64,000 nucleotides of DNA from Bradyrhizobium sp. SK17 (GTDB lineage: Bacteria > Pseudomonadota > Alphaproteobacteria > Rhizobiales > Xanthobacteraceae), in the NCBI RefSeq assembly GCF_002831585.1, contig NZ_CP025113.1, positions 7,455,001 through 7,519,000 of the forward strand, in the 5' to 3' direction. Under the pieces are notes generated by a model. The model was given only the letters and a program-made list of their open reading frames with translations. It was not told the origin of the DNA and did no database searches. Both the position numbers and the translations under genes were made by a program. This document shows, piece by piece, positions 1 through 64,000 of the stretch (its first letter is position 1; every line of letters begins with the position of its first letter).

Positions 1-182
1 GCCCGCTATGGACTGAATCGGTGGCGAAAGAAACCGGCTTGGGCCGGTCCAGATCCCCGTCATTAGACCGATGGCGCGTTGACGCGGACCCCAAATTAGT
101 TGCAAAAGAAACCAATATGACCGGGTTGCAGAAGCCCGGCACAACCATAATGGCCAATGCGCCAGTTCAGGAGGGAGACAGA
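1..182. other. Non-coding lead region before the first gene
   Basis: No gene is supported here. An open frame runs in from the left in frame with the first gene, but it is not preceded by a ribosome binding site and would put a long non-secretory extension in front of an obvious signal peptide. I see no promoter with acceptable -35/-10 spacing. The GGAGGGAGA stretch at about 170-179 is the ribosome binding site of the next gene. Confidence 0.6.
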
Positions 183-1394
183 ATGATCGCCACCAGACTA
201 GCCATGTTCGGGACGCTCGCAGCCGCGCTGCTGGCCTCCTCGACCGCATCGGCGCAGGTATCCGACGACATCGTCAAGATCGGCGTGCTGACCGACATGA
301 ACGGACCGGCCTCGACCCCGACCGGACAGGGCTCGGTGACCGCAGCCCAGATGGCGGTCGACGATTTCGGCGGCAAGGTGCTCGGCAAGCCTGTTACGGT
401 GATCGTCGGCGATCACCAGCTCAAGCCGGACATCGGCGCGACCATCGCGCGGCGCTGGTATGACGTCGATCAGGTCGACCTCATCGTCGACGTGCCGGTG
501 TCGGCGGTCGGTCTCGCGGTGCAGAACATCGCCAACGAGAAGAAGAAGCTGTTCATCACGCACTCGACCGGCGCGACCGACTTCCACGGCAAGTTCTGCT
601 CGCCCTATGCGATGCAGTGGGTGTTCGACACCCGCGCGCTCGCGGTCGGCACCGCGCAGGAGGTCGTGAAGCGCGGCGGCGACAGCTGGTTCTTCATCAC
701 CGACGACTATGCGTTCGGCCACTCGCTGGAGAAGGATGCCTCCGCCGTCGTGACCAAGAACGGCGGCAAGGTGCTCGGCGCGGTGCGGCCGCCATTTGCG
801 ACGCCCGATCTGTCGTCCTTCATCTTGCAGGCGCAGGCCTCGAAGGCCAAGATCATCGGCATTGCCGGCGGCCCGCCGAACAACACCAACGAGATCAAGA
901 CCGCCGCGGAGTTCGGTGTCTTCGCCGGCGGCCAGCAGATGGCCGCGCTGCTGGCGCTGATCACCGACGTCCATTCGATCGGGCTGTCGGCCGCGCAGGG
1001 CCTGCTACTGACCACCTCGTTCTACTGGGACATGGACGACAAGACCCGGGAATGGTCGAAGCGCTATTTCGCCAAGATGAACCGGATGCCGACGATGTGG
1101 CAGGCCGGCGTCTACTCCTCGGTGACCGCCTATCTCAACGCGATCAAGGAGACCGGCACCGACGATCCGCTCAAGGTCGCGGCCAAGATGCGCGAGAAGC
1201 CGGTGGAGGATTTCTTCGCCCGCAACGGCAAACTGCGCGAGGACAATCTGATGGTGCACGACCTCTGGCTGGTGCAGGTCAAAACGCCCGCCGAGTCGAA
1301 ATATCCGTGGGACTACTACAAGATCCTGGCGAAGATCTCGGGCGAGGATGCGTTCGGCCCGCCAGACCCGGCCTGCCCGATGGTGAAGAAATAA
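183..1394 (+). CDS. Branched-chain amino acid-type ABC transporter substrate-binding protein (HAAT family)
   Basis: Periplasmic binding protein of the LivJ/LivK (Peripla_BP_6) type, 403 residues, the usual size. Residues 1 to about 24 form a signal peptide ending ASTASA-type before QVSDDIVKIGVLTD, the family's characteristic first strand and loop (IGVLTDMNGP). The ATG at 183 is chosen because GGAGGGAGA lies just upstream and the signal peptide starts there. The large paralogous family in rhizobia binds aromatic acids, amides and amino acids, so the ligand is not predictable. No Liv-type permease or ATPase lies in the window, so it is an orphan receptor here or serves a transporter further left. 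Confidence 0.9.
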   Translation: MIATRLAMFGTLAAALLASSTASAQVSDDIVKIGVLTDMNGPASTPTGQGSVTAAQMAVDDFGGKVLGKPVTVIVGDHQLKPDIGATIARRWYDVDQVDLIVDVPVSAVGLAVQNIANEKKKLFITHSTGATDFHGKFCSPYAMQWVFDTRALAVGTAQEVVKRGGDSWFFITDDYAFGHSLEKDASAVVTKNGGKVLGAVRPPFATPDLSSFILQAQASKAKIIGIAGGPPNNTNEIKTAAEFGVFAGGQQMAALLALITDVHSIGLSAAQGLLLTTSFYWDMDDKTREWSKRYFAKMNRMPTMWQAGVYSSVTAYLNAIKETGTDDPLKVAAKMREKPVEDFFARNGKLREDNLMVHDLWLVQVKTPAESKYPWDYYKILAKISGEDAFGPPDPACPMVKK

Positions 1395-1420
1395 GATCAG
1401 CGAATGGCGAATAGGGAGCA

Positions 1421-1442
1421 GCGAATAGATGCGACTATTCGC
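1421..1442. terminator. Inverted repeat between convergent genes, possible bidirectional terminator
   Basis: Perfect 8-bp arms GCGAATAG (1421-1428) and CTATTCGC (1435-1442) around a 6-base loop, lying between two genes that converge. Related GCGAATGG and GCGAATAG units occur just before it (about 1399-1414), so it may be a fragment of a dispersed repeat rather than a dedicated terminator. There is no T-run on either strand. Confidence 0.4.
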
Positions 1443-1460
1443 CACTCACTCTTCGCCGCG

Positions 1461-2429
1461 CTAGCGCGTCACCCCGATCTCGCGGAAATATCTCAGCACG
1501 CCGGGGTGGATCAAATTGAGATCGGGCGCGGCGGCGATGGTGTTCGCCGCCGTGGTCTCGCAAGCCTGGGCGAGCTTCTTGCAGAAATCAGCCTCGACGC
1601 CGTGCAGCGTCTTCGCCAGCCGATAGGCAACGTCGTCGGGAAGGCTCTCGCGCACCAGGATGTAGCTCCAGGAGCCGATCGAAGCGATCGCCTCACTCTG
1701 CTTCGGGTAGCTGCCGGCGGGGATCGTCAGCGGCTTGAGGAAGCTGTGCTTGGCGCGGACGCGCGCGATCTCGTCCGCGGTCGGCGCGATGAACCGCGCG
1801 CCGGTCGGGCTCTCGGCCAGCTTGGTGAAGCTCGGCCAGCCAATCCCGGCGCCCCACAGCGCGGCGACGCGGCCATCTTCCAGCATCGCAGGGCCATCGC
1901 CGGCGCGGTCGAGATAGATCGATTTGAAATCCTCGTCCTGCTTCAACCCGATGCCGTCGAGAATGTAGCGCGACAGGATCGGGATGCCGGACCCCTTGGC
2001 GCCGAACGCGACCGGTTTCCCGACCAGATCCTGGATCGTCCGGTACGGGCTGTCGGCGCGCACCACGAACATGCCGGGTGCCGAATACATCGCGGTGAGG
2101 ATCCTGAGTTTCGTCGCCTTCGGCCGGCCGATGCCCATGAAGGCTTCATAGGCCGGCTCGCCGGCAACGGTCGCGATGTCGACGCTATCGACCTCGAGCA
2201 GCGGAATGTTCTCGTTGGAGCCCTTGGTGTTGCGCGGCTCAATCGACAGCGTCGGGTCGGCCGCGTTGATCACCTCGGCGAGGGCGTTGCCATAGAGCGG
2301 AAAGCCGCCGCCCGGCGTCGCCGTGGCGAAACTGATCGTGGTTTTGGAAATGGTCTTGCCCCCCTCTTGCGCCGCCGCGCCGCCCGCCAGCAGCAGCACG
2401 CCGGCGCAGATCATAACAGCGAACTTCAT
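1461..2429 (-). CDS. TAXI-family TRAP transporter solute-binding protein
   Basis: 322 residues with an N-terminal signal peptide (MKFAVMICAGVLLLAGGAAAQ). The body shows TAXI (TRAP-associated extracytoplasmic immunogenic) features: SFATATPGGGFPLYGNAL near the N-terminus, then an ADPTLSIEPRNTKGSNENI segment like the conserved motif that precedes the ligand site, and IATVAGEPAYEAF. Proteins of this class pass carboxylates such as glutamate or other organic acids to a fused DctQM-type membrane protein. No such membrane protein is visible nearby. The ATG at 2429 is preferred over longer in-frame starts because it begins the signal peptide. Confidence 0.85.
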   Translation of the reverse strand: MKFAVMICAGVLLLAGGAAAQEGGKTISKTTISFATATPGGGFPLYGNALAEVINAADPTLSIEPRNTKGSNENIPLLEVDSVDIATVAGEPAYEAFMGIGRPKATKLRILTAMYSAPGMFVVRADSPYRTIQDLVGKPVAFGAKGSGIPILSRYILDGIGLKQDEDFKSIYLDRAGDGPAMLEDGRVAALWGAGIGWPSFTKLAESPTGARFIAPTADEIARVRAKHSFLKPLTIPAGSYPKQSEAIASIGSWSYILVRESLPDDVAYRLAKTLHGVEADFCKKLAQACETTAANTIAAAPDLNLIHPGVLRYFREIGVTR

Positions 2430-2548
2430 CACGAGCCTCGAGCATTGCACATGAGCCCGACTATCGTCGCACGGGCGATGTCGTAGGCAAAGGCGGCGTT
2501 TTGTGAAACCATGACGGCAACGGTCACAAGAAAATGACGGGAGACATG

Positions 2549-3517
2549 ATGATCCGGTTCGCACGTGCCGCGTTGCTTGGTTTGGCCTGCTGTCTTGCTT
2601 CGTTCAGCCCCTCATCCGCAGCCGACTATCCCAACCGTCCGGTGCGCTGGCTGATCGGGTTTGCCGCCGGCGGCCCGGTCGACATCGTCGCCCGCATCAT
2701 GAGCCAGTGGCTGTCGGATCACCTCGGCCAGCAATTCGTGGTCGAGAACCGCGCCGGTTCCGGCGGCAACATCGCGGCCGCCGCCGCGATCAACTCGCCG
2801 GCGGATGGTTACACGCTGCTGTTCGTCGCGCCCAACAACGCAATCTCGACCTCGCTCTACAAGAAGCTGCCCTACGACTTCCTGCGCGACACCACCCCGG
2901 TCGCCAGCATCATGCAGCTCACCAACATGCTGGTGGTCTCGAACGCGATGCCGGTAAAGACGGTTCAGGAGTTCATCGACTACTGCAAGGCCAATCCGGG
3001 CAAGATCGCCTATGCCTCGTCCGGCAACGGCACCTCGGTGCACATGTCGGCCGAGTTGTTCAAGGCGATGACCAAATGCGACATGCAGCACGTGCCGTAT
3101 CGGGGATCGGCGATCGCCTTCCCGGACATCATCTCCAACAAGGTGCAGCTGATCTTCGACAATCTGCCGTCGGCGCTGGAGCAGTCGCGCGGCGGCAGCG
3201 TCCGCGCGCTCGGCGTGACCTCGCCAAAGCGCTGGCCAGGCGTGCCCGACGTGCCGGCGATCGCCGAGACCGTGCCGGGCTTCGAGTCGGTCGGCTTCTA
3301 CGGCATCTCCGCGCCGAAAGGCACGCCGCCGGAAATCGTCGACATCCTCAACAAGGCGGTCGGCGAGGCCCTGAAGGACCCCAAGCTGGTGGCGCGCCTC
3401 GCCGAGGTGGGTGGCATCCCGAAGCCGATGACCCCGGCCGAATTCGGCAAACTGGTGGCCGACGAGACCGAGAAATGGCGCAAAGTCGTCGAGTTTGCCG
3501 GCGTCTCGGTGGATTGA
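2549..3517 (+). CDS. Bug-family (tripartite tricarboxylate transporter) substrate-binding protein
   Basis: 322 residues, a typical Bug/TctC receptor size. A signal peptide (IRFARAALLGLACCLASF...SSA) is followed by the family start ADYPNRPVRWLIGFAAGGPVD and by ENRAGSGGN, DGYTLLF and the late PGFESVGFYGISAPKGTP block. Bug proteins bind small carboxylates or related compounds and work with TctA/TctB membrane proteins, which are absent here, as for most of the many Bug paralogs. Start candidates are 2534, 2546 and 2549. I chose 2549 because the GGGAG at 2539-2543 is then spaced 5 bases away. It is divergent from the TAXI gene across about 120 bases. Confidence 0.9.
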   Translation: MIRFARAALLGLACCLASFSPSSAADYPNRPVRWLIGFAAGGPVDIVARIMSQWLSDHLGQQFVVENRAGSGGNIAAAAAINSPADGYTLLFVAPNNAISTSLYKKLPYDFLRDTTPVASIMQLTNMLVVSNAMPVKTVQEFIDYCKANPGKIAYASSGNGTSVHMSAELFKAMTKCDMQHVPYRGSAIAFPDIISNKVQLIFDNLPSALEQSRGGSVRALGVTSPKRWPGVPDVPAIAETVPGFESVGFYGISAPKGTPPEIVDILNKAVGEALKDPKLVARLAEVGGIPKPMTPAEFGKLVADETEKWRKVVEFAGVSVD

Positions 3518-3535
3518 AGCAATCCATTGATGCGC

Positions 3536-3611
3536 TGGTGGGCCCGGCAGGACTCGAACCTGCAACCAGACCGTTATGAGCGGCCGGCTCTAACCATTGA
3601 GCTACAGGCCC
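3536..3611 (-). tRNA. tRNA with CAT anticodon, probably tRNA-Ile2 (lysidine-modified)
   Basis: Read on the minus strand it folds as a full cloverleaf of 76 bases. The acceptor stem GGGCCTG pairs with CGGGCCC (one G-T pair). The D stem is GCTC/GAGC, the anticodon stem GGCCG/CGGTC with loop CTCATAA, and the T arm GCAGG-TTCGAGT-CCTGC; the 3' CCA is encoded. The anticodon is CAT. The pattern of acceptor, D loop (AATGGTTA) and CTCATAA loop resembles bacterial tRNA-Ile2, which reads AUA after lysidine modification by TilS, more than elongator or initiator tRNA-Met. An annotation as tRNA-Met would be the main alternative. Confidence 0.93.
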
Positions 3612-3789
3612 CGCCGCCTCGCGGGCCGCGGGGGGCGGCCGGCAACGGTGCCGGCTCCGTTTACAGGGTGCGTGGGGTTTCGGCAATGCCGCCCCCCGCC
3701 TCCCGGCCCAACACGCAGCCGCGTGTCGCCCGAGACAGAACGGCGGCCGGGCGCCGTTTGCTACCCTTTGGATGCCCTGGTCAGATGCC

Positions 3790-4137
3790 TCAGCTTTTCA
3801 GCGCGGTCACGACCACCTCGATCAACGCCCCGCCGCCGAGATCGGCTACGCCGACGGTGGCGCGTGCCGGCAGGTTATCGCCAAAGAATTCGGTCCAGGC
3901 CTGATCCATCTCCTTCTTCTTGGCCAGGTCAGTGACGAAGATCGAGGCGCTGACGACGCGCGTCGTGTCGGTGCCGGCCTCCTTCAGGTAGCCTGCGATC
4001 TTGCCGAGGATGTTGCGGGTCTGCTCGCCCATCGAGACGCTGGTGTCGTCGGCGATGGTCCCTCCCAGAAAGACGAAGCCGTTCGCTTCGACGGCACGAT
4101 GCATGATGGGTGTACGGATGCTGCGGGTGATGCTCAT
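3790..4137 (-). CDS. RidA family (YjgF/YER057c/UK114) imine deaminase-like protein
   Basis: 115 residues, about the family length. It contains ANGFVFLGGTIADD at residues about 20-33 and the C-terminal block ARATVGVADLGGGALIEVVVTALKS, the RidA signature region; the arginine of that block is the residue that binds the substrate carboxylate in RidA. RidA proteins hydrolyse reactive enamine/imine intermediates to 2-keto acids and ammonia. It is the last gene of a minus-strand operon encoding flavin amine or imino-acid dehydrogenases, whose direct products are imines. That makes hydrolysis of the imine product its likely job here. A good ribosome binding site (GAGAGGAC) precedes the ATG. Confidence 0.88.
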   Translation of the reverse strand: MSITRSIRTPIMHRAVEANGFVFLGGTIADDTSVSMGEQTRNILGKIAGYLKEAGTDTTRVVSASIFVTDLAKKKEMDQAWTEFFGDNLPARATVGVADLGGGALIEVVVTALKS

Positions 4138-4149
4138 GATGTCCTCTCG

Positions 4150-5271
4150 TTAGAGCGTTGCAGGATGGAAGCGGTCGATACCGAGATCGCCGATCCGGGT
4201 CTGGGTGCCGCCGTTCGTGATCAGCTCCGCCATCACGGCGCCGGCGCCGGGGCCGAGCTGGAAGCCGTGCAGCGAAAAGCCGAACTGGTGATAGAGCCCC
4301 TTGTGACGGGCGCTCGGCCCGAACACCGGGAGGTCGTCCTTCATCTTCGCCTCGATGCCGGCCCAGGCCCGCACGATCGACGCATCGCGCATCACCGGAA
4401 ACAGCTCGAACACCGTGCGCGCGCTGATCGCGAGGCCCTTCCAGTCCAGCATCGTCTCGTTGCGATCCTGGTCGGGTGTCGCCAGATGCCCACCGCCGAT
4501 CAACACGGTGCCGTTTGAAAACTGTTTGAAAGACAACTTACGGCCGCGCAGGATCACGACGGGATCGATGAAATGCGGCACACGCGAGGTGATCATCAGC
4601 ATCGGCGCGACGGTCTCGACCGGCACCGGCTCGCCAAGATCAGCGGCGATCCGCCCCGCCCAGGCGCCGGCCGCATTGACCAGCACGGGAGCGGCATAGC
4701 TGTCGGCGCCGGCATCGACGTGCCAGAGGCCGTCGCTCTGCCGGATGTTGGTGGCGGCCACGCCTTCGCGTACGATGGCGCCGAGCCGCTCGGCCTTGCG
4801 ACGGAATGCCGTCGTCGTCTGCGCCGGGTTGGCGGCGCCGTCGCGGCGCGAGACCACGCCGCCGGGACAGCTGTCGGCGACCGCCGGCACCAGCCGCCGC
4901 AGCTCGGCCGCGCCGATCAGTTCCTCATGGGTGAAGCCGAGCGCATTCAGCTCCGCAACGCGCGCGCGGCAGGTCGCGAGCTCGTCCTCGTTCTCCGCGA
5001 CGAGGACCTGGCCGTGGCTCTCGAAACTGCAATCGTCATCGACAAGCTCGGTGATCCTCTCCCAGATTCCCATCGAGCGGATCGAAAGCGGAATCTCGGG
5101 AATGTGCCGCGCGAGCTGACGCACACCACCGGCGTTGACGCCCGAGGCATGCCGCCCTGCATAGTCCTTCTCGATCAGCACCGGCTTCATGCCGGCGAGA
5201 CATAGATGCAGCGCGGTCGAGCATCCGTGGATGCCGCCGCCGACGACGATCGCATCCACGCCTGTGGTCAT
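4150..5271 (-). CDS. FAD-dependent oxidoreductase, DAO family (glycine/D-amino acid oxidase type), beta-like subunit 2
   Basis: 373 residues. The N-terminal dinucleotide fold VDAIVVGGGIHGCSTALHLCLAGMKPVLIEKD binds FAD, followed by ASGVNAGGVRQL, and the C-terminal GLYHQFGFSLHGFQLGPGAGAVMAELI block is typical of the DAO fold. It resembles the catalytic (beta or HcnC/OoxB-like) subunits of heteromeric opine, proline and hydroxyproline dehydrogenases. The start at 5271 gives an ATGA overlap with the upstream HcnB-like gene, indicating translational coupling. It is the second DAO subunit in this operon (the other is at 7002-8138), so the complex may have two alternative or two simultaneous catalytic subunits. 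Confidence 0.87.
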   Translation of the reverse strand: MTTGVDAIVVGGGIHGCSTALHLCLAGMKPVLIEKDYAGRHASGVNAGGVRQLARHIPEIPLSIRSMGIWERITELVDDDCSFESHGQVLVAENEDELATCRARVAELNALGFTHEELIGAAELRRLVPAVADSCPGGVVSRRDGAANPAQTTTAFRRKAERLGAIVREGVAATNIRQSDGLWHVDAGADSYAAPVLVNAAGAWAGRIAADLGEPVPVETVAPMLMITSRVPHFIDPVVILRGRKLSFKQFSNGTVLIGGGHLATPDQDRNETMLDWKGLAISARTVFELFPVMRDASIVRAWAGIEAKMKDDLPVFGPSARHKGLYHQFGFSLHGFQLGPGAGAVMAELITNGGTQTRIGDLGIDRFHPATL

Positions 5272-6686
5272 CCGCGCACCACCGCCTTGACGTCGGTGTC
5301 CGTCTTGGCGACGGAGGCGAGCTCGGCGAGCGTGATCGGCTTGACCGGCGCGCGCAGCCGGTAATAGCCGATCTCTTGCGGACTCTTGTCGCGCGCCTGC
5401 GCCATCAACTCGGTGACGGTGAGGCCGCAGAGCCGGCCCTGGCACGGTCCCATGCCGGTGCGGCGATAAGCCTTGAGCTGATTGGGACCAGTTGCGCCGA
5501 TCGCGACCGCGTCGAGGATGTCCTTCGCGGTCACCTCCTCGCAGCGGCAGACGATGGTATCGCCCGACGGAATCCGGAACTGCGGCGCTGGGCGAAACAG
5601 CGTGTCGAGGAAGGCCCGGCCGCGCTCGGCCTTGGCGAGATCGGCGCGCAACGCCGCCATCGGCGGCAATCCGGCGGCGGCCGCCGGCGCCAACGACTCC
5701 ACGGCAGCGCGCGCCACAATCCGGCCGCGAACCTCGGCCGCTCCCGCACCGCCGATGCCGGCACCATCGCCGGCGATCGCGATGCCGGGGACCGACGACG
5801 CGCCATTGGCATCGAGCACCGGCGCCCAGCACAATTGCAGCTCGTCCCAGCGATGCTCGGCGCCAGCCGCCATCGCGAGATTGACGTTCGGCACGACACC
5901 CTGGTGTAGGAGCAGCAGATCCGCGGCAATCGACCCGCGCTTGCCACCCGCGACATAGCTCACGCTCGCGAGCCGGCCATCGCCAGCCGCGGCGAGTTCG
6001 GTGACGCCGGACACCACCCGAACCTTCGCCCGCACCTCGCGCATCATCACGAGACCCTTGGCGAAATAGGGCGAGGTCAGAAAGGCGAAGGCGTGCGGGA
6101 TCGCGGCGAGATAATTTCCGCGCGCGGTGGTGTCGAGAATGCAGTCGAGACGCCCGCCGAGGCGCAGGATCTGCGCCGCGAGCAGCCACAGCAGCGGACC
6201 CTGCCCCGCGATCACAGTGGGGCCGTCCGGCACCAACGCCGACGATTTCAGCATGGTCTGCGCGGCGCCGGCGGTCATCACACCGGGCAGCGTCCAGCCG
6301 GGAACTGGAAACGGCCGTTCCAGCGCACCGGTCGCGAGGATCACGCGCGACGCCTTGACGAAGGCCGAGGCGCCGCCGACCGAGATACCGATGTCGAGGT
6401 TGCGATCGAGGCTCCAGACCGTCGCGCGCTGAATGACCTCGGCGTTGCTCGCGCGCAGTGCCTGCACGAGATCGGCGCCCGCCCAGTAGTCGGCGCCGAG
6501 CTGACCGCGCTCCGTCACAGGCGTCGAGGCGATGGCGCGATACACTTGGCCGCCTGGGCCGATGTTCTCGTCGAGCAGCAGCGTCGACAGGCCGGCTCCG
6601 GCCGACGTCGCAGCCGCGGCGAGCCCGGCGGGACCGGCTCCGATCACCACAACGTCGTAGGTTTCGCGCTTGGGGCCCGTGGTCAT
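5268..6686 (-). CDS. NAD(P)/FAD-binding oxidoreductase with C-terminal [2Fe-2S] domain (HcnB / opine oxidase subunit A type)
   Basis: 472 residues. It has two dinucleotide-binding folds: VIGAGPAGLAAA near residue 15 and a second around GPTVIAGQGPLLWLLAAQ. A BFD-like ferredoxin domain begins at CRCEEVTAKDIL and carries C-x-C and C-x4-C (GPCQGRLC), the expected [2Fe-2S] ligands. This architecture is that of the alpha subunit of HcnABC, OoxAB and LhpABEF-type enzymes, which pass electrons from the DAO-type subunit toward the respiratory chain. It overlaps the genes on both sides by 4 bases (ATGA), with the small 2Fe-2S protein upstream. The substrate cannot be read from sequence. Confidence 0.88.
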   Translation of the reverse strand: MTTGPKRETYDVVVIGAGPAGLAAAATSAGAGLSTLLLDENIGPGGQVYRAIASTPVTERGQLGADYWAGADLVQALRASNAEVIQRATVWSLDRNLDIGISVGGASAFVKASRVILATGALERPFPVPGWTLPGVMTAGAAQTMLKSSALVPDGPTVIAGQGPLLWLLAAQILRLGGRLDCILDTTARGNYLAAIPHAFAFLTSPYFAKGLVMMREVRAKVRVVSGVTELAAAGDGRLASVSYVAGGKRGSIAADLLLLHQGVVPNVNLAMAAGAEHRWDELQLCWAPVLDANGASSVPGIAIAGDGAGIGGAGAAEVRGRIVARAAVESLAPAAAAGLPPMAALRADLAKAERGRAFLDTLFRPAPQFRIPSGDTIVCRCEEVTAKDILDAVAIGATGPNQLKAYRRTGMGPCQGRLCGLTVTELMAQARDKSPQEIGYYRLRAPVKPITLAELASVAKTDTDVKAVVRG

Positions 6687-6979
6687 TTTCCGATCTCCCG
6701 CTTGCCCTTCTGAATTTCGATCTGCATGTCCGCGGCAACCGGCACGAGGCAGCCCTGGCGGTTACCGACGCCATCGATGGTGACGAGGCAATCGAAGCAC
6801 ACCCCCATCATGCAGTAGGGCAGACGCGGCGTGCCGTTGACCGCGGTCGAGCGGCGCACATCGCGTCCGGAGGCCAGCAGTGCCGCGGAGACGGTGTCGC
6901 CCTGGCGTGCCGCGACGGCCACGCCGTCGACGAAAATCTGCACCAACGGTCGCTTGTCCTGGTCGGAACGTTTGAACAT
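6683..6979 (-). CDS. Small (2Fe-2S)-binding protein, HcnA/gamma-subunit type
   Basis: 98 residues, the size of the small ferredoxin subunit of HcnABC-like dehydrogenases. Four cysteines at residues 56, 61, 64 and 77 follow the plant-type ferredoxin spacing (C-x4-C-x2-C-x12-C) within LPYCMMGVCFDCLVTIDG. An N-terminal QIFVDGVAVAARQGDTVSAA strand pair completes the beta-grasp fold. It overlaps the HcnB-like gene by ATGA and lies 22 bases after the DAO gene at 7002-8138. The cluster probably forms the electron path from DAO flavin to HcnB-like subunit. Confidence 0.88.
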   Translation of the reverse strand: MFKRSDQDKRPLVQIFVDGVAVAARQGDTVSAALLASGRDVRRSTAVNGTPRLPYCMMGVCFDCLVTIDGVGNRQGCLVPVAADMQIEIQKGKREIGK

Positions 6980-7001
6980 GGAATGCTCTTTCTCGATATC
7001 T

Positions 7002-8138
7002 CTAATAGCCGCTGCGGTTGGCCGCGCCGTTGCCGCCGAAGCGGCCGGCCGAGAAGGCGCCGACCAGTTCGGGCTCCAGCGCGCCCTGGGCGACCATGCG
7101 CGCCACGTCGAAGGCGTGATTGGAAGCCAGCGTGACGCCGGAATGGCAGCAGGCCACGAAGGCGCCGGGATGGCTCTCCGACTGGTCGTAGATCGGAAAC
7201 CCGTCCTGCGGCATGACGCGGATCCCGGCCCAGCTCCTGACCACGTTGAGCCGCGCCAGATGCGGGAACATGCGCTGCGCCCGATCGGCCATCACCGCGC
7301 TGACCGAATGCTTGAGCGTGCGATCGTCGAGCTCCTCCTCCCTGCTGTCCCCGATCATCACGGTGCCCTCGTCGGTCTGGCGGATCGTGGTCAGCGGGTG
7401 CGGCAGGAACGGCATGGTGCGCTCGGTCACCACGATCTGACCGCGGGTCGGGCCCATCGGCGCGTGGAGACCGACCATCGGCGCAAGCGCCTGGTTGGCG
7501 TTGCCAGCGGCAAGCACGACCTTGGCGGCACGCAGCTCGCCTTGCGGCGTCGTCAGCTGGAATTCACCGCCACGCTTGGAGATCGCCGAGACCGGTCGCT
7601 CTGGAAAATAATCGACGTCGAAGGCCTTGAAGCCGGCGTGGAACGCGCGGAACGTGCGCAGCGAATTGACATGGCCGTCGTGTGGACAATAGCTGCCGCC
7701 CGAGACGTCCGGCCCGATCAGCGGCAGCGCCTTCTTGACCTCGGACGCCGGCAGCATCTGCATCCCGTAGTCGGCAGCGCCGATCTGGTTGTGCATCCGC
7801 TTGACGAGATCGGCGCGCTGCCCGAACTCGTCCTCGCCGAGCGTCAGGTGAAAGCCGCCGTTCTGCTGCAAGCAAACGTCGAGCCCGGTCTGCTGCTTGA
7901 GCTCCGCGGCGAGCCTGCCCCACGCCTCGGACGCGCGAACCGTCCAGACCGTATAGGCTGGCATGCCCAACCCCTTGCTCTGCACCCAGACCAGCGCGAA
8001 GTTGGCGCGCGAGGCGCGTTTGGCGATATCGCCCTCGTCGAGCACCGCGACCGACTTGCCGAGCCGGCCCAGTCCCCAGGCGATGGCGGAGCCGAGCAGT
8101 CCGCCGCCGACGACGGCGACGTCATAATCTCCGGACAT
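7002..8138 (-). CDS. FAD-dependent oxidoreductase, DAO family (HcnC/OoxB type), beta-like subunit 1
   Basis: 378 residues. An N-terminal FAD fold (DVAVVGGGLLGSAIAWGLGRLGKSVAVLDEGD) is followed by RASRANFALVWVQSKG, a middle segment matching DAO substrate domains, and a C-terminal VACCHSGVTLASNHAFDVARMVAQG block. DAO-fold enzymes remove two electrons from a C-N bond of amino acids, opines or amines. The start has a strong ribosome binding site (AGGAG) 5 bases upstream. It sits between the transporter permease gene and the small 2Fe-2S subunit, consistent with uptake followed by oxidation of the same compound. Confidence 0.88.
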   Translation of the reverse strand: MSGDYDVAVVGGGLLGSAIAWGLGRLGKSVAVLDEGDIAKRASRANFALVWVQSKGLGMPAYTVWTVRASEAWGRLAAELKQQTGLDVCLQQNGGFHLTLGEDEFGQRADLVKRMHNQIGAADYGMQMLPASEVKKALPLIGPDVSGGSYCPHDGHVNSLRTFRAFHAGFKAFDVDYFPERPVSAISKRGGEFQLTTPQGELRAAKVVLAAGNANQALAPMVGLHAPMGPTRGQIVVTERTMPFLPHPLTTIRQTDEGTVMIGDSREEELDDRTLKHSVSAVMADRAQRMFPHLARLNVVRSWAGIRVMPQDGFPIYDQSESHPGAFVACCHSGVTLASNHAFDVARMVAQGALEPELVGAFSAGRFGGNGAANRSGY

Positions 8139-8146
8139 GAGTTCTC

Positions 8147-8953
8147 CTATCGTCCCGTGTCGCTCTTGCCGGCGAGCACGCGGTCGAGCCCGTAGAAGCG
8201 GTCGAGCAGAATGAGGGCGGTCATGGTGATTGCGATCACGCAGGCCGACACCGATGTCACCAGCGGATCGATGTTGTCCTGGATGTAGAGGAACATGCGC
8301 ACCGGCAGCGTTTCGGTGCCCGGCGCGGCAAGAAAGACGGTCATGGTCAGGTCGTCAAAGGACTGGATGAAAGCGAGCGCCCAGCCGCTGATCACGCCAG
8401 GCAGGATCAGCGGCAGCGTAACGCGGCGGAACAGCGTCCACCCGCCGGCGCCGAGCGAGACCGCCGCCATTTCGACCGAGAGGTCCATGCCGGTGGCGGC
8501 CGCCAGCGTCAGCCGTAGCGCGAACGGAAACACGATGACGACATGTGCGATGATCAGCGCCGCAAAGCTGCCGCCCATTCCGACCGAGGTGAAGAAACGA
8601 AGGAAGGCGATGCCGAGCACGACATGCGGGATCATCAGCGGCGACAGGAACAGCGCGGCGAGCGCATCGCGGCCGCGGAAACGATAGCGCGCGATCGCGA
8701 GTGCCGCCGGCACCGCGAACAACAGCGCCACGAACGACGACAGTGCGCCGAGGCCGAGGCTGACCCAGAAGGCGTGGATGAATTCCGGATAATTCGCGAT
8801 GGCTCGGAACCAGCGCAGCGAGAAGCCGCCCGTCGGCAGCGACAGGAAGCCCTCCGGCGTGAAGGCGACGAGACAGACGACGAGGATCGGCGCCACCATC
8901 ACGATCACGAAGATGGTGTGGAAGATCAGCGCCAGCGGGCCGTTCTGTCTCAT
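8147..8953 (-). CDS. ABC transporter permease, PotC/PhnV type
   Basis: 268 residues with about six predicted membrane helices, beginning with ALIFHTIFVIVMVAPILVVCLVAF. The EAA loop is seen as EMAAVSLGAGGWTLFRRVTLPLILPG, where the coupling helix contacts the ATPase. This is the second permease of a spermidine/putrescine-, 2-aminoethylphosphonate- or opine-type importer. Its start overlaps the stop of the upstream permease gene by ATGA. The genes in transcription order are binding protein, ATPase, permease, permease, then the dehydrogenase subunits. Confidence 0.92.
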   Translation of the reverse strand: MRQNGPLALIFHTIFVIVMVAPILVVCLVAFTPEGFLSLPTGGFSLRWFRAIANYPEFIHAFWVSLGLGALSSFVALLFAVPAALAIARYRFRGRDALAALFLSPLMIPHVVLGIAFLRFFTSVGMGGSFAALIIAHVVIVFPFALRLTLAAATGMDLSVEMAAVSLGAGGWTLFRRVTLPLILPGVISGWALAFIQSFDDLTMTVFLAAPGTETLPVRMFLYIQDNIDPLVTSVSACVIAITMTALILLDRFYGLDRVLAGKSDTGR

Positions 8954-9825
8954 CGGAACACCTCCGCATAGCGCCGCTCGATCAGCGCGTTGCTGCCGAC
9001 GACGATCAGCACCAGCGCGACCAGCAGCAGCGTGGCGACGGCAGCTCCCAGCGGCCAGTTCAGCGTGTTCAGAAACTCGTCATAGGCGAGCGTCGCCGCG
9101 ACCTTGAGCCGGCGTCCACCGATGATCGCCGGCGTCGCGAAGGCGCTTGCCGAAAGCGAGAACACGATGATGGCGCCCGACAGCACGCCGGGCATGATCT
9201 GCGGCATGATGATGCGGCGAACGATGGTCAGGGAGCCGGCACCGAGCGACATCGCGGCGTTCTCGATCTGCGGATCGAGCCGCTGCAAGGCGGCCCACAC
9301 CGAGAGCACCATGAACGGCATCATCACGTGCGCGAGCGCGACGACCATGCCGGTTTCGGTGAACATGAAGGGAATTGGCGTGCCGATCAGTCCGAGCGAC
9401 ATCAATAGCTTGTTGACCACCCCGTTATTGCCGCCGAACAGCAGCGCCCAGCCGAGCGTGCGCGCCACCACCGAGATCAACAGCGGGCCGAGAATGACGA
9501 GCAGAAAGAAGCTCTTCCAGCGCCCGCTCATACGATTGAGGATGTAGGCCTCGGGCGCACCGAGCACGGCCGTGAGCACGGTGGTCAGGATCGCGATGCG
9601 AAAGGTGCGCCAGAACATCTCGGCGTAATACGGATCGCTCACGATCTCGTGCCAGTTCTTCACGATGAAGACTGGCTCGATGCCCTTGTATTGGCCCCAA
9701 TCGTGGAACGACAGCAGCACGGTCATCGCCAGCGGAATCAGCAGCACGCCGACGAACAGCATCAGGGCCGGCGCCGTCAGCGCCCAGGGTGCGCGGATGC
9801 TGGGTTGCTCCGTTGCCGTCCTCAT
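8950..9825 (-). CDS. ABC transporter permease, PotB type
   Basis: 291 residues with several hydrophobic helices (first ALTAPALMLFVGVLLIPLAMTVLL). An EAA-loop motif ENAAMSLGAGSLTIVRRIIMPQIMPG is present. A long in-frame extension exists upstream, but the ATG at 9825 overlaps the ATPase stop (ATGA) and begins directly before the first membrane helix. It pairs with the permease at 8147-8953 to form the membrane channel of one importer. Confidence 0.91.
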   Translation of the reverse strand: MRTATEQPSIRAPWALTAPALMLFVGVLLIPLAMTVLLSFHDWGQYKGIEPVFIVKNWHEIVSDPYYAEMFWRTFRIAILTTVLTAVLGAPEAYILNRMSGRWKSFFLLVILGPLLISVVARTLGWALLFGGNNGVVNKLLMSLGLIGTPIPFMFTETGMVVALAHVMMPFMVLSVWAALQRLDPQIENAAMSLGAGSLTIVRRIIMPQIMPGVLSGAIIVFSLSASAFATPAIIGGRRLKVAATLAYDEFLNTLNWPLGAAVATLLLVALVLIVVGSNALIERRYAEVFR

Positions 9826-10862
9826 GCGGCAGCTCCGGCGCGCGCACTCATGTCCTCCGGACGCCAGGCGAGGCGGACCGCGTCGCCCTCGGCCGGTTGG
9901 GTCTGGCCGTCGTTCTGGCGGATCACGATCGCCGGGCCGCATTCGCTCTCGCACTGGAACAGCCAGTGATTGCCCTGGAAGATGCGCGTGACGATTTTTG
10001 CACAGAGGCCGGTATCGCCGAAGCCGATCCGTTCGGGACGAACGCTGATCGTCACGGGACCGCTGAGCCCGGCAGGCGCCGGCGCGCTCCACGACCCCGC
10101 GAGCAATCGCGCGGGCGTGCTGGTGCGGTCGATCGTCGCGGCAAAGTCGTTGGTCTTGCCGAGGAATTGCGAAACGAACGCCGAGGCTGGCCGCTCATAG
10201 GTCTGCTGCGGCGTGCCGATCTGTTCGATGCGGCCCTGGCTCATCACCACGATACGGTCGGACAGCGACATCGCCTCGTTCTGGTCATGGGTGACCAGGA
10301 TCGTCGTGGTGCCGAGCGTGCGCTGGATCTGGCGCAGCTCGATCTGCATCTCCTCGCGCAGCTTGGCGTCGAGGTTCGACAGCGGCTCGTCGAGCAGCAG
10401 CACGCTCGGCCGGATCACCAGCGCACGCGCCAGCGCCACACGCTGCTGCTGGCCGCCGGACATGCGGCGCGGATGGCGTTCCTCGTAACCCGCGAGGCCG
10501 ACCATCGCGAGCGCCGCACGGACCCGTTCGGCGCGCTCCGCTCGCGCCACATTCCGCATCTCCAGACCGAAGCCGACATTCTCCGCCGCGGTCATGTGCG
10601 GAAACAGCGCATAGCTCTGGAACACGATGCCGAGCCCGCGCCTGGCCGGATGCACGGCGGTCAGGTCGTTGCCCTCGAGGCGGATCGCGCCGCGCGTCGG
10701 GTCGAGGAAGCCTGCGATCATCTGTAGCGTCGTGGTCTTGCCGCAGCCGGAGGGGCCGAGGAAGGAGATGAACTCCCCCTTGCCGACTGCGAGACTGAAG
10801 TCGTCGACGACAGTCTGCGCGCCGAACTGCTTGGCGACACGATCGAGCTCGAGATAGGCCAT
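9822..10862 (-). CDS. ABC transporter ATP-binding protein, PotA type
   Basis: 346 residues. It has an intact ATPase: Walker A GPSGCGKTT (about 36-44), Q-loop VFQSYALFPHMT, signature MSGGQQQR, Walker [17 protein letters not shown] and H-loop VTHDQNEAM. A C-terminal TOBE-like regulatory domain follows (VTISVRPERIGFGDTG). It energises the two permeases encoded immediately downstream. All catalytic residues are canonical, unlike the second ATPase of module A at 19211-20314. Confidence 0.94.
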   Translation of the reverse strand: MAYLELDRVAKQFGAQTVVDDFSLAVGKGEFISFLGPSGCGKTTTLQMIAGFLDPTRGAIRLEGNDLTAVHPARRGLGIVFQSYALFPHMTAAENVGFGLEMRNVARAERAERVRAALAMVGLAGYEERHPRRMSGGQQQRVALARALVIRPSVLLLDEPLSNLDAKLREEMQIELRQIQRTLGTTTILVTHDQNEAMSLSDRIVVMSQGRIEQIGTPQQTYERPASAFVSQFLGKTNDFAATIDRTSTPARLLAGSWSAPAPAGLSGPVTISVRPERIGFGDTGLCAKIVTRIFQGNHWLFQCESECGPAIVIRQNDGQTQPAEGDAVRLAWRPEDMSARAGAAA

Positions 10863-10888
10863 GGACTGACTCCGGTGCGGCGATCAGA

Positions 10889-11923
10889 TCAACGCTCGAC
10901 CTCGCGATTCCAGCGCTTGGTCCACTCCTCGCGCTTGTCGTTGATTACCGTCCAGTCCGGATTGTAAAGCTTCGCCGCACGCTCGCCGAGCGGAGCCATC
11001 TTGCCGAGTTCCGGCGCTATCACGAGCGATTTCAGCACCGGTCCGTAACCATAGTCCTTCAGCATCACGAGCTGGATCTTCGGATCTAGCAGCCCCTTGA
11101 CGAAGCTCGAGGCAAGCGGCGAGGCGTTGGGCTTGGCGATCGGACAGGCGGTGGTCAATAGCGTCGCCGCGCCTTCCTTCGGATAGACGAAGTCGACGGG
11201 GAAGCCGGTATTGGCAAAGCTCTGCACGCGTCCGGAGCCCCATACGGCGATGACGGCCTGGCCGGACTGGAACAGCTCGGTCATCTTGCCCGGCGACGGC
11301 TCGTAGGCGAGCACGTTCGGATTGATGTCGTTCTTGAAGATCTTGAAGCCGGCATCGACATTGGCTTCGCTGCCGCCGTTCATCTTCGCGAGCATCAGCA
11401 ACGCCTCCAGGCCGTAGGTGTTGTTGATCGGCGGGATGACGAGCTGCTTCTGGTATTTCGGATCCTTCAGGTCGTTCCAGGAGGTCGGCGGCGCCCAGCC
11501 CTTCTCCGCAAATGCCTTGGTGTTGTACATCAGGCCGGTCGCAACGATGCCGATCGCCACGGCGCGATCATCCTTGAAGCGGGCGGTGTCGTAGATATCG
11601 GCCGGAAGTCCGTCGAGCTTGCCGCAGAAGCCGAGCTGGATCGCCTGATACATCGGGCCGTCGTCGACGATGATCACGTCGATCTGCTGATTACCCTTCT
11701 GCGCCTGGAGCTTTGCCAACGTATCGGTCGAGTTGCCGGCGACGTATTCGACCTTGACGCCGTTCTCCTTCTCAAAGCCCGGGATCACCTGTTCGCGGAT
11801 GGTCTTCTCGAACGAGCCGCCATAGCCGGCCACGTAGAGCGTTTTCTGCTGGGCCATGGCGAGCGACGGGATCGCGGCCAGTGCCGCGATGCCGACCGCA
11901 GTCAGGAGGCTGAAATTCTTCAT
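10889..11923 (-). CDS. ABC transporter substrate-binding protein, PotD/PotF-like (extracellular solute-binding family 1/8)
   Basis: 344 residues. A signal peptide MKNFSLLTAVGIAALAAIPSLAMA is followed by QQKTLYVAGYGGSFEKTIREQ, a strand and loop typical of polyamine, opine or phosphonate receptors. Later blocks DVIIVDDGPMYQAIQLG and GIVATGLMYNTKAF also fit the family. The start at 11923 has GGAG upstream and gives the complete signal peptide. It is the first gene of the transporter-dehydrogenase operon that ends at the RidA gene, so its ligand is probably the dehydrogenase substrate or a precursor of it. Confidence 0.9.
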   Translation of the reverse strand: MKNFSLLTAVGIAALAAIPSLAMAQQKTLYVAGYGGSFEKTIREQVIPGFEKENGVKVEYVAGNSTDTLAKLQAQKGNQQIDVIIVDDGPMYQAIQLGFCGKLDGLPADIYDTARFKDDRAVAIGIVATGLMYNTKAFAEKGWAPPTSWNDLKDPKYQKQLVIPPINNTYGLEALLMLAKMNGGSEANVDAGFKIFKNDINPNVLAYEPSPGKMTELFQSGQAVIAVWGSGRVQSFANTGFPVDFVYPKEGAATLLTTACPIAKPNASPLASSFVKGLLDPKIQLVMLKDYGYGPVLKSLVIAPELGKMAPLGERAAKLYNPDWTVINDKREEWTKRWNREVER

Positions 11924-12183
11924 GGGACCGATCTCCAATACCGGGATGGGGTGACGTGCCGGCGGGAGCCATCCGCATTCGATCGGCGCCAATTCCGCTC
12001 GATCAGGGCTCCGGCCCCTGTTCAGCGGGTGTCGCTATTAGCAAGAAGGGCTTTGAACCCCTCCAATCTGCCGAAAAAACGGGCTGTCTCCAGCGCTGAT
12101 GAAAAAGATCGCAACCAACGCTTCCATCGTCCAATGAATAATGGCAACCTCTGTATGCCTAAATGTTATGAAAAGGATACGAC
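11924..12183. promoter_or_regulatory. Divergent control region between the opine/amine operon and its LysR gene
   Basis: About 260 AT-richer bases separate the binding-protein gene (minus) from the LysR gene (plus), the standard place for a LysR-type regulator site and two back-to-back promoters. The LysR start has AAGGA 6-7 bases upstream. I could not fix a single convincing T-N11-A site among several AT-rich candidates, so no exact operator is given. Confidence 0.5.
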
Positions 12184-13104
12184 ATGCCGCGGATCAACCC
12201 GCGACAGGTGGAAGCCTTCAGGGCGACGATGCTGACCGGTGGCGTCACTGAAGCGGCGAAGCTGATGGCGGTGACGCAGCCCGCGGTGAGCCGGCTGCTG
12301 CGCGACTTCCAGGCGCTGTTGAAGATGGAATTGTTCGAGCGGCGCGGCACCGGGCTGGTGCCGACCGCCGCAGCCATTGCGCTCTATACCGAGGTCGAAC
12401 GTTCATTCGTCGGCCTCGAACGCATCACCGCGGCAGCCGAGGAGATCCGCGGCCGTCGCATCGGCACGCTGCGGATTGCCGCATTGCCCGCGATCTCGAA
12501 TGGTTATCTGCCGCGGCTCGCAGGACATTTCCTGAAGCAACGCCCCAACCTCAACCTTGCCTTCTTCGGCGTGATCTCGCCGATCGTCATCGATTGGGTG
12601 TTGAACAACCAGTGCGACATCGGCTTCGCCGAGCTTCCGATCGCCCATTCCGCCTTGCCAAGCATGCGCCTGCCAGCCTTGCCACGCGTCGCGGTTCTCC
12701 CGACCGGTCATCACCTGGCGGCGAAGGAGGTTTTGCAGTCGCGCGACTTCGAGGGAGAGACGTTCATCTCACTCTCGGCCGGATCGGCCAGCCGGCATCT
12801 GATCGACCAGATCTTCCAACGCGACGACGTCCACCGCGTGTTGCGGGTCGAGACCGCGTTGTCGGAGATCATGTGCGGCATGGTGTCGTCCGGGCTCGGG
12901 GTCGCGCTCTGCGATCCTTTCACCGCACAGGAGTTCGCGACCCGCGGCGTCGTGGTGCGTCGCTTCCTGCCGCGGATCGACTTCCAGTTCGCGGCGGTTT
13001 TTCCAGCGCAGCGGAGCCCCTCGCCGGTGGCCTTGGACCTGGTCGAGACCGTGCGACGATCGCTCAACGAACTGGATGGTCAGCTTCACTCGGTAAGCGG
13101 ATGA
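12184..13104 (+). CDS. LysR family transcriptional regulator
   Basis: 306 residues. The N-terminal winged helix-turn-helix spans roughly residues 4-63 (INPRQVEAFRATMLTGGVTEAAKLMAVTQPAVSRLLRDFQ region), followed by the linker helix and a periplasmic-binding-like co-inducer domain (IGTLRIAALPAISNGYLPRL). It is divergent from the amine/opine transporter-dehydrogenase operon, which makes that operon its likely target. The co-inducer would then be the transported substrate or its oxidation product. The sequence resembles the regulators that accompany octopine, nopaline and ornithine catabolism genes, but I cannot assign a ligand. Confidence 0.92.
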   Translation: MPRINPRQVEAFRATMLTGGVTEAAKLMAVTQPAVSRLLRDFQALLKMELFERRGTGLVPTAAAIALYTEVERSFVGLERITAAAEEIRGRRIGTLRIAALPAISNGYLPRLAGHFLKQRPNLNLAFFGVISPIVIDWVLNNQCDIGFAELPIAHSALPSMRLPALPRVAVLPTGHHLAAKEVLQSRDFEGETFISLSAGSASRHLIDQIFQRDDVHRVLRVETALSEIMCGMVSSGLGVALCDPFTAQEFATRGVVVRRFLPRIDFQFAAVFPAQRSPSPVALDLVETVRRSLNELDGQLHSVSG

Positions 13105-13159
13105 GAGGATTGCCGCTCGCGCTTGCCACCTAACGGCATGCCATCCGGTTGGCTCCTGC

Positions 13160-14659
13160 TCACAGATGGGCTTCGAAGGCGTCACGTTGCGCGCGCGTCA
13201 AATGCAAGCCGTGCTTGGTGCGCCGCTCGAGAAAATCCGCGGGCTCCTCCGCCCACTCCGTTGCCCGGAGAAAGTCCGCCTCGCATTCATAGAAATCTCC
13301 GCCGAAGTGACGGCCAAGGTCGATGACGCTACGGGCCGATCCAAGCAGGTCGCGCGCGCGGGTGCCGTAGAGCCGCGCATAATGATGCGTCAGCGTGCCG
13401 GGCAGATCGGGATAGGCTCGCGCGAGCTCTGTCGCGAAGCCCTCGAACGTGCCGCCGATGTCACCGCCGGGCAAGGGCTTCCCCGCCGTCCAGGCTGGCG
13501 ACATCTTGTGAAACCAGGGCGCCAAGCGACCAAGCGCGTGCTCGGCGAGCCGGCGGTAGGTCGTGATCTTGCCGCCGTAGATCGTAAGCAGCGGCGGCTC
13601 CTCCGGCGTGCCGTGGACCTCGAATACATAGTCGCGCGTGACCGCCGATGGATTGTCCGAATTGTCGTCGTAGAGCGGCCGCACACCGGAAAAGGCATGC
13701 ACGATGTCGTGCTGCCCCGGAGACGCGCGAAAGTAGCGCCGCAGGATGCCGAGCAGATAGGCGGTCTCGTCGGCATCGATCACGACGTCCTCCGCCCGGC
13801 CGTCATAGGGAATGTCGGTGGTGCCGATCAACGCCAGACTGTCCTCATAGGGATTGACGAAGATCACGCGGCGATCCTCGTTCTGGAGCAGATAGGCCTG
13901 CGGCCCGCTCCAGAATTTCGGCACCACGATGTGGCTGCCCTTGACCAGCCGCACATTGTGCGACGAGTTCAATCCCACGACGCCCTGCACGACATCACTC
14001 ACCCAGGGGCCGGCCGCATTGACCAGCGCACGCGCGCGCACCACCTGCGGACCGCCCACGCCTTGCATCTCCAGACGCCAGGCGCCCTGCTCCCGCCTCG
14101 CGCTCACCGCGCTGGTCCGCGGCAGGATGACGGCGCCGCTGCGGGCGGCATCGATCAGGTTGAGGATCACGAGCCGAGCATCGTCGACCCAGCAATCCGA
14201 ATACTCGAAGCCGCGGCGATATTCCTCGCGGAGCGGCTTGCCTTCGGGCGCGCGTGACAGATCGAGCCCGCGGCTCGCCGGCAACTGCTTGCGGCCGCCG
14301 AGATGGTCATAGAGAAACAGCCCGCTCCGGATCAGCCAGGCCGGCCGCTGCTCGGGCGAATGCGGCAGCACGAAGCGCATCGGCCAGATGATATGCGGCG
14401 CAGATGCCAGCAGCACCTCGCGCTCGATCAACGCCTCCCGGACCAAGCGAAACTCGTAGTATTCGAGATAGCGCAATCCGCCGTGCACGAGCTTGCCGGA
14501 ACGCGACGAGGTGCCCTCGGCGAAGTCGCCCTTCTCACACAGCAGCACGTTGAGACCGCGACCGGCCGCATCGCGCGCAATCCCGGCACCGTTGATGCCG
14601 CCGCCGATGATGGCGATGTCGACGAGCCCGTGGTCGGCGCCCGGTGCAGCCGCAATCAT
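13160..14659 (-). CDS. glpD: GlpD-like FAD-dependent sn-glycerol-3-phosphate (or polyol-phosphate) dehydrogenase
   Basis: 499 residues, the usual GlpD length. It carries the FAD fold DIAIIGGGINGAGIARDAAGRGLNVLLCEKGD and the family motifs GTSSRSGKLVHGGLRYLE and GPWVSDV, with IFVNPYEDSLALIGTTDIPYDG in the middle and a GlpD C-terminal helical domain. GlpD oxidises sn-glycerol-3-phosphate to dihydroxyacetone phosphate. The related EryB oxidises erythritol phosphate in rhizobia and Brucella. Here it sits behind an EryA-like kinase and a FucA-like aldolase, so a longer polyol phosphate is a plausible substrate. The start overlaps the aldolase stop by ATGA. It is the last gene of module A's minus-strand operon. 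Confidence 0.85.
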   Translation of the reverse strand: MIAAAPGADHGLVDIAIIGGGINGAGIARDAAGRGLNVLLCEKGDFAEGTSSRSGKLVHGGLRYLEYYEFRLVREALIEREVLLASAPHIIWPMRFVLPHSPEQRPAWLIRSGLFLYDHLGGRKQLPASRGLDLSRAPEGKPLREEYRRGFEYSDCWVDDARLVILNLIDAARSGAVILPRTSAVSARREQGAWRLEMQGVGGPQVVRARALVNAAGPWVSDVVQGVVGLNSSHNVRLVKGSHIVVPKFWSGPQAYLLQNEDRRVIFVNPYEDSLALIGTTDIPYDGRAEDVVIDADETAYLLGILRRYFRASPGQHDIVHAFSGVRPLYDDNSDNPSAVTRDYVFEVHGTPEEPPLLTIYGGKITTYRRLAEHALGRLAPWFHKMSPAWTAGKPLPGGDIGGTFEGFATELARAYPDLPGTLTHHYARLYGTRARDLLGSARSVIDLGRHFGGDFYECEADFLRATEWAEEPADFLERRTKHGLHLTRAQRDAFEAHL

Positions 14660-15414
14660 CGCGTCCTGCTGCGCTTCTTCTCGACCCGCCTGTGTGCCGC
14701 GGCCTTTCGTGTCGACCGGCTCTTCGCGGCCTTCTTCGCGGCCTTTGCCGCCTTGGGCTTCGGCGCCTGCAAGCCGTAGCTGGAGAAGCCCCGCGCGGTC
14801 TCGGCGATCTGCTCCTCGCTCAGAATGTGCGGGGTCTCGAGTGCGAGCGAGAGATAGTACTGACGCGCGATGGTTTCGAGCTCGACCGCAAGCCACATCG
14901 CCTTGTCGAGATTGGCGCCGACGGCGATCATGCCGTGATTGGCCAGCAGGCAGCCGTTGCGGCCTTCGAGCGCGGCCAGCGCATGCTCCGACAATTCAGC
15001 GGTGCCGTAGCGCGCATAGCCCGCGCAACGGATGTCGTGGCCGCCGAACGCGGCCATCATGTAATGGCAGGCGGGAATCGGCTTGCGCGCGATCGCCAGC
15101 ACGGTGGCGTAGGTCGAATGGGTGTGCACGATGCCGCCGACATCGGGCCGGGCGCGCATGATGTCGAGATGGAAGCGCCATTCGGTCGATGGCTGCAACG
15201 GCCCATCCCATGAGCCATACTCGCCCTCCAGCGGCATCGAGGCGATCATGTCCGGCTTCATCGCATCGTAGGGCGTGGCCGACGGCGTGATCAGCATCCT
15301 GTCCTTGTAGCGCGCGGAGATGTTGCCCGACGTTCCCTGGTTGAGACCCGACGCGTTCATCCAGCGGCACTTGGCGATGATCGCCTCGCGCAATTGTCGT
15401 TCCTCACGGGTCAT
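14656..15414 (-). CDS. Class II (zinc) aldolase, L-fuculose-1-phosphate aldolase-like, with basic C-terminal tail
   Basis: 252 residues. Residues 1-216 align well with E. coli FucA as I remember it, including the phosphate-binding GTSGNIS loop (27-33), catalytic Glu78 in STEWRFH, zinc ligands His97 and His99 in VHTHS and the later His160 in ANHGMI. FucA-type enzymes cleave ketose-1-phosphates to DHAP and an aldehyde. Residues 217-252 are an extra tail rich in Lys, Arg and Ala (16 of 36 are K/R), absent from the paralog at 39989-40666, with which the body shares about 80% identity by hand alignment. Its neighbours (kinase, GlpD) suggest cleavage of a keto-polyol phosphate. Confidence 0.88.
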   Translation of the reverse strand: MTREERQLREAIIAKCRWMNASGLNQGTSGNISARYKDRMLITPSATPYDAMKPDMIASMPLEGEYGSWDGPLQPSTEWRFHLDIMRARPDVGGIVHTHSTYATVLAIARKPIPACHYMMAAFGGHDIRCAGYARYGTAELSEHALAALEGRNGCLLANHGMIAVGANLDKAMWLAVELETIARQYYLSLALETPHILSEEQIAETARGFSSYGLQAPKPKAAKAAKKAAKSRSTRKAAAHRRVEKKRSRTR

Positions 15415-15433
15415 ATCAAGGCACCTTTCGTCT

Positions 15434-16504
15434 TCAGCAGGGATTGAGCGGCGGCTCGCCGGCCAGGAAGCGGCGAACCTCCTCAGCCGCCTGGTCGGCG
15501 GCGAAGGTCACGGTACGCACGGAGGCGCCGGCGATATGCGGCGTCAGCGTGACATTGGGCAGTTGCAGCAGCGGCCAGTCGGGCGGCACCGGCTCGACCG
15601 CGAAAGTGTCGAGCGTCGCGCCACCGAGCCGTCCCGCCGACAAGGCCTCGGTGAGCGCGTCATAGTCGACCAGCGGGCCGCGTGCGGTGTTGATGAAGAA
15701 GGCATCCGGCTTCATCCGCGCCAGCGCCGCACGATCGATGAACCGGGTGGTCTCGGCGGTGACCCTGGCGTGCAGGCTGATTACGTCGGCGCGCGCGAGC
15801 AGATCGGCGAGGCCGACATGCTCGACGCCGTCATTGCGGTCCTGGGCGCTGATCTGGACATAGGGATCGGCCACCAGGATCTTGCAGCCGAACGCCTTGA
15901 GCAGCTTCACCACGCGGCTGCCGATCGCGCCATAGCCGACGATCCCGACCGTCATCTCGCCGAGCTCGCGCCCAGTGCGATCGGCGCGGTAGAGATCGCC
16001 GCGCCATTCGCCGGCGCGCAGCGATTCATGGCCGCTGCGGATCAGCCGCGTCTCGGCAAGAATGGCGCCGATGGTGAATTCGGCCACCGCGCTGGCGTTG
16101 CGGCCCGGTGTGTTGACGACCAGCACCTTGTGGTCGCGCGCGGCCTGCATGTCGATATTGACCGGACCGCCGCGCGACACCGCGATGAATTTGAGGTTCG
16201 GCAGCCGTTCCAGCATCGACCGCGAGATCGGCGCCAGATGCGTCACCAGCATCGGCGCGTCGCCGATGAAGCCGGCGATCTGATCCGGATCGCCCATGAA
16301 CTCCTTCAACCCGTCGAGCTTGGAGCCGGCGTAGCCGTGCTCCATCGGCTGGTCCGGCCACGGCTGCTCGAGCATACGAATATCGACATCCTTGCCGCAC
16401 GCCGCCACGATCCGCTCGGCAAACACCGACGGCAGCATGAAACGATCGCCGATGATGGCAATGGTGTCAGACGCGATGGCATCAGACCTGATGGCATCAG
16501 ACAT
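15434..16504 (-). CDS. D-isomer-specific 2-hydroxyacid dehydrogenase family protein
   Basis: 356 residues. It has the NAD fold GIVGYGAIGSRVVKLLKAFG with the acidic residue at VADPYV, the catalytic Arg in LHARVT, the INTARGPLVDYDAL block and the catalytic His in LTPHIAGAS. Enzymes of this family reduce or oxidise 2-keto/2-hydroxy acids such as glyoxylate, hydroxypyruvate or phosphoglycerate. In this operon it could handle an acid made from the aldehyde released by the aldolase, but that is inference. The chosen ATG at 16504 overlaps the upstream kinase gene by 8 bases. Confidence 0.88.
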   Translation of the reverse strand: MSDAIRSDAIASDTIAIIGDRFMLPSVFAERIVAACGKDVDIRMLEQPWPDQPMEHGYAGSKLDGLKEFMGDPDQIAGFIGDAPMLVTHLAPISRSMLERLPNLKFIAVSRGGPVNIDMQAARDHKVLVVNTPGRNASAVAEFTIGAILAETRLIRSGHESLRAGEWRGDLYRADRTGRELGEMTVGIVGYGAIGSRVVKLLKAFGCKILVADPYVQISAQDRNDGVEHVGLADLLARADVISLHARVTAETTRFIDRAALARMKPDAFFINTARGPLVDYDALTEALSAGRLGGATLDTFAVEPVPPDWPLLQLPNVTLTPHIAGASVRTVTFAADQAAEEVRRFLAGEPPLNPC

Positions 16505-18077
16505 GGCCACCTCCTGCACGTAACGCTGCGAGTTGCTTCCAGACCGGCCGCGCCGCGAGGCGGGCATTGAGATAGGCCGGGAACAGGCGCGAATAGCGCG
16601 TGGCGAGCTCCGGATCGTGCGCCTGCGGCGCGTTCAGGCACGGCCTCACCCAATCCTCCGCGCAGGCCGTCATGTCGGGATAGATCCCGGTCGCCACCGC
16701 GGCGATCATCGCAGCGCCCGCCGCCCCGGCTTCACTCCGGCTGCAAACCCGCACATTGCATTCGAGTGCGGCGCCGAGGATGGCGCCGAGCGCCCGGCTT
16801 CGCGACGCACCACCGGTGATCCGGAGGTCACGCGGCAGCGAGCCCATCGCGGCGTAGCAATCGCGTGCGGCAAAGGCGAGCCCTTCCATCACCGCCCGCA
16901 TCAGATCCCAATAGCCATGGCGCGTGCGCAGCCCCAGGAATTGCGCACTGGCTTCGTGCGACACGAAGGGACCGCGCTCTCCGGCATCGGAGATGAAGGG
17001 ATGGAACAGCAAATCGCCCGGCCGCGCCGCGAGCACGCGCGCGTCGAGCCCGCGGATCAGATCGGCCCGCGATCGCGTCACGCCTTCGACCGCCAGCAGG
17101 TCTCGCGCCAGATCGATCAACCAGTCGATATTGAGCGTTGCCGCCATGTTCGACTGCATCTGCGCAAAGTGGCCGGGTACTGGGAACGGCATGGTGTAGC
17201 CGGTCGCCTCGGGATTGAGCACCACCGCATCCGCGCTTGGCGCCAGCCGCATATGCATGCCGGTGGAGCCGATGATGGTGCAGCCGACGTCGGGCGCCGG
17301 ATCGTAAAGTCCCGCACCGAGCGCGTTGCAGATCACGTCGACATAGCCGAGCGACACCGGAATTCCCTCGGGCAGCCCGGTCTCCAGCGCCGCGGCCGCG
17401 CTCAACGGATGCGTCGTCACCGCGCCGTCGACCACATCGGGAAACAGCGGCATGCAGTCGGAAATGCCGATCAGCTTCGCGGTCTCCGCATCAAAGCTGC
17501 GCCTGCGGAAATTCCCGCAGGTGAAGCTCGCTTCCGACGGATCGGTGGCACGCTGGCCGGTGAGCAGGAAATACAGCCAGTCCTTGCAGTGGAATGCAGT
17601 CCGTGCGCGTGCCAGGGCCTCTGGCGCGTGGGTTTGCATCCAGGCGAGCTGCGGGCCCTGCTGGCAGGCGCTCAGCCCCGAGCCGGTGCGCTGATAGAGC
17701 GCGGCATTCCGATCGCTGCCACGGATGCTCTCGACCAGGTCGCCGGCCCGCGAGTCGAGCCAGAGCAGGGCCGGCGCAACCGGATGGCCATCATCGTCGA
17801 TCAGCCAGGTGCCGTCGCCCTGCCCCGTGACGGCCACGGCCGCCACCCGCGATCCAACGTCCGGCACCGCGGCCACAAGACCACGCACCGCGGCCACGGT
17901 GTCGGTCCAGGTGCGCGCCATATCCTGCTCGACCCGGCCGCCGGGCGCGGTGCTGTAGCTGTTGGGCAGCGAGAAGTCGGCGAGCTGGCGGCCATCGCGC
18001 GTGAACGCCACCGTCTTGATCAGTGACGTTCCGGCGTCGATGCCGATGATCACATCGCGGCTCTGCGGCATCGACAT
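16497..18077 (-). CDS. FGGY-family carbohydrate kinase, EryA-like
   Basis: 526 residues, FGGY two-domain kinase length. The N-terminal phosphate loop DVIIGIDAGTSLIKTVAF is followed by TGQGDGTWLID, SACQQGPQLAWM and GCTIIGSTGMHMRL; the C-terminal ATP-domain block is DLRITGGASRSRALGAILGAAL. GDGTW and the Q-rich substrate loop remind me of erythritol kinase (EryA) rather than glycerol kinase or xylulokinase. It would phosphorylate the polyol or ketose imported by the ABC transporter encoded upstream. The start at 18077 lies one base from the stop of the preceding ATPase gene. Erythritol specificity is a guess from memory of the family. Confidence 0.84.
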   Translation of the reverse strand: MSMPQSRDVIIGIDAGTSLIKTVAFTRDGRQLADFSLPNSYSTAPGGRVEQDMARTWTDTVAAVRGLVAAVPDVGSRVAAVAVTGQGDGTWLIDDDGHPVAPALLWLDSRAGDLVESIRGSDRNAALYQRTGSGLSACQQGPQLAWMQTHAPEALARARTAFHCKDWLYFLLTGQRATDPSEASFTCGNFRRRSFDAETAKLIGISDCMPLFPDVVDGAVTTHPLSAAAALETGLPEGIPVSLGYVDVICNALGAGLYDPAPDVGCTIIGSTGMHMRLAPSADAVVLNPEATGYTMPFPVPGHFAQMQSNMAATLNIDWLIDLARDLLAVEGVTRSRADLIRGLDARVLAARPGDLLFHPFISDAGERGPFVSHEASAQFLGLRTRHGYWDLMRAVMEGLAFAARDCYAAMGSLPRDLRITGGASRSRALGAILGAALECNVRVCSRSEAGAAGAAMIAAVATGIYPDMTACAEDWVRPCLNAPQAHDPELATRYSRLFPAYLNARLAARPVWKQLAALRAGGGHV

Positions 18078-18078
18078 G

Positions 18079-19194
18079 TCAGCCCGCCTCCGCATGGCGA
18101 ATGCAGACCCCGTCGGCACCGAAGATATGAAGATGCCGTGAGTCCAGCGAGAATGGGATGACGTCACCCGGCCGCGCGGCGACCCGGCTCGACGTCACCG
18201 CGATCAGCTGATTGCCGGCGCATTCGCCCGCGACATGCGCCTGGTCGCCGAGCCATTGATTGGACATCACCCGCACCTGCACGTCGCCGCTCCCGACCGT
18301 GACCTTCTGCGGTCGGATCCCGACACGAACGCGCTTGCTCTGCGCCAGCGCTCGCTGTGCGGCCGGACCGAGCGTGCCACTCGGAACATGGAACGCGATG
18401 TCAGGCCCCGCGGACAGGCGGAAATCGCCGTCCGCGGCCGCAACATCGGTCTCCAGCAGGTTCATCGGCGGCTCGCCGATGAAGCTCGCCACGAACAGGT
18501 TGGCCGGTCGGTTCTTCAGCTCCTTCTCGCTCGCGAACTGTTGCAGCACACCGTCTTCCATCACCGCGATCCGGTCGGCCAGCGCGCTTGCCTCGGTCTG
18601 GTCATGGGTGACGAAGATCGCCGTCATGCCGCGCTCGGCCAGCAGGCCCTTGATCCGCCCGCGCAGCACGGCGCGGAGCTGCGGCTCGAGCTGTCCCATC
18701 GGCTCATCGAGCAGATAGAGATCGGCGTCGCGCACCAGCGCCCGCGCCAGCGACACCCGTTGCTGCTGGCCGCCCGAGATCGAGCGCGGATATTTGTCGA
18801 GCGTATCCTCAATCTCCACGAGCCGCGCGATCTCGTCGACACGGCGATTGACCTCGCCATGCGACAGCTGCTGCGCCTTCAGCGCGAAGGCGATGTTCTC
18901 GCGCACCGTGAGCGGCGGATAGAGCGAATAGCCTTCGAACGCCATCGCCACCTTGCGCCGCGCCGGCGGCAGCTCATCGATCCGCCGCGCGCCCAATGCG
19001 ATCTGACCCGAGCTGACGCTTTCAAAACCCGCGACCATGCGCAAGGTCGAGGTCTTGCCGCACCCTGACGATCCCAGCAGTGCAACGATCTCACCTCGTC
19101 CGACCGCCATATCCAGCGCGCGCACGGCATGAACCGGCGGCTTGCCGCGGCTGCGATAGACCTTGTCGACATTGCGGATTTCGAGCATGCCCAT
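18079..19194 (-). CDS. CUT1-type ABC transporter ATP-binding protein, module A, partner 1 (Glu in Q-loop)
   Basis: 371 residues. Walker A is GSSGCGKTS (41-49), signature ISGGQQQR (139-146), Walker B LYLLDEP with catalytic Glu164, and H-loop VTHDQT with His197. The Q-loop reads MAFEGYSLY, with Glu87 where MalK/UgpC proteins have Gln, and the D-loop is GQLEPQLR instead of [13 protein letters not shown] domain follows (RVGIRPQKVTVG). It is encoded beside a second, differently degenerate ATPase (19211-20314), so the two most likely form a heterodimer, like the GlpS/GlpT pair of rhizobial glycerol importers. The start at 19194 (ATG GGC ATG CTC) removes a non-homologous extension. Confidence 0.88.
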   Translation of the reverse strand: MGMLEIRNVDKVYRSRGKPPVHAVRALDMAVGRGEIVALLGSSGCGKTSTLRMVAGFESVSSGQIALGARRIDELPPARRKVAMAFEGYSLYPPLTVRENIAFALKAQQLSHGEVNRRVDEIARLVEIEDTLDKYPRSISGGQQQRVSLARALVRDADLYLLDEPMGQLEPQLRAVLRGRIKGLLAERGMTAIFVTHDQTEASALADRIAVMEDGVLQQFASEKELKNRPANLFVASFIGEPPMNLLETDVAAADGDFRLSAGPDIAFHVPSGTLGPAAQRALAQSKRVRVGIRPQKVTVGSGDVQVRVMSNQWLGDQAHVAGECAGNQLIAVTSSRVAARPGDVIPFSLDSRHLHIFGADGVCIRHAEAG

Positions 19195-19210
19195 GGTCAC
19201 CTCGCCTGCC

Positions 19211-20314
19211 TCATGCCGCCTGCCGCCGGTCCGGCTGACCGACACGGAGCCCGGTTGCGCGATCGAACAGCAGTGCGCCCTGCGGCGCGAACCGAACGAA
19301 CACGTCGTCATCCGCGCTCGCCACCGGCGCATCCGGCGGCAGTGCCGCGAGCCATTCCGAACCATCGGCGAACCGCAGCAACAGCACGGCGCGCTCATGC
19401 ATCGGCGTGATGGCGACGACGCGGGCGGGAATGGCGTCATCTCCGGCATTGCGGCCGATCACGAGGTCGCCGGGACGAACCCCGAGCCAGTACGGACCGT
19501 GTGGGGTCGACGGATCGATCGAGTCCAGCCGCACCCGCGTCCCCGCAACCTCGGCACTCAGGCCGCCCTGCCCGGCCTGAAGCGCGACCTCGGCAAGGTT
19601 GATGCTGGGATCGCCGAACAGCCGCGCGACGGCCACGGACGCCGGCTTCGCATAGACCTCTTCAGGTCGCGCCAGTTGCACCAGCCGGCCGCCGACCAGG
19701 ACCGCGATCCGGTCCGCGATCGCCATCGCCTCGCGATAATCCTGCGTGACATAGAGCACCGCGGCCGAGCTTCTGCGCAGCAGGCTCGGCAATTCCAGCC
19801 GCATCTCGTAGCGCAGCTTGGCATCGACGTTGCGAAGCGGGTCATCGAGCAGCAGCACGTCGGGATTGCCGATCAGCGCGCGCGCCAATGCGGTGCGTTG
19901 CTTCTGCCCGTTCGACAATTCGCGCGGCATGTGGCCGAGGACATGCTCGATCTTCAGGAGTTTGCTGACTGAGGCGACCCGCGACGCGACGTCGCCGCCA
20001 CCGGCTCCCGCGCGCACGCCGCTCGCGATGTTGTCGCGTGCGGTCATGTGCGGGAACAGCGCGAAGTTCTGGAACGCCATGCCGACCCCGCGCCGCTCCG
20101 GCGGGGCGCCGACGATCGAGCGACCGCCGACCAGAATGTCGCCCTCGTCGGGCTCGTACATGCCGGCGACCATCCGCAGCAACATGGTCTTACCGCTGCC
20201 CGAGGGACCGAACACCGCGACGATCTCGCCGGGTTCAACCGTGAACGACAGCCCGTCGGCGCAGCGGATCGGGCCGAACGACTTGCCGAGAGCGTTGATG
20301 TCGAGACGCGCCAT
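19211..20314 (-). CDS. CUT1-type ABC transporter ATP-binding protein, module A, partner 2 (degenerate catalytic motifs)
   Basis: 367 residues. Walker A is intact (GPSGSGKT, 36-43) and the Q-loop Gln82 is present (AFQNFALFPHMT). The signature is LSNGQ (133-137), not LSGGQ. Walker B is VLLLDDP, with Asp158 in place of the catalytic Glu, and the H-loop is VTQDYREAM, with Gln191 in place of the switch His. These are the residues needed for hydrolysis, so this protein's own site should be weak or inactive, whereas partner 1 keeps both. A TOBE-like domain is present (YWLGVRPGDLVIG). It lies between partner 1 and the permease genes in the same operon. Confidence 0.88.
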   Translation of the reverse strand: MARLDINALGKSFGPIRCADGLSFTVEPGEIVAVFGPSGSGKTMLLRMVAGMYEPDEGDILVGGRSIVGAPPERRGVGMAFQNFALFPHMTARDNIASGVRAGAGGGDVASRVASVSKLLKIEHVLGHMPRELSNGQKQRTALARALIGNPDVLLLDDPLRNVDAKLRYEMRLELPSLLRRSSAAVLYVTQDYREAMAIADRIAVLVGGRLVQLARPEEVYAKPASVAVARLFGDPSINLAEVALQAGQGGLSAEVAGTRVRLDSIDPSTPHGPYWLGVRPGDLVIGRNAGDDAIPARVVAITPMHERAVLLLRFADGSEWLAALPPDAPVASADDDVFVRFAPQGALLFDRATGLRVGQPDRRQAA

Positions 20315-20317
20315 GGT

Positions 20318-21175
20318 TCAGCCCTTCACCGCGCCGAGCGACAGCCCTTCGACCAGATAGCGCTGGGCGTAGAGCGCGAGCAGCAAGGTCGGCGTCACCG
20401 ACAGCACGATCGCCGCCGCGATCTGCCCGTACTGGATTCCCGAGGCCGTGACGAAGGCCAGCGCACCGACCGTCACCGGCTGCTTGTCGGCAGAGGCCAG
20501 GATCAGCGCGAAGACAAAATTGTTCCAGCAGAAGATGAACGACAACAGCCCGGCGGCCGCGATGCCGGGACCGGCCAGCGGCACCGCGATGCGGGCAAAG
20601 GTCTCGCGCCAGGAATGCCCGGCCAGGCGGTAGGCGTGCTCGATGTCCGGGCTGATATCCTCGAAATAGCCACGCACGATCCACAGGATCAAGGGCAGCG
20701 CGATCAGTTGATAGACCCAGACGATGCCGAAATAGGTGTCGCTGAGGCCGAGCTGCTGATAGTAGAGCGACAGCGGCAGCAGCACCAGCAGCGGCGGCGC
20801 GAAGCGGAACGACAGCAGCGTGAAGGCGATGGATTCGCCGAGCCTGAACTTGAAGCGCGCGAACGCATAGGCCGCCGGCACGCCGAGCAGCAGCGCAAGG
20901 ATCACCGCCGCGCTCGACAGCACGAAGCTGTTCATCAAATTGCGCATGAAGGAGATTTCGAGATTGCCGGCCGTGGTGCGCAACTGTCCCGAGATCAAGG
21001 CCTGGTAATTGGTCAGCGTCGGCTCGAACAGGATGCGCGGTGGAATCCGCAGGATCTGCTCGTTGGTCTGGAAGGACATCAGGAAGATCCAGACGATCGG
21101 AAACATGAAGAACACCAGCACGAGCGCCAGCGCGACACCCCGGAAGATGCGACCCGCAAGACTGGAATGATCCAT
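20318..21175 (-). CDS. CUT1-type ABC transporter permease, MalG-like, module A
   Basis: 285 residues with about six membrane helices, the first being VALALVLVFFMFPIVWIFLMSF. The EAA loop is EHAYRLAGHSWRETFARIAVPLAGPG. The C-terminus ends in LLALYAQRYLVEGLSLGAVKG, the usual MalG/UgpE end. It pairs with the permease at 21192-22124. It resembles GlpQ-type permeases of rhizobial glycerol importers, judged mainly from the two-ATPase gene arrangement. Confidence 0.92.
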   Translation of the reverse strand: MDHSSLAGRIFRGVALALVLVFFMFPIVWIFLMSFQTNEQILRIPPRILFEPTLTNYQALISGQLRTTAGNLEISFMRNLMNSFVLSSAAVILALLLGVPAAYAFARFKFRLGESIAFTLLSFRFAPPLLVLLPLSLYYQQLGLSDTYFGIVWVYQLIALPLILWIVRGYFEDISPDIEHAYRLAGHSWRETFARIAVPLAGPGIAAAGLLSFIFCWNNFVFALILASADKQPVTVGALAFVTASGIQYGQIAAAIVLSVTPTLLLALYAQRYLVEGLSLGAVKG

Positions 21176-21191
21176 CGTCGCCTCCCGCCGC

Positions 21192-22124
21192 TCACGCGTG
21201 ACTATGGGCGCGCGCCCGCAGCCGCAGCCAGTTCTTGATGAAGATGTTGGACAGGATGTTGGTGATCAGCCACAGGATCATCAGCAGCGCCGCCGAACGT
21301 CCGACATTGGTGTACTGGAAGAATTCGAGATAGGCCTGGACCTGGAACACCATCAAGCGGTCGCCGGGCCCGCCCTGCGTCATCGCGTAGATGATGTCGA
21401 ACTGCTGGATCGAGTCGAGCAGGCGGAACAGCGACGCGGTGATGATATAGGGCGCCAGCATCGGCAGCGTGATGCGGAAGAACACGAAGCTCGCCGGCAC
21501 GCCATCGAGCGCGGCGGCTTCGAACGGCTGCCGTGGCAGCGAGCGCAAGCCGGCCAGCAGCAGGATCATGATGAAGGGCGTGTAGACCCAGACATCGACC
21601 AACACCACCGTAAACAGCGCGGTCGACGGATCGGACGCCCATTTGAAATCGTGGATGCCGAACAGGCTGACCAGATAGGACAGGATGCCGAAGCTCGGAT
21701 TGGTCATCAGCTTCCACATCAGCGCCGCGATCGCCGGCGCCGTCATCAGCGGCAGCAACAGCATGATCGACACCGCATTGTGGAAGCGGGTCGGACGCCG
21801 CAACAGCAGGGCGATGCCGAGGCCAAGCAGCAGCTCCACCACCACGGTCACGGCCGTATAGATCAGCGATATCTTCAGCGTGTTCCAGAACGCCGGATCG
21901 GTGAGGAAGTCGATGTAATTGTCGGCCCAGATGAAGCCGCGCAGATAGGGCAGATTCAGCCGGTAGCGCTGCAACGAGTAGACCGCCGCCGTCACGAACG
22001 GCACCAGGATCGCGATGCAGACCAGCAGTGCCGGCAGGCTCAGCAGATATGGCAGAAGGCGCCCGCGCGGCCGGGGGTTGCGGCGTGGGACCGTGTTGGT
22101 CTCGGAAAGCTGGGCCATGCTCAT
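21192..22124 (-). CDS. CUT1-type ABC transporter permease, MalF-like, module A
   Basis: 310 residues. It starts with a short polar stretch, then LLPYLLSLPALLVCIAILVPFVTAAVYSL. The EAA loop is EAAALDGVPASFVFFRITLPMLAPY, and IYAMTQGGPG is the motif common to MalF/UgpA permeases. An alternative start two codons later (22118) is possible; neither has a strong ribosome binding site. The gene lies about 110 bases after the binding-protein gene, the longest gap in the operon, which holds a perfect 14-bp hairpin. Confidence 0.91.
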   Translation of the reverse strand: MSMAQLSETNTVPRRNPRPRGRLLPYLLSLPALLVCIAILVPFVTAAVYSLQRYRLNLPYLRGFIWADNYIDFLTDPAFWNTLKISLIYTAVTVVVELLLGLGIALLLRRPTRFHNAVSIMLLLPLMTAPAIAALMWKLMTNPSFGILSYLVSLFGIHDFKWASDPSTALFTVVLVDVWVYTPFIMILLLAGLRSLPRQPFEAAALDGVPASFVFFRITLPMLAPYIITASLFRLLDSIQQFDIIYAMTQGGPGDRLMVFQVQAYLEFFQYTNVGRSAALLMILWLITNILSNIFIKNWLRLRARAHSHA

Positions 22125-22157
22125 GACAACGGGAGCTCACTTGTTCGCTGCAACATC

Positions 22158-22190
22158 GCCGGTTCGGATCGGAGTACGATCCGAACCGGC
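22158..22190. repeat. Perfect 14-bp hairpin between binding-protein and permease genes
   Basis: Arms GCCGGTTCGGATCG (22158-22171) and CGATCCGAACCGGC (22177-22190) are fully complementary around a 5-base loop. It lies in the module A operon just after the binding-protein gene and just before the first permease gene. Such hairpins commonly stabilise the upstream message or partly terminate transcription, giving more binding protein than membrane protein. No T-run follows on the minus strand, so RNA stabilisation is the likelier role. Confidence 0.75.
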
Positions 22191-22233
22191 GGGTTGTCGT
22201 GGTGCGGAGGAATCAGGGCACCACGCAAGGTGT

Positions 22234-23673
22234 TCACCCGAGGCCCGCCTGCTTGAGCTGGCGGTTGATGCTCTCGGCGAGCTTGTCGAGGCCTTCGTCG
22301 ACGCTGACTTCCTTGGCCACCATCTTTTGCAGCGAGGCCGCCCATTCGGTGGTCAGGTCGAAAAACAGCGGCTGCGCCGTGAAGTAGATCTTGGCGCCGG
22401 GCGAGGAGACGTCATGCTGCTCGAGATAGCCCGGATATGATTTGGCGATACGATCGCGGAACTCACTGTCCTTCCACACCGAAGCGCGCACCGGGTTGAC
22501 GAAGTCCATCTTGCGGGCGCCGAACAGGCCGTGCTCGGTCGAAGCCGCCCACTGCATGAACAGCCACGCCGCATCCTTCTGCTTGGAGAAGCTCGACAGC
22601 GCGAGCGACCAGATCCAGACATTCGGCGTCGGCGCCTTGGCCGCCGGGTTGGCGGCGAACGGCGCGTAGCCGAGATGCCCCTTCTCTTTGTTGTCGCCGC
22701 CATTCATGAAATAACCGAGGATGTCGGCATCGAAGATCATCCCCGAGGCGCCGGCGCCGAGATCGGTGCCGACCTGATACCAGGTATAGGTCGACCAGTT
22801 CTTCGGGCCCGAGCCCTGGATCATCTTGACCCACTTCTCGTGGAAATCCTTCGATGCCTTGGTGTTCATAGCGGCCTTCAGCTTGCCGCCCTCCATCACG
22901 AAGTCCTTCTGGCCGAAATTCGAATAGGCCGACAGGAATCCGGGATGGATGGTCGCCCACGAGCGCGAGCCGCGCACGCCGATGCCGTAGGGACCACCGG
23001 CGTCCTTGGTGATCTTCGCGGCGACCTCGAGCATCTCGTCGAGATTCTTCGGTGGCTTGACGCCGACCTTGTCAAAGATGTTGCGGTTGTAGGTGATGTT
23101 GTTGAGCTCATAGCCCCATGGAATGCACCACTGCTTGGCCTTGCCCGAACCGAGCTCGGAGCCGGCGACGCCGTCCCAGGCCGTCGAGGCGCGCAGGCCG
23201 GGCAGCACATCGTCCCAGGCAAACGCCGGATTGGTCCTGGCGGGGTCCTTGATGTAGGCGTTGAGATCCTCGATCCAGCCGGCCGGACCGTAGGTCCAGG
23301 TCATGTAGGCGCCGGTCATGAAGGCATCGTACTGATCCGACTTGGACGACAGCGCCGCCGTCACCTTGTCGAAATAGACGTCCTCCGGAAAGATGTCGTA
23401 GGTGACGTTCATCCCGGTCAGCGTCTTGAACGCTTCCAGGTCACCGATCATCGCATCGACATAGGGATGCTTGTTCAGCAGCAGCTTGACCGACTTGCCG
23501 CTATAGGCCTTCCAGTTGAAATCCGCCGCCATCGCCCGCGACACTGCCGATGCGAAACCGGCATTGGCGGCAGCACCGACGATGCCGAGCCTGGCAGCGC
23601 CATCGAGCAGGTCACGCCGGCTGATGCGCTTGGCGGCGTAGGAGTCGAATAGGTTCTTCTCTCGATCGAACAT
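22234..23673 (-). CDS. ABC transporter substrate-binding protein, module A (family 1, possible Tat substrate)
   Basis: 479 residues, long for family 1 receptors but like the GlpV-type glycerol receptor. The N-terminus has KRISRRDLLDGAARLGIVGAAA, with a twin arginine before a weakly hydrophobic stretch, suggesting Tat export. The body contains KHPYVDAMIGDLEAFKTLTGMNVTYD and a C-terminal AWLFMQWAASTEHG block typical of sugar/polyol receptors. It follows the SorC regulator gene by 22 bases. With the two permeases and two ATPases downstream it completes the importer. The ligand is probably a polyol, judged from the kinase and GlpD partners. Confidence 0.89.
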   Translation of the reverse strand: MFDREKNLFDSYAAKRISRRDLLDGAARLGIVGAAANAGFASAVSRAMAADFNWKAYSGKSVKLLLNKHPYVDAMIGDLEAFKTLTGMNVTYDIFPEDVYFDKVTAALSSKSDQYDAFMTGAYMTWTYGPAGWIEDLNAYIKDPARTNPAFAWDDVLPGLRASTAWDGVAGSELGSGKAKQWCIPWGYELNNITYNRNIFDKVGVKPPKNLDEMLEVAAKITKDAGGPYGIGVRGSRSWATIHPGFLSAYSNFGQKDFVMEGGKLKAAMNTKASKDFHEKWVKMIQGSGPKNWSTYTWYQVGTDLGAGASGMIFDADILGYFMNGGDNKEKGHLGYAPFAANPAAKAPTPNVWIWSLALSSFSKQKDAAWLFMQWAASTEHGLFGARKMDFVNPVRASVWKDSEFRDRIAKSYPGYLEQHDVSSPGAKIYFTAQPLFFDLTTEWAASLQKMVAKEVSVDEGLDKLAESINRQLKQAGLG

Positions 23674-23695
23674 TGTAACCTCCCATTGTGCGCGT

Positions 23696-24685
23696 TTACT
23701 TTCCCTTACGACCTTTGGTCTTGGTCTTGCCGGATGTTGTCTCCGGCTTATCGGTCACGAGTGCCTGCGCGGTCACTTCATCGATGATGAGGCCGTGCAG
23801 CAGGCCACTGCGCAGCACCGCGCGCAAAGCGGCCACCTTGGCGAGCCCACCGCCGATCGCGACGATGCGATGCGCCCTGAGGTCTGCGGGCGCCATCGAG
23901 GTAGCACGCGCGGAGAGATCGAGGTCGAGCACCTGGCCGTCGGCGCTGAAGAAGCGCCCGAGCAGGTCGGCGCACGCTCCCGCCCGCTTCAATTCCACGA
24001 CCTCGTCCGGCTTGATCATTCCGCTCGAGACCAGGAATCCGTCGCTGTGGATCTGCCCGATGCCGACGAACAGCAGCGATGCCTCACGCGCCAGCGCATA
24101 CACCTCCGCAATGCCGTATTGCTGCATCAGCACCGCGCGGTCGGCGACCGAATTCGCGAACACCGGCACCGGTAAGAGATAGGCCTCGGCTCCCGTCCGC
24201 TCCGCCAACCGATGAATCACGTCGAACGGGTTGGCGGCGAACTTGCGCGTCAGGCCGCCGAGCAGCGAGACGAATTGCACGTCGCGGGCCGGCGTCTGCG
24301 GCAATTGCTCGACCACCGCCGCCAGCGTGCGGCCGTGACCGACGCCGATGATCTTGTGCTCGCCGCGCTCGAGAATCTGCCGCAGGAAGCTCGCGCCTTC
24401 GAGTGCGAGCGCCTTCAGCGGCCAGTCGCCTTCGCCGAGATCGGGCGCGACGCGGCAGAAGCCCAGGCCGAAGCGCTCGGCCAGCACGTTCTCCAGCGCC
24501 ACGCATTCGGCCACCGGCCCCTCGACGAAGACGCGGATCATGCCTTCGCGGCTCGCGCGCGCGATCAGCCGGTGCGCCTTGGTGCTCTGGATGTTGAGCC
24601 GCTCCGCGACCTCGGACTGGGTCAGGCCGGCGGCGAAGTACAGCCACGCCGCGCGGGTCGCCAGCGAGGCTTCGCCGTCAATCAT
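23696..24685 (-). CDS. SorC/DeoR-family sugar-binding transcriptional regulator, module A
   Basis: 329 residues. The N-terminal helix-turn-helix region reads TRAAWLYFAAGLTQSEVAERLNIQSTKAHRLIARA. A large SorC-type effector domain follows (IIGVGHGRTLAAVVEQLP, FVSLLGGLTRKFAANP, LFVGIGQIHSDGF). These regulators bind phosphorylated sugars; EryD of the erythritol operon belongs to the same family. It is the first gene of the minus-strand operon and is divergent from the second FGGY kinase, so both directions are likely under its control. The C-terminus is Lys/Thr-rich. The start is uncertain: ATG at 24685 or a GTG eight codons upstream. Confidence 0.9.
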   Translation of the reverse strand: MIDGEASLATRAAWLYFAAGLTQSEVAERLNIQSTKAHRLIARASREGMIRVFVEGPVAECVALENVLAERFGLGFCRVAPDLGEGDWPLKALALEGASFLRQILERGEHKIIGVGHGRTLAAVVEQLPQTPARDVQFVSLLGGLTRKFAANPFDVIHRLAERTGAEAYLLPVPVFANSVADRAVLMQQYGIAEVYALAREASLLFVGIGQIHSDGFLVSSGMIKPDEVVELKRAGACADLLGRFFSADGQVLDLDLSARATSMAPADLRAHRIVAIGGGLAKVAALRAVLRSGLLHGLIIDEVTAQALVTDKPETTSGKTKTKGRKGK

Positions 24686-24863
24686 CGGCACCCTGTCGGA
24701 GGAGGTCACCACGCCGCAAAAGCCCGCTTGCAAAATTCTTCAGATGCTGCAAAAAATTGCAGACGCAGATCGAGACGTCAATCCCCCAAACGTGTTGCAG
24801 TGCAACGTTGCTCGCGAACGAAGCTGCCGGCGCCGTGTTACGAAGCGATCGTGGTGAGGTCTG
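24686..24863. promoter_or_regulatory. Divergent control region of module A with TTGCA palindromes
   Basis: Two inverted repeats with a shared TTGCA core lie between the SorC gene and the FGGY kinase: CTGCAA-AAAA-TTGCAG at 24747-24762 and GTTGCA-G-TGCAAC at 24794-24806. A further TTGCAAAA lies at about 24728-24735. They are good candidates for the SorC regulator's operators. The motif differs from the TTGTCAA sites found at module B. Confidence 0.6.
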
Positions 24864-26144
24864 ATGACAGGCTTGTTCCTCGGAATTGACGTCGGCACCG
24901 GTGGCGTGCGCGCCTGTGCGATCGATGCGCGCGGAAATATCCAGGGCATGGAATCGACTGCGCTGCCGCCGCCGCGACAGGACGGCAACGCGATCGATCA
25001 GGAGCCGGAGCTGTGGTGGCAGGCGACGATTGCCGCGATCGGCAAGCTCAGCCACAAGATCGATCTCGCAGACGTCGAGCGCATATCCGTCGACGGAACC
25101 TCGGGCACGCTGCTGCTGATCGATGAAGACGGCCGGCCGCTGACGACGGGGCTGATGTACAATGATGCGCGCGCCACGGCGGAAGCTGCCCGCATCGCAG
25201 CCATAGCACCTGCCGAGAGCGGCGCGCATGGCGCGAGCAGCGCGCTGGCCAAGCTGCTGCATCTGTTGAACGAAGACAGCGCGCGCGGCGCACGCTTTGC
25301 CGTGCATCAGGCCGACTGGATCGCCGGCCGGCTGGCCGGACAACACGGCGTCAGCGACGAGAACAACACGCTCAAGCTCGGCTACGATCCGGTGACGCGC
25401 ACATGGCCAGCCTGGCTCGATCGCCTCGCGGTGCCGCGCGACCTGCTGCCGAAGGTGCTGGTGCCGGGAGCAACGTTTGCGGAGATCGATCCGAAAATTG
25501 CGGCCACGCTCGGCCTGCCACCGTCGGCTCGGATCGCGGCCGGCACCACCGATGGCGTCGCAGCCTTCATCGCCACCCGCGCCGACACGCCGGGTGACGC
25601 CGTCACCTCGCTCGGCACTACGCTGGTGGTGAAGCTGCTGGCGACACAGCCGATCTTTGCCGCGAGCCAGGGTGTCTATTCGCACCGGCTCGGCGAGCGC
25701 TGGCTTGCCGGCGGCGCCTCCAACACCGGCGGCGGCGCACTGCTGGCCCATTTCAGCGCCGCCGAGATGGAGCGCCTGACGCCGCGATTGCAACCGGAGG
25801 CACCGACCGGTCTCGACTATTATCCGTTGGCCAAGCCCGGCGAGCGCTTTCCGATCGCCGATCCGGCGATGCCGCCGCGGGTTACACCGCGACCGGCGGA
25901 GGACCATCGCTTCTTTCAGGCGCTGCTGGAGGGCATCGCGTCGGTCGAGGCGCTGGCCTATCAGCAGCTAGGCCGCCTCGGCGCGCCGGCACTGCGCCGC
26001 GTCATCAGCATCGGCGGCGGCGCAAGGAACGAGGCATGGACCGAGATCAGGCACCATGCGCTCGGCGTACCCGTGACGGTCGCCGAACAGACCGAGGCGA
26101 GCTATGGCGCAGCACTGCTGGCGCTGCGGGGCGGTCCGGCATGA
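24864..26144 (+). CDS. FGGY-family carbohydrate kinase (xylulokinase/D-ribulokinase-like)
   Basis: 426 residues, shorter than EryA or GlpK and nearer the compact D-ribulokinase subgroup. The N-terminal loop is GLFLGIDVGTGGVRACAID, followed by ISVDGTSGTLLLIDEDG, a substrate-domain stretch VHQADWIAGRLAG and the C-terminal RVISIGGGARNEAWTEIRHHALG ATP block. It would phosphorylate a ketose or polyol. It starts a plus-strand unit with a HAD protein (ATGA overlap) and a class II aldolase, and is divergent from the SorC gene. It is the second FGGY kinase of module A, so two different intermediates or two related substrates may be phosphorylated. Confidence 0.86.
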   Translation: MTGLFLGIDVGTGGVRACAIDARGNIQGMESTALPPPRQDGNAIDQEPELWWQATIAAIGKLSHKIDLADVERISVDGTSGTLLLIDEDGRPLTTGLMYNDARATAEAARIAAIAPAESGAHGASSALAKLLHLLNEDSARGARFAVHQADWIAGRLAGQHGVSDENNTLKLGYDPVTRTWPAWLDRLAVPRDLLPKVLVPGATFAEIDPKIAATLGLPPSARIAAGTTDGVAAFIATRADTPGDAVTSLGTTLVVKLLATQPIFAASQGVYSHRLGERWLAGGASNTGGGALLAHFSAAEMERLTPRLQPEAPTGLDYYPLAKPGERFPIADPAMPPRVTPRPAEDHRFFQALLEGIASVEALAYQQLGRLGAPALRRVISIGGGARNEAWTEIRHHALGVPVTVAEQTEASYGAALLALRGGPA

Positions 26145-26980
26145 AGCAAGGTCCGATCGACATCGATGGCCTTCACAGCATCATCGATCGGTTCGATCAT
26201 GTGCTGCTCGACCAATGGGGCACGCTGCACGAAGGACAGGCGATCTTTCCGGCTGCACTCGACTGCGTGGTGCGGCTGCGCCAGGCCGGCAAGCGCGTGA
26301 TGGTGCTGTCGAACTCCGGCAAGCGCGCGGATGGCAATGCGAAACGTCTCGCCGCCCTTGGCCTGCAAGCGGACGCTTACGACGGCATCCTCACGTCGGG
26401 CGAAGCCACCTGGATCGGACTGAAGACGCGCGCGCACCCGCCATTCAACGAGTTGGGCCGCACCTGCTTCCTGATCACGCGCGGCGGTGACCGCACCATC
26501 ATCAACGGGCTCGATCTTGCCGTCGCGGACGACGTCGAGAACGCCGACTTCATCCTGCTCGCGGGCCTCGACGATGCCGCGGCCGAACCCGAACAGTGGC
26601 GGGAGTGCCTGGCCCGTGCAGCCACCCGCGGGCTGCCGATGCTGTGCGCCAATCCCGATCTGACCATGTTCGGCGCGCATGGATTGATCCCCGCGCCCGG
26701 CGCGCTGGCGCGCTTCTATGGGAGCCTCGGTGGCCGCGCCAGCTTTGTCGGCAAACCGCACGCGCCGATCTTCGCCGCTGCACTCGATCAGCTCGGCCAT
26801 CCGACGCCGGCGCGCGTGCTGATGGTCGGCGATTCCCTCGACCACGACGTCGCCGGCGGACGCGCAGCCGGCATGCTGACGTTGTTCCTGCGCGCCGGCG
26901 TGCACCGCGACGATGCCGGACGATTGTCCGACCATGATTCACGCACGCCGCACTGGACCATGACGCAGTTCATCTGGTGA
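26141..26980 (+). CDS. HAD superfamily class IIA protein (NagD-like, alphaproteobacterial subgroup)
   Basis: 279 residues. Motif I is VLLDQWGTLHEG with nucleophile Asp24; the +2 position is Trp rather than the usual acid Asp, as in the alphaproteobacterial TIGR01459-type group I recall. Motif II is VLSNSGKR, the lysine motif VGKPHAPIFAAAL and motif IV MVGDSLDHDVAGG. It should be a phosphatase for a small sugar phosphate, perhaps removing dead-end phosphates from the pathway. It overlaps the kinase gene by ATGA. A paralog at 40766-41602 in module B has lost the nucleophile. Confidence 0.86.
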   Translation: MKQGPIDIDGLHSIIDRFDHVLLDQWGTLHEGQAIFPAALDCVVRLRQAGKRVMVLSNSGKRADGNAKRLAALGLQADAYDGILTSGEATWIGLKTRAHPPFNELGRTCFLITRGGDRTIINGLDLAVADDVENADFILLAGLDDAAAEPEQWRECLARAATRGLPMLCANPDLTMFGAHGLIPAPGALARFYGSLGGRASFVGKPHAPIFAAALDQLGHPTPARVLMVGDSLDHDVAGGRAAGMLTLFLRAGVHRDDAGRLSDHDSRTPHWTMTQFIW

Positions 26981-26990
26981 GATCCACACC

Positions 26991-28013
26991 ATGCAACAGC
27001 CCGCTCAGATCAATGACCTCCGCGAGATGTCGGCGCGTGTCGGCAGGAACATGCTGCTGGTGCAGGGCGCCGGCGGCAATTCATCGGTAAAGGATCGCGA
27101 TACGCTGTGGGTGAAGGCCTCCGGCACATGGCTGTCCGATGCCACCGACAAGGACATCTTCGTCCCGGTCGCGCTGTCCGCTGCCCTCGCCGCGCTGGAG
27201 CAAGGCGACGAACGCGTGCCGCTCGCCCCGGGCGCCACGACGACATTGCGTGCCTCGATCGAGACCTCGCTGCATGCCTTGATGCCGCACCCGGTGGTGC
27301 TGCACGTCCACTCCGTCAACACGATCGCCTGGGCGGTGCGGACCGACGCGCCTGCCGAGCTCACACGCCGGCTCGCCGGCCTCAACTGGCGCTACCTCGA
27401 TTATTGTCATCCGGGATTGCCGCTGGCCCAGGCGGTGAGCGCGGCGATCGCGCGCGAACCCGTCGATGTCCTGATCCTCGGCAATCACGGCCTCGTCGTC
27501 GGCGCCACGACCTGCGAGGCCGCGGAAGCCATGGTGGCCGACGTCGAGCAGCGCCTCGCGCTGATGCCGCGTGAGGCATTGGCAGCCGACAGCGACGCGC
27601 TGCGCAGCATCTGCGCCGGCACCGACTATCGGGTGCCATCCGACCCGCGCTGCCATGGCATCGCCACCGATCGGCACAATCTCGCGGTCGCCACCGGCGG
27701 CTCGCTCTATCCCGATCATGTCGTGTTCCTGGGGCGGGCGATGCCGACCCTCGGGCACGGCGGCAGTCTCCGCGCAGCGGACTTGAAGAAGACCGATGCG
27801 CCGCCGCCGGTCGCTGTCCTGATCCCCGGGATCGGCAGCGTGATCCGCAAGGATGCCAGCGCCGGCGCCGAAGCGATGCTGAGCTGCCTCGCGCTGGTGA
27901 CCTGCCGCCTGCCGCCGAACGCACCGATCCATTATCTGACCGAGCAGAACGAGAACGCCCTCCTCAATTGGGACGCCGAGCGCTACCGCCAGCAACTCAC
28001 CGCCAGCCGCTGA
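26991..28013 (+). CDS. Class II aldolase/adducin-family protein (long form)
   Basis: 340 residues, about 110 longer than the FucA-like aldolases in this window. The N-terminal half has the aldolase fold: [14 protein letters not shown] phosphate loop, a Glu in ASIETSLHA (about 91), HVHSVNT zinc motif (His105, His107) and GNHGLVV (His166). Residues from about 200 on ([36 protein letters not shown]) match the extended form seen in the N-terminal part of bifunctional rhamnulose-1-phosphate aldolases. It probably cleaves a ketose phosphate. It ends 6 bases from the convergent GMC gene and is last in a three-gene plus-strand unit with a kinase and HAD protein. Confidence 0.83.
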
Positions 28014-28019
28014 GTGCGG

Positions 28020-29660
28020 CTACAGGCTTGCCTGCCGCAGACCGGCGCCGGTGGCGCTCGCCGCCGCCGCGAGCGGCTGGCGGCCGAGGATGAAGTCGGC
28101 GCCCTTCTCTGCGATCATCACCGTCGGCGCGTTGGTGTTGCCCGACACCAGCCGCGGCATGATCGAGGCGTCGATCACCCGCAGGCCCTCGAGGCCGTGC
28201 ACGCGAAGCTGGTCGTCGACGACGGCGAGCGGATCGGAGCCCATCTTGCAGGTGCCGACTGGATGATAGATGGTTTCGCAGCTTTGCCGGACGTAGCTGT
28301 CGATAGCGGCATCCGACGTTGCGCGCGAACCCGGCGCGTATTCCTCGCCGCGATAGGGATCGAACGCCTTCTGCGCGATGATCTCGCGGCCGACCCTGAT
28401 GCCGTCGCGCATGTTGCGCACGTCCTCCGGCGCCTGAAGATAGTTCGGGCGGATCGCGGGATGCTTGAGAGGATCGGCCGAGGTGATCATGATCGAGCCG
28501 CGGCTCTCGGGCCGCGCGATGTTGAAATAGGCCATGAAGCCGTGCTCGTTGACGATCTTGCGGCCGTGGTCGCCATAGATCAGCAGCACGAAGAAGAATT
28601 GCAGATCCGGCGCCACCAGATCGGTCTGCGATTTGAGGAACGCCATTGCCTCCAGCCCGTGCGATGTCGCAGGACCGGTCCTGGTCAGCACATATTGGAT
28701 AAAGGCCGCGGTGGCGCCGAGCGGCTTGGTATGCTTGAGGAACGAGATCGGCTGGGTGCAACGCTGCTTCACGCCGCAGGCGAGGTGATCTTGCAAGTTT
28801 TGCCCGACGCCCTTGAGCTCGTGCTCGACCTTGATGCCGAGCGAATGCAGCTGATCGCCGTCGCCGATGCCCGACAGCTGCAACAATTGCGGCGAGTTGA
28901 TCGCGCCGCCGGCCAGGATCACCTCGCGTTCGGCCCGCAGCGTGTGGACCTGGCCGCCCTTGATGTATTCGACGCCGACCGCGCGTCCACCCTCGACCAG
29001 GATACGCGAGGCCAGCGCCTTAGTGATCACCTTGAGGTTAGGACGGTTCATCACCGGATGCAGATAGCAGCGCGCAACGCTGGCACGCTTGTTGTCCGCG
29101 ATCGTCGAATCGACCGGACCGAAGCCTTCCTGCTCGGCGCCGTTGAAATCATCGGTCGCGCGATAGCCGGCCTGCTTGCCTGCCTCGAACCAGGCCCTGG
29201 TCAGGGGATGGGTCAATTCCGGCAGCCGGCTGGTGCGCAGCGGGCCGTCGGCGCCATGATAATCGTCGGCGCCCAACTGGCGGCCTTCGGAGCGGATGAA
29301 ATACGGCAGGCAGTCGGCATAGGACCAGCCGCGATTGCCGAGCTGCGCCCACATGTCATAGTCGGAGGCATGGCCGCGGATGTAGACCATGCCGTTGATC
29401 GAGCTTGATCCGCCCAGCACCTTGCCGCGCGGCCAGAACAGCACACGATTGTCGAGATGCGGCTGCGGATCGGTGTGGTAGTGCCAATCGACGCTGCCGG
29501 ATTTCATCAGCGCGAGGTATCCCGCCGGCATGTGGATGAAGGGATTGCTGTCCTTGCCGCCTGCCTCGAGCAGTACGACCTGATTCTCGGGAACCTCCGA
29601 CAGGCGGTTTGCCAGGACGCATCCGGCAGAGCCGGCGCCCACAATGACGTAATCCACCAT
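28020..29660 (-). CDS. GMC-family FAD-dependent oxidoreductase (choline/alcohol dehydrogenase type)
   Basis: 546 residues, full GMC length. The N-terminal FAD fold is [20 protein letters not shown], then [17 protein letters not shown] (GMC signature 1) and [16 protein letters not shown] (signature 2). The C-terminal block has [11 protein letters not shown] with the catalytic His and a [26 protein letters not shown] end. Such enzymes oxidise primary alcohols to aldehydes, donating electrons to quinones. The start at 29660 has GGAGGAG upstream. It is the last gene of module B's minus operon and may oxidise the transported polyol or an alcohol derived from it. Confidence 0.9.
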
Positions 29661-29708
29661 GGTCTCCTCCATCTTCTTCTTCGCGTTTCTGCGAGGCGAC
29701 CCGGCGAG

Positions 29709-30818
<1,110 letters not shown>

Positions 30819-30833
30819 GCCTTGACCTTCCCG

Positions 30834-31637
30834 CTATGCGGCTGCCCTCGCCGACAATATCCGCTCGGCAATCTCGACGAAGCCTTCGGCACCCCGCTTG
30901 CTGGCAACGAAGGCTGGAGCCGCGGCCATCGCGCCCTCGAAATCCCGCACATTCGCGACGCCGCAGGCGTAGGGAAAGAAGCCGAACATCGGCGCATCGT
31001 TCGGGCTGTCGCCACAGAACACGATACGATCCCTCGCCTCGTCGAGATCGAGGCCGAGCCTTTCGCGCAGAAATATCCGGGTCATCGCCAGCTTGTCATA
31101 GCGGCCGAACCATCCGTTGACATGGATGGAGGAGACCTTGGCGATGCCGCCGGCGTTCTCGAACAGATAGACGATCTTGTCGACGGCGGCGCGCGGCAGC
31201 GGCGGCACGTCCTCGCACACGTCGATCGCAAGATCGGCTTCGCGGTAGAGCTGATCGGCGGAGATCGCCGCACCCGGGACCTCGGACAGGATCCGCTCGC
31301 CGAGCGCCAGCAATCTGCGGCGATTGGCGGCGCGCTCCGCCTCGGTCGCGATGAACTTGCGAACCATTTTGCGCGCCACCGGATCGTGCCGGAAATAGAA
31401 CGCGCCGTTCTCGCCGATCACGCCGTCGACCGGCCAGAACCGCGCAATCATGTCGCACCAGCCCGCAGGCCGGCCGGTCACCGGGACCACCGCGAGGCCG
31501 GCACCGCGCAACCGCTCCAGCGCGGCATAGGAAGCCGCAGGAAGCTGACCATCGGTGGTCAGCGTATCGTCGATGTCGGTCAGCACGCAGACGGCACGGC
31601 GGGCGGCCTCGTCAGGAAAACTTGCAATCGGCTTCAT
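30834..31637 (-). CDS. HAD-family hydrolase, Cof/mannosylglycerate-phosphatase-like
   Basis: 267 residues. Motif I is VLTDIDDTLTTDG, with nucleophile and acid aspartates and a third Asp typical of Cof-type class IIB HADs. Motif II is VVPVTGRP and motif IV FCGDSPNDAPMF. The cap domain lies between them (SADQLYREADLAIDVCED). It is a probable sugar-phosphate phosphatase, and its substrate is unknown. The start overlaps the kinase stop by ATGA, so it is translationally coupled to the FGGY kinase, suggesting that it acts on the same or a related phosphate ester. Confidence 0.87.
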   Translation of the reverse strand: MKPIASFPDEAARRAVCVLTDIDDTLTTDGQLPAASYAALERLRGAGLAVVPVTGRPAGWCDMIARFWPVDGVIGENGAFYFRHDPVARKMVRKFIATEAERAANRRRLLALGERILSEVPGAAISADQLYREADLAIDVCEDVPPLPRAAVDKIVYLFENAGGIAKVSSIHVNGWFGRYDKLAMTRIFLRERLGLDLDEARDRIVFCGDSPNDAPMFGFFPYACGVANVRDFEGAMAAAPAFVASKRGAEGFVEIAERILSARAAA

Positions 31638-33163
31638 GACGGCACGTCTTCCGCAAACGCCGCCAGACGGGCGTTCCAGTCGAGGAGTTTTGGCCAGAGG
31701 TCGGCATGGATGGCGCGAAACTCGGCATAACGCGCAACATTCCTCGGTTCGGGCTGGAATATCCTTGCCGGCGGTTTGGTCATCGCTGCGGCGGCTTCGG
31801 CGATCGTGCCGTACCAGCCCGCGCCCTTGGCGGCCGCGATCGCAGCGCCAAGCGACGACGCTTCCCGCGCCGGCGAACGGCACACCGGACGCCCCGACGC
31901 ATCGGCCAGGATCTGTAGCCAGAGGTCGCTGTCCGAACCGCCACCGATAGCCGCGAGCTGGCTGATCTCGCCTCCGGTCACCGCCACGATCCTTTCGATC
32001 TGGCCGGCGACCTCGAGCGCGATCCCTTCCAGCAAGGCACGATAGATCGCGCCGCGCCGGGTCGAGCCCGACAATCCGGCGATCACGCCACGTGCATAGG
32101 GATCCCAATAGGGCGTCATGCAACCGAGCCAATACGGCAGCACCACGACGCCGCCGGCTCCGATCGGGCACGCCGCCGCCTCAGCCTCCAGCGCCTTGAA
32201 AATGTTTCGCTGCGCCGCCGGATCGGCACCGAGCATCTCCCGCGCCATCCAGTCGATCAGAAACGTTCCGGTGCGGATGCACTGCTCGTAGATGTAGCCA
32301 TCGTCGCACACCGCCTTCTCGGTACGAAACGCGCGGTCGTAAGCGTAGTTGCGGCCGTAGCTTCCTGAGACCACCGCGGTACCCAGATTGATGTAGGCGC
32401 TTCCCGGAGACGTCACGCCGGCGCCGGTGCTGGCACACTGACCGTCACCACCCCCGGCGATGACGGCTGTGCCTGCCGACAGGCCGGTGAAAGCGGCCGC
32501 CGCGTGCGTGACCTCTCCCATCCGGGCGCCGGGCCGGGCCAGCGCTGGCAATTTCTCGATCGCAATGCCCGCGGCATCGAGGATGGCTGCGGACCAGGCA
32601 CCGCTCGTCATGTCGAGCAAGCCGGTCGGATCGGCCGATGCCGTCGACGTCCGCCACTGGCCGGTCAGGCAATGCGTCAGATAGCCGTGGACTTCGGCGA
32701 ACCGCGCCGCGCGGGCAAAGATCTCGGGCTCGTGCTCTGCCATCCAGATGATGCGATAGAGGCACGGCAGAACGTCAAGCGGCTTGCCCGATATGGCATG
32801 AACGCACTCGGCCCCAAAGGATTGTCCGAACCGAACGACCTGGGCGCGCGCGCGCTCGTCGAGCCAGGTCATGCCGGGCCTGATCGCGGCCCCGTCTTCG
32901 GTGAACGCGCTGAAGGTCTCGCGCTGATTGGAGATCGCCACGGCGGCGATCCGTCTGGCATCGACCTGATCGGTGATGCTGCGCAGCGCGGCCACCGCCG
33001 CATCCCACCAGTCATCCGGGTTCTGCTCGAAATATCCCGGATGCGGGTTGGCGAGGCCGATGCCCTTGCGCCCCTCCGCGACGGCACGGCCGCTCCGGTC
33101 CCAGGCGATCGCCTTGGTCGCGGAGGTCGAGCTGTCGATACCGATCACCAGATCCTGGGTCAT
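31634..33163 (-). CDS. FGGY-family carbohydrate kinase, module B
   Basis: 509 residues. The N-terminal loop is LVIGIDSSTSATKAIAW, with NQRETFSAFTEDG in the substrate domain (a glycerol-kinase-like segment), AGGGDGQCASTGAGV and SQLAAIGGGSDSDLWLQILADASG in the ATP domain. It is most like the xylulokinase/polyol-kinase subgroup; the exact substrate is unknown. The start at 33163 is 5 codons inside a longer TTG frame and has GAGATGGA upstream. A pair of overlapping hairpins sits directly before this start (33170-33209). It should phosphorylate the compound imported by the module B transporter. Confidence 0.87.
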   Translation of the reverse strand: MTQDLVIGIDSSTSATKAIAWDRSGRAVAEGRKGIGLANPHPGYFEQNPDDWWDAAVAALRSITDQVDARRIAAVAISNQRETFSAFTEDGAAIRPGMTWLDERARAQVVRFGQSFGAECVHAISGKPLDVLPCLYRIIWMAEHEPEIFARAARFAEVHGYLTHCLTGQWRTSTASADPTGLLDMTSGAWSAAILDAAGIAIEKLPALARPGARMGEVTHAAAAFTGLSAGTAVIAGGGDGQCASTGAGVTSPGSAYINLGTAVVSGSYGRNYAYDRAFRTEKAVCDDGYIYEQCIRTGTFLIDWMAREMLGADPAAQRNIFKALEAEAAACPIGAGGVVVLPYWLGCMTPYWDPYARGVIAGLSGSTRRGAIYRALLEGIALEVAGQIERIVAVTGGEISQLAAIGGGSDSDLWLQILADASGRPVCRSPAREASSLGAAIAAAKGAGWYGTIAEAAAAMTKPPARIFQPEPRNVARYAEFRAIHADLWPKLLDWNARLAAFAEDVPS

Positions 33164-33169
33164 TCCATC

Positions 33170-33209
33170 TCGCTTCAAAAGAAGCGAAGGCGACCTGCGC
33201 CGCCTTCGC
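33170..33209 (-). promoter_or_regulatory. Two overlapping, mutually exclusive hairpins before the module B kinase
   Basis: Arms TCGCTTC (33170-33176) and GAAGCGA (33181-33187) form a perfect 7-bp stem with a 4-base loop. Arms GCGAAGGC (33184-33191) and GCCTTCGC (33202-33209) form a perfect 8-bp stem with a 10-base loop. The two share bases 33184-33187, so only one can form at a time. On the minus strand they lie between the binding-protein stop and the kinase ribosome binding site. Confidence 0.6.
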
Positions 33210-33229
33210 GAACTTTTGCACCGCTGGCC

Positions 33230-34759
33230 TCAGAGCAGGCCGGCATCCTTTACCTTGGCGTCGATGTCCTTCGCCAAGGCGTCCATGCATTTCTGCGGAT
33301 CGCCGCCATAGGCCTGGCCGGTGAGCAGCTTGCCGAGCTCGGTCGGAATCTCGTTGGTCGACAGGCCGGCCCACAGCGCCATGTGCGGCTCGGTGGCCAT
33401 GGCGTTGTCGATCACCCATTTCACCGTTTCGAGATGCCGCGTCGTGCCCGGGCCAACCTTGGCCTTGGCCTTGACGCGCGGATCGGCGAACGACGAGTTC
33501 CGCATCGGCGCAAAGCCGCCAAGCAGCGTGCAGCGTGTCATGATCTCCTTGCAGCAACCCCACTGCATGAAGATCCACGCCGCTTCCTTGTTCTTGGAGT
33601 ATTTCGACAGCGAGATGCACGAGCCGCCCTGATGGCCGAGATTCGGCTGCTCGTTGAAGCCGGCATCGGCAGGCGCGCGCAGCTTCTTCGCGGTCAGCGG
33701 CTTGGCCGGCTCCCACAGACCCTTGACCTTGGAGTCGTCCGCATCGAGACCCGGGAAGAATTCGTCCCAGCTCTGCACCAGCGCCACCTGGCCGGAATGC
33801 ATCATCTCGAACTGGCCATCCCAGGTCGATGCCGTGGAGTTCGGCGGCGACACCTTCAGGAGCTCCTGGTACCATTTCAATCCGGCAACGCCCTGCTCGT
33901 CATTGCCCGAGAATTTCTTGTTCTTGTTGAAGATCGAGCCGCCATGGCCCCACACCGCCTGGCTCCAGTCGCACTCCAGCGAATAGTGGCCCGACTTCGC
34001 CTGCAAGCCGGTACCGAAGATTCCGTTGCCCTTCTCGGCCTCGCTGATCTGCCGCGCCGCCGTCAGGAAGTCTTCGTAGGTGGTCGGCACCGCGATCTTG
34101 TGCTTCTCCAGGATGTCCTTGCGGTACATCAGGGTGAAGATCGGAATGTCGAAGGGGATGCCCATCCACTGTCCCTCGACCTGGGCGACATTCTTGACCA
34201 GCGGCTTGGAGAAATCGTCCCAATCGAAATCGGGCATCGCAAGCTCGGGCTTGTCCTTGTAGTAGGCGACCGGATCGATGCAATCCGGCTGGAACATCGA
34301 GATCCAGGATTGATCGAGATAATAGAGATCGTAGGAGCCGAGCTGGCCCTGCACGTCCTGCGTCGCCTTGGCGAGCACCTGCTCGAGCGGCACGATCTCG
34401 ACCTCGACCTCGATGCCGGTCGGATCGGTGAACTCCTTCTTGATCTGGTTGAGCACCACCGACGGCGGCGTCGATTCGGTCGAGTAGCGGATCTTGGCGC
34501 CCTTGAACTTGCTGCCGACGTCCTTCAGCCATTTGGCCTGGTTGTCCGGCAGTCCTTCGGCATAGGCCTCGGTGCCGATCAAACCGCTGCCCCGGCGCAG
34601 GCCGCGCGGATTGCCGAGCATGCCGAGGCCGAAGGCTGAAAAGCCGACGCCCGCCAATCCCATCCTGCGCAGGAATTCGCGCTTGGAGATCTGCCGGTTG
34701 GTATATGCGTTCGCGTTGTCGACGATGAATGTCTGCTGGTCGAATTTCTTGAAACTCAT
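33230..34759 (-). CDS. ABC transporter substrate-binding protein, module B (family 1)
   Basis: 509 residues, unusually long for the family. The N-terminus has SKREFLRRMGLAGVGFSAFGLG, a KR-type Tat-like signal. The mature part has EFTDPTGIEVEVEIVPLEQVLAKATQDVQG, QWMGIPFDIPIFTLMYRKDILEKH and a late EAAWIFMQWGCCKE block, all typical of sugar/polyol receptors. It lies after the two permease genes in the operon, unlike module A where the receptor is first. The ligand is unknown. Confidence 0.9.
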   Translation of the reverse strand: MSFKKFDQQTFIVDNANAYTNRQISKREFLRRMGLAGVGFSAFGLGMLGNPRGLRRGSGLIGTEAYAEGLPDNQAKWLKDVGSKFKGAKIRYSTESTPPSVVLNQIKKEFTDPTGIEVEVEIVPLEQVLAKATQDVQGQLGSYDLYYLDQSWISMFQPDCIDPVAYYKDKPELAMPDFDWDDFSKPLVKNVAQVEGQWMGIPFDIPIFTLMYRKDILEKHKIAVPTTYEDFLTAARQISEAEKGNGIFGTGLQAKSGHYSLECDWSQAVWGHGGSIFNKNKKFSGNDEQGVAGLKWYQELLKVSPPNSTASTWDGQFEMMHSGQVALVQSWDEFFPGLDADDSKVKGLWEPAKPLTAKKLRAPADAGFNEQPNLGHQGGSCISLSKYSKNKEAAWIFMQWGCCKEIMTRCTLLGGFAPMRNSSFADPRVKAKAKVGPGTTRHLETVKWVIDNAMATEPHMALWAGLSTNEIPTELGKLLTGQAYGGDPQKCMDALAKDIDAKVKDAGLL

Positions 34760-34808
34760 TGATACCTCCTCCCAACGTTTGTTGACTTTCTGGTCTCGGT
34801 CTGCGCGC

Positions 34809-35699
34809 CTACTCCTTGAGTGATCCGAGGGTCAGGCCGCGGACAAGCTGCTTCTGAACGAGCAAGATGAAGATGAAGCTCGGGATCACGGCGGTGGTGC
34901 CGAGCGCCGCGATGAAGCCCCATTCCGAGCCCGTCGAGGTGACGAAGGTCGTGATCTTGACCGGCAATGTGCGGATCGAATTGGTCAGGAACAACGACAG
35001 CAGGAATTCGGTCCACGAGAAGATGAAGCAGAGCACGGCGGTGGCGGCGACACCGCCCTTCACCATCGGCAGCACGACGCGCCAGAAGATCTGCAATCGC
35101 GTGGCGCCGTCGATCATGGCGGCTTCGTCGACGTCGACCGGGACGTCGTCGTAGAACGATTTCATCAGCAGGACGGCGATCGGCAGGTTGATCAACGTGT
35201 CGACCAGGATCAACCCGAGCCGGGTGTCGAGCAGCGACATGTAGTGGAACATGAAGACGACCGGCACGATGATCGCGATCGGCGGCATGAAGCGCTGCGA
35301 CAGGATCCAGTTCAGATAGGCCTGCCGCCAGCGGAACCGCATCCGCGACAGCGCATAGGCCGCCAGCACCGCCAGCAGCAGGGTCAACGCGGTCGCGCCG
35401 ACCGCGATCAGCAGCGAATCGATGATGGTCTGGCGGCTGTCATAGGAGCTTGCGCCACCCACGCCAAACGTGTTGCCGGATTCGATCGCGAGCTCCGCGC
35501 GCGACTTGCCGAGCATGGTCACGGCATAGTTCACCAGCGTCGGCTTGAAGTTGAACCAGACGATCTCGTCCTTGTCGAAGATCGCCGACGTCGGCTTGAA
35601 CGAGGTCAGCGCCCACCAGAACAGCGGAAACATGAAGATGCCGACCACGAGCACAGCGGCCACGTCGCGCAATCGCTTCTGCCAGAAGGTTTCCTGCAT
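34809..35699 (-). CDS. CUT1-type ABC transporter permease, MalG-like, module B
   Basis: 296 residues. The first helix is VAAVLVVGIFMFPLFWWALTSF, the EAA loop DEAAMIDGATRLQIFWRVVLPMVKGG, and the C-terminus FILLVQKQLVRGLTLGSLKE. It overlaps the upstream permease stop by one base (TGATG), so the two are coupled. It forms the channel with the permease at 35699-36640. Confidence 0.93.
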   Translation of the reverse strand: MQETFWQKRLRDVAAVLVVGIFMFPLFWWALTSFKPTSAIFDKDEIVWFNFKPTLVNYAVTMLGKSRAELAIESGNTFGVGGASSYDSRQTIIDSLLIAVGATALTLLLAVLAAYALSRMRFRWRQAYLNWILSQRFMPPIAIIVPVVFMFHYMSLLDTRLGLILVDTLINLPIAVLLMKSFYDDVPVDVDEAAMIDGATRLQIFWRVVLPMVKGGVAATAVLCFIFSWTEFLLSLFLTNSIRTLPVKITTFVTSTGSEWGFIAALGTTAVIPSFIFILLVQKQLVRGLTLGSLKE

Positions 35700-36640
35700 C
35701 AGAACCGCACCTTGAACAGCTTGATGAAGATGGTCGAGGTGACGATCACCAGGAGCAGGGTGAACAGCGAGATCGTCGAGGCGTAGGGAAAGTCGGCATT
35801 CTTGAAGTAGATGGTGCCGGCGTAGGAGGTCAGCGTCTCCGTGGCGGTGCCTGGTCCGCTATCGGTCATCACCTTGACGTAGTCATAGATACGGAACAGG
35901 TCGACGCCGCGGATCAGGACCGCGAGCGCGATGATCCTGGACAGCATCGGCAGCGTCAGGCGGAAGAAGGCCTGCCTTGGGGTTGCTCCGTCGATCGCGG
36001 CGGCCTCGAACGGCTCCTTCGGCAGAGCGCGCAGCCCGGCGAGCATGATCAGCACCATGAACGGCGTCCACTGCCAGATGTCGGCGAGCAGAACGCCGGC
36101 CAGCGCCGAGTGGCTGGAAGCGAGGATCGGATATTGCGGCGGCCACAGCCCGAGCGACACCAGCCCCATGCTGAGCACGCCGAACGAGCCGTCCAGCATC
36201 AACAGGAACATCATGCCGGTGACCGCGGGCGGCACCACCAGGGGCAGCGTCATCAGCGCGCGGAGCAATCCGTAACCCTTCCGGTCACTGTCGAGCAGCA
36301 GCGCGATGGCGAGGCCGAGGCAGAGTTCGATCAGCAGCGCGATGATCGTGTACATATAGGTGTGGCCGATCGCACCCCACACCCGATCGTCGGCGAACAG
36401 CTTTCCCCAATTCCAGGTCGGGTTGAACACGTTCATCCGGGTGACCGGGTTGCGCTTGAAGAGCGAGAGCCACAGCGCATAGAGCAGCGGATAGACACCG
36501 AACGCCAGCAGCAGCGCGGTGATCGGCGCCAGCCACGGGAACGGGTGTTCCGAGGTCAGAAACCGTGGCCAGACGCTGCGCCGCGTCGTGCCCGATACCG
36601 GCACGTCGACAGCCAGACTCCGCGCATGGTGCGACACCAT
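35699..36640 (-). CDS. CUT1-type ABC transporter permease, MalF-like, module B
   Basis: 313 residues from the preferred ATG at 36640, which has GCGAGGAA upstream; a start at 36658 would add six residues. The first helix is PFPWLAPITALLLAFGVYPLLYALWL, and the EAA loop is EAAAIDGATPRQAFFRLTLPML. KVMTDSGPG replaces the usual TQGGP motif. It is the second gene of the operon after the SorC regulator, with a short gap. Confidence 0.92.
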   Translation of the reverse strand: MVSHHARSLAVDVPVSGTTRRSVWPRFLTSEHPFPWLAPITALLLAFGVYPLLYALWLSLFKRNPVTRMNVFNPTWNWGKLFADDRVWGAIGHTYMYTIIALLIELCLGLAIALLLDSDRKGYGLLRALMTLPLVVPPAVTGMMFLLMLDGSFGVLSMGLVSLGLWPPQYPILASSHSALAGVLLADIWQWTPFMVLIMLAGLRALPKEPFEAAAIDGATPRQAFFRLTLPMLSRIIALAVLIRGVDLFRIYDYVKVMTDSGPGTATETLTSYAGTIYFKNADFPYASTISLFTLLLVIVTSTIFIKLFKVRF

Positions 36641-36707
36641 TGACGTTTCCTCGCGCATCGCTTTTCTCTCGGCGCCGGGCTCTTTCGGCCCAGTTCGCTG
36701 TCTTGTT

Positions 36708-37745
36708 TCAGGGCCGGCGTGATACTCCGGATCGGGGAGACCGGGCCGCGCGTGGCACCAGCGCTCGCGCCGTTGCCACGTCGGTCACCAGAATTGTTGC
36801 GTAGTTGCTGTTGAGCGCGGCGTAGACCGCATCGACCTTGTCGCTGCCGCCGGCAATGCAGATGCGCTCCGGCACGTTGGCGATCTCGTCGAGCGTCAGG
36901 CCGATCATCTGGTTGTCGAGTGCGCCGAGGATCGGCTCGCCTTCCCTGCCGATGAAACGTCCACTGACCACGCCGACGGCGCCACGCGCCAGATACGGCG
37001 CGATGTTCTCGGGCGACATGTAGCCGCTGCGCATCGCGGTGCCGGCATCGTCGACGCTGCCGACGCCGAACAGCACCTTGTTGCTCGACCGAATGATCTT
37101 GAAGGTTTCGACCAGCGCCGGCTCCTGCATGAACAGGCGCTTGATCTGGGCGGTGGAAACGATGCCCGGGGCATGCAGGTTGACGCAGCGCGCGCCAAGC
37201 CGGTTGGCGATATTGGAGGTGCACAGCTCCGGAGAGAATTCCGTGGTGCCGATCGAGCAACCGGTGATCTGGGCGACGGTCACGCCCGGAAGCTTCATTT
37301 CGGGCAACGACGCCGACAGCGCCTGCACCGTGCGCCCCCACGATACGCCGAGCACATCGTCGGGCTGCAGCCGCTCGATCAGAAGCTTCGCGCCGGCCAT
37401 GCCGATCCGCTCATGCACCGGCAAACGGCCGCCGTCATCGGGCACGACGAGACAGCTGGTGAGGCCATATGCGTCGGCCAATTCGCGCGCGAGGCCGATG
37501 GTCTGCAAATGCCGTGACGACACCGCGATCGTGACGATGTTGCGGTCGCGGGCTTCTTGCAGAAAGTTCACGACCGAGGCGCGCGAGACACCGAGTTGAT
37601 CGGCGACCTCTTCCTGCGTCATGCCCTCTTCGTAATAGAGCCACGCCGCCCATACGACAGGATCGCTGTCGAACTCTGCGGGGATCGACAACGCCCTGCG
37701 CTTGATGCGCGGCGGCGTCACCTGGCGTTGCAGCGTCTTGGTCAT
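36708..37745 (-). CDS. SorC/DeoR-family sugar-binding transcriptional regulator, module B
   Basis: 345 residues from the ATG at 37745; a GTG 13 codons earlier is an alternative. The helix-turn-helix lies in PVVWAAWLYYEEGMTQEEVADQLGVSRASVVNFLQEARDR. The effector domain shows VLGVSWGRTVQALSASLP and LFGVGSVDDAGTA, as in other SorC proteins that bind phosphorylated sugars. It is divergent from the AraM-like dehydrogenase gene; the gap has two TTGTCAA palindromes. It leads the minus-strand transporter-kinase operon and probably represses both directions until its sugar phosphate appears. Confidence 0.91.
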   Translation of the reverse strand: MTKTLQRQVTPPRIKRRALSIPAEFDSDPVVWAAWLYYEEGMTQEEVADQLGVSRASVVNFLQEARDRNIVTIAVSSRHLQTIGLARELADAYGLTSCLVVPDDGGRLPVHERIGMAGAKLLIERLQPDDVLGVSWGRTVQALSASLPEMKLPGVTVAQITGCSIGTTEFSPELCTSNIANRLGARCVNLHAPGIVSTAQIKRLFMQEPALVETFKIIRSSNKVLFGVGSVDDAGTAMRSGYMSPENIAPYLARGAVGVVSGRFIGREGEPILGALDNQMIGLTLDEIANVPERICIAGGSDKVDAVYAALNSNYATILVTDVATARALVPRAARSPRSGVSRRP

Positions 37746-37790
37746 CAGCGATCCGGCATCAACGTCGTCGTTCACAAAATGCACATCGTA

Positions 37791-37839
37791 TTGACAATTG
37801 TCAATCAGCCCGATTAATTGCCATCACGATTTGTCAAAT
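37791..37839. promoter_or_regulatory. Palindromic operator pair with built-in TTGACA boxes, module B
   Basis: TTGACAATTGTCAA at 37791-37804 is a perfect 14-bp palindrome, and ATTTG-T-CAAAT at 37829-37839 is a second, shorter one. The TTGTCAA units start 33 bases apart (37798 and 37831), about three helical turns. The first palindrome carries TTGACA on both strands, usable as a -35 box in each direction. At 17-base spacing the -10 candidates are TTAATT (plus) and CATTTT (minus), both weak. It is the likely SorC binding region. Confidence 0.65.
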
Positions 37840-37896
37840 GTCACGATCGGCCGCGACGGCAATGCTGCGGCGCAGGACTTGCCCGGGAATTTGCCG

Positions 37897-39216
37897 ATGT
37901 CACAGCACAACTGGACCGCGCTGATCGACGATCTGGTGGCAGGCCGCTGGATCAATCCGCTCACCGGTGCAGCGGTAAAGGTGCCCTACGACTCCATCGC
38001 GATCGAAGACAGCCTCGAGGGACGCGAGGCCGAACTGGTCGCCGCCTTGAAACTCGGCGATCGCCTTGCTTTGGTCGCCGACGAGGCGACGTATGAGGCA
38101 ATGGGCGCGCGCGTAGCCAAGGCGCTGCGCGAACTCGGTCCGGTCGAGACTGTCGTGCTCGATCATCCCCACGCCGACATGGCCGAGGTCCGTAGCCTGA
38201 CGGAAAAGTTGCGCGCGTTCGATGCGGTCGTTGCGGTCGGCTCCGGCACGGTCAACGACCTCTGCAAATACGTGACGGGCCTGGACGACCGGCGCTATTG
38301 CGTGTTCGCCACCGCCGCCTCGATGAACGGCTACACCTCGTCGACGGCATCGCTCACGCTCGACAGTGGCTTGAAGGTGTCGCTGCCCTCGCACACGCCT
38401 GCGGGCTTCTTCGTCGACCTCAAGGTGTCCGCCGCCGCGCCGCCCTACCTCGCCGCCTCCGGCTTCGCGGATTGCCTCGCCCGTTCGGTCGCGCAGACCG
38501 ACTGGTGGATGTCGCACCGGCTGCTGGGCACCGCCTATTTCCAGGAGCCTTACACGATCCAGGCCGCCGACGAGATCGAGCTCAACAAGCGCGCCGGCAA
38601 TCTGCCAAAGGGTGACATCGAGGCGATGGGATATCTCTATCGCGTGCTGACCCTGTGCGGCCTCGGCATCTCCTTTACCGGCGTTTCGCACCATGGCTCG
38701 ATGGGCGAGCATCAGATCTCGCACTACATCGATTGCTTCGCGGGTGCACGTCATCCCGGCTCCCTGCACGGCCAGCAGGTGGGCATCGCGGCATTGAGCA
38801 TGGCGCGGCTGCAGCAGCAGATGCTCGCCGCAGATCGCCCGCTGTCAGTTCATGCGACGCACATCGATTTGGCCGACATGAAGCGTCGTTTCGGCGCGGA
38901 AGTTGCCCTGCAATGCGAGGCCGAGTTGAAGCAGAAGGCGTTCGACCAGGACGGAGCCATCGCGTTCAACCGCAAGCTGGAGGATGCATGGCCCGAGCTC
39001 CGGCGCGAGCTCTCCGCCTTCACGATTCCGGTTCACGAAATGAAGCGGCTGTTGTCAGCCGCTGGTGGTCCCACGACGGCAACCGAGCTCGGCGTGCCGC
39101 TGGGCTTCTATCGCGAAGCCATCGTGCATTGTCGGGAGATGCGTAACCGCTTTTCCTTCCTCGACATTGCCGCGGATGCCGGAACGCTGGAGGCATTTGC
39201 GCAAGGCGAAAATTGA
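37897..39216 (+). CDS. sn-Glycerol-1-phosphate dehydrogenase-like protein (AraM/EgsA family)
   Basis: 439 residues, somewhat longer than archaeal G1PDH. The NAD-binding motif AVGSGTVNDLCKYV, ATAASMNGYTSSTASLTLDSG and the histidine-rich metal site TGVSHHGSMGEHQISHYIDCF fit the iron-alcohol-dehydrogenase-like G1PDH family. Family members reduce DHAP to sn-glycerol-1-phosphate, and B. subtilis AraM lies in a sugar operon. Here, with an FGGY kinase and a FucA-like aldolase, it more likely oxidises a polyol phosphate. A frame extends upstream, but the ATG at 37897 begins the conserved part. Confidence 0.87.
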   Translation: MSQHNWTALIDDLVAGRWINPLTGAAVKVPYDSIAIEDSLEGREAELVAALKLGDRLALVADEATYEAMGARVAKALRELGPVETVVLDHPHADMAEVRSLTEKLRAFDAVVAVGSGTVNDLCKYVTGLDDRRYCVFATAASMNGYTSSTASLTLDSGLKVSLPSHTPAGFFVDLKVSAAAPPYLAASGFADCLARSVAQTDWWMSHRLLGTAYFQEPYTIQAADEIELNKRAGNLPKGDIEAMGYLYRVLTLCGLGISFTGVSHHGSMGEHQISHYIDCFAGARHPGSLHGQQVGIAALSMARLQQQMLAADRPLSVHATHIDLADMKRRFGAEVALQCEAELKQKAFDQDGAIAFNRKLEDAWPELRRELSAFTIPVHEMKRLLSAAGGPTTATELGVPLGFYREAIVHCREMRNRFSFLDIAADAGTLEAFAQGEN

Positions 39217-39231
39217 TCGGAGGGCCGTGAC

Positions 39232-39957
39232 ATGACTGCAAAGCCGCTCGTCGCCGTGACCGGTGCCAGTTCCGGCATCGGAGAAGCCACCGCCCGCGCC
39301 TTTTCTGAGGCCGGCCATCCCGTCCTGCTGATGGCACGCCGGATCGAACGGCTGGATGCCATGCGCCTGCCCAGTTCGATCTGCCGCAAGGTCGATGTGC
39401 GCGATCGCGCCGCGCTGACCGCCGCCGTGCGGGACGCCGAGGCAGAGTTCGGCCCGGTCGACATGATGTTCGCCAATGCCGGCATTGCCAGGCTCGGGGA
39501 CATCGGCAACCAGGATCCGGCCGACTGGGATGAGATGATAGCGATCAACGTCAACGGCGTCATGAACAGCGTGCATGCCGTGATGGCGGGCATGATGGCG
39601 CGCCGCCACGGCACGCTCGTGATGATGAGCTCGATCGCGGGGCGAAAGGTCTATCCCGACCACACGGTCTATTGCGGTACCAAATTCTTCGTGCACGGGG
39701 TCTCCGAGAGTCTCCGTGAATATCTGTCCGGCTACGACGTCCGGGTTCTCGTCGTTTCGCCCGGCATCATCGAGACCGAGGTGCTGGACGGCGTGAGGGA
39801 TCCGGACACGCTCGCGAACTACAAGGCGAACAAGGCAGCGATCGGCGGCGGCATCGGGGCGGAGCACGTCGCGAAGCTGATCCTCGACGCCTACAACCTG
39901 CCGCAAAACGCGCTGGTGCAGGAGATCTGCATCACGCCGACCCGACAGAAATACTAA
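39232..39957 (+). CDS. SDR-family oxidoreductase
   Basis: 241 residues, classical short-chain dehydrogenase. The cofactor loop is TGASSGIG (10-17), with NAG at about 82-84, Ser133/Ser134 and the catalytic pair Tyr147/Lys151 (YCGTK). It most resembles YdfG/clavaldehyde-type SDRs acting on hydroxy acids or polyols with NADP. It follows the AraM-like gene by 15 bases with GGAGG upstream. It could interconvert the free polyol and ketose, but no substrate can be read from the sequence. Confidence 0.9.
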   Translation: MTAKPLVAVTGASSGIGEATARAFSEAGHPVLLMARRIERLDAMRLPSSICRKVDVRDRAALTAAVRDAEAEFGPVDMMFANAGIARLGDIGNQDPADWDEMIAINVNGVMNSVHAVMAGMMARRHGTLVMMSSIAGRKVYPDHTVYCGTKFFVHGVSESLREYLSGYDVRVLVVSPGIIETEVLDGVRDPDTLANYKANKAAIGGGIGAEHVAKLILDAYNLPQNALVQEICITPTRQKY

Positions 39958-39988
39958 GCGCGCCTGCGCTCGCTTCCAGGAGCCGATC

Positions 39989-40666
39989 ATGACCGACACC
40001 GAACTTCAGCTGCGCGAGGCGATCATCGCGAAGTGCCGCTGGATGAATGCAACCGGGCTGAACCAGGGAACGTCCGGCAACATTTCGGCACGCCATGGCA
40101 ACACCATGCTGATCTCGCCGTCCGCGACGCCATACGATTCCCTTACCCCCGACATGATCGCCGCGATGCCGATCGACGGCGAATACGGATCGTGGAAGGG
40201 GCCGCTCAAGCCCTCCACCGAATGGCGCTTCCATCTCGACATCATGAAGGCCCGGCCGGATGTTGGCGGGATTGTGCACACCCATTCGACCTACGCCACC
40301 GTGCTGGCGATCGCGCGCAAGGAGATTCCGGCGTGCCACTACATGATGGCGGCGTTCGGCGGCATGAACGTCCGTCTCGCCGATTATGCGAGGTTCGGCA
40401 CGGCGGAGCTGTCCGAGTATGCGCTCGCCGCGCTCGAAGGCCGCACGGCCTGCCTGCTCGCCAATCACGGAATGATCGCCACGGGTGCGTCGCTCGACAA
40501 GGCGATGTGGCTCGCCGTCGAGCTCGAGACGATCGCCCGGCAATATTATCTGACGCTGGCAATCGGTGGGCCGGTGCTGTTGAACGAAGCCCAGATCGGC
40601 GAGACTGCCGCCGCCTTCGGCAGTTACGGCGTGCAGGATCCACCAGTCGGAAATTTACAGGCATAG
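39989..40666 (+). CDS. Class II (zinc) aldolase, L-fuculose-1-phosphate aldolase-like
   Basis: 225 residues. It has the FucA layout: GTSGNIS phosphate loop (27-33), catalytic Glu78 (STEWRFH), zinc ligands His97, His99 and His160. It is about 80% identical by hand alignment to residues 1-216 of the module A aldolase at 14656-15414 but lacks that protein's basic tail. FucA-type enzymes release DHAP and an aldehyde from a ketose-1-phosphate. Behind the AraM-like dehydrogenase and SDR, it is the expected cleavage step of module B. Confidence 0.9.
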   Translation: MTDTELQLREAIIAKCRWMNATGLNQGTSGNISARHGNTMLISPSATPYDSLTPDMIAAMPIDGEYGSWKGPLKPSTEWRFHLDIMKARPDVGGIVHTHSTYATVLAIARKEIPACHYMMAAFGGMNVRLADYARFGTAELSEYALAALEGRTACLLANHGMIATGASLDKAMWLAVELETIARQYYLTLAIGGPVLLNEAQIGETAAAFGSYGVQDPPVGNLQA

Positions 40667-40765
40667 CGGCGCCGCCGAGAGGCACCATGTGATCAGCTTG
40701 GCTCCGATCGGAATCCGGACGGAAGAAGCTGCGGCCACGGCACCGCTCGCGGTCGGAGCACGGTC

Positions 40766-41602
40766 ATGAAACGCATCGCCGGGTTACGCGAGATCGCAGA
40801 TCAGTTCGACCTCTTCCTGATCGAGCAGTACGGCGTGCTGCACGACGGCGTCGCCGCCTACCCGCGCACGATCGACGGATTGGCGAAGATCACGGCCTGC
40901 GGCCGAAAGATCATCATCCTGACGAACTCCGGAAAATGCGCGGCAGCAAACCGGGCCGACCTCCACGCGCTGGGTTTTGCCGGCTCTTGCCTGAGCGGCA
41001 TCGTCAGCTCGGGCGACGTGGCCCTGCAATGCGTCAAGAGCGGGGTATTGGGGCCGCCCTTCGCAGCGGGCGCAGCCGTTTGCGTGATCGGCGATCCCGA
41101 CGACCACTATGCCTTTTCGTCGGATGACTTCGAACTGGTCGACCAACCGCAAGACGCCGCCTTTCTGGTGTTTGCCGGATCCGACGTACCGCGGGTCTCG
41201 CTGCGGGCCTATCAAGATGCACTGGCAAGTCCCGCCAGAGCGCACGTGCCGGCGATCTGCATCAACCCGGATATCGCGACGATCCGCCATGGCGAGATCG
41301 TGCCGGCAGCAGGAGCCATCGCGAGGCTCTACGAGGATCTGGGTGGCTCGGTCGAGTATATCGGCAAGCCGCATCTGCTGATCTTCGCCCACGCCGTCGC
41401 AACCGCCGAATTGCGGCCCGGCGCGCGGCTCGTGATGGGCGACAGCCCGCATCATGACGTGGCCGGCGCAAGACCGATGGGACTATCGACGCTTCAGGTC
41501 CAAAGCGAGAATTATCGCCATTTGCCAAAGTGCCAATTACTGCGTCTGTGCGACCGATCCAACGGCGTCCCGGATTTCGTCATCCCGGCCTTCGCGTGGT
41601 GA
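40766..41602 (+). CDS. HAD superfamily class IIA-like protein with Glu in place of the nucleophile, module B
   Basis: 278 residues, paralog of the module A HAD at 26141-26980. Motif II (ILTNSGKC), the lysine motif (YIGKPHLLIFAHAV) and motif IV (VMGDSPHHDVAGA) are conserved, but motif I is LFLIEQYGVLHDG: residue 20 is Glu (codon GAG) where every active HAD phosphatase has the nucleophilic Asp. It is therefore likely non-catalytic as a phosphatase, perhaps a binding or regulatory protein. It follows the aldolase by about 100 bases. The ATG has only a weak upstream GAGCACGG. Confidence 0.84.
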   Translation: MKRIAGLREIADQFDLFLIEQYGVLHDGVAAYPRTIDGLAKITACGRKIIILTNSGKCAAANRADLHALGFAGSCLSGIVSSGDVALQCVKSGVLGPPFAAGAAVCVIGDPDDHYAFSSDDFELVDQPQDAAFLVFAGSDVPRVSLRAYQDALASPARAHVPAICINPDIATIRHGEIVPAAGAIARLYEDLGGSVEYIGKPHLLIFAHAVATAELRPGARLVMGDSPHHDVAGARPMGLSTLQVQSENYRHLPKCQLLRLCDRSNGVPDFVIPAFAW

Positions 41603-41715
41603 ATGCCAGCCGCGACTCGCGCCCGGCTGGGATACCAGTCTGACAGGCTCGCTCCGACGTCATGAATTGTGTATTCAGGTCTGGCGGAACGCCGGGATGT
41701 GGCGAGTCTCACACG

Positions 41716-43143
41716 ATGATCGACGAGAAAGAACTCGAAGAGCGCCTGGTCGCGCTCGAGGCAGCCAAGTCCTGGAGCCCGCGCGTCGTCTCGCGGCTGG
41801 AGACGCTGCTGCGCTCCGGCCCGGACGAGGCGCTGTACCGCATCAATCCGATCCAGTTCGCCAATGAGAAGTCGATTGCGGAGGCAGAGGGGATCGATCT
41901 CTTCCTCCATGCCTGCGTCGCCGGGCTATTCGACATGGATTGGCTCCTGGTGTGTCCGATGTGCTCCGACGTCGTCGAGAGCTTCCGGAGCCTGCGCAAG
42001 CTGCACACGCATTTCCACTGCCATCTCTGTCAAAGCGATTACGACGCTGCGCTTGACGATTACATCACGGTGACGTTCACGGTCTCGCCGGCGGTGCGCG
42101 GCATCCGCTTCCACAAGCCGGAGGCGCTTTCTGCCTGGGATTACGTTTTCCACTACAAGCTGACGTTGGGCGGCCTCATGCCGGACGGGGTGCCGTGGAA
42201 CGAGACCGCCAAAGGCCTGGTGCGGGCGCTCACCCGCATCGAACCGGGTTCGACCGCAAGCCTCGAGGTCGACGCCACCGAAGGCGCGCTGTTCGGCCAG
42301 GATTTCGACAGCGACGCCCAGTTCCTTTTTCCGGTGACGGAGGGAGTAGGCACAACGCTTCCCGGCGTGCCGGTTACGCTCGACCACGGTAGTTGCACAG
42401 CCACTGCCGCAAGCATCGCACCGGGCAAGGTGGTGTTCGAGGTTCACAACGCCGGAAAGCTGCCGGTGGTGTTCGGCATCCTGCAGCTTCCGGCGGAGGC
42501 CTCTGAGCGCCCAAAACTTCGTTTCCCGGCATATCTGTCCGGCAAGCGGCTGCTGATGACCCAAACCTTCCGCGATTTCTTCCGCTCGGAGGTGATCAGC
42601 GCGACCGAAGGCATCGCGGTTCTCGACGTGACGCTGGTGTTCACCGATCTCAAGGGCTCGACCGCGCTCTATGAGCGGATCGGCGACCTCAACGCCTACA
42701 TCCAGGTACAGCGGCACTTCCAGCACCTCCTCGACGTCACGGTCCGGCACAATGGCGCCGTTACCAAGACGATTGGCGACGCCGTGATGGCGGCGTTTTC
42801 GACCGCGGCGGACGCGGTGCAGGCGGCGTTGGAGATGCGCGAGGCGGTCGATGAACTCAATCGCGACCGTTCGCAGCGTGATTTCATCCTCAAGATCGGC
42901 GTGCATCGCGGCGCCTCGATCGCGGTCACGCTCAACGAGCGGCTCGATTATTTCGGCCAGACGGTGAATATCGCCGCACGGGTGCAGAACCTCGCCGATG
43001 GCGACGAGATCTGCATCACCGAGGACGTTCACCGCGCACCTGAAGTGGCCGAGATCATCGCGCCATACCCGGTGACAAGGAGTGAGGCCGAGCTCAAGGG
43101 CGTCAGCAAGGCGATGCCGGTCTATCATCTGGCCAGGGCATGA
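41716..43143 (+). CDS. Class III adenylate/guanylate cyclase with N-terminal DUF5939-like, Cys/His-containing domain
   Basis: 475 residues. Residues up to about 300 form an N-terminal domain with CPMCSDVVESF...HCHLCQSDYD, two CxxC-type pairs that look like a zinc ribbon. The C-terminal cyclase domain has both metal aspartates (VFTDLKGST and KTIGDAVMAAF), the substrate segment LDYFGQTVNIAARVQ with the transition-state Asn/Arg, and DGDEICIT. All catalytic residues seem present, so it should make cAMP (or cGMP) in the cytosol. It is a stand-alone gene after module B. The zinc-ribbon-like module may sense metal or redox state; that is inference. Confidence 0.88.
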   Translation: MIDEKELEERLVALEAAKSWSPRVVSRLETLLRSGPDEALYRINPIQFANEKSIAEAEGIDLFLHACVAGLFDMDWLLVCPMCSDVVESFRSLRKLHTHFHCHLCQSDYDAALDDYITVTFTVSPAVRGIRFHKPEALSAWDYVFHYKLTLGGLMPDGVPWNETAKGLVRALTRIEPGSTASLEVDATEGALFGQDFDSDAQFLFPVTEGVGTTLPGVPVTLDHGSCTATAASIAPGKVVFEVHNAGKLPVVFGILQLPAEASERPKLRFPAYLSGKRLLMTQTFRDFFRSEVISATEGIAVLDVTLVFTDLKGSTALYERIGDLNAYIQVQRHFQHLLDVTVRHNGAVTKTIGDAVMAAFSTAADAVQAALEMREAVDELNRDRSQRDFILKIGVHRGASIAVTLNERLDYFGQTVNIAARVQNLADGDEICITEDVHRAPEVAEIIAPYPVTRSEAELKGVSKAMPVYHLARA

Positions 43144-43214
43144 TCCGGAATCTCGTCATTCTTCGGAGCCGCTGCTGGATAAGCCAACCAGACGTTCGAA
43201 ACGCAGCCGGCGCA

Positions 43215-44756
43215 TCACCCCCCCTCGGCGGAGAGGAACAGGCGATAGGCCGGGTTTTCGCTCTCATTCCAGTAGGGATAGCCGAGCGCATCCAGCGCCT
43301 GAACGAACCGGGCGCGCTCCTGCGGCTTGACTTCGATCCCCGCCAGGATGCGTCCGTAGTCGGCGCCGTGGTTTCGGTAGTGGAACAGCGAGATGTTCCA
43401 ATCCGGCGCCAGACTCTCGAGGAATTTCAGCAGCGCACCCGGGCGCTCTGGAAACTCGAAGCGATAGATCACCTCGTCCTTGAGCAGCGGCGCGCGGCCG
43501 CCCACCATGTAGCGCACATGGTCCTTGGCCATCTCGTTCTCGCTGAGATCGAGGATCGGATAGCCTTCGCGACGCAGCAACTCCATCACCTCCCGCTTCT
43601 CGGCCTCGCCGCGGCTCAAGGCGATGCCGACGAAGAGTTGCGCCGGCGCGGTGGTCTCGGCAAAGCGGTAGTTGAATTCAGTGATGGCCCGCGAGCCGAG
43701 GATGCGGATGAAGTGCCGATAGCTGCCAGGCTTCTCCGGTACGGTCACCGCCAGCAGCGCCTCGCGATGCTCGCCGACCTCGGCGCGATCGGCGATGGTG
43801 CGGAGCCGGTCGAAATTCAGATTGGCCCCGCTGTTGACGGCGATCAGGCTGCCCTCGCTCAGCGCGCCGCGCTCGGCATAAGCCTTCAGCCCGGCAAGCG
43901 CCAACGCTCCGGACGGCTCGGCAACCGATCGCATGTCGTCGAAGATGTCCTTGATCGCCGCGCACATGGCGTCGGTGTCCACCGTGATCACCTCGTCGAG
44001 CATGTCGCGGCAGAGCCGGAACGTCTCCGAACCCACCTTGCGCACCGCGACGCCGTCGGCGAACAATCCGACCTGATCCAGCGCGACGAGGTCGCCCTTG
44101 GCGAGCGCCGCCGCCATCGACGCGGCGTCCGCCGGCTCGACGCCGACGACCTTGATCGAGGGATTGAGGAACTTCACGAACGCAGCCACGCCTGCCGCCA
44201 GACCGCCGCCGCCGATCGGCACGAAGATCGCCTCGATCGGATCGGGATGCTGCCGCAGGATCTCCATCCCGACGGTGCCCTGGCCGGCGATCACATCGGG
44301 ATCGTCGAACGGATGCACGAAGGTCAGGCCGCGGGCGACCTCGATCTCCCGGGCCTTGGCTTGTGCGTCGTCGAACGCGTCGCCATGCAGGACAACATCG
44401 CCGCCCAAGCGCCGCACGGCTTCAACCTTGATCGCGGGTGTCGTCCGCGGCATCACGATCGTTGCGGGAATACCGAGCTTGCGCGCCGACAGCGCCACGC
44501 CCTGGGCATGATTGCCGGCCGATGCGCAGATCACCCCCAGCCTTCGCTGCGCATCCGGCAGCCTGACGATCTTGTTGTAGGCACCGCGGATCTTGAACGA
44601 GAAGATCGGCTGCAAATCCTCCCGCTTCAACAACACCGTCCGTGACAGGCGCTCCGTCAGCCGCGGCATCGGATCGAGCGGCGTCTCGACCGCAACGTCG
44701 TAGACGCGGGCGGTCAGGATGCTTTGGGCGTAGTCGCGGAGTGCGCTTGCGGTCAT
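43215..44756 (-). CDS. ilvA: Threonine ammonia-lyase, biosynthetic type
   Basis: 513 residues, matching the long biosynthetic IlvA with two C-terminal ACT-like domains. The PLP lysine is Lys55 in FSFKIRGAYN. The serine/threonine dehydratase core continues with CASAGNHAQGVALSA and the glycine-rich PIGGGGLAAGVA loop. Two regulatory repeats follow (EHREALLAVTVPEKPGSYRHFI and YRFEFPERPGALLKFLESL), which bind isoleucine and valine in the family. It converts threonine to 2-oxobutanoate, the first committed step to isoleucine. The start at 44756 is set by homology to the IlvA N-terminus. Confidence 0.93.
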   Translation of the reverse strand: MTASALRDYAQSILTARVYDVAVETPLDPMPRLTERLSRTVLLKREDLQPIFSFKIRGAYNKIVRLPDAQRRLGVICASAGNHAQGVALSARKLGIPATIVMPRTTPAIKVEAVRRLGGDVVLHGDAFDDAQAKAREIEVARGLTFVHPFDDPDVIAGQGTVGMEILRQHPDPIEAIFVPIGGGGLAAGVAAFVKFLNPSIKVVGVEPADAASMAAALAKGDLVALDQVGLFADGVAVRKVGSETFRLCRDMLDEVITVDTDAMCAAIKDIFDDMRSVAEPSGALALAGLKAYAERGALSEGSLIAVNSGANLNFDRLRTIADRAEVGEHREALLAVTVPEKPGSYRHFIRILGSRAITEFNYRFAETTAPAQLFVGIALSRGEAEKREVMELLRREGYPILDLSENEMAKDHVRYMVGGRAPLLKDEVIYRFEFPERPGALLKFLESLAPDWNISLFHYRNHGADYGRILAGIEVKPQERARFVQALDALGYPYWNESENPAYRLFLSAEGG

Positions 44757-45120
44757 CGGGTCGCTTCTGTCGATGGGAGGCAATCCTTATCGGTTGCACC
44801 TGCCCATCGTCGGCGCCGACCTCGCGAGCAGACGGTACGAAACTGCCGCTGCATCCAGGTCGAAGCATCGCATGACCGGAGGCGCGAGTGAAGCAAAGAC
44901 CACCGGATCAATCGCCTGGCCGGGCGCAAATGAAGTCATCCGGGTCGTCGCGGGAGGCGCTGCCAAAATATCGAAAACAACCCCATGCAAAGCAGCTGGC
45001 TGCCGACGGGCAACTTGACACGTCGGGCAAATCAGGGGTATGTTTCGAATATTCCGAAATCGAGCATCGAGCGCCTCCAGCGCCGCGGCCATCCGCCATG
45101 CCGCCCCGGCGTGGACCGGT
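44757..45120. other. Intergenic region upstream of ilvA, no gene supported
   Basis: About 360 bases lie between the ilvA start and the end of the M24 peptidase gene. A 123-residue minus-strand frame and a 110-residue plus-strand frame cross it, but neither has a recognisable domain, a ribosome binding site or a suitable start, and both run into the peptidase gene. The ilvA promoter must lie here; I could not identify a leader peptide or attenuator rich in Ile, Val or Leu codons. Confidence 0.55.
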
Positions 45121-46311
45121 TCACGCCACGAGTTTCGATGAATTCCAATCCCGGCCATGGTCGCCCGGCGCTTCCCAGCCCGTTTCGGAGACGATCAGCG
45201 TGTCCTCGAGCTTGATGTAGCCACGCGCCGGATGCAGCAGCGCGGTCTCGATCGAAATCACCATCCCCGGCTCGAGCGGCCGGTCGGCGTCATATGGCGC
45301 GTAGGGCACCGGGCCGGTCGCGGTCAGGCGCGGGGCTTCGTGGCTGACCAGGCCAATCCCGTGCGCGGTATAGTCAAGCACGGCGCGGTGCGGTGAAGTT
45401 GCGACGGCGGCCTCGCCCGCCGCGATGATGTCACCACCCATCGCGCCCGGCCGGATCACGCGCCGCGCCGCCTGCTGGATGTCCTCGACCTCCTGCAGCA
45501 ACTCGCGCAGCTCGCTGTCGGGCTCACCCAGCACGCCCATGCGGCTGAGGTCGCCGATATAGCCGCGGTAGTTTCCGCCGGAATCGATCGAGATCACGTC
45601 GCCCTCCGCAAGGCGTTGGTTTGACGGCGCGCGGTTATGGCTGTTGCCGCCGGCAATCAGGCAGTATTCGAACACCAGATCTCGCGCATGTTCCTCTTGG
45701 CGCAGACGAGCGACAATATCGTGCTTGGTCATGCCTGGCACACAGCTCCTGAACGTCGCCAGCATCGCATCGACCACCCGTTCAGAGGCTTCCCTGATGA
45801 GATCGAGTTCGGCGGGAGATTTTACTGCGCGAAGCCGCTCGAAGGTGAAATGGGCTTCGCGTAGTTCGACACCGTCGAGCCCGGCGCACAGATGATCCCT
45901 GGCATCGGCCGGCAGGAAGCTCGCCTCGATACCGACGCGCTTTGCCGCAGTCCCGAGTTGCCGCACATGATCGATCGCGAGGTCCATCGCATCGATCGTT
46001 CCCCAGCTGCCCGTCCTGACCAGCGGCGTCCACATCCGTCCGAGATCGTGCTCGAACTTCTCCATGCGGTTGCCGATGTAGATCGCGTTTTCCGGATGTC
46101 CCTTCTGATAGACGAACACCGGCAGATAGCGGCTCGTGCCGATCGCCTCCATGACATCGAAGAAAAAGAAGCGATAGCCGCCGAGCAGGTATTGTACGTT
46201 ATGCCGCGAGGTCGCGATCAGCACGTCGAGTCCTGCCTCGTCCATCAGCCGGTCGAGCTTCGCGGTATCGAACGGCGCTGCGGCTGCGATCGTGTCGTGC
46301 GCATTGTCCAT
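45121..46311 (-). CDS. M24-family metallopeptidase (Xaa-Pro peptidase/creatinase fold)
   Basis: 396 residues with a creatinase-type N-terminal domain and a C-terminal pita-bread fold. The five metal ligands are visible: Asp in ISIDSGG, Asp in GYIGDLSR, His in AHGIGLVS, Glu in ISIETALL and Glu in KLEDTL. It may cleave Xaa-Pro peptides or an amide. It is the last gene of a minus-strand unit with an MFS transporter, an alpha/beta hydrolase and an FAD monooxygenase, so hydrolysis of an amide-linked aromatic or similar compound is a possible role. Confidence 0.88.
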   Translation of the reverse strand: MDNAHDTIAAAAPFDTAKLDRLMDEAGLDVLIATSRHNVQYLLGGYRFFFFDVMEAIGTSRYLPVFVYQKGHPENAIYIGNRMEKFEHDLGRMWTPLVRTGSWGTIDAMDLAIDHVRQLGTAAKRVGIEASFLPADARDHLCAGLDGVELREAHFTFERLRAVKSPAELDLIREASERVVDAMLATFRSCVPGMTKHDIVARLRQEEHARDLVFEYCLIAGGNSHNRAPSNQRLAEGDVISIDSGGNYRGYIGDLSRMGVLGEPDSELRELLQEVEDIQQAARRVIRPGAMGGDIIAAGEAAVATSPHRAVLDYTAHGIGLVSHEAPRLTATGPVPYAPYDADRPLEPGMVISIETALLHPARGYIKLEDTLIVSETGWEAPGDHGRDWNSSKLVA

Positions 46312-46329
46312 GGATTGACCTTCCGTCTT

Positions 46330-47736
46330 TCAAGTTGCCGTTTTTGCGGCCAGCGGCTTCGGTGCGGTGCCTGCGTTCTCGCCAAACAGAGCCACCGGTC
46401 GTCCGTGCGGCTCGACGCCGAGGAACGTGAAGGCGAGCCCGATCAACAGGCCCGCGCCGGCAAGAAAGCAGAACGCCGGCATCACCGCCGCGGCGGTCGC
46501 GCTCGGATGCACCAGATTGTCCGCACCCGCGATCAGCGCGAGGCACAATGGGCCGACGATCTTGCCGACCCCGTTCGAGAGCTGGGCAAGCCCGACTGCG
46601 CGTCCCGAAAGCTGGACCGGAAAGATCTCCGCGGGATAGGGCCCGATGTTGGAGAACCCGCCGTCGAAGAACACGGCGCCGATGATCAGGAACACCAGAA
46701 AAAGCGGCACCGAACCGGCAAAGTCATTGTGAAAGTACGCGGCGAGCGCCAGCGAGATCGCGGTGCCATAGCCCATCAACTGGCCGCACGGCTTGCGGCC
46801 GATCCGATGCGCCAGAAAGGCAAAGCCGGTCCGGCCGAGCACGCCGGCGAGGCTGACATAGATGAACATCTTGGCCGCCTCCTGCGGCGCGACGCCGAGC
46901 AGCAGCGCCACGATCGTCGGTCCCCACAGGAAGACGCCGTAGTTCGCCGTGCTGGCGCCGAACCAGACCAGAACCGTCAGCCAGAAGCGCCGCTGCTCGG
47001 CAAAGAGATCCGCGAATGTCGCCGGGTTGGCCGGCGGCAGCGTCGGCAGCACGAACTCGCCGCCGCCGACCTGATAGAGTTTCCGGATGCTCGCCTGCGC
47101 CTCGCGCACGCGGCCCTTGCTGATCAGCCAGCGCGGCGATTCCGGCATGATGATCATGGTCAGAATTGCGAGGATGATAGGCAGGAAGCCGACCGCCGCC
47201 AATCCGCGCCAGCCGACCAGCGGCAGCAGGAAGCTTGCGGTGACCGACGCCGCAAGCACGCCGAAGGCGACCGGCACCACCACGAGGCTCGTGACCAGCG
47301 TGCGATGACGGGTCGGAGCGAATTCGACGATCGCGGGAACCGCTGCCGCGGCGCCCGCGGCAAGACCGAAGCCCACGAAGAAGCGCAGGATCGCAAACGC
47401 AACCCAACCGTCTTCCGGAATGAACGCGATGGCGCCCGAGGTGAGGCCGCAGAGCATGACGCCCGATATCGCCAGCGGCTTGCGCCCGAAACGGTCCGCG
47501 AGGACTCCCGCCGCGAACGCGCCCAGCATCGCGCCGATACCGGCGCTCATCAGCATGATCGAGGTTTGCCCGAACGTCAGGTGCCATGTCGGCGCCAGCA
47601 CCGAAACCAGGAATCCGACCACAAAGAAATCGAAGAAATCGACCACGCCGGTGATCGCGAAAATGATGATCGATAGCCAATAGCGCGTCGTCACCGGCGC
47701 TTCGTCGAACGGCACGGCGCTCGCCTGCTCAGTCAT
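46330..47736 (-). CDS. MFS transporter (metabolite:H+ symporter type)
   Basis: 468 residues with 12 probable membrane helices. The MFS loop 2-3 motif is seen as GVLADRFGRKPLAI, repeated weakly in the second half (FLAHRIGRKPCGQ). The sequence FFDFFVVGFLVSVLAPTWHLTFGQTSIML resembles the aromatic-acid and sialic-acid symporter groups. It lies between the M24 peptidase and alpha/beta hydrolase genes with about 18-base gaps, so it is likely co-transcribed and imports the substrate of that pathway. Confidence 0.9.
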   Translation of the reverse strand: MTEQASAVPFDEAPVTTRYWLSIIIFAITGVVDFFDFFVVGFLVSVLAPTWHLTFGQTSIMLMSAGIGAMLGAFAAGVLADRFGRKPLAISGVMLCGLTSGAIAFIPEDGWVAFAILRFFVGFGLAAGAAAAVPAIVEFAPTRHRTLVTSLVVVPVAFGVLAASVTASFLLPLVGWRGLAAVGFLPIILAILTMIIMPESPRWLISKGRVREAQASIRKLYQVGGGEFVLPTLPPANPATFADLFAEQRRFWLTVLVWFGASTANYGVFLWGPTIVALLLGVAPQEAAKMFIYVSLAGVLGRTGFAFLAHRIGRKPCGQLMGYGTAISLALAAYFHNDFAGSVPLFLVFLIIGAVFFDGGFSNIGPYPAEIFPVQLSGRAVGLAQLSNGVGKIVGPLCLALIAGADNLVHPSATAAAVMPAFCFLAGAGLLIGLAFTFLGVEPHGRPVALFGENAGTAPKPLAAKTAT

Positions 47737-47754
47737 GGTCTCCCCCTGTTGTTA

Positions 47755-48546
47755 TCAAGCCGCCTTCTTTTTTGAATTCAGGAATGCCGTCACCGCTTTC
47801 ACCACCCGTTCGGGCGCCTGGATCGAGGCGACGTGGCCCACGTTTGCGATCGTCCTGGTTTCGACGTGGGCAAGATCGCGGCCGAGCGCGAATGTCTCTG
47901 CGTTCGGGATCAGCCGGTCGTCGCCGCCGACCAGCAGCAGCGTCGGGCGATCGAAGCCTGCCAGGTCGGCGACGACCGGCTGCGCCAGCAGGGCGCCACG
48001 CCGCGCCTTCTGGCCATCGTCACGAGTCGAGCCACGGAAGATCTCGATTAGTTCGGGCCGGGCACGCAGGTAATCCGGTGGGAAGAAGTACTCGGCGATC
48101 TTCGGCGCGTTGGTGATGGTGTCGCCGCGGTACGACGCCAGCGTGCGGAAGACGTCCGCGTTGACGTCAAGCGGGCTCTTGTTGACCTTCCAGGTGCTGC
48201 TCAGGACCAGGCGATCGATCCGGCCGGGGTGCCGCGCCGCCAGCACTTGCGCGATCAATCCGCCCAGTGAAGTGCCGAAGACGTGGACGCGATCGTAACC
48301 AAGCCCCAGGATCAAGGCCGCGGCATCGTCGGCCAGATCGGCCAGCGAATAGGACGACGGCGGATTCCTGGTGCCGCCGGAATCGCGCTGGTCATAGGCG
48401 ATCACGGTGAAATGCGCCGCCAACTCGCGGGCGAGGCCGTCGAACATCGAGTGATCGGCCTCGCCGCCATGCAGCAGCACGATCGGTTCACCTCGTCCCG
48501 ACTTCTCATATGCCGTGACGATGCCGTTGGATTCGAACGATTGCAT
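47755..48546 (-). CDS. Alpha/beta hydrolase
   Basis: 263 residues. The oxyanion segment VLLHGGEADHSMFDGLA is followed by the nucleophile elbow GTSLGG (Ser93), an acidic residue after VGGDDRLIP and the catalytic His in ANVGHVASI. It resembles haloacetate dehalogenase, esterase and meta-cleavage hydrolases (MhpC-like), and so fits hydrolysis of a ring-cleavage product or ester. The start at 48546 removes an unrelated extension and is 11 bases from the FAD monooxygenase stop. It ends in a lysine-rich tail. Confidence 0.88.
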   Translation of the reverse strand: MQSFESNGIVTAYEKSGRGEPIVLLHGGEADHSMFDGLARELAAHFTVIAYDQRDSGGTRNPPSSYSLADLADDAAALILGLGYDRVHVFGTSLGGLIAQVLAARHPGRIDRLVLSSTWKVNKSPLDVNADVFRTLASYRGDTITNAPKIAEYFFPPDYLRARPELIEIFRGSTRDDGQKARRGALLAQPVVADLAGFDRPTLLLVGGDDRLIPNAETFALGRDLAHVETRTIANVGHVASIQAPERVVKAVTAFLNSKKKAA

Positions 48547-48557
48547 CGGTGCCTCCG

Positions 48558-50177
48558 TCAATGCAGCAGCGTCGAGAGCGCGCCGGCCAGTTCCTTGGCC
48601 GGATCCGACGGCAGCCACGGCATCCGCCACGCCACGTGGCCATCGGGGCGCACCAGCACGGCGCCGCGCATGCCGAGCTGGAATCCATCCGCCGGGTCGG
48701 CCGACGGCAGCTGCTTCAGCGACAGCGGCAAGCGGGTCTTCTCCGACACCTGCCTTCCCGCCTCCAGCCACTCGCCGCCGAGCGGCCCGGTGACGACGGT
48801 GAACTCCTTGTCGAACCAGTCGAGCGTCGACGTCTTGCGCGAAGGCTCGAGCCACATATGCGGGAAGCGCGCGCCGGGACGATCGGTCGGCGTGTAGTAG
48901 CGGGAGTTCAACGCCTTCGCGACGGTGCCATCGGGGATCACCGCGCCCTCCTCGTAATTGTGACCGAGGTTCTGACCGATGCTGTGCAGGTGATTGTCCA
49001 TATCGTTGATCCAGAACTTGATCCGGTCCGGATTGCGCGAGCGGACGGCATCGTCGGTCAACCCGAAGCGCAGCCGGTTGCCGTAGCTGAAATTGGCATT
49101 CGACTGCGCGATCGGGCGGCGTTCGCTGGAATAGCTGTCGAGCAGCTTTTCATCCGCCATGCCCTTCAGCACGAAGGCGAGCTTCCAGGCGAGATTATGC
49201 GCGTCCTGAACGCCGGAGTTCAGGCCGAATCCGCCGGTCGGTGGAAAGCGATGCGCGCAGTCGCCGACGAGAAATACCCGGCCCTTTCGAAAGGTCTCGG
49301 CGACCTGCATGCTGACGCGCCAGATCGAACGGTTCAAAAGCGCGACATCGAGATCGGGAATGCCGACATGACCGCGCGCGATCTCGATGAACTCCTGATC
49401 GGTCCACGGCCGCTCGCGATCGTCCTTGGTCAGGCCGATCTGCGTCACGGTCAGCCAGCGATCCCTGCCATTCGTGTTCAGGATGCCGGCGCGCGGCAGA
49501 TCGGGCGTGTCCGGGACGATGATGAAGCCGGCGGCCTCGCGCGCGATCGGCAGCCGCGACAGATCGGCGCGCCAGTATTCGTTGGACATCACCGCCAGCG
49601 TCGACGGTCCGACCATGTCGATCCCGGCATTTCGCCGCGTCTGGCTGCCGGCGCCATCGGCGGCGATCAGATAAGTCGCGGTCCAATGCGTGACCTCGCC
49701 GGTCTTTTCGCAACGCGTCGTGATGCTGACGCCGCTGTTGGTCTCCTCGAACGATTCACAGGACGTGTTGAACAGAACCGTGGCATGCTCGGACTTCTCG
49801 ACCACCCGCAGGATTTCCTCTTCGACGGCGTCCTGCGCGACCAGGCTCTTCCAGGCCGGGGTATGACCGACATTCGGTTCGGGACGGGTGCGGCCGAATT
49901 CGTGACCCGCAATGCTGTCGAGGAACACGAACATGTCGGAGTTGTCCTGCAAGCCGCGCTCGCGGATCGCCTGCTCGATGCCCCACTGCCGGAAGATCTC
50001 CATGGTGCGGACCCAGCAGCCTCGCGACTTCGGATGATCCGTCGTCGTCGGGCTTTTCTCGACCACCACGCAGTCGATGCCGAAGCGGTCGAGCAGCAAG
50101 GACATCGCCAGGCCCACCGGCCCGCCGCCGGCGATGAATACGGATGTCTGGCGTGCCTCCTCGGTCGCGATGCCCAT
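48558..50177 (-). CDS. FAD-dependent aromatic monooxygenase (PHBH/phenol hydroxylase-like)
   Basis: 539 residues, class A flavoprotein hydroxylase. The FAD motif is VFIAGGGPVGLAMSLLLDRFGIDCVVVEK; YLIAADGAGSQTRR is the DG motif, and VFLVGDCAHRFPPTGGFGLNSGVQDAHNLAWKL the GD motif. A thioredoxin-like C-terminal domain, as in phenol hydroxylase/MhpA relatives, seems to be present. It hydroxylates an aromatic ring using NAD(P)H and O2. It is first in the minus-strand unit and divergent from a LysR gene. Confidence 0.9.
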   Translation of the reverse strand: MGIATEEARQTSVFIAGGGPVGLAMSLLLDRFGIDCVVVEKSPTTTDHPKSRGCWVRTMEIFRQWGIEQAIRERGLQDNSDMFVFLDSIAGHEFGRTRPEPNVGHTPAWKSLVAQDAVEEEILRVVEKSEHATVLFNTSCESFEETNSGVSITTRCEKTGEVTHWTATYLIAADGAGSQTRRNAGIDMVGPSTLAVMSNEYWRADLSRLPIAREAAGFIIVPDTPDLPRAGILNTNGRDRWLTVTQIGLTKDDRERPWTDQEFIEIARGHVGIPDLDVALLNRSIWRVSMQVAETFRKGRVFLVGDCAHRFPPTGGFGLNSGVQDAHNLAWKLAFVLKGMADEKLLDSYSSERRPIAQSNANFSYGNRLRFGLTDDAVRSRNPDRIKFWINDMDNHLHSIGQNLGHNYEEGAVIPDGTVAKALNSRYYTPTDRPGARFPHMWLEPSRKTSTLDWFDKEFTVVTGPLGGEWLEAGRQVSEKTRLPLSLKQLPSADPADGFQLGMRGAVLVRPDGHVAWRMPWLPSDPAKELAGALSTLLH

Positions 50178-50286
50178 CCTCGTCTCCCCTCCGTTTGATC
50201 GTTGCGGAGAGACTGCGCTCTTTTTGGTATCTCACAAGAATATGTTTGATATGGTATCTATCTCGAACTGAGATGGGGTGCCCGTC
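50178..50286. promoter_or_regulatory. Divergent control region: FAD monooxygenase operon / LysR
   Basis: A 109-base AT-rich gap contains GGTATCT twice (50226-50232 and 50253-50259, starts 27 bases apart) and the short dyad GATA-TGG-TATC (50248-50258). These are plausible half-sites for the divergently encoded LysR protein. Confidence 0.5.
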
Positions 50287-51183
50287 ATGGACCTGCGGCA
50301 GATCCGTTATTTCGTCGCTGTCGCCGAGCGTGGCGGCTTTGCCGCCGCGGCCAGCACACTGAATGTCGCGCAGTCCGCGCTCAGCCGTCACGTCAAGGAA
50401 CTGGAGGCCGAGTTGGGCGGCGCCTTGCTCGAACGCGGCGCGCGCGGCGTCTCGGTCACGGAGTCCGGCAAGGTGCTCCTCGCGCGCGGACGCTGGCTGC
50501 TCGGCACGATCGACGACATCAAGGCCGAGGTGCGCACGGAGAACCGCGAGCCGAGCGGTACGGTGCGGATCGGTGCGCCGCCGAGCCTCGGCGACATCCT
50601 CTACCCGCCGCTCGCCCAGACATTCGTGAAGCAGTTTCCGCGCGTGCGGCTGGAATTGAACGAAGGCCTGACCGAGAGCGCGTCCGAACGCCTGTTACGG
50701 GGCGAGCTCGATCTGGCGATCGTGACGACGCCGCCTCCCAATGATCATCTCGACTATGAGATGTTGATGTTCGAGCAGGTGTTCCTGATCGGGCCGCCGC
50801 GCGATCCGCTGCTGAAACGCGGCAGGCTGACCCGCAGGGAGTTCGATGCCCTGCCGTCCGCCGTGGGCCCGCTCAGCCGCAACCCGTTCCCGTCGACGAC
50901 GCTCTCCGCGGTACGGGTCGACAACAGCACGCCGATGAAGCGCATGGTGGCGCTGGGCCTCGGCTATGCCTTGCTGCCGTTCTCGGGAATTCACCAGGAA
51001 GTGGCTGCCGGCGCGCTGTCGGCGGCGCTGTTGCCGTGGATGCGCGCCGAACGCGTGCTCGCACTGCCGCGCGGCCGGCCGGTCAGCAGGGCAACGCGTG
51101 AAGCAATCGCCGCATTGAAGACGATCTGCAGCTCACTGATCGATGACGGCATCATCCTGACCGTCCCGGCGCGCAAGAGCTGA
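50287..51183 (+). CDS. LysR family transcriptional regulator (aromatic catabolism)
   Basis: 298 residues. The helix-turn-helix lies in MDLRQIRYFVAVAERGGFAAAASTLNVAQSALSRHVKELE, and the co-inducer domain starts at SGTVRIGAPPSLGDIL. It is similar to CbnR/CatR/NAC-type regulators. It is divergent from the FAD monooxygenase operon and about 200 bases before the dioxygenase operon. The ATG at 50287 is preferred over a GTG three codons upstream. Confidence 0.92.
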   Translation: MDLRQIRYFVAVAERGGFAAAASTLNVAQSALSRHVKELEAELGGALLERGARGVSVTESGKVLLARGRWLLGTIDDIKAEVRTENREPSGTVRIGAPPSLGDILYPPLAQTFVKQFPRVRLELNEGLTESASERLLRGELDLAIVTTPPPNDHLDYEMLMFEQVFLIGPPRDPLLKRGRLTRREFDALPSAVGPLSRNPFPSTTLSAVRVDNSTPMKRMVALGLGYALLPFSGIHQEVAAGALSAALLPWMRAERVLALPRGRPVSRATREAIAALKTICSSLIDDGIILTVPARKS

Positions 51184-51231
51184 ACAGCGCTCGCCGCGCG
51201 TCCCGGCTCGGCCATCTGATCCGCGACCGTC

Positions 51232-51260
51232 TTGACCATAGTTGTCATGACAACTATAGA
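51232..51260 (+). promoter_or_regulatory. Promoter with embedded 20-bp palindromic operator for the dioxygenase operon
   Basis: A -35 box TTGACC (51232-51237) and -10 box TATAGA (51255-51260) are separated by exactly 17 bases. The spacer and the start of the -10 are filled by ATAGTTGTCATGACAACTAT (51238-51257), a perfect 20-bp palindrome. This geometry is typical of MarR-type repression. A MarR gene closes the same operon (54950-55552) and is the prime candidate to bind it. The coding region starts about 120 bases downstream. Confidence 0.78.
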
Positions 51261-51381
51261 GACATTCCAAGATTGGCGATCAAGCCGGCTGCTCCCGCCG
51301 AGGAAGGCGCGAGCCGTGAACCCGCAATGGCACCGCGGGCGGCGCTGTGCGTCGCCGACGGTTGCTCGAAGGGAGGACATG

Positions 51382-52755
51382 ATGGACGCTGCTTCGCAGA
51401 ACCACGCGGCAAGGCTGCGGGAGATTTCCCGGCTCATTGACGACCGCCCGAGCGAGCGCATCTTCGAGGTCGATCGCCGGATCTTCACCGATCCCGAGAT
51501 ATTCGAAGCCGAGTTGCGCCATGTCTTCGAGGCCACCTGGAACTTCATCGGCCTGGAGTCCCAGATCGCCAAACCCAACGACTTCGTCACCACCCATATC
51601 GGCCGGCACCCGATCCTGGTGATGCGGAGCGCCGAGGGCAAGGTCGGGGCATTCCTCAACACCTGCCGGCATCGCGGCACCATCGTCTGCCCCTTCAAGC
51701 AGGGACGGCAGAAGTTTCACGTCTGCCGCTATCACGGCTGGGCCTACGATTCGAGCGGGCGCAACATCTCGGTGACGGAGCAGGCAGGCGGGCAGTATCC
51801 GCCGTCGTTCTCGAACCAGAATCACGATCTTCTGCCGGTCGCCCGGCTTGGCTGCTATCGCGGCTTCCTGTTCGCGAGCCTCTCGGCCGACGTTCCGCCG
51901 CTGGAGGACTTCCTCGGCGACACCCGCGCCTTCCTCGACCTCATCGTCGATCAGAGCGACAGCGGCGAAGTCGAGCTCGTGCCCGGCGCCAGCACCTACA
52001 CGTTCGACGGAAACTGGAAGCTGCAGTTCGAGAACGGCCTCGACTATTATCATTTCGCGACCACCCACAGCTCCTATGTCGACATCCTGAAGAAGCGCAA
52101 CGCCACCGCCGGTCCGGACGCCGGATTCACCGCGGAGCCGGACGGCGAGCAGGAAGGGCAAGGCAGCTTCAGTTTCGACTATGGCCACGCGGTCAACTGG
52201 TCGATCAAGCGCACGCAGCTCTACGGCCGGCCGCTCGGCATGGATCCGGCGCGTCTCGACGCCGTACGGCAGCGGGTCGGCAGCACCCGTGCCAAATGGA
52301 TGCTGCGTCAGCGCAACCTCACGATTTTTCCGAACCTGCAAGTCATCGACATCCTGTCGGCGCAGGTTCGCACCTGGCGGCCGCTGGCGCCCGACAAGAC
52401 CGAGATGGTGTCGCACTGCCTCGCACCGGTCGGCGAGAGCGCCGCGGCCCGCACGCTGCGCATCCGCAACTACGAAGATTTCTTCAACGCCTCGGGGCTC
52501 GCGAGCTCCGACGACAACGTGATGTATGAATTCTGCCAGACCGGCTATGAGGCCACCACCGCCGCGCCGACGCAAGGCTATCTGCGCGGCGTCGCTGACG
52601 TCGGCCACGGCGAGAGCCCGTATACGCGCGAGCTCGGCGTCACCCCGTCCGAATGGTCGTTCGGCGCTCCGAATTTTGGCGGCGAGACGAACTTCCATCC
52701 CGGCTATCGCGAATGGCGCAGGCTGCTGCAGCGCGCCGCAGGGGAGACGGCGTGA
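51382..52755 (+). CDS. Aromatic ring-hydroxylating dioxygenase, alpha subunit (Rieske)
   Basis: 457 residues. The Rieske [2Fe-2S] ligands are Cys95/His97 (CRHRG) and Cys115/His118 (CRYHGW). The mononuclear iron site is Asp221-x2-His224-x4-His229 in GLDYYHFATTHSS. It resembles benzoate/anthranilate-type large subunits; these cis-dihydroxylate aromatic acids in the cytosol. The start at 51382 gives 5-base spacing from GGGAGG (51371-51376); the ATG three bases earlier is the alternative. The next gene overlaps by GTGA. Confidence 0.93.
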   Translation: MDAASQNHAARLREISRLIDDRPSERIFEVDRRIFTDPEIFEAELRHVFEATWNFIGLESQIAKPNDFVTTHIGRHPILVMRSAEGKVGAFLNTCRHRGTIVCPFKQGRQKFHVCRYHGWAYDSSGRNISVTEQAGGQYPPSFSNQNHDLLPVARLGCYRGFLFASLSADVPPLEDFLGDTRAFLDLIVDQSDSGEVELVPGASTYTFDGNWKLQFENGLDYYHFATTHSSYVDILKKRNATAGPDAGFTAEPDGEQEGQGSFSFDYGHAVNWSIKRTQLYGRPLGMDPARLDAVRQRVGSTRAKWMLRQRNLTIFPNLQVIDILSAQVRTWRPLAPDKTEMVSHCLAPVGESAAARTLRIRNYEDFFNASGLASSDDNVMYEFCQTGYEATTAAPTQGYLRGVADVGHGESPYTRELGVTPSEWSFGAPNFGGETNFHPGYREWRRLLQRAAGETA

Positions 52756-53270
52756 TAGCACGTGACACAATCAGGCAAGCCGATGCCGAAGCGGTCGCAG
52801 CCGCGACCATCTTCCGCGAGGCCCGGCTGCTCGACACCGGCGAATGGGCCGATTGGGTGGCGATGTACAGCGAAGATGCCGTGTTCTGGGTGCCGGCATG
52901 GCTCGACGAATACACCACCACCAACGATCCCGGGACGCAGGTCTCGTTGCTCTATCACGATGCGCGACGCGGGCTGGAGGAGCGGATCGCGCGCATCGAG
53001 TCGCGCAAGTCGATCACCGCACTGCCGCTGCCGCGCACGGTGCACCAGATCTCGAACCTGGAAGCGTCCGCGACCGGTCCCGGGCAGATCACCTGCCACT
53101 CGGTGTTCTCGGTCCATGTCTACGACCCGCGCGTGGCCAAGGAGCATCTGCGCCATGGCCGCTATGAGCACACGCTGAGACGCGACGGCGAAACCTGGAC
53201 GATCACGCGCAAGGTCATCACGCTGGTCAATGACCGCATCCCGACCGTGCTCGATTTCTACAGCATCTGA
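52752..53270 (+). CDS. Aromatic ring-hydroxylating dioxygenase, beta subunit
   Basis: 172 residues, the usual small-subunit (SnoaL-like cone fold) size. It has REARLLDTGEWADWVAMYSEDAVFWVPAW, a common beta-subunit opening, and the C-terminal ITRKVITLVNDRIPTVLDFYSI. The start is GTG at 52752, overlapping the alpha stop (GTGA) with GGGGAGA upstream; longer ATG frames upstream lie inside the alpha gene. It forms alpha3beta3 oligomers with the alpha subunit. Confidence 0.92.
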   Translation: MIARDTIRQADAEAVAAATIFREARLLDTGEWADWVAMYSEDAVFWVPAWLDEYTTTNDPGTQVSLLYHDARRGLEERIARIESRKSITALPLPRTVHQISNLEASATGPGQITCHSVFSVHVYDPRVAKEHLRHGRYEHTLRRDGETWTITRKVITLVNDRIPTVLDFYSI

Positions 53271-53278
53271 GAAGGCCC

Positions 53279-53602
53279 ATGACGGATCAAGGAACCTGGC
53301 ACGAAGCCGCCGCAGTCGGCGCGCTGACCGAAGGCGAGCCACATGGCATCGAAATCGCCGGCCACCACATCGCGCTCTATCGCGTCGGCACGGAGTATTA
53401 CGCGACAAGCAACATCTGCACCCACGCGGAGGCGCTGTTGTCGGACGGCATCCTGGACGGCTGCGAGATCGAATGCCCGCTGCATATGGGCCGCTTCGAC
53501 ATAAGGACCGGCGAGGCACTGACCAGTCCGGTCGAGATCGACATCCAGACCTATCCGATCCGCGTCGCAGGCGACCGGCTCGAGGTCTGCCTGCCCGCGT
53601 AG
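53279..53602 (+). CDS. Rieske-type [2Fe-2S] ferredoxin component of the dioxygenase
   Basis: 107 residues. Cluster ligands are Cys47/His49 (CTHA) and Cys66/His69 (CPLHMG), as in biphenyl/naphthalene dioxygenase ferredoxins. It shuttles electrons from a reductase to the alpha subunit. It starts 9 bases after the beta gene. No flavin reductase gene follows, so the reductase must be supplied from elsewhere. Confidence 0.92.
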   Translation: MTDQGTWHEAAAVGALTEGEPHGIEIAGHHIALYRVGTEYYATSNICTHAEALLSDGILDGCEIECPLHMGRFDIRTGEALTSPVEIDIQTYPIRVAGDRLEVCLPA

Positions 53603-53639
53603 GGCGACGATCAATAATCAAGAAACGGGGGGAACGGAA

Positions 53640-54953
53640 ATGACCGAAGTCGCGATCGACAAGGCGGCGATAACGACCGCCGATCCGGAGATCGAGCGCA
53701 CCACGATCCGCAAGGTCGCGCTGCGCCTGATGTGGTTCGTGATGGCGATGTACTTTCTCGCCATCCTCGACCGCGGAAACATCTCCTTTGCCGCGCTGCA
53801 AATGAACAAGGAGCTCGGGCTCAATGCCGAGATGTTCGGCATCGCGGTCGGGATCATGTACTTCACCTATTCGATCTTCGAGATCCCGAGCAATCTGATC
53901 CTCAGCAAATACGGCGCACGCATCACGCTGACGCGGATCGCGATCCTGTGGGGCATCGCCACCGTGCTGATGGCCTTCACGCAGGGCCCGTGGAGCCTCT
54001 ACGCGTTCCGCGGCTTCCTGGGTTTTGCCGAGTCCGGCCTGTTTCCCGGCGTGATGCTGCTGCTCAGCCTCTGGTTTCCGTTCAGCTACCGCGCCCGCTA
54101 CAATGCGATGTTCAACTATGCGGTGCCGATCTCCTACATCTTCGCCTCGCTGATCTCCGGCGCCATTCTCGAGCTCAACGGCACGTTCGGCATCGCCGGC
54201 TGGAAATGGCTGTTCATCCTCGAAGGCGTGCCGCCGATCATCCTGGGGATCGTCGGCATCTTCTACCTGACCGACCGCCCGCAGCAGGCGACCTGGCTGT
54301 CGACGGCGCAACGCAACTGGCTGACCGGCGCGCTGGAGCGCGATGCCAAGGCAACCGGCGTGGTGCATGCCGAGGGCGTGCTGCGCACCATCACCAAGCC
54401 GATGGTGCTGCTGTTCGGCCTGTGCAATTTCGGCCTGTTCTGCGGCCTGGCCTCGCTGTTCCCCTGGCTGCCGCAGATCATCAAGACGTTCGGCCTGCCG
54501 AATTCGCAGGTCGGCTTCGTGACCGCGATTCCGCCGGTCGCCGGCCTGATCGGCATGATCATGCTGTCGCGGCACTCCGACCATGTCGGCGAACGCTTCT
54601 ACTATGCCGCCATGACCTTCCTGATCGCAGCCGCCGGCTTCGCGATCGCCGCCTTCGCGGCGACGCCGGTCTGGATCATCATCGGATTCATGGTTGCCAA
54701 TGTCGGTGTCTATGGTACGCAGGCCGTGTTCTGGACCATTCCGCAATCCTACATGTCGCGGGAGAGTGCGCCGGGCGCGATCGGCCTGGTTGGCATGATC
54801 GGCAGCATCGGAGGCGCCACCATCCCGGTCGTGATCGGACGCGCCAAGGACGCCTCGGGCAGCTTCACCATCGGATTCCTCGTGGTGACGGGGGTCCTTG
54901 TCGCCGCTGCGGCGCTGGTGCTGATCGCCCGCTCCCAACTCGTGAAAGAATGA
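53640..54953 (+). CDS. MFS transporter, anion:cation symporter (ACS) family
   Basis: 437 residues with 12 probable helices. The typical ACS opening is LMWFVMAMYFLAILDRGNISFAAL, then FEIPSNLILSKYGARITLTRI and FRGFLGFAESGLFPGVMLLLSLWFP. This family carries phthalate, tartrate, glucarate and other organic anions. A strong purine-rich ribosome binding site (GGGGGAACGGAA) precedes the ATG. It is part of the dioxygenase operon and probably imports the aromatic acid. The downstream MarR gene overlaps by ATGA. Confidence 0.92.
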   Translation: MTEVAIDKAAITTADPEIERTTIRKVALRLMWFVMAMYFLAILDRGNISFAALQMNKELGLNAEMFGIAVGIMYFTYSIFEIPSNLILSKYGARITLTRIAILWGIATVLMAFTQGPWSLYAFRGFLGFAESGLFPGVMLLLSLWFPFSYRARYNAMFNYAVPISYIFASLISGAILELNGTFGIAGWKWLFILEGVPPIILGIVGIFYLTDRPQQATWLSTAQRNWLTGALERDAKATGVVHAEGVLRTITKPMVLLFGLCNFGLFCGLASLFPWLPQIIKTFGLPNSQVGFVTAIPPVAGLIGMIMLSRHSDHVGERFYYAAMTFLIAAAGFAIAAFAATPVWIIIGFMVANVGVYGTQAVFWTIPQSYMSRESAPGAIGLVGMIGSIGGATIPVVIGRAKDASGSFTIGFLVVTGVLVAAAALVLIARSQLVKE

Positions 54954-55552
54954 AAAGCCGCACTGTCACAAGCCGGACCAAAGCTACTGACCCGCGCCGC
55001 GCCTCGCAGGAGGACACGCGCTCGGAACTGGTGATCGATTTCGCGCGCTACGTGCCGACCGTGCTGTCGAGCCTGGTGGCGAAGCTGCGGGCGAATGCCA
55101 ATGCGTTCTTCCCGCAGGCCTACGGCGTCTCGCTCGCGGAATGGCGGGTGCTGTCGTTCCTGAGGGAGCATGAGCCGGCCAGCGCCTACGACATCTGGAC
55201 CAACGCGCAGCTCGACAAGGCGGTCGTCAGCCGCGAGACGACGTCGCTCAGGAAGAAGGGCCTGATCGAGCTGACGCCGGTCCGGGGCAGCGCCCGGAAC
55301 CGGACCGAGATCCGGCTGACGGCCCAGGGCGTGGCGCTGCTCGACCGCAGCCTGGACGAGATCCTGCGCCGGCACAGCAACCTCACCGCCGGCCTCGATG
55401 CCGGCACGCTCGACACGTTCTTCCGTGTGGTCGATCACATCGAGCAGCGCATTCCCCACATGGGCGATCCATCCGCAGGCGCCACGCCGGATCATGCGCC
55501 GGTCAAACGCATCACGAAGCACAGAGCGCCGAACAGCGCTGCGAAGCCTTAG
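54950..55552 (+). CDS. MarR family transcriptional regulator
   Basis: 200 residues. The winged helix lies in SLAEWRVLSFLREHEPASAYDIWTNAQLDKAVVSRETTSLRKKGLIELTPVRGSARNRTEIRLTAQG, with the usual dimerisation helices outside it. N- and C-terminal extensions are basic and Pro/Ser-rich. It overlaps the MFS gene by ATGA and is thus co-transcribed with the dioxygenase operon. The 20-bp palindrome in the operon promoter at 51238-51257 is its likely site, giving autorepression relieved by an aromatic ligand. Confidence 0.91.
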   Translation: MKSRTVTSRTKATDPRRASQEDTRSELVIDFARYVPTVLSSLVAKLRANANAFFPQAYGVSLAEWRVLSFLREHEPASAYDIWTNAQLDKAVVSRETTSLRKKGLIELTPVRGSARNRTEIRLTAQGVALLDRSLDEILRRHSNLTAGLDAGTLDTFFRVVDHIEQRIPHMGDPSAGATPDHAPVKRITKHRAPNSAAKP

Positions 55553-55696
55553 TCCGCAGAAGCACCGATCCCGTCGATCGAAATACGAATCACGTGGCGG
55601 TGAGCGCATGACGGAACCGGGCGTAATTTATGTTTCAGTAAGCAAGTTGTAGCTAGGATCATTGCGTAGGTTGCGTTTGCGTATGGGAGACTTCCA

Positions 55697-55978
55697 GTGA
55701 TCGACTTTGACGAACTTCGTAGTATCGCCGCGGATGTTCGTATCTTCATCGACGCGTCGGAAGACAAGGGCGGCGCCCTGAAGGCCATCGTCGACGCCTA
55801 CGATGTCGTGCTCGGGATTTTCCCGGCCGGCCCCGGCATGGACCTTCACGTGGTCAAGGGCAACGAAGTCCTCAACCACATCGCGCAGACCCAGGCCTCG
55901 TCGGGCTTTACCCACACCGCCATCGCCTTCCAGAATCGCGAACAGGCGGTTGCGCTCGAGCAACTGATGGCGGCCTGA
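55697..55978 (+). CDS. Small protein of unknown function (93 aa)
   Basis: I do not recognise the family. The start is GTG at 55697 with GGGAGA (55685-55690) at good spacing. The protein is acidic in its first half (IDFDELRSIAADVRIFIDASEDKGGALKAIVDA), has no signal peptide or membrane helix, and ends in a region with FTHTAIAFQNREQAVALEQLMAA. Codon usage matches its neighbours. It stands alone between the MarR gene and an AraC gene. A cytosolic role is likely; nothing more can be said. Confidence 0.65.
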   Translation: MIDFDELRSIAADVRIFIDASEDKGGALKAIVDAYDVVLGIFPAGPGMDLHVVKGNEVLNHIAQTQASSGFTHTAIAFQNREQAVALEQLMAA

Positions 55979-56024
55979 CCATCGGCGCGGCCGCGTTCCG
56001 CGCGGTTGAAGGCATTGCATCTGG

Positions 56025-56050
56025 CGCCGGGATGAAAGGGTCATCCGGCG
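56025..56050 (+). terminator. Hairpin after the small unknown gene, terminator-like without a T-run
   Basis: CGCCGGGATGA (56025-56035) pairs with TCATCCGGCG (56041-56050) with one bulged G and a 5-base loop. It lies 47 bases after the small gene. The rest of the 55979-56219 gap shows nothing recognisable. Confidence 0.4.
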
Positions 56051-56219
56051 TCGCATCCGTGTGATATGCAGTTTGTGCCAATCGCGTCCCCGGTCCGGTG
56101 ACGACGCTTGCCTGCCTTCTTGAAAAGACAGGCGAAAATCCACCCCCTTGCAGACGACACCACGATCTCGCAACACTTGGTGTCAGGCGATCAGCTGCGC
56201 TACACTTGTGAGCGTGGAT

Positions 56220-57173
56220 ATGGGCGGGCACCTGTCGGTCAACACCGGCGAGCTCGATGGCTTCGAGGGACTCCACGAAGCCGTCAAGGGCTCGCATGTC
56301 GAGGTCATGCAGCTTGAGCGCGGCAAGCTGCGCGGCACCTTGTCCCATGTCGGGATCGGCGATTTTTCGCTCAGCATCGGCGCGTTCAATGTCGGGGTCC
56401 GCACCCAGCGGACCTCGGCCGATGACAAGCTGATCATCGGAATGTTGCTCAACGCCACCGACCGCGTCACCCATTGGGCGTTCGACATGCAGCCGGCGGA
56501 CGTGCTGGTGATCCCGCCATCGGTCGAGCATGACGGCGTGTTCCACCGGGCGTCATCCTATGCCGCCATTCGCTTCGACATGGCGGATCTCCCCAGCATG
56601 TTCGGCGGCGAACCGCGGCTGGCCGATGCCGCGACCTGGCAGGCGAAGAACCACTTTCGCGCCGATCCCACCATCGGCATGGCCGGAGCAGACAGGCTGC
56701 CGCAGATCATCTCGCATCTTGCCCGCTACCCGGACTCGCTGTCGGAAACGTCAGCCGAATTCTGGAAGCGCGCGATCATCGACTGCGTGAGGGGGACCGC
56801 CGTCGCCGCGCTGCCGCCCGACGGCACGAGCTATCTGCCGTCGGCGATGAAGCTGGTGCGCCATGTCGAGGACTACCTGCGTGCCGCAGGCAGCCGCCCG
56901 GTGCATGTCTCGGAAATCTGCAGCGAGCTTCGGCTGTCGCGACGCAGCCTGCACCGCGCCTTCCACGAGGTGTTCGGCCTCGGCCCGGTGACATTCCTGC
57001 GCTACAAGCGGCTCTGCACGATCCGCTCGATTCTGCGTGAAAGTACGCCGGACCAGACCACCGTCGCCAAGGTCGCGATCGAGCAAGGCTTCATCGAACT
57101 CGGGCGCTTCGCGCAATACTATCGCGCGATGTTCGGGGAATATCCGTCGCAGACCCTCGGCTACGCCGGCTAG
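56220..57173 (+). CDS. AraC family transcriptional regulator
   Basis: 317 residues. The C-terminal double helix-turn-helix runs from about residue 220 (PVHVSEICSELRLSRRSLHRAFHEVFGLGPVTFLRYKRL) to the end (VAKVAIEQGFIELGRFAQYYRAMFGEYPSQTLG), the AraC/XylS signature. The N-terminal domain has FDMQPADVLVIPPSVEHDG, a cupin-like sensor resembling regulators of ethanolamine or aromatic genes. The start is uncertain: 56220 is chosen because upstream residues look non-conserved. No obvious target lies next to it; the gene after it is convergent. Confidence 0.88.
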   Translation: MGGHLSVNTGELDGFEGLHEAVKGSHVEVMQLERGKLRGTLSHVGIGDFSLSIGAFNVGVRTQRTSADDKLIIGMLLNATDRVTHWAFDMQPADVLVIPPSVEHDGVFHRASSYAAIRFDMADLPSMFGGEPRLADAATWQAKNHFRADPTIGMAGADRLPQIISHLARYPDSLSETSAEFWKRAIIDCVRGTAVAALPPDGTSYLPSAMKLVRHVEDYLRAAGSRPVHVSEICSELRLSRRSLHRAFHEVFGLGPVTFLRYKRLCTIRSILRESTPDQTTVAKVAIEQGFIELGRFAQYYRAMFGEYPSQTLGYAG

Positions 57174-57185
57174 TTCCACTGCCGC

Positions 57186-58055
57186 TCATCTGGATCGCCC
57201 CGGATCGCTATTGCCCGACAGCACCTGCGCGGCGCCGCCGATGCCGCGGCGAAACGCTTCATCGAAGGTGACGCCGCGAAGCCGCCATTTGTAGTCCCGG
57301 CCGTGCCAGGCCAGCTGCCATTGCGTGACCCAGCCGAGATCCTTGTCGTCCCAGACCAGCCGCCCGACCAGCGTCGCCTCGCCGCGCTGTGGCGCCAGGA
57401 TCGAGGCCAGCTTCGCGGGCGATACTTTCATCAGTTCCGCGGCGCTGACTTTGGCGGCCGTCAACGCGGCCGCGTCGGGCAGCACGAAGCGCATGCCGCG
57501 CCTGGTGGCCGCGGCGGCAAGCGCGTCGCGTTGCAAATCGGACTGCGGCCCGTCCGACGTGACGATGATGTCCTTCGGACCGTGCTGCATCTCGACGAAG
57601 ACGCCGAGCACCGGGCGCTGCGATCGCCACGGCTTGAGACCGAGCCTGGCGAGAATGCCGTCGACTTTTTTGTCGTCGAAGGCGACCGTGAGGTCGTAGG
57701 GCCGGTCGCGGGTGCCCTGCTCGTCATGATGCGGCTTGCCGGCATATTGGTCGTGGTAGTCGAAGCTGCTGACGAACTCCTTGGCCTTGGATTTGTATGC
57801 GACAAGCCTGGGGTCGCTTCCCAGTGCCGGTTGACCGGAGACTTTGATCAGGACGTCTTCGAGGCACGCGCCGAAGCCGATGATCCGGTTCGGCTCGCCC
57901 TGGCCGGTGACGACGGTCTGCGCGCGATAGAGGCTGTCATCCGCCGCGGCCATCGCGCCGCCGCAACAGATCAATGCGACGGCCAGCAGCGCGCGGACCG
58001 CGACAAGTCCGAACGCAGCGATCGGATTGCGCATCGTCTCAAGCAAGGCAGCCAT
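57186..58055 (-). CDS. DUF2066-like exported protein of unknown function
   Basis: 289 residues. The N-terminus has a hydrophobic segment (AAFGLVAVRALLAVALICCGGAMAAAD), probably a signal peptide. The body begins LYRAQTVVTGQGEPNRIIGFGACLEDVLIKVSGQP, which fits DUF2066 (N-terminal VTGQ...R..A...VLIKVSG pattern), and shows a repeated-fold feel toward the end (LVGRLVWDDKDLGWVTQWQLAWHGRDYKWRLRG). Such proteins are periplasmic and uncharacterised. The ATG at 58055 follows GGAGGTGACC, a very strong ribosome binding site. Confidence 0.75.
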   Translation of the reverse strand: MAALLETMRNPIAAFGLVAVRALLAVALICCGGAMAAADDSLYRAQTVVTGQGEPNRIIGFGACLEDVLIKVSGQPALGSDPRLVAYKSKAKEFVSSFDYHDQYAGKPHHDEQGTRDRPYDLTVAFDDKKVDGILARLGLKPWRSQRPVLGVFVEMQHGPKDIIVTSDGPQSDLQRDALAAAATRRGMRFVLPDAAALTAAKVSAAELMKVSPAKLASILAPQRGEATLVGRLVWDDKDLGWVTQWQLAWHGRDYKWRLRGVTFDEAFRRGIGGAAQVLSGNSDPGRSR

Positions 58056-58257
58056 GGTCACCTCCGCCCGGTCACGTCGTCAAAGCTATCGATTGGCGGT
58101 CATCTTCGACAGCGCCAGCCTGTTCCGGCATGGGCGCCATCCCATCGGCCGCATTGCGCGCACTGGCCACGCGCCGCGGCCCTGGCATATGCTCGGTGCA
58201 GGCACCGCGGCGCCGACTGCGCCGCGCATGACAAGACGATCGAGCAGGAGACGTCCC

Positions 58258-59271
58258 GTGAAATGCTATGAGTTGCACGGCCCCGGCGGCGTCGATGCGC
58301 TGGCGCTGGTCGACAAGCCGGTTCCGCAGGCCGGACCGGGCGAAGTGCTGGTACGGCTGAAGGCGGCGACGCTGAATTATCGCGACCTGCTCACAGTCAA
58401 GGGCGGCTACGGCTCGCGCCAGAAGTTTCCGCTGGTGCCGGTCTCCGACGGCGCAGGCGTGGTCGAGGCGGTCGGCGCCGGGGTCAAGGGTTTCGCGCCC
58501 GGCGATCGCGTGATCGGCAGCTTCTTCGAAAGCTGGCTCGGCGGCGAGCCGAGCGAGGCGCGGATGCGCGCGGCGCTCGGCGGCAGCGTCGACGGCGTGC
58601 TGACCGAGTACCGGGTGTTCCCGGCACACGCGCTGGTGCGCACGCCGGACCATCTCAGCGACATCGAAGCTGCCGCGCTGCCCTGCGCCGGCCTGACGGC
58701 ATGGAGCGCGGTGGTCAAGCTCGGCGACATCAAGCCGGGACAGACGGTGCTGACCCAGGGCACCGGCGGCGTCTCGCTGTTCGCGCTGCAATTCGCCAGG
58801 ATGTGCGGCGCCCGCGTCATCGCGACTTCCTCCAGCGACGCCAAGATCGCACGGCTGAAAGAACTCGGCGCCGATGTCACGCTGAACTACAAGACCACGC
58901 CCGACTGGGGCAAGAAGGCGCGCGAGCTGACCGGGCACGGCGTCGATTTGGTCGTCGAGGTCGGCGGCGTCGGCACGCTGAACGAGTCGATCCGTGCCAC
59001 CAGGATCGGCGGCACCATCGCCTTCATCGGGGTGCTCGCCGGCCCGGCCTCGTCCGATTCGAGGCTGCCGCTGATGGTGATGCAGCAGCAGCGGCTGCAG
59101 GGCGTCACCGTCGGCTCGATCGAGGATTTGCAGGCGCTGTGCGACGGCATCGGCATGCACCGCGTCAAGCCGGTGATCGACAAGGTGTTCGCCTTCGACC
59201 AGGTCAAGGACGCGTTCGCCCACATGGCGAGCGGCGCGCATTTCGGCAAGATCGCGATTGCGATCGGCTAG
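58258..59271 (+). CDS. MDR-family zinc-type alcohol dehydrogenase-like / quinone oxidoreductase-like protein
   Basis: 337 residues. The N-terminal GroES-like domain (VSDGAGVVEAVGAGVKGFAPGDRVIG) and the NAD(P) fold (TQGTGGVSLFALQFARMCGARVIATSSSDAKI) are clear. The catalytic-zinc pattern of true ADHs (Cys at the CGxD site) is replaced by LNYRDLLTVKGGY, as in quinone oxidoreductases, so it may be zinc-independent. The start is GTG at 58258 with AGGAGA upstream. It ends 9 bases from a convergent enoyl-CoA hydratase gene. Confidence 0.88.
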   Translation: MKCYELHGPGGVDALALVDKPVPQAGPGEVLVRLKAATLNYRDLLTVKGGYGSRQKFPLVPVSDGAGVVEAVGAGVKGFAPGDRVIGSFFESWLGGEPSEARMRAALGGSVDGVLTEYRVFPAHALVRTPDHLSDIEAAALPCAGLTAWSAVVKLGDIKPGQTVLTQGTGGVSLFALQFARMCGARVIATSSSDAKIARLKELGADVTLNYKTTPDWGKKARELTGHGVDLVVEVGGVGTLNESIRATRIGGTIAFIGVLAGPASSDSRLPLMVMQQQRLQGVTVGSIEDLQALCDGIGMHRVKPVIDKVFAFDQVKDAFAHMASGAHFGKIAIAIG

Positions 59272-59280
59272 CATGCTTGG

Positions 59281-60054
59281 CTAGCGCCCCGTGAACTGCG
59301 CCTTGCGCTTCTCGACGAAGGCCTGACGGCCTTCCTTCGCATCGGCGCTTTCGCGGATCACCTGCTGCAACTCGATCTCGCGGCGGAACTGATCGGCGTA
59401 GCTGGCGTGCTCGCTCTCCTCGAGCAATTGCCGGGTCGCGACCAGCGCGCGGGTCGGGCCGTCGGCGAGGCGGCCGGCGAGTGCCTTCGCCTCGTCGAGC
59501 AGCTTTGCGTCATCGACGACCTCGCGCACCAGGCCCCACTCCTTCGCCCGCTCGGCCGGCAGCGGCTCGTTGAGCAGCATCAGGTCGAGCGCACGCTGGC
59601 GGCCGACCAGGCGCGGCAACAGCCAGGTCGAGCCGAGATCGGGCACCAGGCCGATCCGGCTGAACACCTGGATGAAGCTCGCCGAGCGCGCTGCCAGGAT
59701 GATGTCGCCGGACATCGCAAGGCTGAAGCCGCCGCCCGCGGCGACGCCATTGACCGCGACCACGACCGGCATGCGGCACTCGCGCAGCGCCTGCATCGCC
59801 GGCCAATAATGGGTCATCACGCCGGTGTAGATGTTGTCGCCGAGCGAATTGAACGCCTTGAGGTTCTGCCCCGAGCAGAAGCCGCGTCCCTCGCCGGTCA
59901 GCACCAGCGCGCGGATGCCGGGATCGTGCCCCATCTCGCCAACGGCGCGCGCCAGGTCGCCGAGCAGTTCCGGCGTCATCGCGTTCAGGCTGGCCGGATC
60001 ATTCAGCGTCAGGATGCCGACCTTGCCGTCCCGTTCACGCTTCACGCTGCTCAT
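59281..60054 (-). CDS. Enoyl-CoA hydratase/isomerase family protein
   Basis: 257 residues, crotonase fold. The oxyanion-hole segments are GEGRGFCSGQNLKAF and NGVAAGGGFSLAMSGDIILAA, and IGLVPDLGSTWLLPRLVG carries an acidic residue at the usual catalytic loop. It is closest in feel to PaaG/FadB-type enzymes acting in phenylacetate or fatty-acid degradation. It is a single gene; the next gene upstream is divergent. Confidence 0.9.
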   Translation of the reverse strand: MSSVKRERDGKVGILTLNDPASLNAMTPELLGDLARAVGEMGHDPGIRALVLTGEGRGFCSGQNLKAFNSLGDNIYTGVMTHYWPAMQALRECRMPVVVAVNGVAAGGGFSLAMSGDIILAARSASFIQVFSRIGLVPDLGSTWLLPRLVGRQRALDLMLLNEPLPAERAKEWGLVREVVDDAKLLDEAKALAGRLADGPTRALVATRQLLEESEHASYADQFRREIELQQVIRESADAKEGRQAFVEKRKAQFTGR

Positions 60055-60156
60055 TTTCCGCTCCCTGAAACTGGTTGTTGTTGCACTGACAGTGCCATGC
60101 CTGACATGCTACGCCAACGTGACCCGCCCGCAACAAAGAACAGCGAAAGCAACGCC

Positions 60157-61746
60157 ATGTCCGATCAGTTCTCCAACTCGCAAGTGATCCGTAAGCCTGC
60201 CGTCAGTTCAAGGGGCGGCATCGTCGCGGCGCAGTCGCGCCGGGCGGCCGAAGTCGGCGCGGAGGTATTGGCGGCGGGCGGCGATTGCGTTGACGCCGTG
60301 ATTGCAACCACTTTCGCGCTTGGCGTGCTGGAGCCGTGGATGAGCGGCGCCGGCGGCGGCGGCGCGATGGTGCTGTACCGCGCCAAGGAGAACCGCGTCG
60401 AGGTGATCGACTATGGCATGCGCGCGCCCAACGGCCTGCGCATCGAGGATTATCCGCTGACCGGCGGCGCGGCCTCCGACCTGTTCCCCTGGGCGCGGGT
60501 CAAGGATGATCGCAACCTGCACGGCCCCGGCTCGATCGCCGTGCCCGGCGTCGTCGCCGGCATGGAAGAAGCACATCGCCGCCACGCCAAGATGCCGTGG
60601 AAGGATCTGCTGGCGCCGAGCGTCAAGCTCGCCGGCGAAGGCCTGCTGGTGGATTGGTGGACCACCGAGATGATCGCCAGCTCCGCCGCCGATCTGCGGC
60701 GCTATCCGGCCAGCGCCGCGGCCTATCTGCTGGATGGCCTGCCGCCGAATGCGCAATGGAGCATCCGCGCGGCGGTCCGCATGCCGCAGGACCGGCTCAA
60801 GGCGACGATGGCGCAACTCGCCGCGGCGGGTCCGCGCGATTTCTACGAGGGCGATCTGGCGCGCAGCATCGCCGACGACATCCAGGCCGCCGACGGCGCG
60901 CTGTCGGTGCGCGATCTCGCCGCCTTCCGCGCCCACCTGCGCGAGCCGCTGAAGATTCCCTATCGCGGCGGCACCGTGTATGCGACGCCGGAGCTGACCG
61001 CGGGTCCCACCATGGCGCGTACGCTCGGCCTGTTGCAGAAGGCGTTGGCACCGGCACAAGGCGGCCCGGACGCGGCGGCCTACGCGGCCTATGCCGAGGC
61101 GCTGCAAGCCGCCTATCGCGAGCGGCTGAAGGACATGGGCGACGTCGACGGCCGCCGCGCGCTCGGCGCCGAGGCGGTCGCGCCATCCTGCACCACGCAT
61201 TTCTCGGCAGTCGATCGCGACGGCAACATGGCCGCGGTGACGCAGACGCTGCTGTCGACCTTCGGCTCCAAATTCGTAACGCCGAACACCGGGCTGACCA
61301 TGAACAACGGCATCATGTGGTTCGACCCGGTGCAAGGCAATCCGAACTCGCTCGCGCCCGGCAAGCGCTGCCTGACCAACTACACGCCCGTGGTGGCGGA
61401 AGCGGCCGATGGCCGCCGCCTTGCCGCCGGCGCATCCGGCGGACGCCGCATCCTGCCGGCGGTGTCGCAGCTCGTCTCCTTCGTGATGGATTTCGGCATG
61501 GATCTCGACACCGCGATCCACGAGCCGCGCATCGACGCCAGCGAAGGCGCCATCGTGATCGGCGATGTCCGCCTGCCACAAGCCGTGCGTGACGCGCTGC
61601 GCGGCCGCTTCGACTATGAGGAGGCCCGCATCCAGACCCAACCGAAGAAGTTCGCCTGCCCCAGCATCGTGCTGCGCGACGGCACGACGAACAGCGGCGC
61701 CACCGAGCCGTTTCATCCGTGGAGCGATGCCATCGCCGAAGGGTGA
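60157..61746 (+). CDS. Gamma-glutamyltransferase-family protein
   Basis: 529 residues. It has the Ntn-hydrolase GGT layout: RGGIVAAQSRRAAEVGAEVLAAGG, DAVIATTFALGVLEPWMSGAGGGGAMVLY, then the autoprocessing site before TTHFSAVD, where Thr becomes the nucleophile, and MNNGIMWFDP and GKRCLTNYTP substrate loops. No signal peptide is visible, which favours a cytosolic acylase-like GGT homologue (such as a cephalosporin-acylase-type or oxamate amidohydrolase-like enzyme) over periplasmic GGT. A start at 60099 is the alternative. Confidence 0.88.
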   Translation: MSDQFSNSQVIRKPAVSSRGGIVAAQSRRAAEVGAEVLAAGGDCVDAVIATTFALGVLEPWMSGAGGGGAMVLYRAKENRVEVIDYGMRAPNGLRIEDYPLTGGAASDLFPWARVKDDRNLHGPGSIAVPGVVAGMEEAHRRHAKMPWKDLLAPSVKLAGEGLLVDWWTTEMIASSAADLRRYPASAAAYLLDGLPPNAQWSIRAAVRMPQDRLKATMAQLAAAGPRDFYEGDLARSIADDIQAADGALSVRDLAAFRAHLREPLKIPYRGGTVYATPELTAGPTMARTLGLLQKALAPAQGGPDAAAYAAYAEALQAAYRERLKDMGDVDGRRALGAEAVAPSCTTHFSAVDRDGNMAAVTQTLLSTFGSKFVTPNTGLTMNNGIMWFDPVQGNPNSLAPGKRCLTNYTPVVAEAADGRRLAAGASGGRRILPAVSQLVSFVMDFGMDLDTAIHEPRIDASEGAIVIGDVRLPQAVRDALRGRFDYEEARIQTQPKKFACPSIVLRDGTTNSGATEPFHPWSDAIAEG

Positions 61747-61760
61747 GGCAATCGCGGCGC

Positions 61761-61854
61761 GTCGTCCTGGCGAAAGCTAGGACCCATGCGCCGCGGCGGA
61801 TGTTATTGAAGTGATTCGTCGTCCCGGCGAAAGCCGGGACCCATACTCCGCAGC
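61761..61854. repeat. Two tandem copies of a REP-like palindromic repeat
   Basis: Copy 1 (61761-61799) and copy 2 (61818-61854) share GTCGTCC-GGCGAAAGC--GGACCCAT followed by a C/G-rich end. The core of copy 2 (61818-61844) contains the palindrome TCCCGGC-GAAA-GCCGGGA. They lie just after the gamma-glutamyltransferase-family gene, in the same orientation. A third copy in the opposite orientation is interrupted by the IS element at 61912-62978. Confidence 0.8.
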
Positions 61855-61925
61855 TTGTGTTGTGAGCGGGACTCGTCGTTCAACATCGCCAATCGATCAG
61901 AATTTGTGGTTATGGGTCCCCTGAG

Positions 61926-61948
61926 TTCACAAACGAAGTGCAACACTT
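61926..61948 (+). repeat. IS30-family left inverted repeat
   Basis: 23 bases; matches the right repeat at 62928-62950 in reverse complement at 21 positions. It lies 18 bases before the transposase start codon. The transposase ribosome binding site (CTGGAGGT, 61952-61959) follows directly. Confidence 0.88.
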
Positions 61949-61966
61949 CCATCTGGAGGTGTTGCC

Positions 61967-62983
61967 ATGGGGCGGACTTACAAGCAGCTCTGCCTGGAGG
62001 AGCGATGCGAGATTGCCAGGCTTTCGGCCGGTGGTAGCTCGATCCGGCAAATCGCGGCAGCTTTGGATCGCCCGCCATCAACGATCTCTCGGGAGCTGAA
62101 CCGCAATTCTGGCGTTCAGGTCGGTTACAAGCCCAGCTATGCCCAGCAACAGATGCGAGCGCGGCGCTGGACGGGCTCTCGCCTCGAACGAGAGCCCGGC
62201 CTGCGCCGCGCGGTGTTGGAACGTCTTGGTCGGGGCTGGTCGCCCGAGCAGGTCGCCGGCCGGCTGGCGCGTGAGCACGGCCGCAGGGTGATCTCCTATG
62301 AGAGCATCTACCGCTTCATCTATGCCCAGCTCACCCGCACCTCGGACTTCAGCTGGCGACGCTATTTGCCGCGCGGCAAGAGCAAGCGCGGTCGTCGCGG
62401 CAAGCGGGGCGGCAGTCCCGCAAGCTTCATCGAAGGCCGTGTTTCGCTGGATCAGCGTCCCATCGAGGTCGCCGATCGCAAGACCCCGGGCCATTGGGAG
62501 GCCGACCTCATGATGTTCTCCAAATACGGTCAGCAGATCTTGGCCGTGCATGAGCGCACCTCCCGCCTGTTGCTCGGCGTCCCCCTCGCAAGCAAGCTCG
62601 CCTCCGGCGTCGCCCACCATCTCGTGCGCCTGTTCGAGGTCCTGCCACAACCGATCCGCCGGACCGTCACCTTCGACAACGGCACCGAGTTCGCAGCTCA
62701 CCTTTCCTTGCAAAGCCTCTTGATCAAGACGTTCTTCTGCGATCCCCACGCCCCCTGGCAGAAAGGTGGCATCGAGAACGCCATCGGCCGCATGCGCCGC
62801 TTCATCCCACGCAACACCGACCTTGAGAAGCTGCCGACCCGCCGCCTTCGCAAGTCCATCGCCGCCTACAACAACACCCCGCGCAAATGCCTTGACTTCA
62901 AGACCCCGACAGAGGTCTTTGCTGCTCAAGTGTTGCACTTCGAGTGTGAATCCACCTCCCGGCCTTCGCCGGGACGACACTGA
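61967..62983 (+). CDS. IS30-family transposase (stop codon lies in the interrupted repeat)
   Basis: 338 residues. The N-terminal helix-turn-helix region is YKQLCLEERCEIARLSAGGSSIRQIAAALDRPPSTISREL, typical of IS30. The catalytic triad is Asp180 (HWEADL), Asp237 (FDNGTE) and Glu270 (GGIENAIGR), with the 33-residue D-E spacing. All three residues are present and the frame is intact, so the enzyme should be active. The last eight residues (SRPSPGRH) and the TGA lie beyond the right terminal repeat, in the interrupted REP-like sequence. Confidence 0.93.
   Translation: MGRTYKQLCLEERCEIARLSAGGSSIRQIAAALDRPPSTISRELNRNSGVQVGYKPSYAQQQMRARRWTGSRLEREPGLRRAVLERLGRGWSPEQVAGRLAREHGRRVISYESIYRFIYAQLTRTSDFSWRRYLPRGKSKRGRRGKRGGSPASFIEGRVSLDQRPIEVADRKTPGHWEADLMMFSKYGQQILAVHERTSRLLLGVPLASKLASGVAHHLVRLFEVLPQPIRRTVTFDNGTEFAAHLSLQSLLIKTFFCDPHAPWQKGGIENAIGRMRRFIPRNTDLEKLPTRRLRKSIAAYNNTPRKCLDFKTPTEVFAAQVLHFECESTSRPSPGRH
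62928..62950 (-). repeat. IS30-family right inverted repeat
   Basis: 23 bases, inside the coding sequence of the transposase (residues about 321-328). Matches the left repeat in reverse complement with two differences, near the middle. Confidence 0.88.
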
Positions 62984-63480
62984 GGGTGTTGCGCGGCCTT
63001 TGAGTCAAACATCCGCATTCTCGCGACATGAACTGTCCGAGCTTTGCTTTTTCACTCCACCCTCTCTTCACAGAGGGCGCAGTAAAAGCCGGGTGCCGAT
63101 CGCACCCATGGGCCCCGTGCAAAAGGTAGAAAGCACGGGGGTAGGACCACAGGTGTAACCGGAAACAGCCCGGCTTTCCCTGCGCGATGAGTTACGGCTT
63201 ACTTCGTGCTCTCCCCGGCGAGACTTGGCGTGTTTGTTACCGTCTCCGCAACGCGCACCGCGCAATTCGAGAGACACCTGCCACTGGGGCGTCAGGACCA
63301 CACGACTTCACCGTCCGCCTCACACGCACTCGTCAGTTGCGCGCTTGGCGTCCACCGCATCTCACCGCAACACTCCTGACGATGCGCAGCGCCCCTCGAT
63401 CGGGTGAGACGGGCATATTGAACATCTGAGTTGGGTTGGATGTCAAGTTAAATTCTGAAAATCGGAACAAATAGACCGCC
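62984..63480. other. Non-coding repeat-like region, no gene supported
   Basis: Several short frames cross this stretch but none has a ribosome binding site, domain or matching codon bias. From memory, the block at roughly 63080-63330 (including the stretch around CACGGGGGTAGGACCACAGG at 63136) resembles a sequence that recurs in Bradyrhizobium genomes and is often mis-called as small hypothetical proteins. A weak GGTGCCGATCG...CACCC dyad lies at about 63092-63110. Its function is unknown to me. Confidence 0.5.
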
Positions 63481-63485
63481 GCCTC

Positions 63486-63569
63486 GTAGGATGGGTAGAG
63501 CGCAGCGAAACCCATCATTGACGCCGCGGGCACAGATCGATGGGTTTCGCTTCGCTCTACCCATCCTAC
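63486..63569. repeat. Long inverted repeat (31-bp arms, 30 matches), dispersed-palindrome type
   Basis: The left arm (63486-63516) starts GTAGGATGGGTAGAGCG and the right arm (63539-63569) ends CGCTCTACCCATCCTAC. They are complementary except at one position and are separated by 22 bases. The sequence resembles common bacterial REP/RAYT-type palindromes. It lies about 120 bases before the NIPSNAP gene. Confidence 0.82.
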
Positions 63570-63690
63570 ATCCGAGTTGCCTGGCGCGTTCAACCGGCAA
63601 TACGGCCGAGCGAACACTGTGATGTGGCGCGAACCTACCGTCGAGCTATAGTCGGACGCCTCGGTCAACGACGGCTTGGAGCACCGCGGA

Positions 63691-64000
63691 ATGATTACTT
63701 GCTACCTGCGTTATGAGATCAGGCTGGGCAAGCTCGCCGATTTCGAAGCTTACGCCGCCATGTGGCTCGATCTGCTGCCGCGGTTCGGCGGCGTCCATCA
63801 CGGTTACTTCCTGCCCTCCGAAGGCGCGAGCGACGTCGCGCTGGCGATGTTCAGCTTTCCCAGCCTCGCGGCCTACGAGCAGTATAGGAAGGATTCCGCC
63901 ACCGATCCGGACGTTCAGAAGGCGATCGCCTTCGCCAAGGAGACGGGCTGCTTCACCCGCTACGACCGGTCGTTCTTCCGACCCTTGTTTCCGAAAGCGG
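63691..64000 (+). CDS. NIPSNAP family protein (runs off the window end)
   Basis: 103 residues are visible and no stop is reached. The N-terminus MITCYLRYEIRLGKLADFEAYAAMWLDLLPRFGGVHHGYFLP and the later LAMFSFPSLAAYEQYRKDSATDPDVQKAIAFAKETG are the NIPSNAP (dimeric alpha/beta barrel) pattern. FFRPLFPK near the end suggests that only a few residues are missing. Proteins of this family are small stress or metabolic proteins of unclear activity. GGAG lies at 63678-63681, about 9 bases before the ATG. Confidence 0.85.
   Translation, partial: MITCYLRYEIRLGKLADFEAYAAMWLDLLPRFGGVHHGYFLPSEGASDVALAMFSFPSLAAYEQYRKDSATDPDVQKAIAFAKETGCFTRYDRSFFRPLFPKA

Follow-up and report, generated by a model that had tools for sequence, protein, structure and literature searches.

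We found two gene modules in Bradyrhizobium sp. SK17, A and B, which each encode a SorC-family regulator, an importer, an FGGY kinase, a polyol-phosphate-type dehydrogenase and a FucA-type class II aldolase. The dehydrogenase differs by module, being GlpD-like in A and glycerol-1-phosphate dehydrogenase (G1PDH)-like in B. Judged by sequence, one kind of aldolase probably serves both contexts interchangeably. Genome contexts suggest that the substrates are tetritols; the second product of the aldolase would then be formaldehyde. In the scheme that we favour, to which we give somewhat less than an even chance, A degrades erythritol and B D-threitol, and both reach D-erythrulose-1-phosphate, which would not enter the EryC branch but be split into DHAP and formaldehyde. 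We infer every substrate and reaction of this scheme, handedness and direction included.

Gene content of the modules

The window, that is, the whole stretch analysed, comprises 64,000 nt of Bradyrhizobium sp. SK17 (GCF_002831585.1, NZ_CP025113.1, 7,455,001-7,519,000), and coordinates are counted from its start. Domain and NCBIfam searches of the window place module A at 13160-24733 and module B at 28020-41602; a separate divergent cassette, C, lies at 24864-28013.

13160-14659, minus strand: A, EryB/GlpD-family FAD polyol-phosphate dehydrogenase (DAO/DAO_C; NCBIfam PRK13369, 782 bits); ORF 13160-14896, true start near 14659 from alignment with homologues
14656-15414, minus strand: A, FucA-type class II aldolase with basic C-terminal tail (Aldolase_II)
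15434-16504 (ORF to 16567), minus strand: A, D-2-hydroxyacid dehydrogenase (2HADH) family protein (2-Hacid_dh(_C))
16497-18077 (ORF to 18167), minus strand: A, EryA-like FGGY kinase (FGGY_N/C)
18079-20314, minus strand: A, two ABC importer ATPases (ABC_tran + TOBE_2)
20318-21175 and 21192-22124, minus strand: A, two ABC permeases (BPD_transp_1)
22234-23673, minus strand: A, solute-binding protein (SBP_bac_1)
23696-24733, minus strand: A, EryD-like SorC-family regulator (Sugar-bind)
24748-24761, no strand: candidate operator of A, palindrome TGCAAAAAATTGCA, in the A/C divergent region
24864-26144, plus strand: C, short FGGY-family kinase (FGGY_N/C)
26141-26980, plus strand: C, HAD-IIA phosphatase (TIGR01459)
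26991-28013, plus strand: C, RhaD-type class II aldolase domain (domain and NCBIfam matches)
28020-29672, minus strand: B, GMC oxidoreductase (domain and NCBIfam matches)
29709-30818, minus strand: B, single ABC importer ATPase (domain match)
30834-31600, start approximate (ORF to 32171), minus strand: B, HAD-IIB phosphatase (domain and NCBIfam matches)
31634-33178, minus strand: B, FGGY kinase (domain match)
33230-34759, minus strand: B, solute-binding protein (domain match)
34809-35699 and 35699-36658, minus strand: B, two ABC permeases (domain match)
36708-37784, minus strand: B, SorC-family regulator (Sugar-bind)
37791-37804, no strand: candidate operator of B, perfect palindrome TTGACAATTGTCAA, from comparison of Bradyrhizobium copies
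37897-39216, plus strand: B, G1PDH/AraM-like NAD dehydrogenase (Fe-ADH_2); ORF opens at 37798, true start near 37897 from homologue alignment
39232-39957, plus strand: B, SDR oxidoreductase (NCBIfam match)
39989-40666, plus strand: B, FucA-type class II aldolase (Aldolase_II)
40766-41602, plus strand: B, HAD-IIA phosphatase, 34% identical to that of C (TIGR01459)

The initial annotation had extended module A over 13160-28013; its gene set holds, and its extent shrinks, as 24864-28013 is the divergent cassette outside A's gene run. All genes that it named for B (importer, FGGY kinase, G1PDH-like dehydrogenase, FucA-like aldolase, SorC regulator) are present, and the identity of about 80% that it gave for the two aldolases was recovered (174/218, 80%). 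To its list we add the 2HADH between kinase and aldolase in A, and the SDR, HAD-IIB, HAD-IIA and GMC proteins in B. The GMC oxidoreductase is conserved in four relatives (L132, L134, L135 and L141), and the kinase of cassette C is found alongside A-type and B-type loci.

The placing of A and B under separate regulators agrees with their candidate operators, which differ. TGCAAAAAATTGCA is exact in all 20 upstream regions compared, and the more general pattern TGCAA-N3-7-TTGCA matches the window only at this site (0.2 expected). TTGACAATTGTCAA is exact in 4/5 Bradyrhizobium copies, the fifth having one change; it is the sole exact copy within the window, where a second site with 3 mismatches lies at 37831.

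The two modules also travel together. The B dehydrogenase (86-100% identity) occurs in 8/265 genomes of the genus, and their pairing is more than chance, because an aldolase of A's identity class (75-79% identical to B's) is present in all eight, compared with 73/265 genomes overall (a hand count that includes one partial case). The order A-C-B recurs in three more genomes (G396, G464 and G320), and the scheme of kinase, polyol-phosphate dehydrogenase and aldolase recurs in other genera.

Module A and the erythritol genes

The kinase, dehydrogenase and regulator of module A are 52%, 64% and 53% identical to EryA, EryB and EryD of pRL12, respectively, and the dehydrogenase is only 54% identical to the other GlpD of its own genome. 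In the tree, EryB falls inside the A-type dehydrogenases and is parted from GlpD at 100/100, so that the A enzyme groups with EryB rather than with GlpD. The grouping of the A kinase with EryA, in a tree with the xylulokinase of the same genome as outgroup, is less firmly supported. Scores of the GlpD model NF009906 (cut-off 352) do not separate EryB-like proteins from GlpD: the A dehydrogenase passes with 782.6 bits, and the other GlpD reaches 762.1. Of the earlier contrast between GlpD and G1PDH, the opposite handedness of the two families stands, but A's GlpD groups with EryB. Two genes of locus L111 match the second FGGY kinase and the GlpD-like oxidase of the pRL12 ery region; the A-type genes are closer relatives of EryA and EryB than these two.

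A housekeeping glycerol operon was rejected as an identity for A, since elsewhere in the genome there are a GlpK (682.7 bits, over cut-off) and a second GlpD with an ABC importer behind it. The open frame before that other glpD encodes an aminotransferase, not GlpR.

One kind of aldolase in two contexts

The A aldolase aligns with residues 4-216 of E. coli FucA (1fua), and this full-length homology includes the Glu, three His and Tyr that we take to be catalytic, as in FucA; the active-site columns checked are nearly invariant in 70 aligned rows. Neither protein reaches the cut-off of the fucA equivalog TIGR01086 (400.25 bits; A 199.7, B 187.6), and a Phe/Tyr exchange at the FucA F131 position fails to part A from B aldolases. 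At least four changes between A and B contexts lie on well-supported branches of the aldolase tree. In Fulvimarina, the aldolases of the ery-like and B loci are identical at 215/223 positions; G534 has adjacent A and B operons with a single FucA-type aldolase in the 40 kb examined; and one Acidiphilium locus combines a FucA-type aldolase with G1PDH and a GlpD.

FucA also cleaves D-ribulose-1-phosphate. This would fit pentitols as substrates, with ribitol entering A and D-arabitol entering B, both converted to D-ribulose-1-phosphate and then to DHAP and glycolaldehyde, a two-carbon product that the 2HADH and SDR would handle; we regard this as unlikely, though with a substantial residual chance. 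Glycolaldehyde would give both oxidoreductases an occupation. The binding protein of B has as its nearest solved structure, by sequence and fold, 5iai (about 26% identity), whose ligand is the pentitol ribitol according to an excerpt of PMC8468352, and adonitol (ribitol) is, besides erythritol, a substrate of the Mpt transporter of S. meliloti (PMC3599248). The fold comparison of B's protein returned a known sugar-binding fold and nothing beyond; the best solved relative of A's binding protein is 4rya, whose molecule is named '(Sorbitol)'. Against pentitols stand the EryA/EryB-like enzymes of A, the EryC, TpiB or RpiB genes found next to both module types in certain other genomes, and the presence of the aldolase in an erythritol locus that lacks EryC and is ordinary in other respects. 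Moreover, FucA- and RhaD-type aldolases, which differ at C4 stereochemistry, interchange in B-type loci; this position is relevant to pentuloses, not to tetruloses. B-type loci also contain SDR domains fused to RhaD-type aldolases, a fusion that suggests an oxidisable aldehyde of two or three carbons rather than formaldehyde and thus speaks against tetritols.

The G1PDH-like dehydrogenase of module B

The best NCBIfam match of the B dehydrogenase is the G1PDH model (PRK00843/NF002022), at 134.9 bits, where the cut-off is 413. Its candidate metal ligands D225, H305 and H324, presumably the metal-binding Asp and two His by analogy, are invariant in 20 aligned sequences. The S-M-x-G motif has Asn in the B enzyme and Asp in L128/L129, which counts against tetritols. 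Could B salvage or make glycerol-1-phosphate compounds, its dehydrogenase acting on sn-glycerol-1-phosphate and DHAP and the HAD-IIB removing phosphate? We think this very improbable. The model match is in its favour, as are an HAD-IIB gene at a distance of 1.0-1.3 kb in 16/43 loci of other genera and a GlpD-like gene within 2.3 kb in eight loci; the five of these genes that were put in trees cluster with SK17's other GlpD. However, the score is far below the cut-off, G1PDH co-occurs with EryC, and the 21 loci that reach 50% identity and have 8.4 kb of flank on either side contain genes for which such a route has no need: FGGY kinase in 21/21, SorC in 20/21 and class II aldolase in 18/21.

The B-type loci are not uniform. 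A B-type locus of other genera can hold G1PDH together with a GlpD-like (8/43) or GpsA-like gene (10/43), which argues against a strict one hand per module and against tetritols, as does the lack of a class II aldolase within 10.5 kb in 18/43 loci, some near a contig end. An opposite-handed enzyme pair within one locus is weakened as a rule for the B type: GlpD-, GpsA- or EryB-like genes are near in 19/43, a count whose Ery-like labels predate the pRL12 comparison, so that the L111 pair still figures as EryA/EryB-like.

EryC and the proposed route

Erythritol degradation usually continues through the epimerase EryC, TpiB and RpiB to erythrose-4-phosphate. This continuation appears unavailable here because EryC was not found in the genome, with a query that found the NGR234 protein at 70% as positive control. 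Nor was it found in any of the 49 searched genomes that carry the FucA-type aldolase (47, the window's own genome and BTAi1), in a search for that family alone and with some of the 47 being incomplete metagenome assemblies. Fulvimarina and Jiella, where EryC was likewise searched and not found, have EryD-A-B and DUF2291-EryEFG, and the gene right after EryG encodes the FucA-type aldolase. Three genomes point away from tetritols: S. meliloti Ak57 has a locus that holds EryC-TpiB-RpiB as well as the FucA-type aldolase, G208 has EryC and a 53% FucA-like aldolase (both lie outside the 49-genome set), and NGR234 combines an A-type operon with EryC on a replicon that lacks a close FucA-type aldolase.

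In other genera, B-type loci are found beside erythritol genes. An ery locus directly adjoins module B in G043; G040, G080 and G115 have B, cassette C and EryC grouped together; and in G068 and G208, EryC-TpiB-RpiB and an A-type operon are divergent. EryC is present in 20/249 genomes of the order and in 8/15 of those with G1PDH of at least 47% (same sample; Fisher p 1.8e-6, kinship ignored).

In the proposed route, erythritol would be imported by A and phosphorylated by the EryA-like kinase, and the EryB/GlpD-type flavoprotein would oxidise the carbon next to the phosphate to give D-erythrulose-1-phosphate. D-threitol, the C2 epimer, would be imported by B and phosphorylated by the second FGGY kinase; the NAD-dependent G1PDH-like enzyme would oxidise the same carbon in its opposite configuration, to the same product. 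The interchangeable, 3R-selective FucA-type aldolases might then release DHAP and formaldehyde, the latter to be oxidised by general enzymes. Passages of PMC10733421 describe D-erythrulose-1-phosphate as the 3R product of FucA and RhaD with formaldehyde, and as the compound on which EryC acts. The earlier proposal of paired polyol pathways thus survives in its parallel kinase, dehydrogenase and aldolase modules, but its substrates are recast as C2 epimers that share one ketose phosphate.

The hydroxyacid dehydrogenase

The 2HADH, which has no role in the tetritol scheme and so counts against it, is present in 56/56 A-kinase loci with sufficient flank. It lies within 250 bases of the kinase gene in 60/61 loci with both, and overlaps it in the window, L143, L147, L149 and L151. 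Shinella and Paracoccus keep kinase, 2HADH and aldolase without a GlpD-type gene in the stretch examined, which again argues against tetritols. These arrangements would fit sugar acids or other non-polyols, with the kinase phosphorylating an aldonate, the 2HADH oxidising it and the aldolase acting as a lyase or decarboxylase. Class II aldolases do include 3-oxo-tetronate-4-phosphate decarboxylase, whose model NF043034 matches the A aldolase with 101.5 bits, but a FucA model scores double (218.6 bits), and module B has the same aldolase without a 2HADH. A polyol is indicated by the likeness of the kinase, dehydrogenase and regulator to Ery proteins and by the erythritol transporter genes of Fulvimarina and Jiella. 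By eye, the 2HADH lacks a PGDH-like arginine at the phosphate site. We therefore consider sugar acids quite improbable. Formate dehydrogenases have Gln where the 2HADH family has its catalytic Glu; an NAD-dependent formate dehydrogenase was rejected by eye, as the Glu is kept.

Implications and comparison with known systems

The published alphaproteobacterial erythritol route uses three isomerases. Erythritol-type kinase and dehydrogenase occur in many Bradyrhizobium and some Aurantimonadaceae, and searches of such genomes gave no EryC; the downstream gap left by this would be closed by the aldolase if it replaces the EryC branch. More broadly, these loci could represent a combinatorial tetritol system with two opposite-handed dehydrogenases, one ketose phosphate and a natural erythrulose-1-phosphate formaldehyde-lyase (FucA-type, elsewhere RhaD-type) in place of EryC-TpiB-RpiB, a possibility that we consider clearly less likely than not. 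If true, there would be a natural enzyme for a reaction that synthetic biologists have had to take from a side activity, catabolism of tetritols of the other configuration would be added to the functions of the G1PDH-like family, and bacteria would convert part of erythritol and threitol to a one-carbon unit. The open-licence literature searched contained no description of such a matched pair, as the initial annotation had supposed, nor of an aldolase-ended erythritol or threitol route.

Module A shares with the ery locus of Rhizobium and Brucella (EryA, EryB, EryC, EryD, EryR-TpiB-RpiB, EryEFG) a homologous kinase, flavoprotein dehydrogenase and SorC-type regulator as well as a polyol-type importer. 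It differs in its added FucA-type aldolase and 2HADH and in the genome's lack of a detected EryC; tblastn with pRL12 TpiB and RpiB gave no match within the window. The importers of A and B are of the SBP_bac_1 type, not EryEFG: EryF and EryG had no match in the window, and EryE matched only as a general ABC ATPase. The B dehydrogenase resembles G1PDH/AraM in sequence family and candidate metal ligands, but scores below the family cut-off, has Asn for Asp in S-M-x-G and stands among a polyol kinase and an aldolase. The L-fucose/D-arabinose pathway (FucK, FucA) likewise joins an FGGY kinase to a FucA-type aldolase that yields DHAP and an aldehyde, with catalytic residues kept; here, a polyol-phosphate dehydrogenase stands between the two, and no fucose isomerase is among the genes scanned. 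Mycobacterium degrades erythritol and both threitols via erythrulose phosphates (Huang 2015, as cited in excerpts of PMC12780249 and PMC10733421), but those routes pass through free erythrulose before any phosphorylation and reach erythrose-4-phosphate by way of isomerases. Also related is the synthetic erythrulose monophosphate cycle, in which, according to PMC10733421, FucA or RhaD link DHAP, formaldehyde and D-erythrulose-1-phosphate, with EryC, LerI and DerI downstream. That cycle is engineered, runs towards formaldehyde fixation and relies on what is termed a side activity of FucA/RhaD; we propose that the reverse may be a natural main reaction in these bacteria.

Gene content of the modules

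The window belongs to a genome of 8.29 Mb, and the closest relatives of its genes are found in Bradyrhizobium, which makes this the probable genus of the host. We found the following arrangement of the two proposed polyol modules and the cassette between them:

13160-24733, minus strand: module A, with SorC regulator, binding protein, two permeases, two ATPases, FGGY kinase, D-2-hydroxyacid dehydrogenase (2HADH), FucA-type aldolase and GlpD-like dehydrogenase
24864-28013, plus strand: cassette C, with short FGGY kinase, HAD-IIA phosphatase and RhaD-type aldolase
Within 28020-41602, minus strand: module B, with GMC oxidoreductase, ATPase, HAD-IIB, FGGY kinase, binding protein, two permeases and SorC regulator
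Within 28020-41602, plus strand: module B, with G1PDH-like dehydrogenase, SDR, FucA-type aldolase and HAD-IIA

The importer, FGGY kinase, aldolase and SorC regulator that the initial annotation ascribed to both modules, with a GlpD-like dehydrogenase in A and a G1PDH-like one in B, are all present. Its outline of module A (13160-28013) holds for 13160-24733; the remainder, 24864-28013, is the plus-strand cassette C, which diverges from the module A regulator. The FucA-type aldolases of A and B share 174 of 218 residues, in agreement with the claimed identity of about 80%, and the remaining counterpart pairs are 23-39% identical. The initial annotation knew of no description of such a matched pair, and our search of open-licence full texts likewise found none, nor one of an aldolase replacing the erythritol-pathway epimerase EryC.

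At its C-terminus the A aldolase has some 35 residues rich in Lys, Ala and Arg (14656-14760), a tail absent from the B aldolase; A-type aldolase frames are also longer in many other Bradyrhizobium. An adenylate/guanylate cyclase with DUF5939 (41662-43143) is followed by a 501-residue open frame (43140-44645) with no match in Pfam or NCBIfam. A third SorC/ABC importer/FGGY/SDR cluster of the same genome, about 170 kb past the window (L011, G000:C1:7689000-7704000), has a pentulose kinase, above its cut-off, as its FGGY protein, and no match to the FucA-type aldolase.

Each module has a candidate operator in its upstream region. The divergent region between A and C contains the palindrome TGCAATTTTTTGCA, which is present in all 20 upstream regions compared, and that of module B contains TTGACAATTGTCAA, present in four of five regions, the fifth having one change; each occurs exactly once within the window. 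These distinct candidate operators suggest separate inducers for A and B.

Conservation of the modules

The loci fetched for comparison are a non-random sample that includes near-copies and some stretches fetched twice. Among 66 loci with an A-type kinase, 56 had enough flank: all of these contain 2HADH, 54 each the FucA-type aldolase (missing in L148 and L155) and the GlpD-type dehydrogenase (missing in L149 and L151), and 52 SorC. Two loci outside the flank filter (L022, L037) have no 2HADH in the stretch examined. The 43 G1PDH loci are more varied, with an FGGY kinase in 35, SorC in 29, a class II aldolase in 25 (that of L129 may be an SDR match only), GpsA-like genes in 10, GlpD-like genes in 8, RpiB in 7, and HAD-IIB in 16, a count that excludes the window and its Bradyrhizobium relatives, whose HAD-IIB sits further off in the importer run. 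Within the genus, G1PDH at 86-100% identity occurs in 8 of 265 genomes, all eight with the A-class aldolase; a ninth genome (67% complete) has a 52% identical G1PDH and no aldolase match.

Ten B-type loci (L115-L120, L124, L125, L161, L168) have a GpsA-like NAD glycerol-3-phosphate dehydrogenase near the G1PDH-like gene, with an RpiB-like gene in six and no class II aldolase in four. Seven others (L121-L123, L144-L146, L152) have G1PDH, HAD-IIB and a GlpD-like gene in a single run, and an FGGY kinase near that of L121 scores above the xylulokinase cut-off (512 bits). At L115:2136-3464, a DRL-type oxidoreductase (PF21135) adjoins a 53% identical FucA-type aldolase; enzymes of the DRL type can stand in for DXR in the methylerythritol phosphate pathway. 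A lumazine/riboflavin synthase gene lies beside the A-type operon of Gemmobacter (L147) and beside the erythritol locus of Marinovum (L170).

A common aldolase type and its proposed substrates

Tree topology and residue conservation indicate that one kind of aldolase serves both contexts. In a tree of 70 aldolases, well-supported branches require at least four changes between A and B context (some long branches are uncertain), and a single change suffices in none of 200 bootstrap trees. Across these 70 proteins, 13 checked columns are constant except for one G/A and one F/Y/W position. The two Fulvimarina aldolases, from an ery-like and a B locus, share 215 of 223 residues, and two Bradyrhizobium A-type loci (L131 and L017, the latter also numbered L130) contain a B-like aldolase (about 88%). 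Where A and B operons are adjacent, in genome G534, the B operon contains the one FucA-type aldolase of the 40 kb examined and cassette C a RhaD-type one, and in Acidiphilium a single locus combines kinase, SorC, G1PDH, HAD-IIB, GlpD, importer and FucA-type aldolase. A record named Frankia sp. RB7 (L036) has an aldolase 89% identical to that of module A and within the Bradyrhizobium clade; the record is probably misnamed or its assembly contaminated.

If the molecule is drawn with its phosphate uppermost, a GlpD-type enzyme would oxidise the right-hand C2 hydroxyl, as in sn-glycerol-3-phosphate, and a G1PDH-type enzyme the left-hand one. FucA and RhaD yield 3R products according to an excerpt of PMC10733421. 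Right-then-right would correspond to erythritol or ribitol, left-then-right to D-threitol or D-arabitol, and either the tetritol or the pentitol pair would converge on one ketose phosphate. The 'L-3-tetrulose-4-phosphate' of Brucella would be D-erythrulose-1-phosphate numbered from the opposite end. Pentitols would fit this geometry as well, and the choice of aldolase bears on chain length: among 26 B-type loci of at least 50% identity (near-copies counted), 13 carry the FucA type and 7 a RhaD-SDR. FucA differs from RhaD at C4, and a tetrulose has no stereocentre there, so the occurrence of either type in B-type loci favours four carbons.

Relation to erythritol catabolism

In genomes of the order, module B too appears tied to tetritols. 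Of 249 genomes, 15 encode a G1PDH-like protein with at least 47% identity and 20 encode EryC, both counted in the same sample, and the two co-occur in eight (Fisher p 1.8e-6, kinship not corrected and the 47% threshold picked after the list was seen). In one genome (G043) module B directly adjoins EryA-D, EryEFG, TpiB and RpiB, and in three (G040, G080, G115) cassette C and EryC come after it; two (G068, G208) have an A-type operon divergent from EryC-TpiB-RpiB, and in G029 and G103 the G1PDH-like and EryC genes lie further apart or on separate contigs.

Module A is erythritol-like by sequence comparison. Compared with the pRL12 erythritol locus of Rhizobium johnstonii 3841, its kinase is 52% identical to the gene in the EryA place, its dehydrogenase 64% to that in the EryB place and its regulator 53% to that in the EryD place; we assigned these names from the gene order in an excerpt of PMC3599248 and a Marinovum record naming EryA, EryB and EryC. 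Elsewhere the genome encodes GlpK and another GlpD, whose gene precedes those of an ABC importer, and the GlpD-like protein of module A is 54% identical to this other GlpD. Among 11 dehydrogenases placed in a tree, EryB falls inside the A-type group, separated from GlpD at 100/100. The kinase tree joins EryA with the A-type kinases (95/95); its inner nodes are less well supported and some of its branches are long.

In the erythritol breakdown outlined in excerpts of PMC11508834 and PMC10733421, EryC and two isomerases convert the EryB product to erythrose-4-phosphate. EryC searches gave no match in the genome of the window nor in BTAi1, for which the PMC3599248 excerpt likewise gives no EryC. 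There was also no match in 47 of 48 genomes with a FucA-type aldolase (all but that of locus L016); several of the 47, being metagenome assemblies, may be incomplete. This search included no positive control, but elsewhere its query matched NGR234 at 70% and the 20 genomes of the order. In Jiella avicenniae and Fulvimarina pelagi, the FucA-type aldolase directly follows EryD-A-B and DUF2291-EryE-F-G.

Some genomes, however, speak against mutual exclusion of aldolase and EryC: G208 has EryC plus a 53% FucA-like aldolase (L118), and NGR234 has an A-type operon and EryC, that replicon lacking a close FucA-type aldolase (47% at best). In S. meliloti Ak57, one locus (L143) unites FucA-type and RhaD-type aldolases with EryC-TpiB-RpiB. 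Compared with the engineered erythrulose monophosphate cycle, this locus carries the core set of the cycle.
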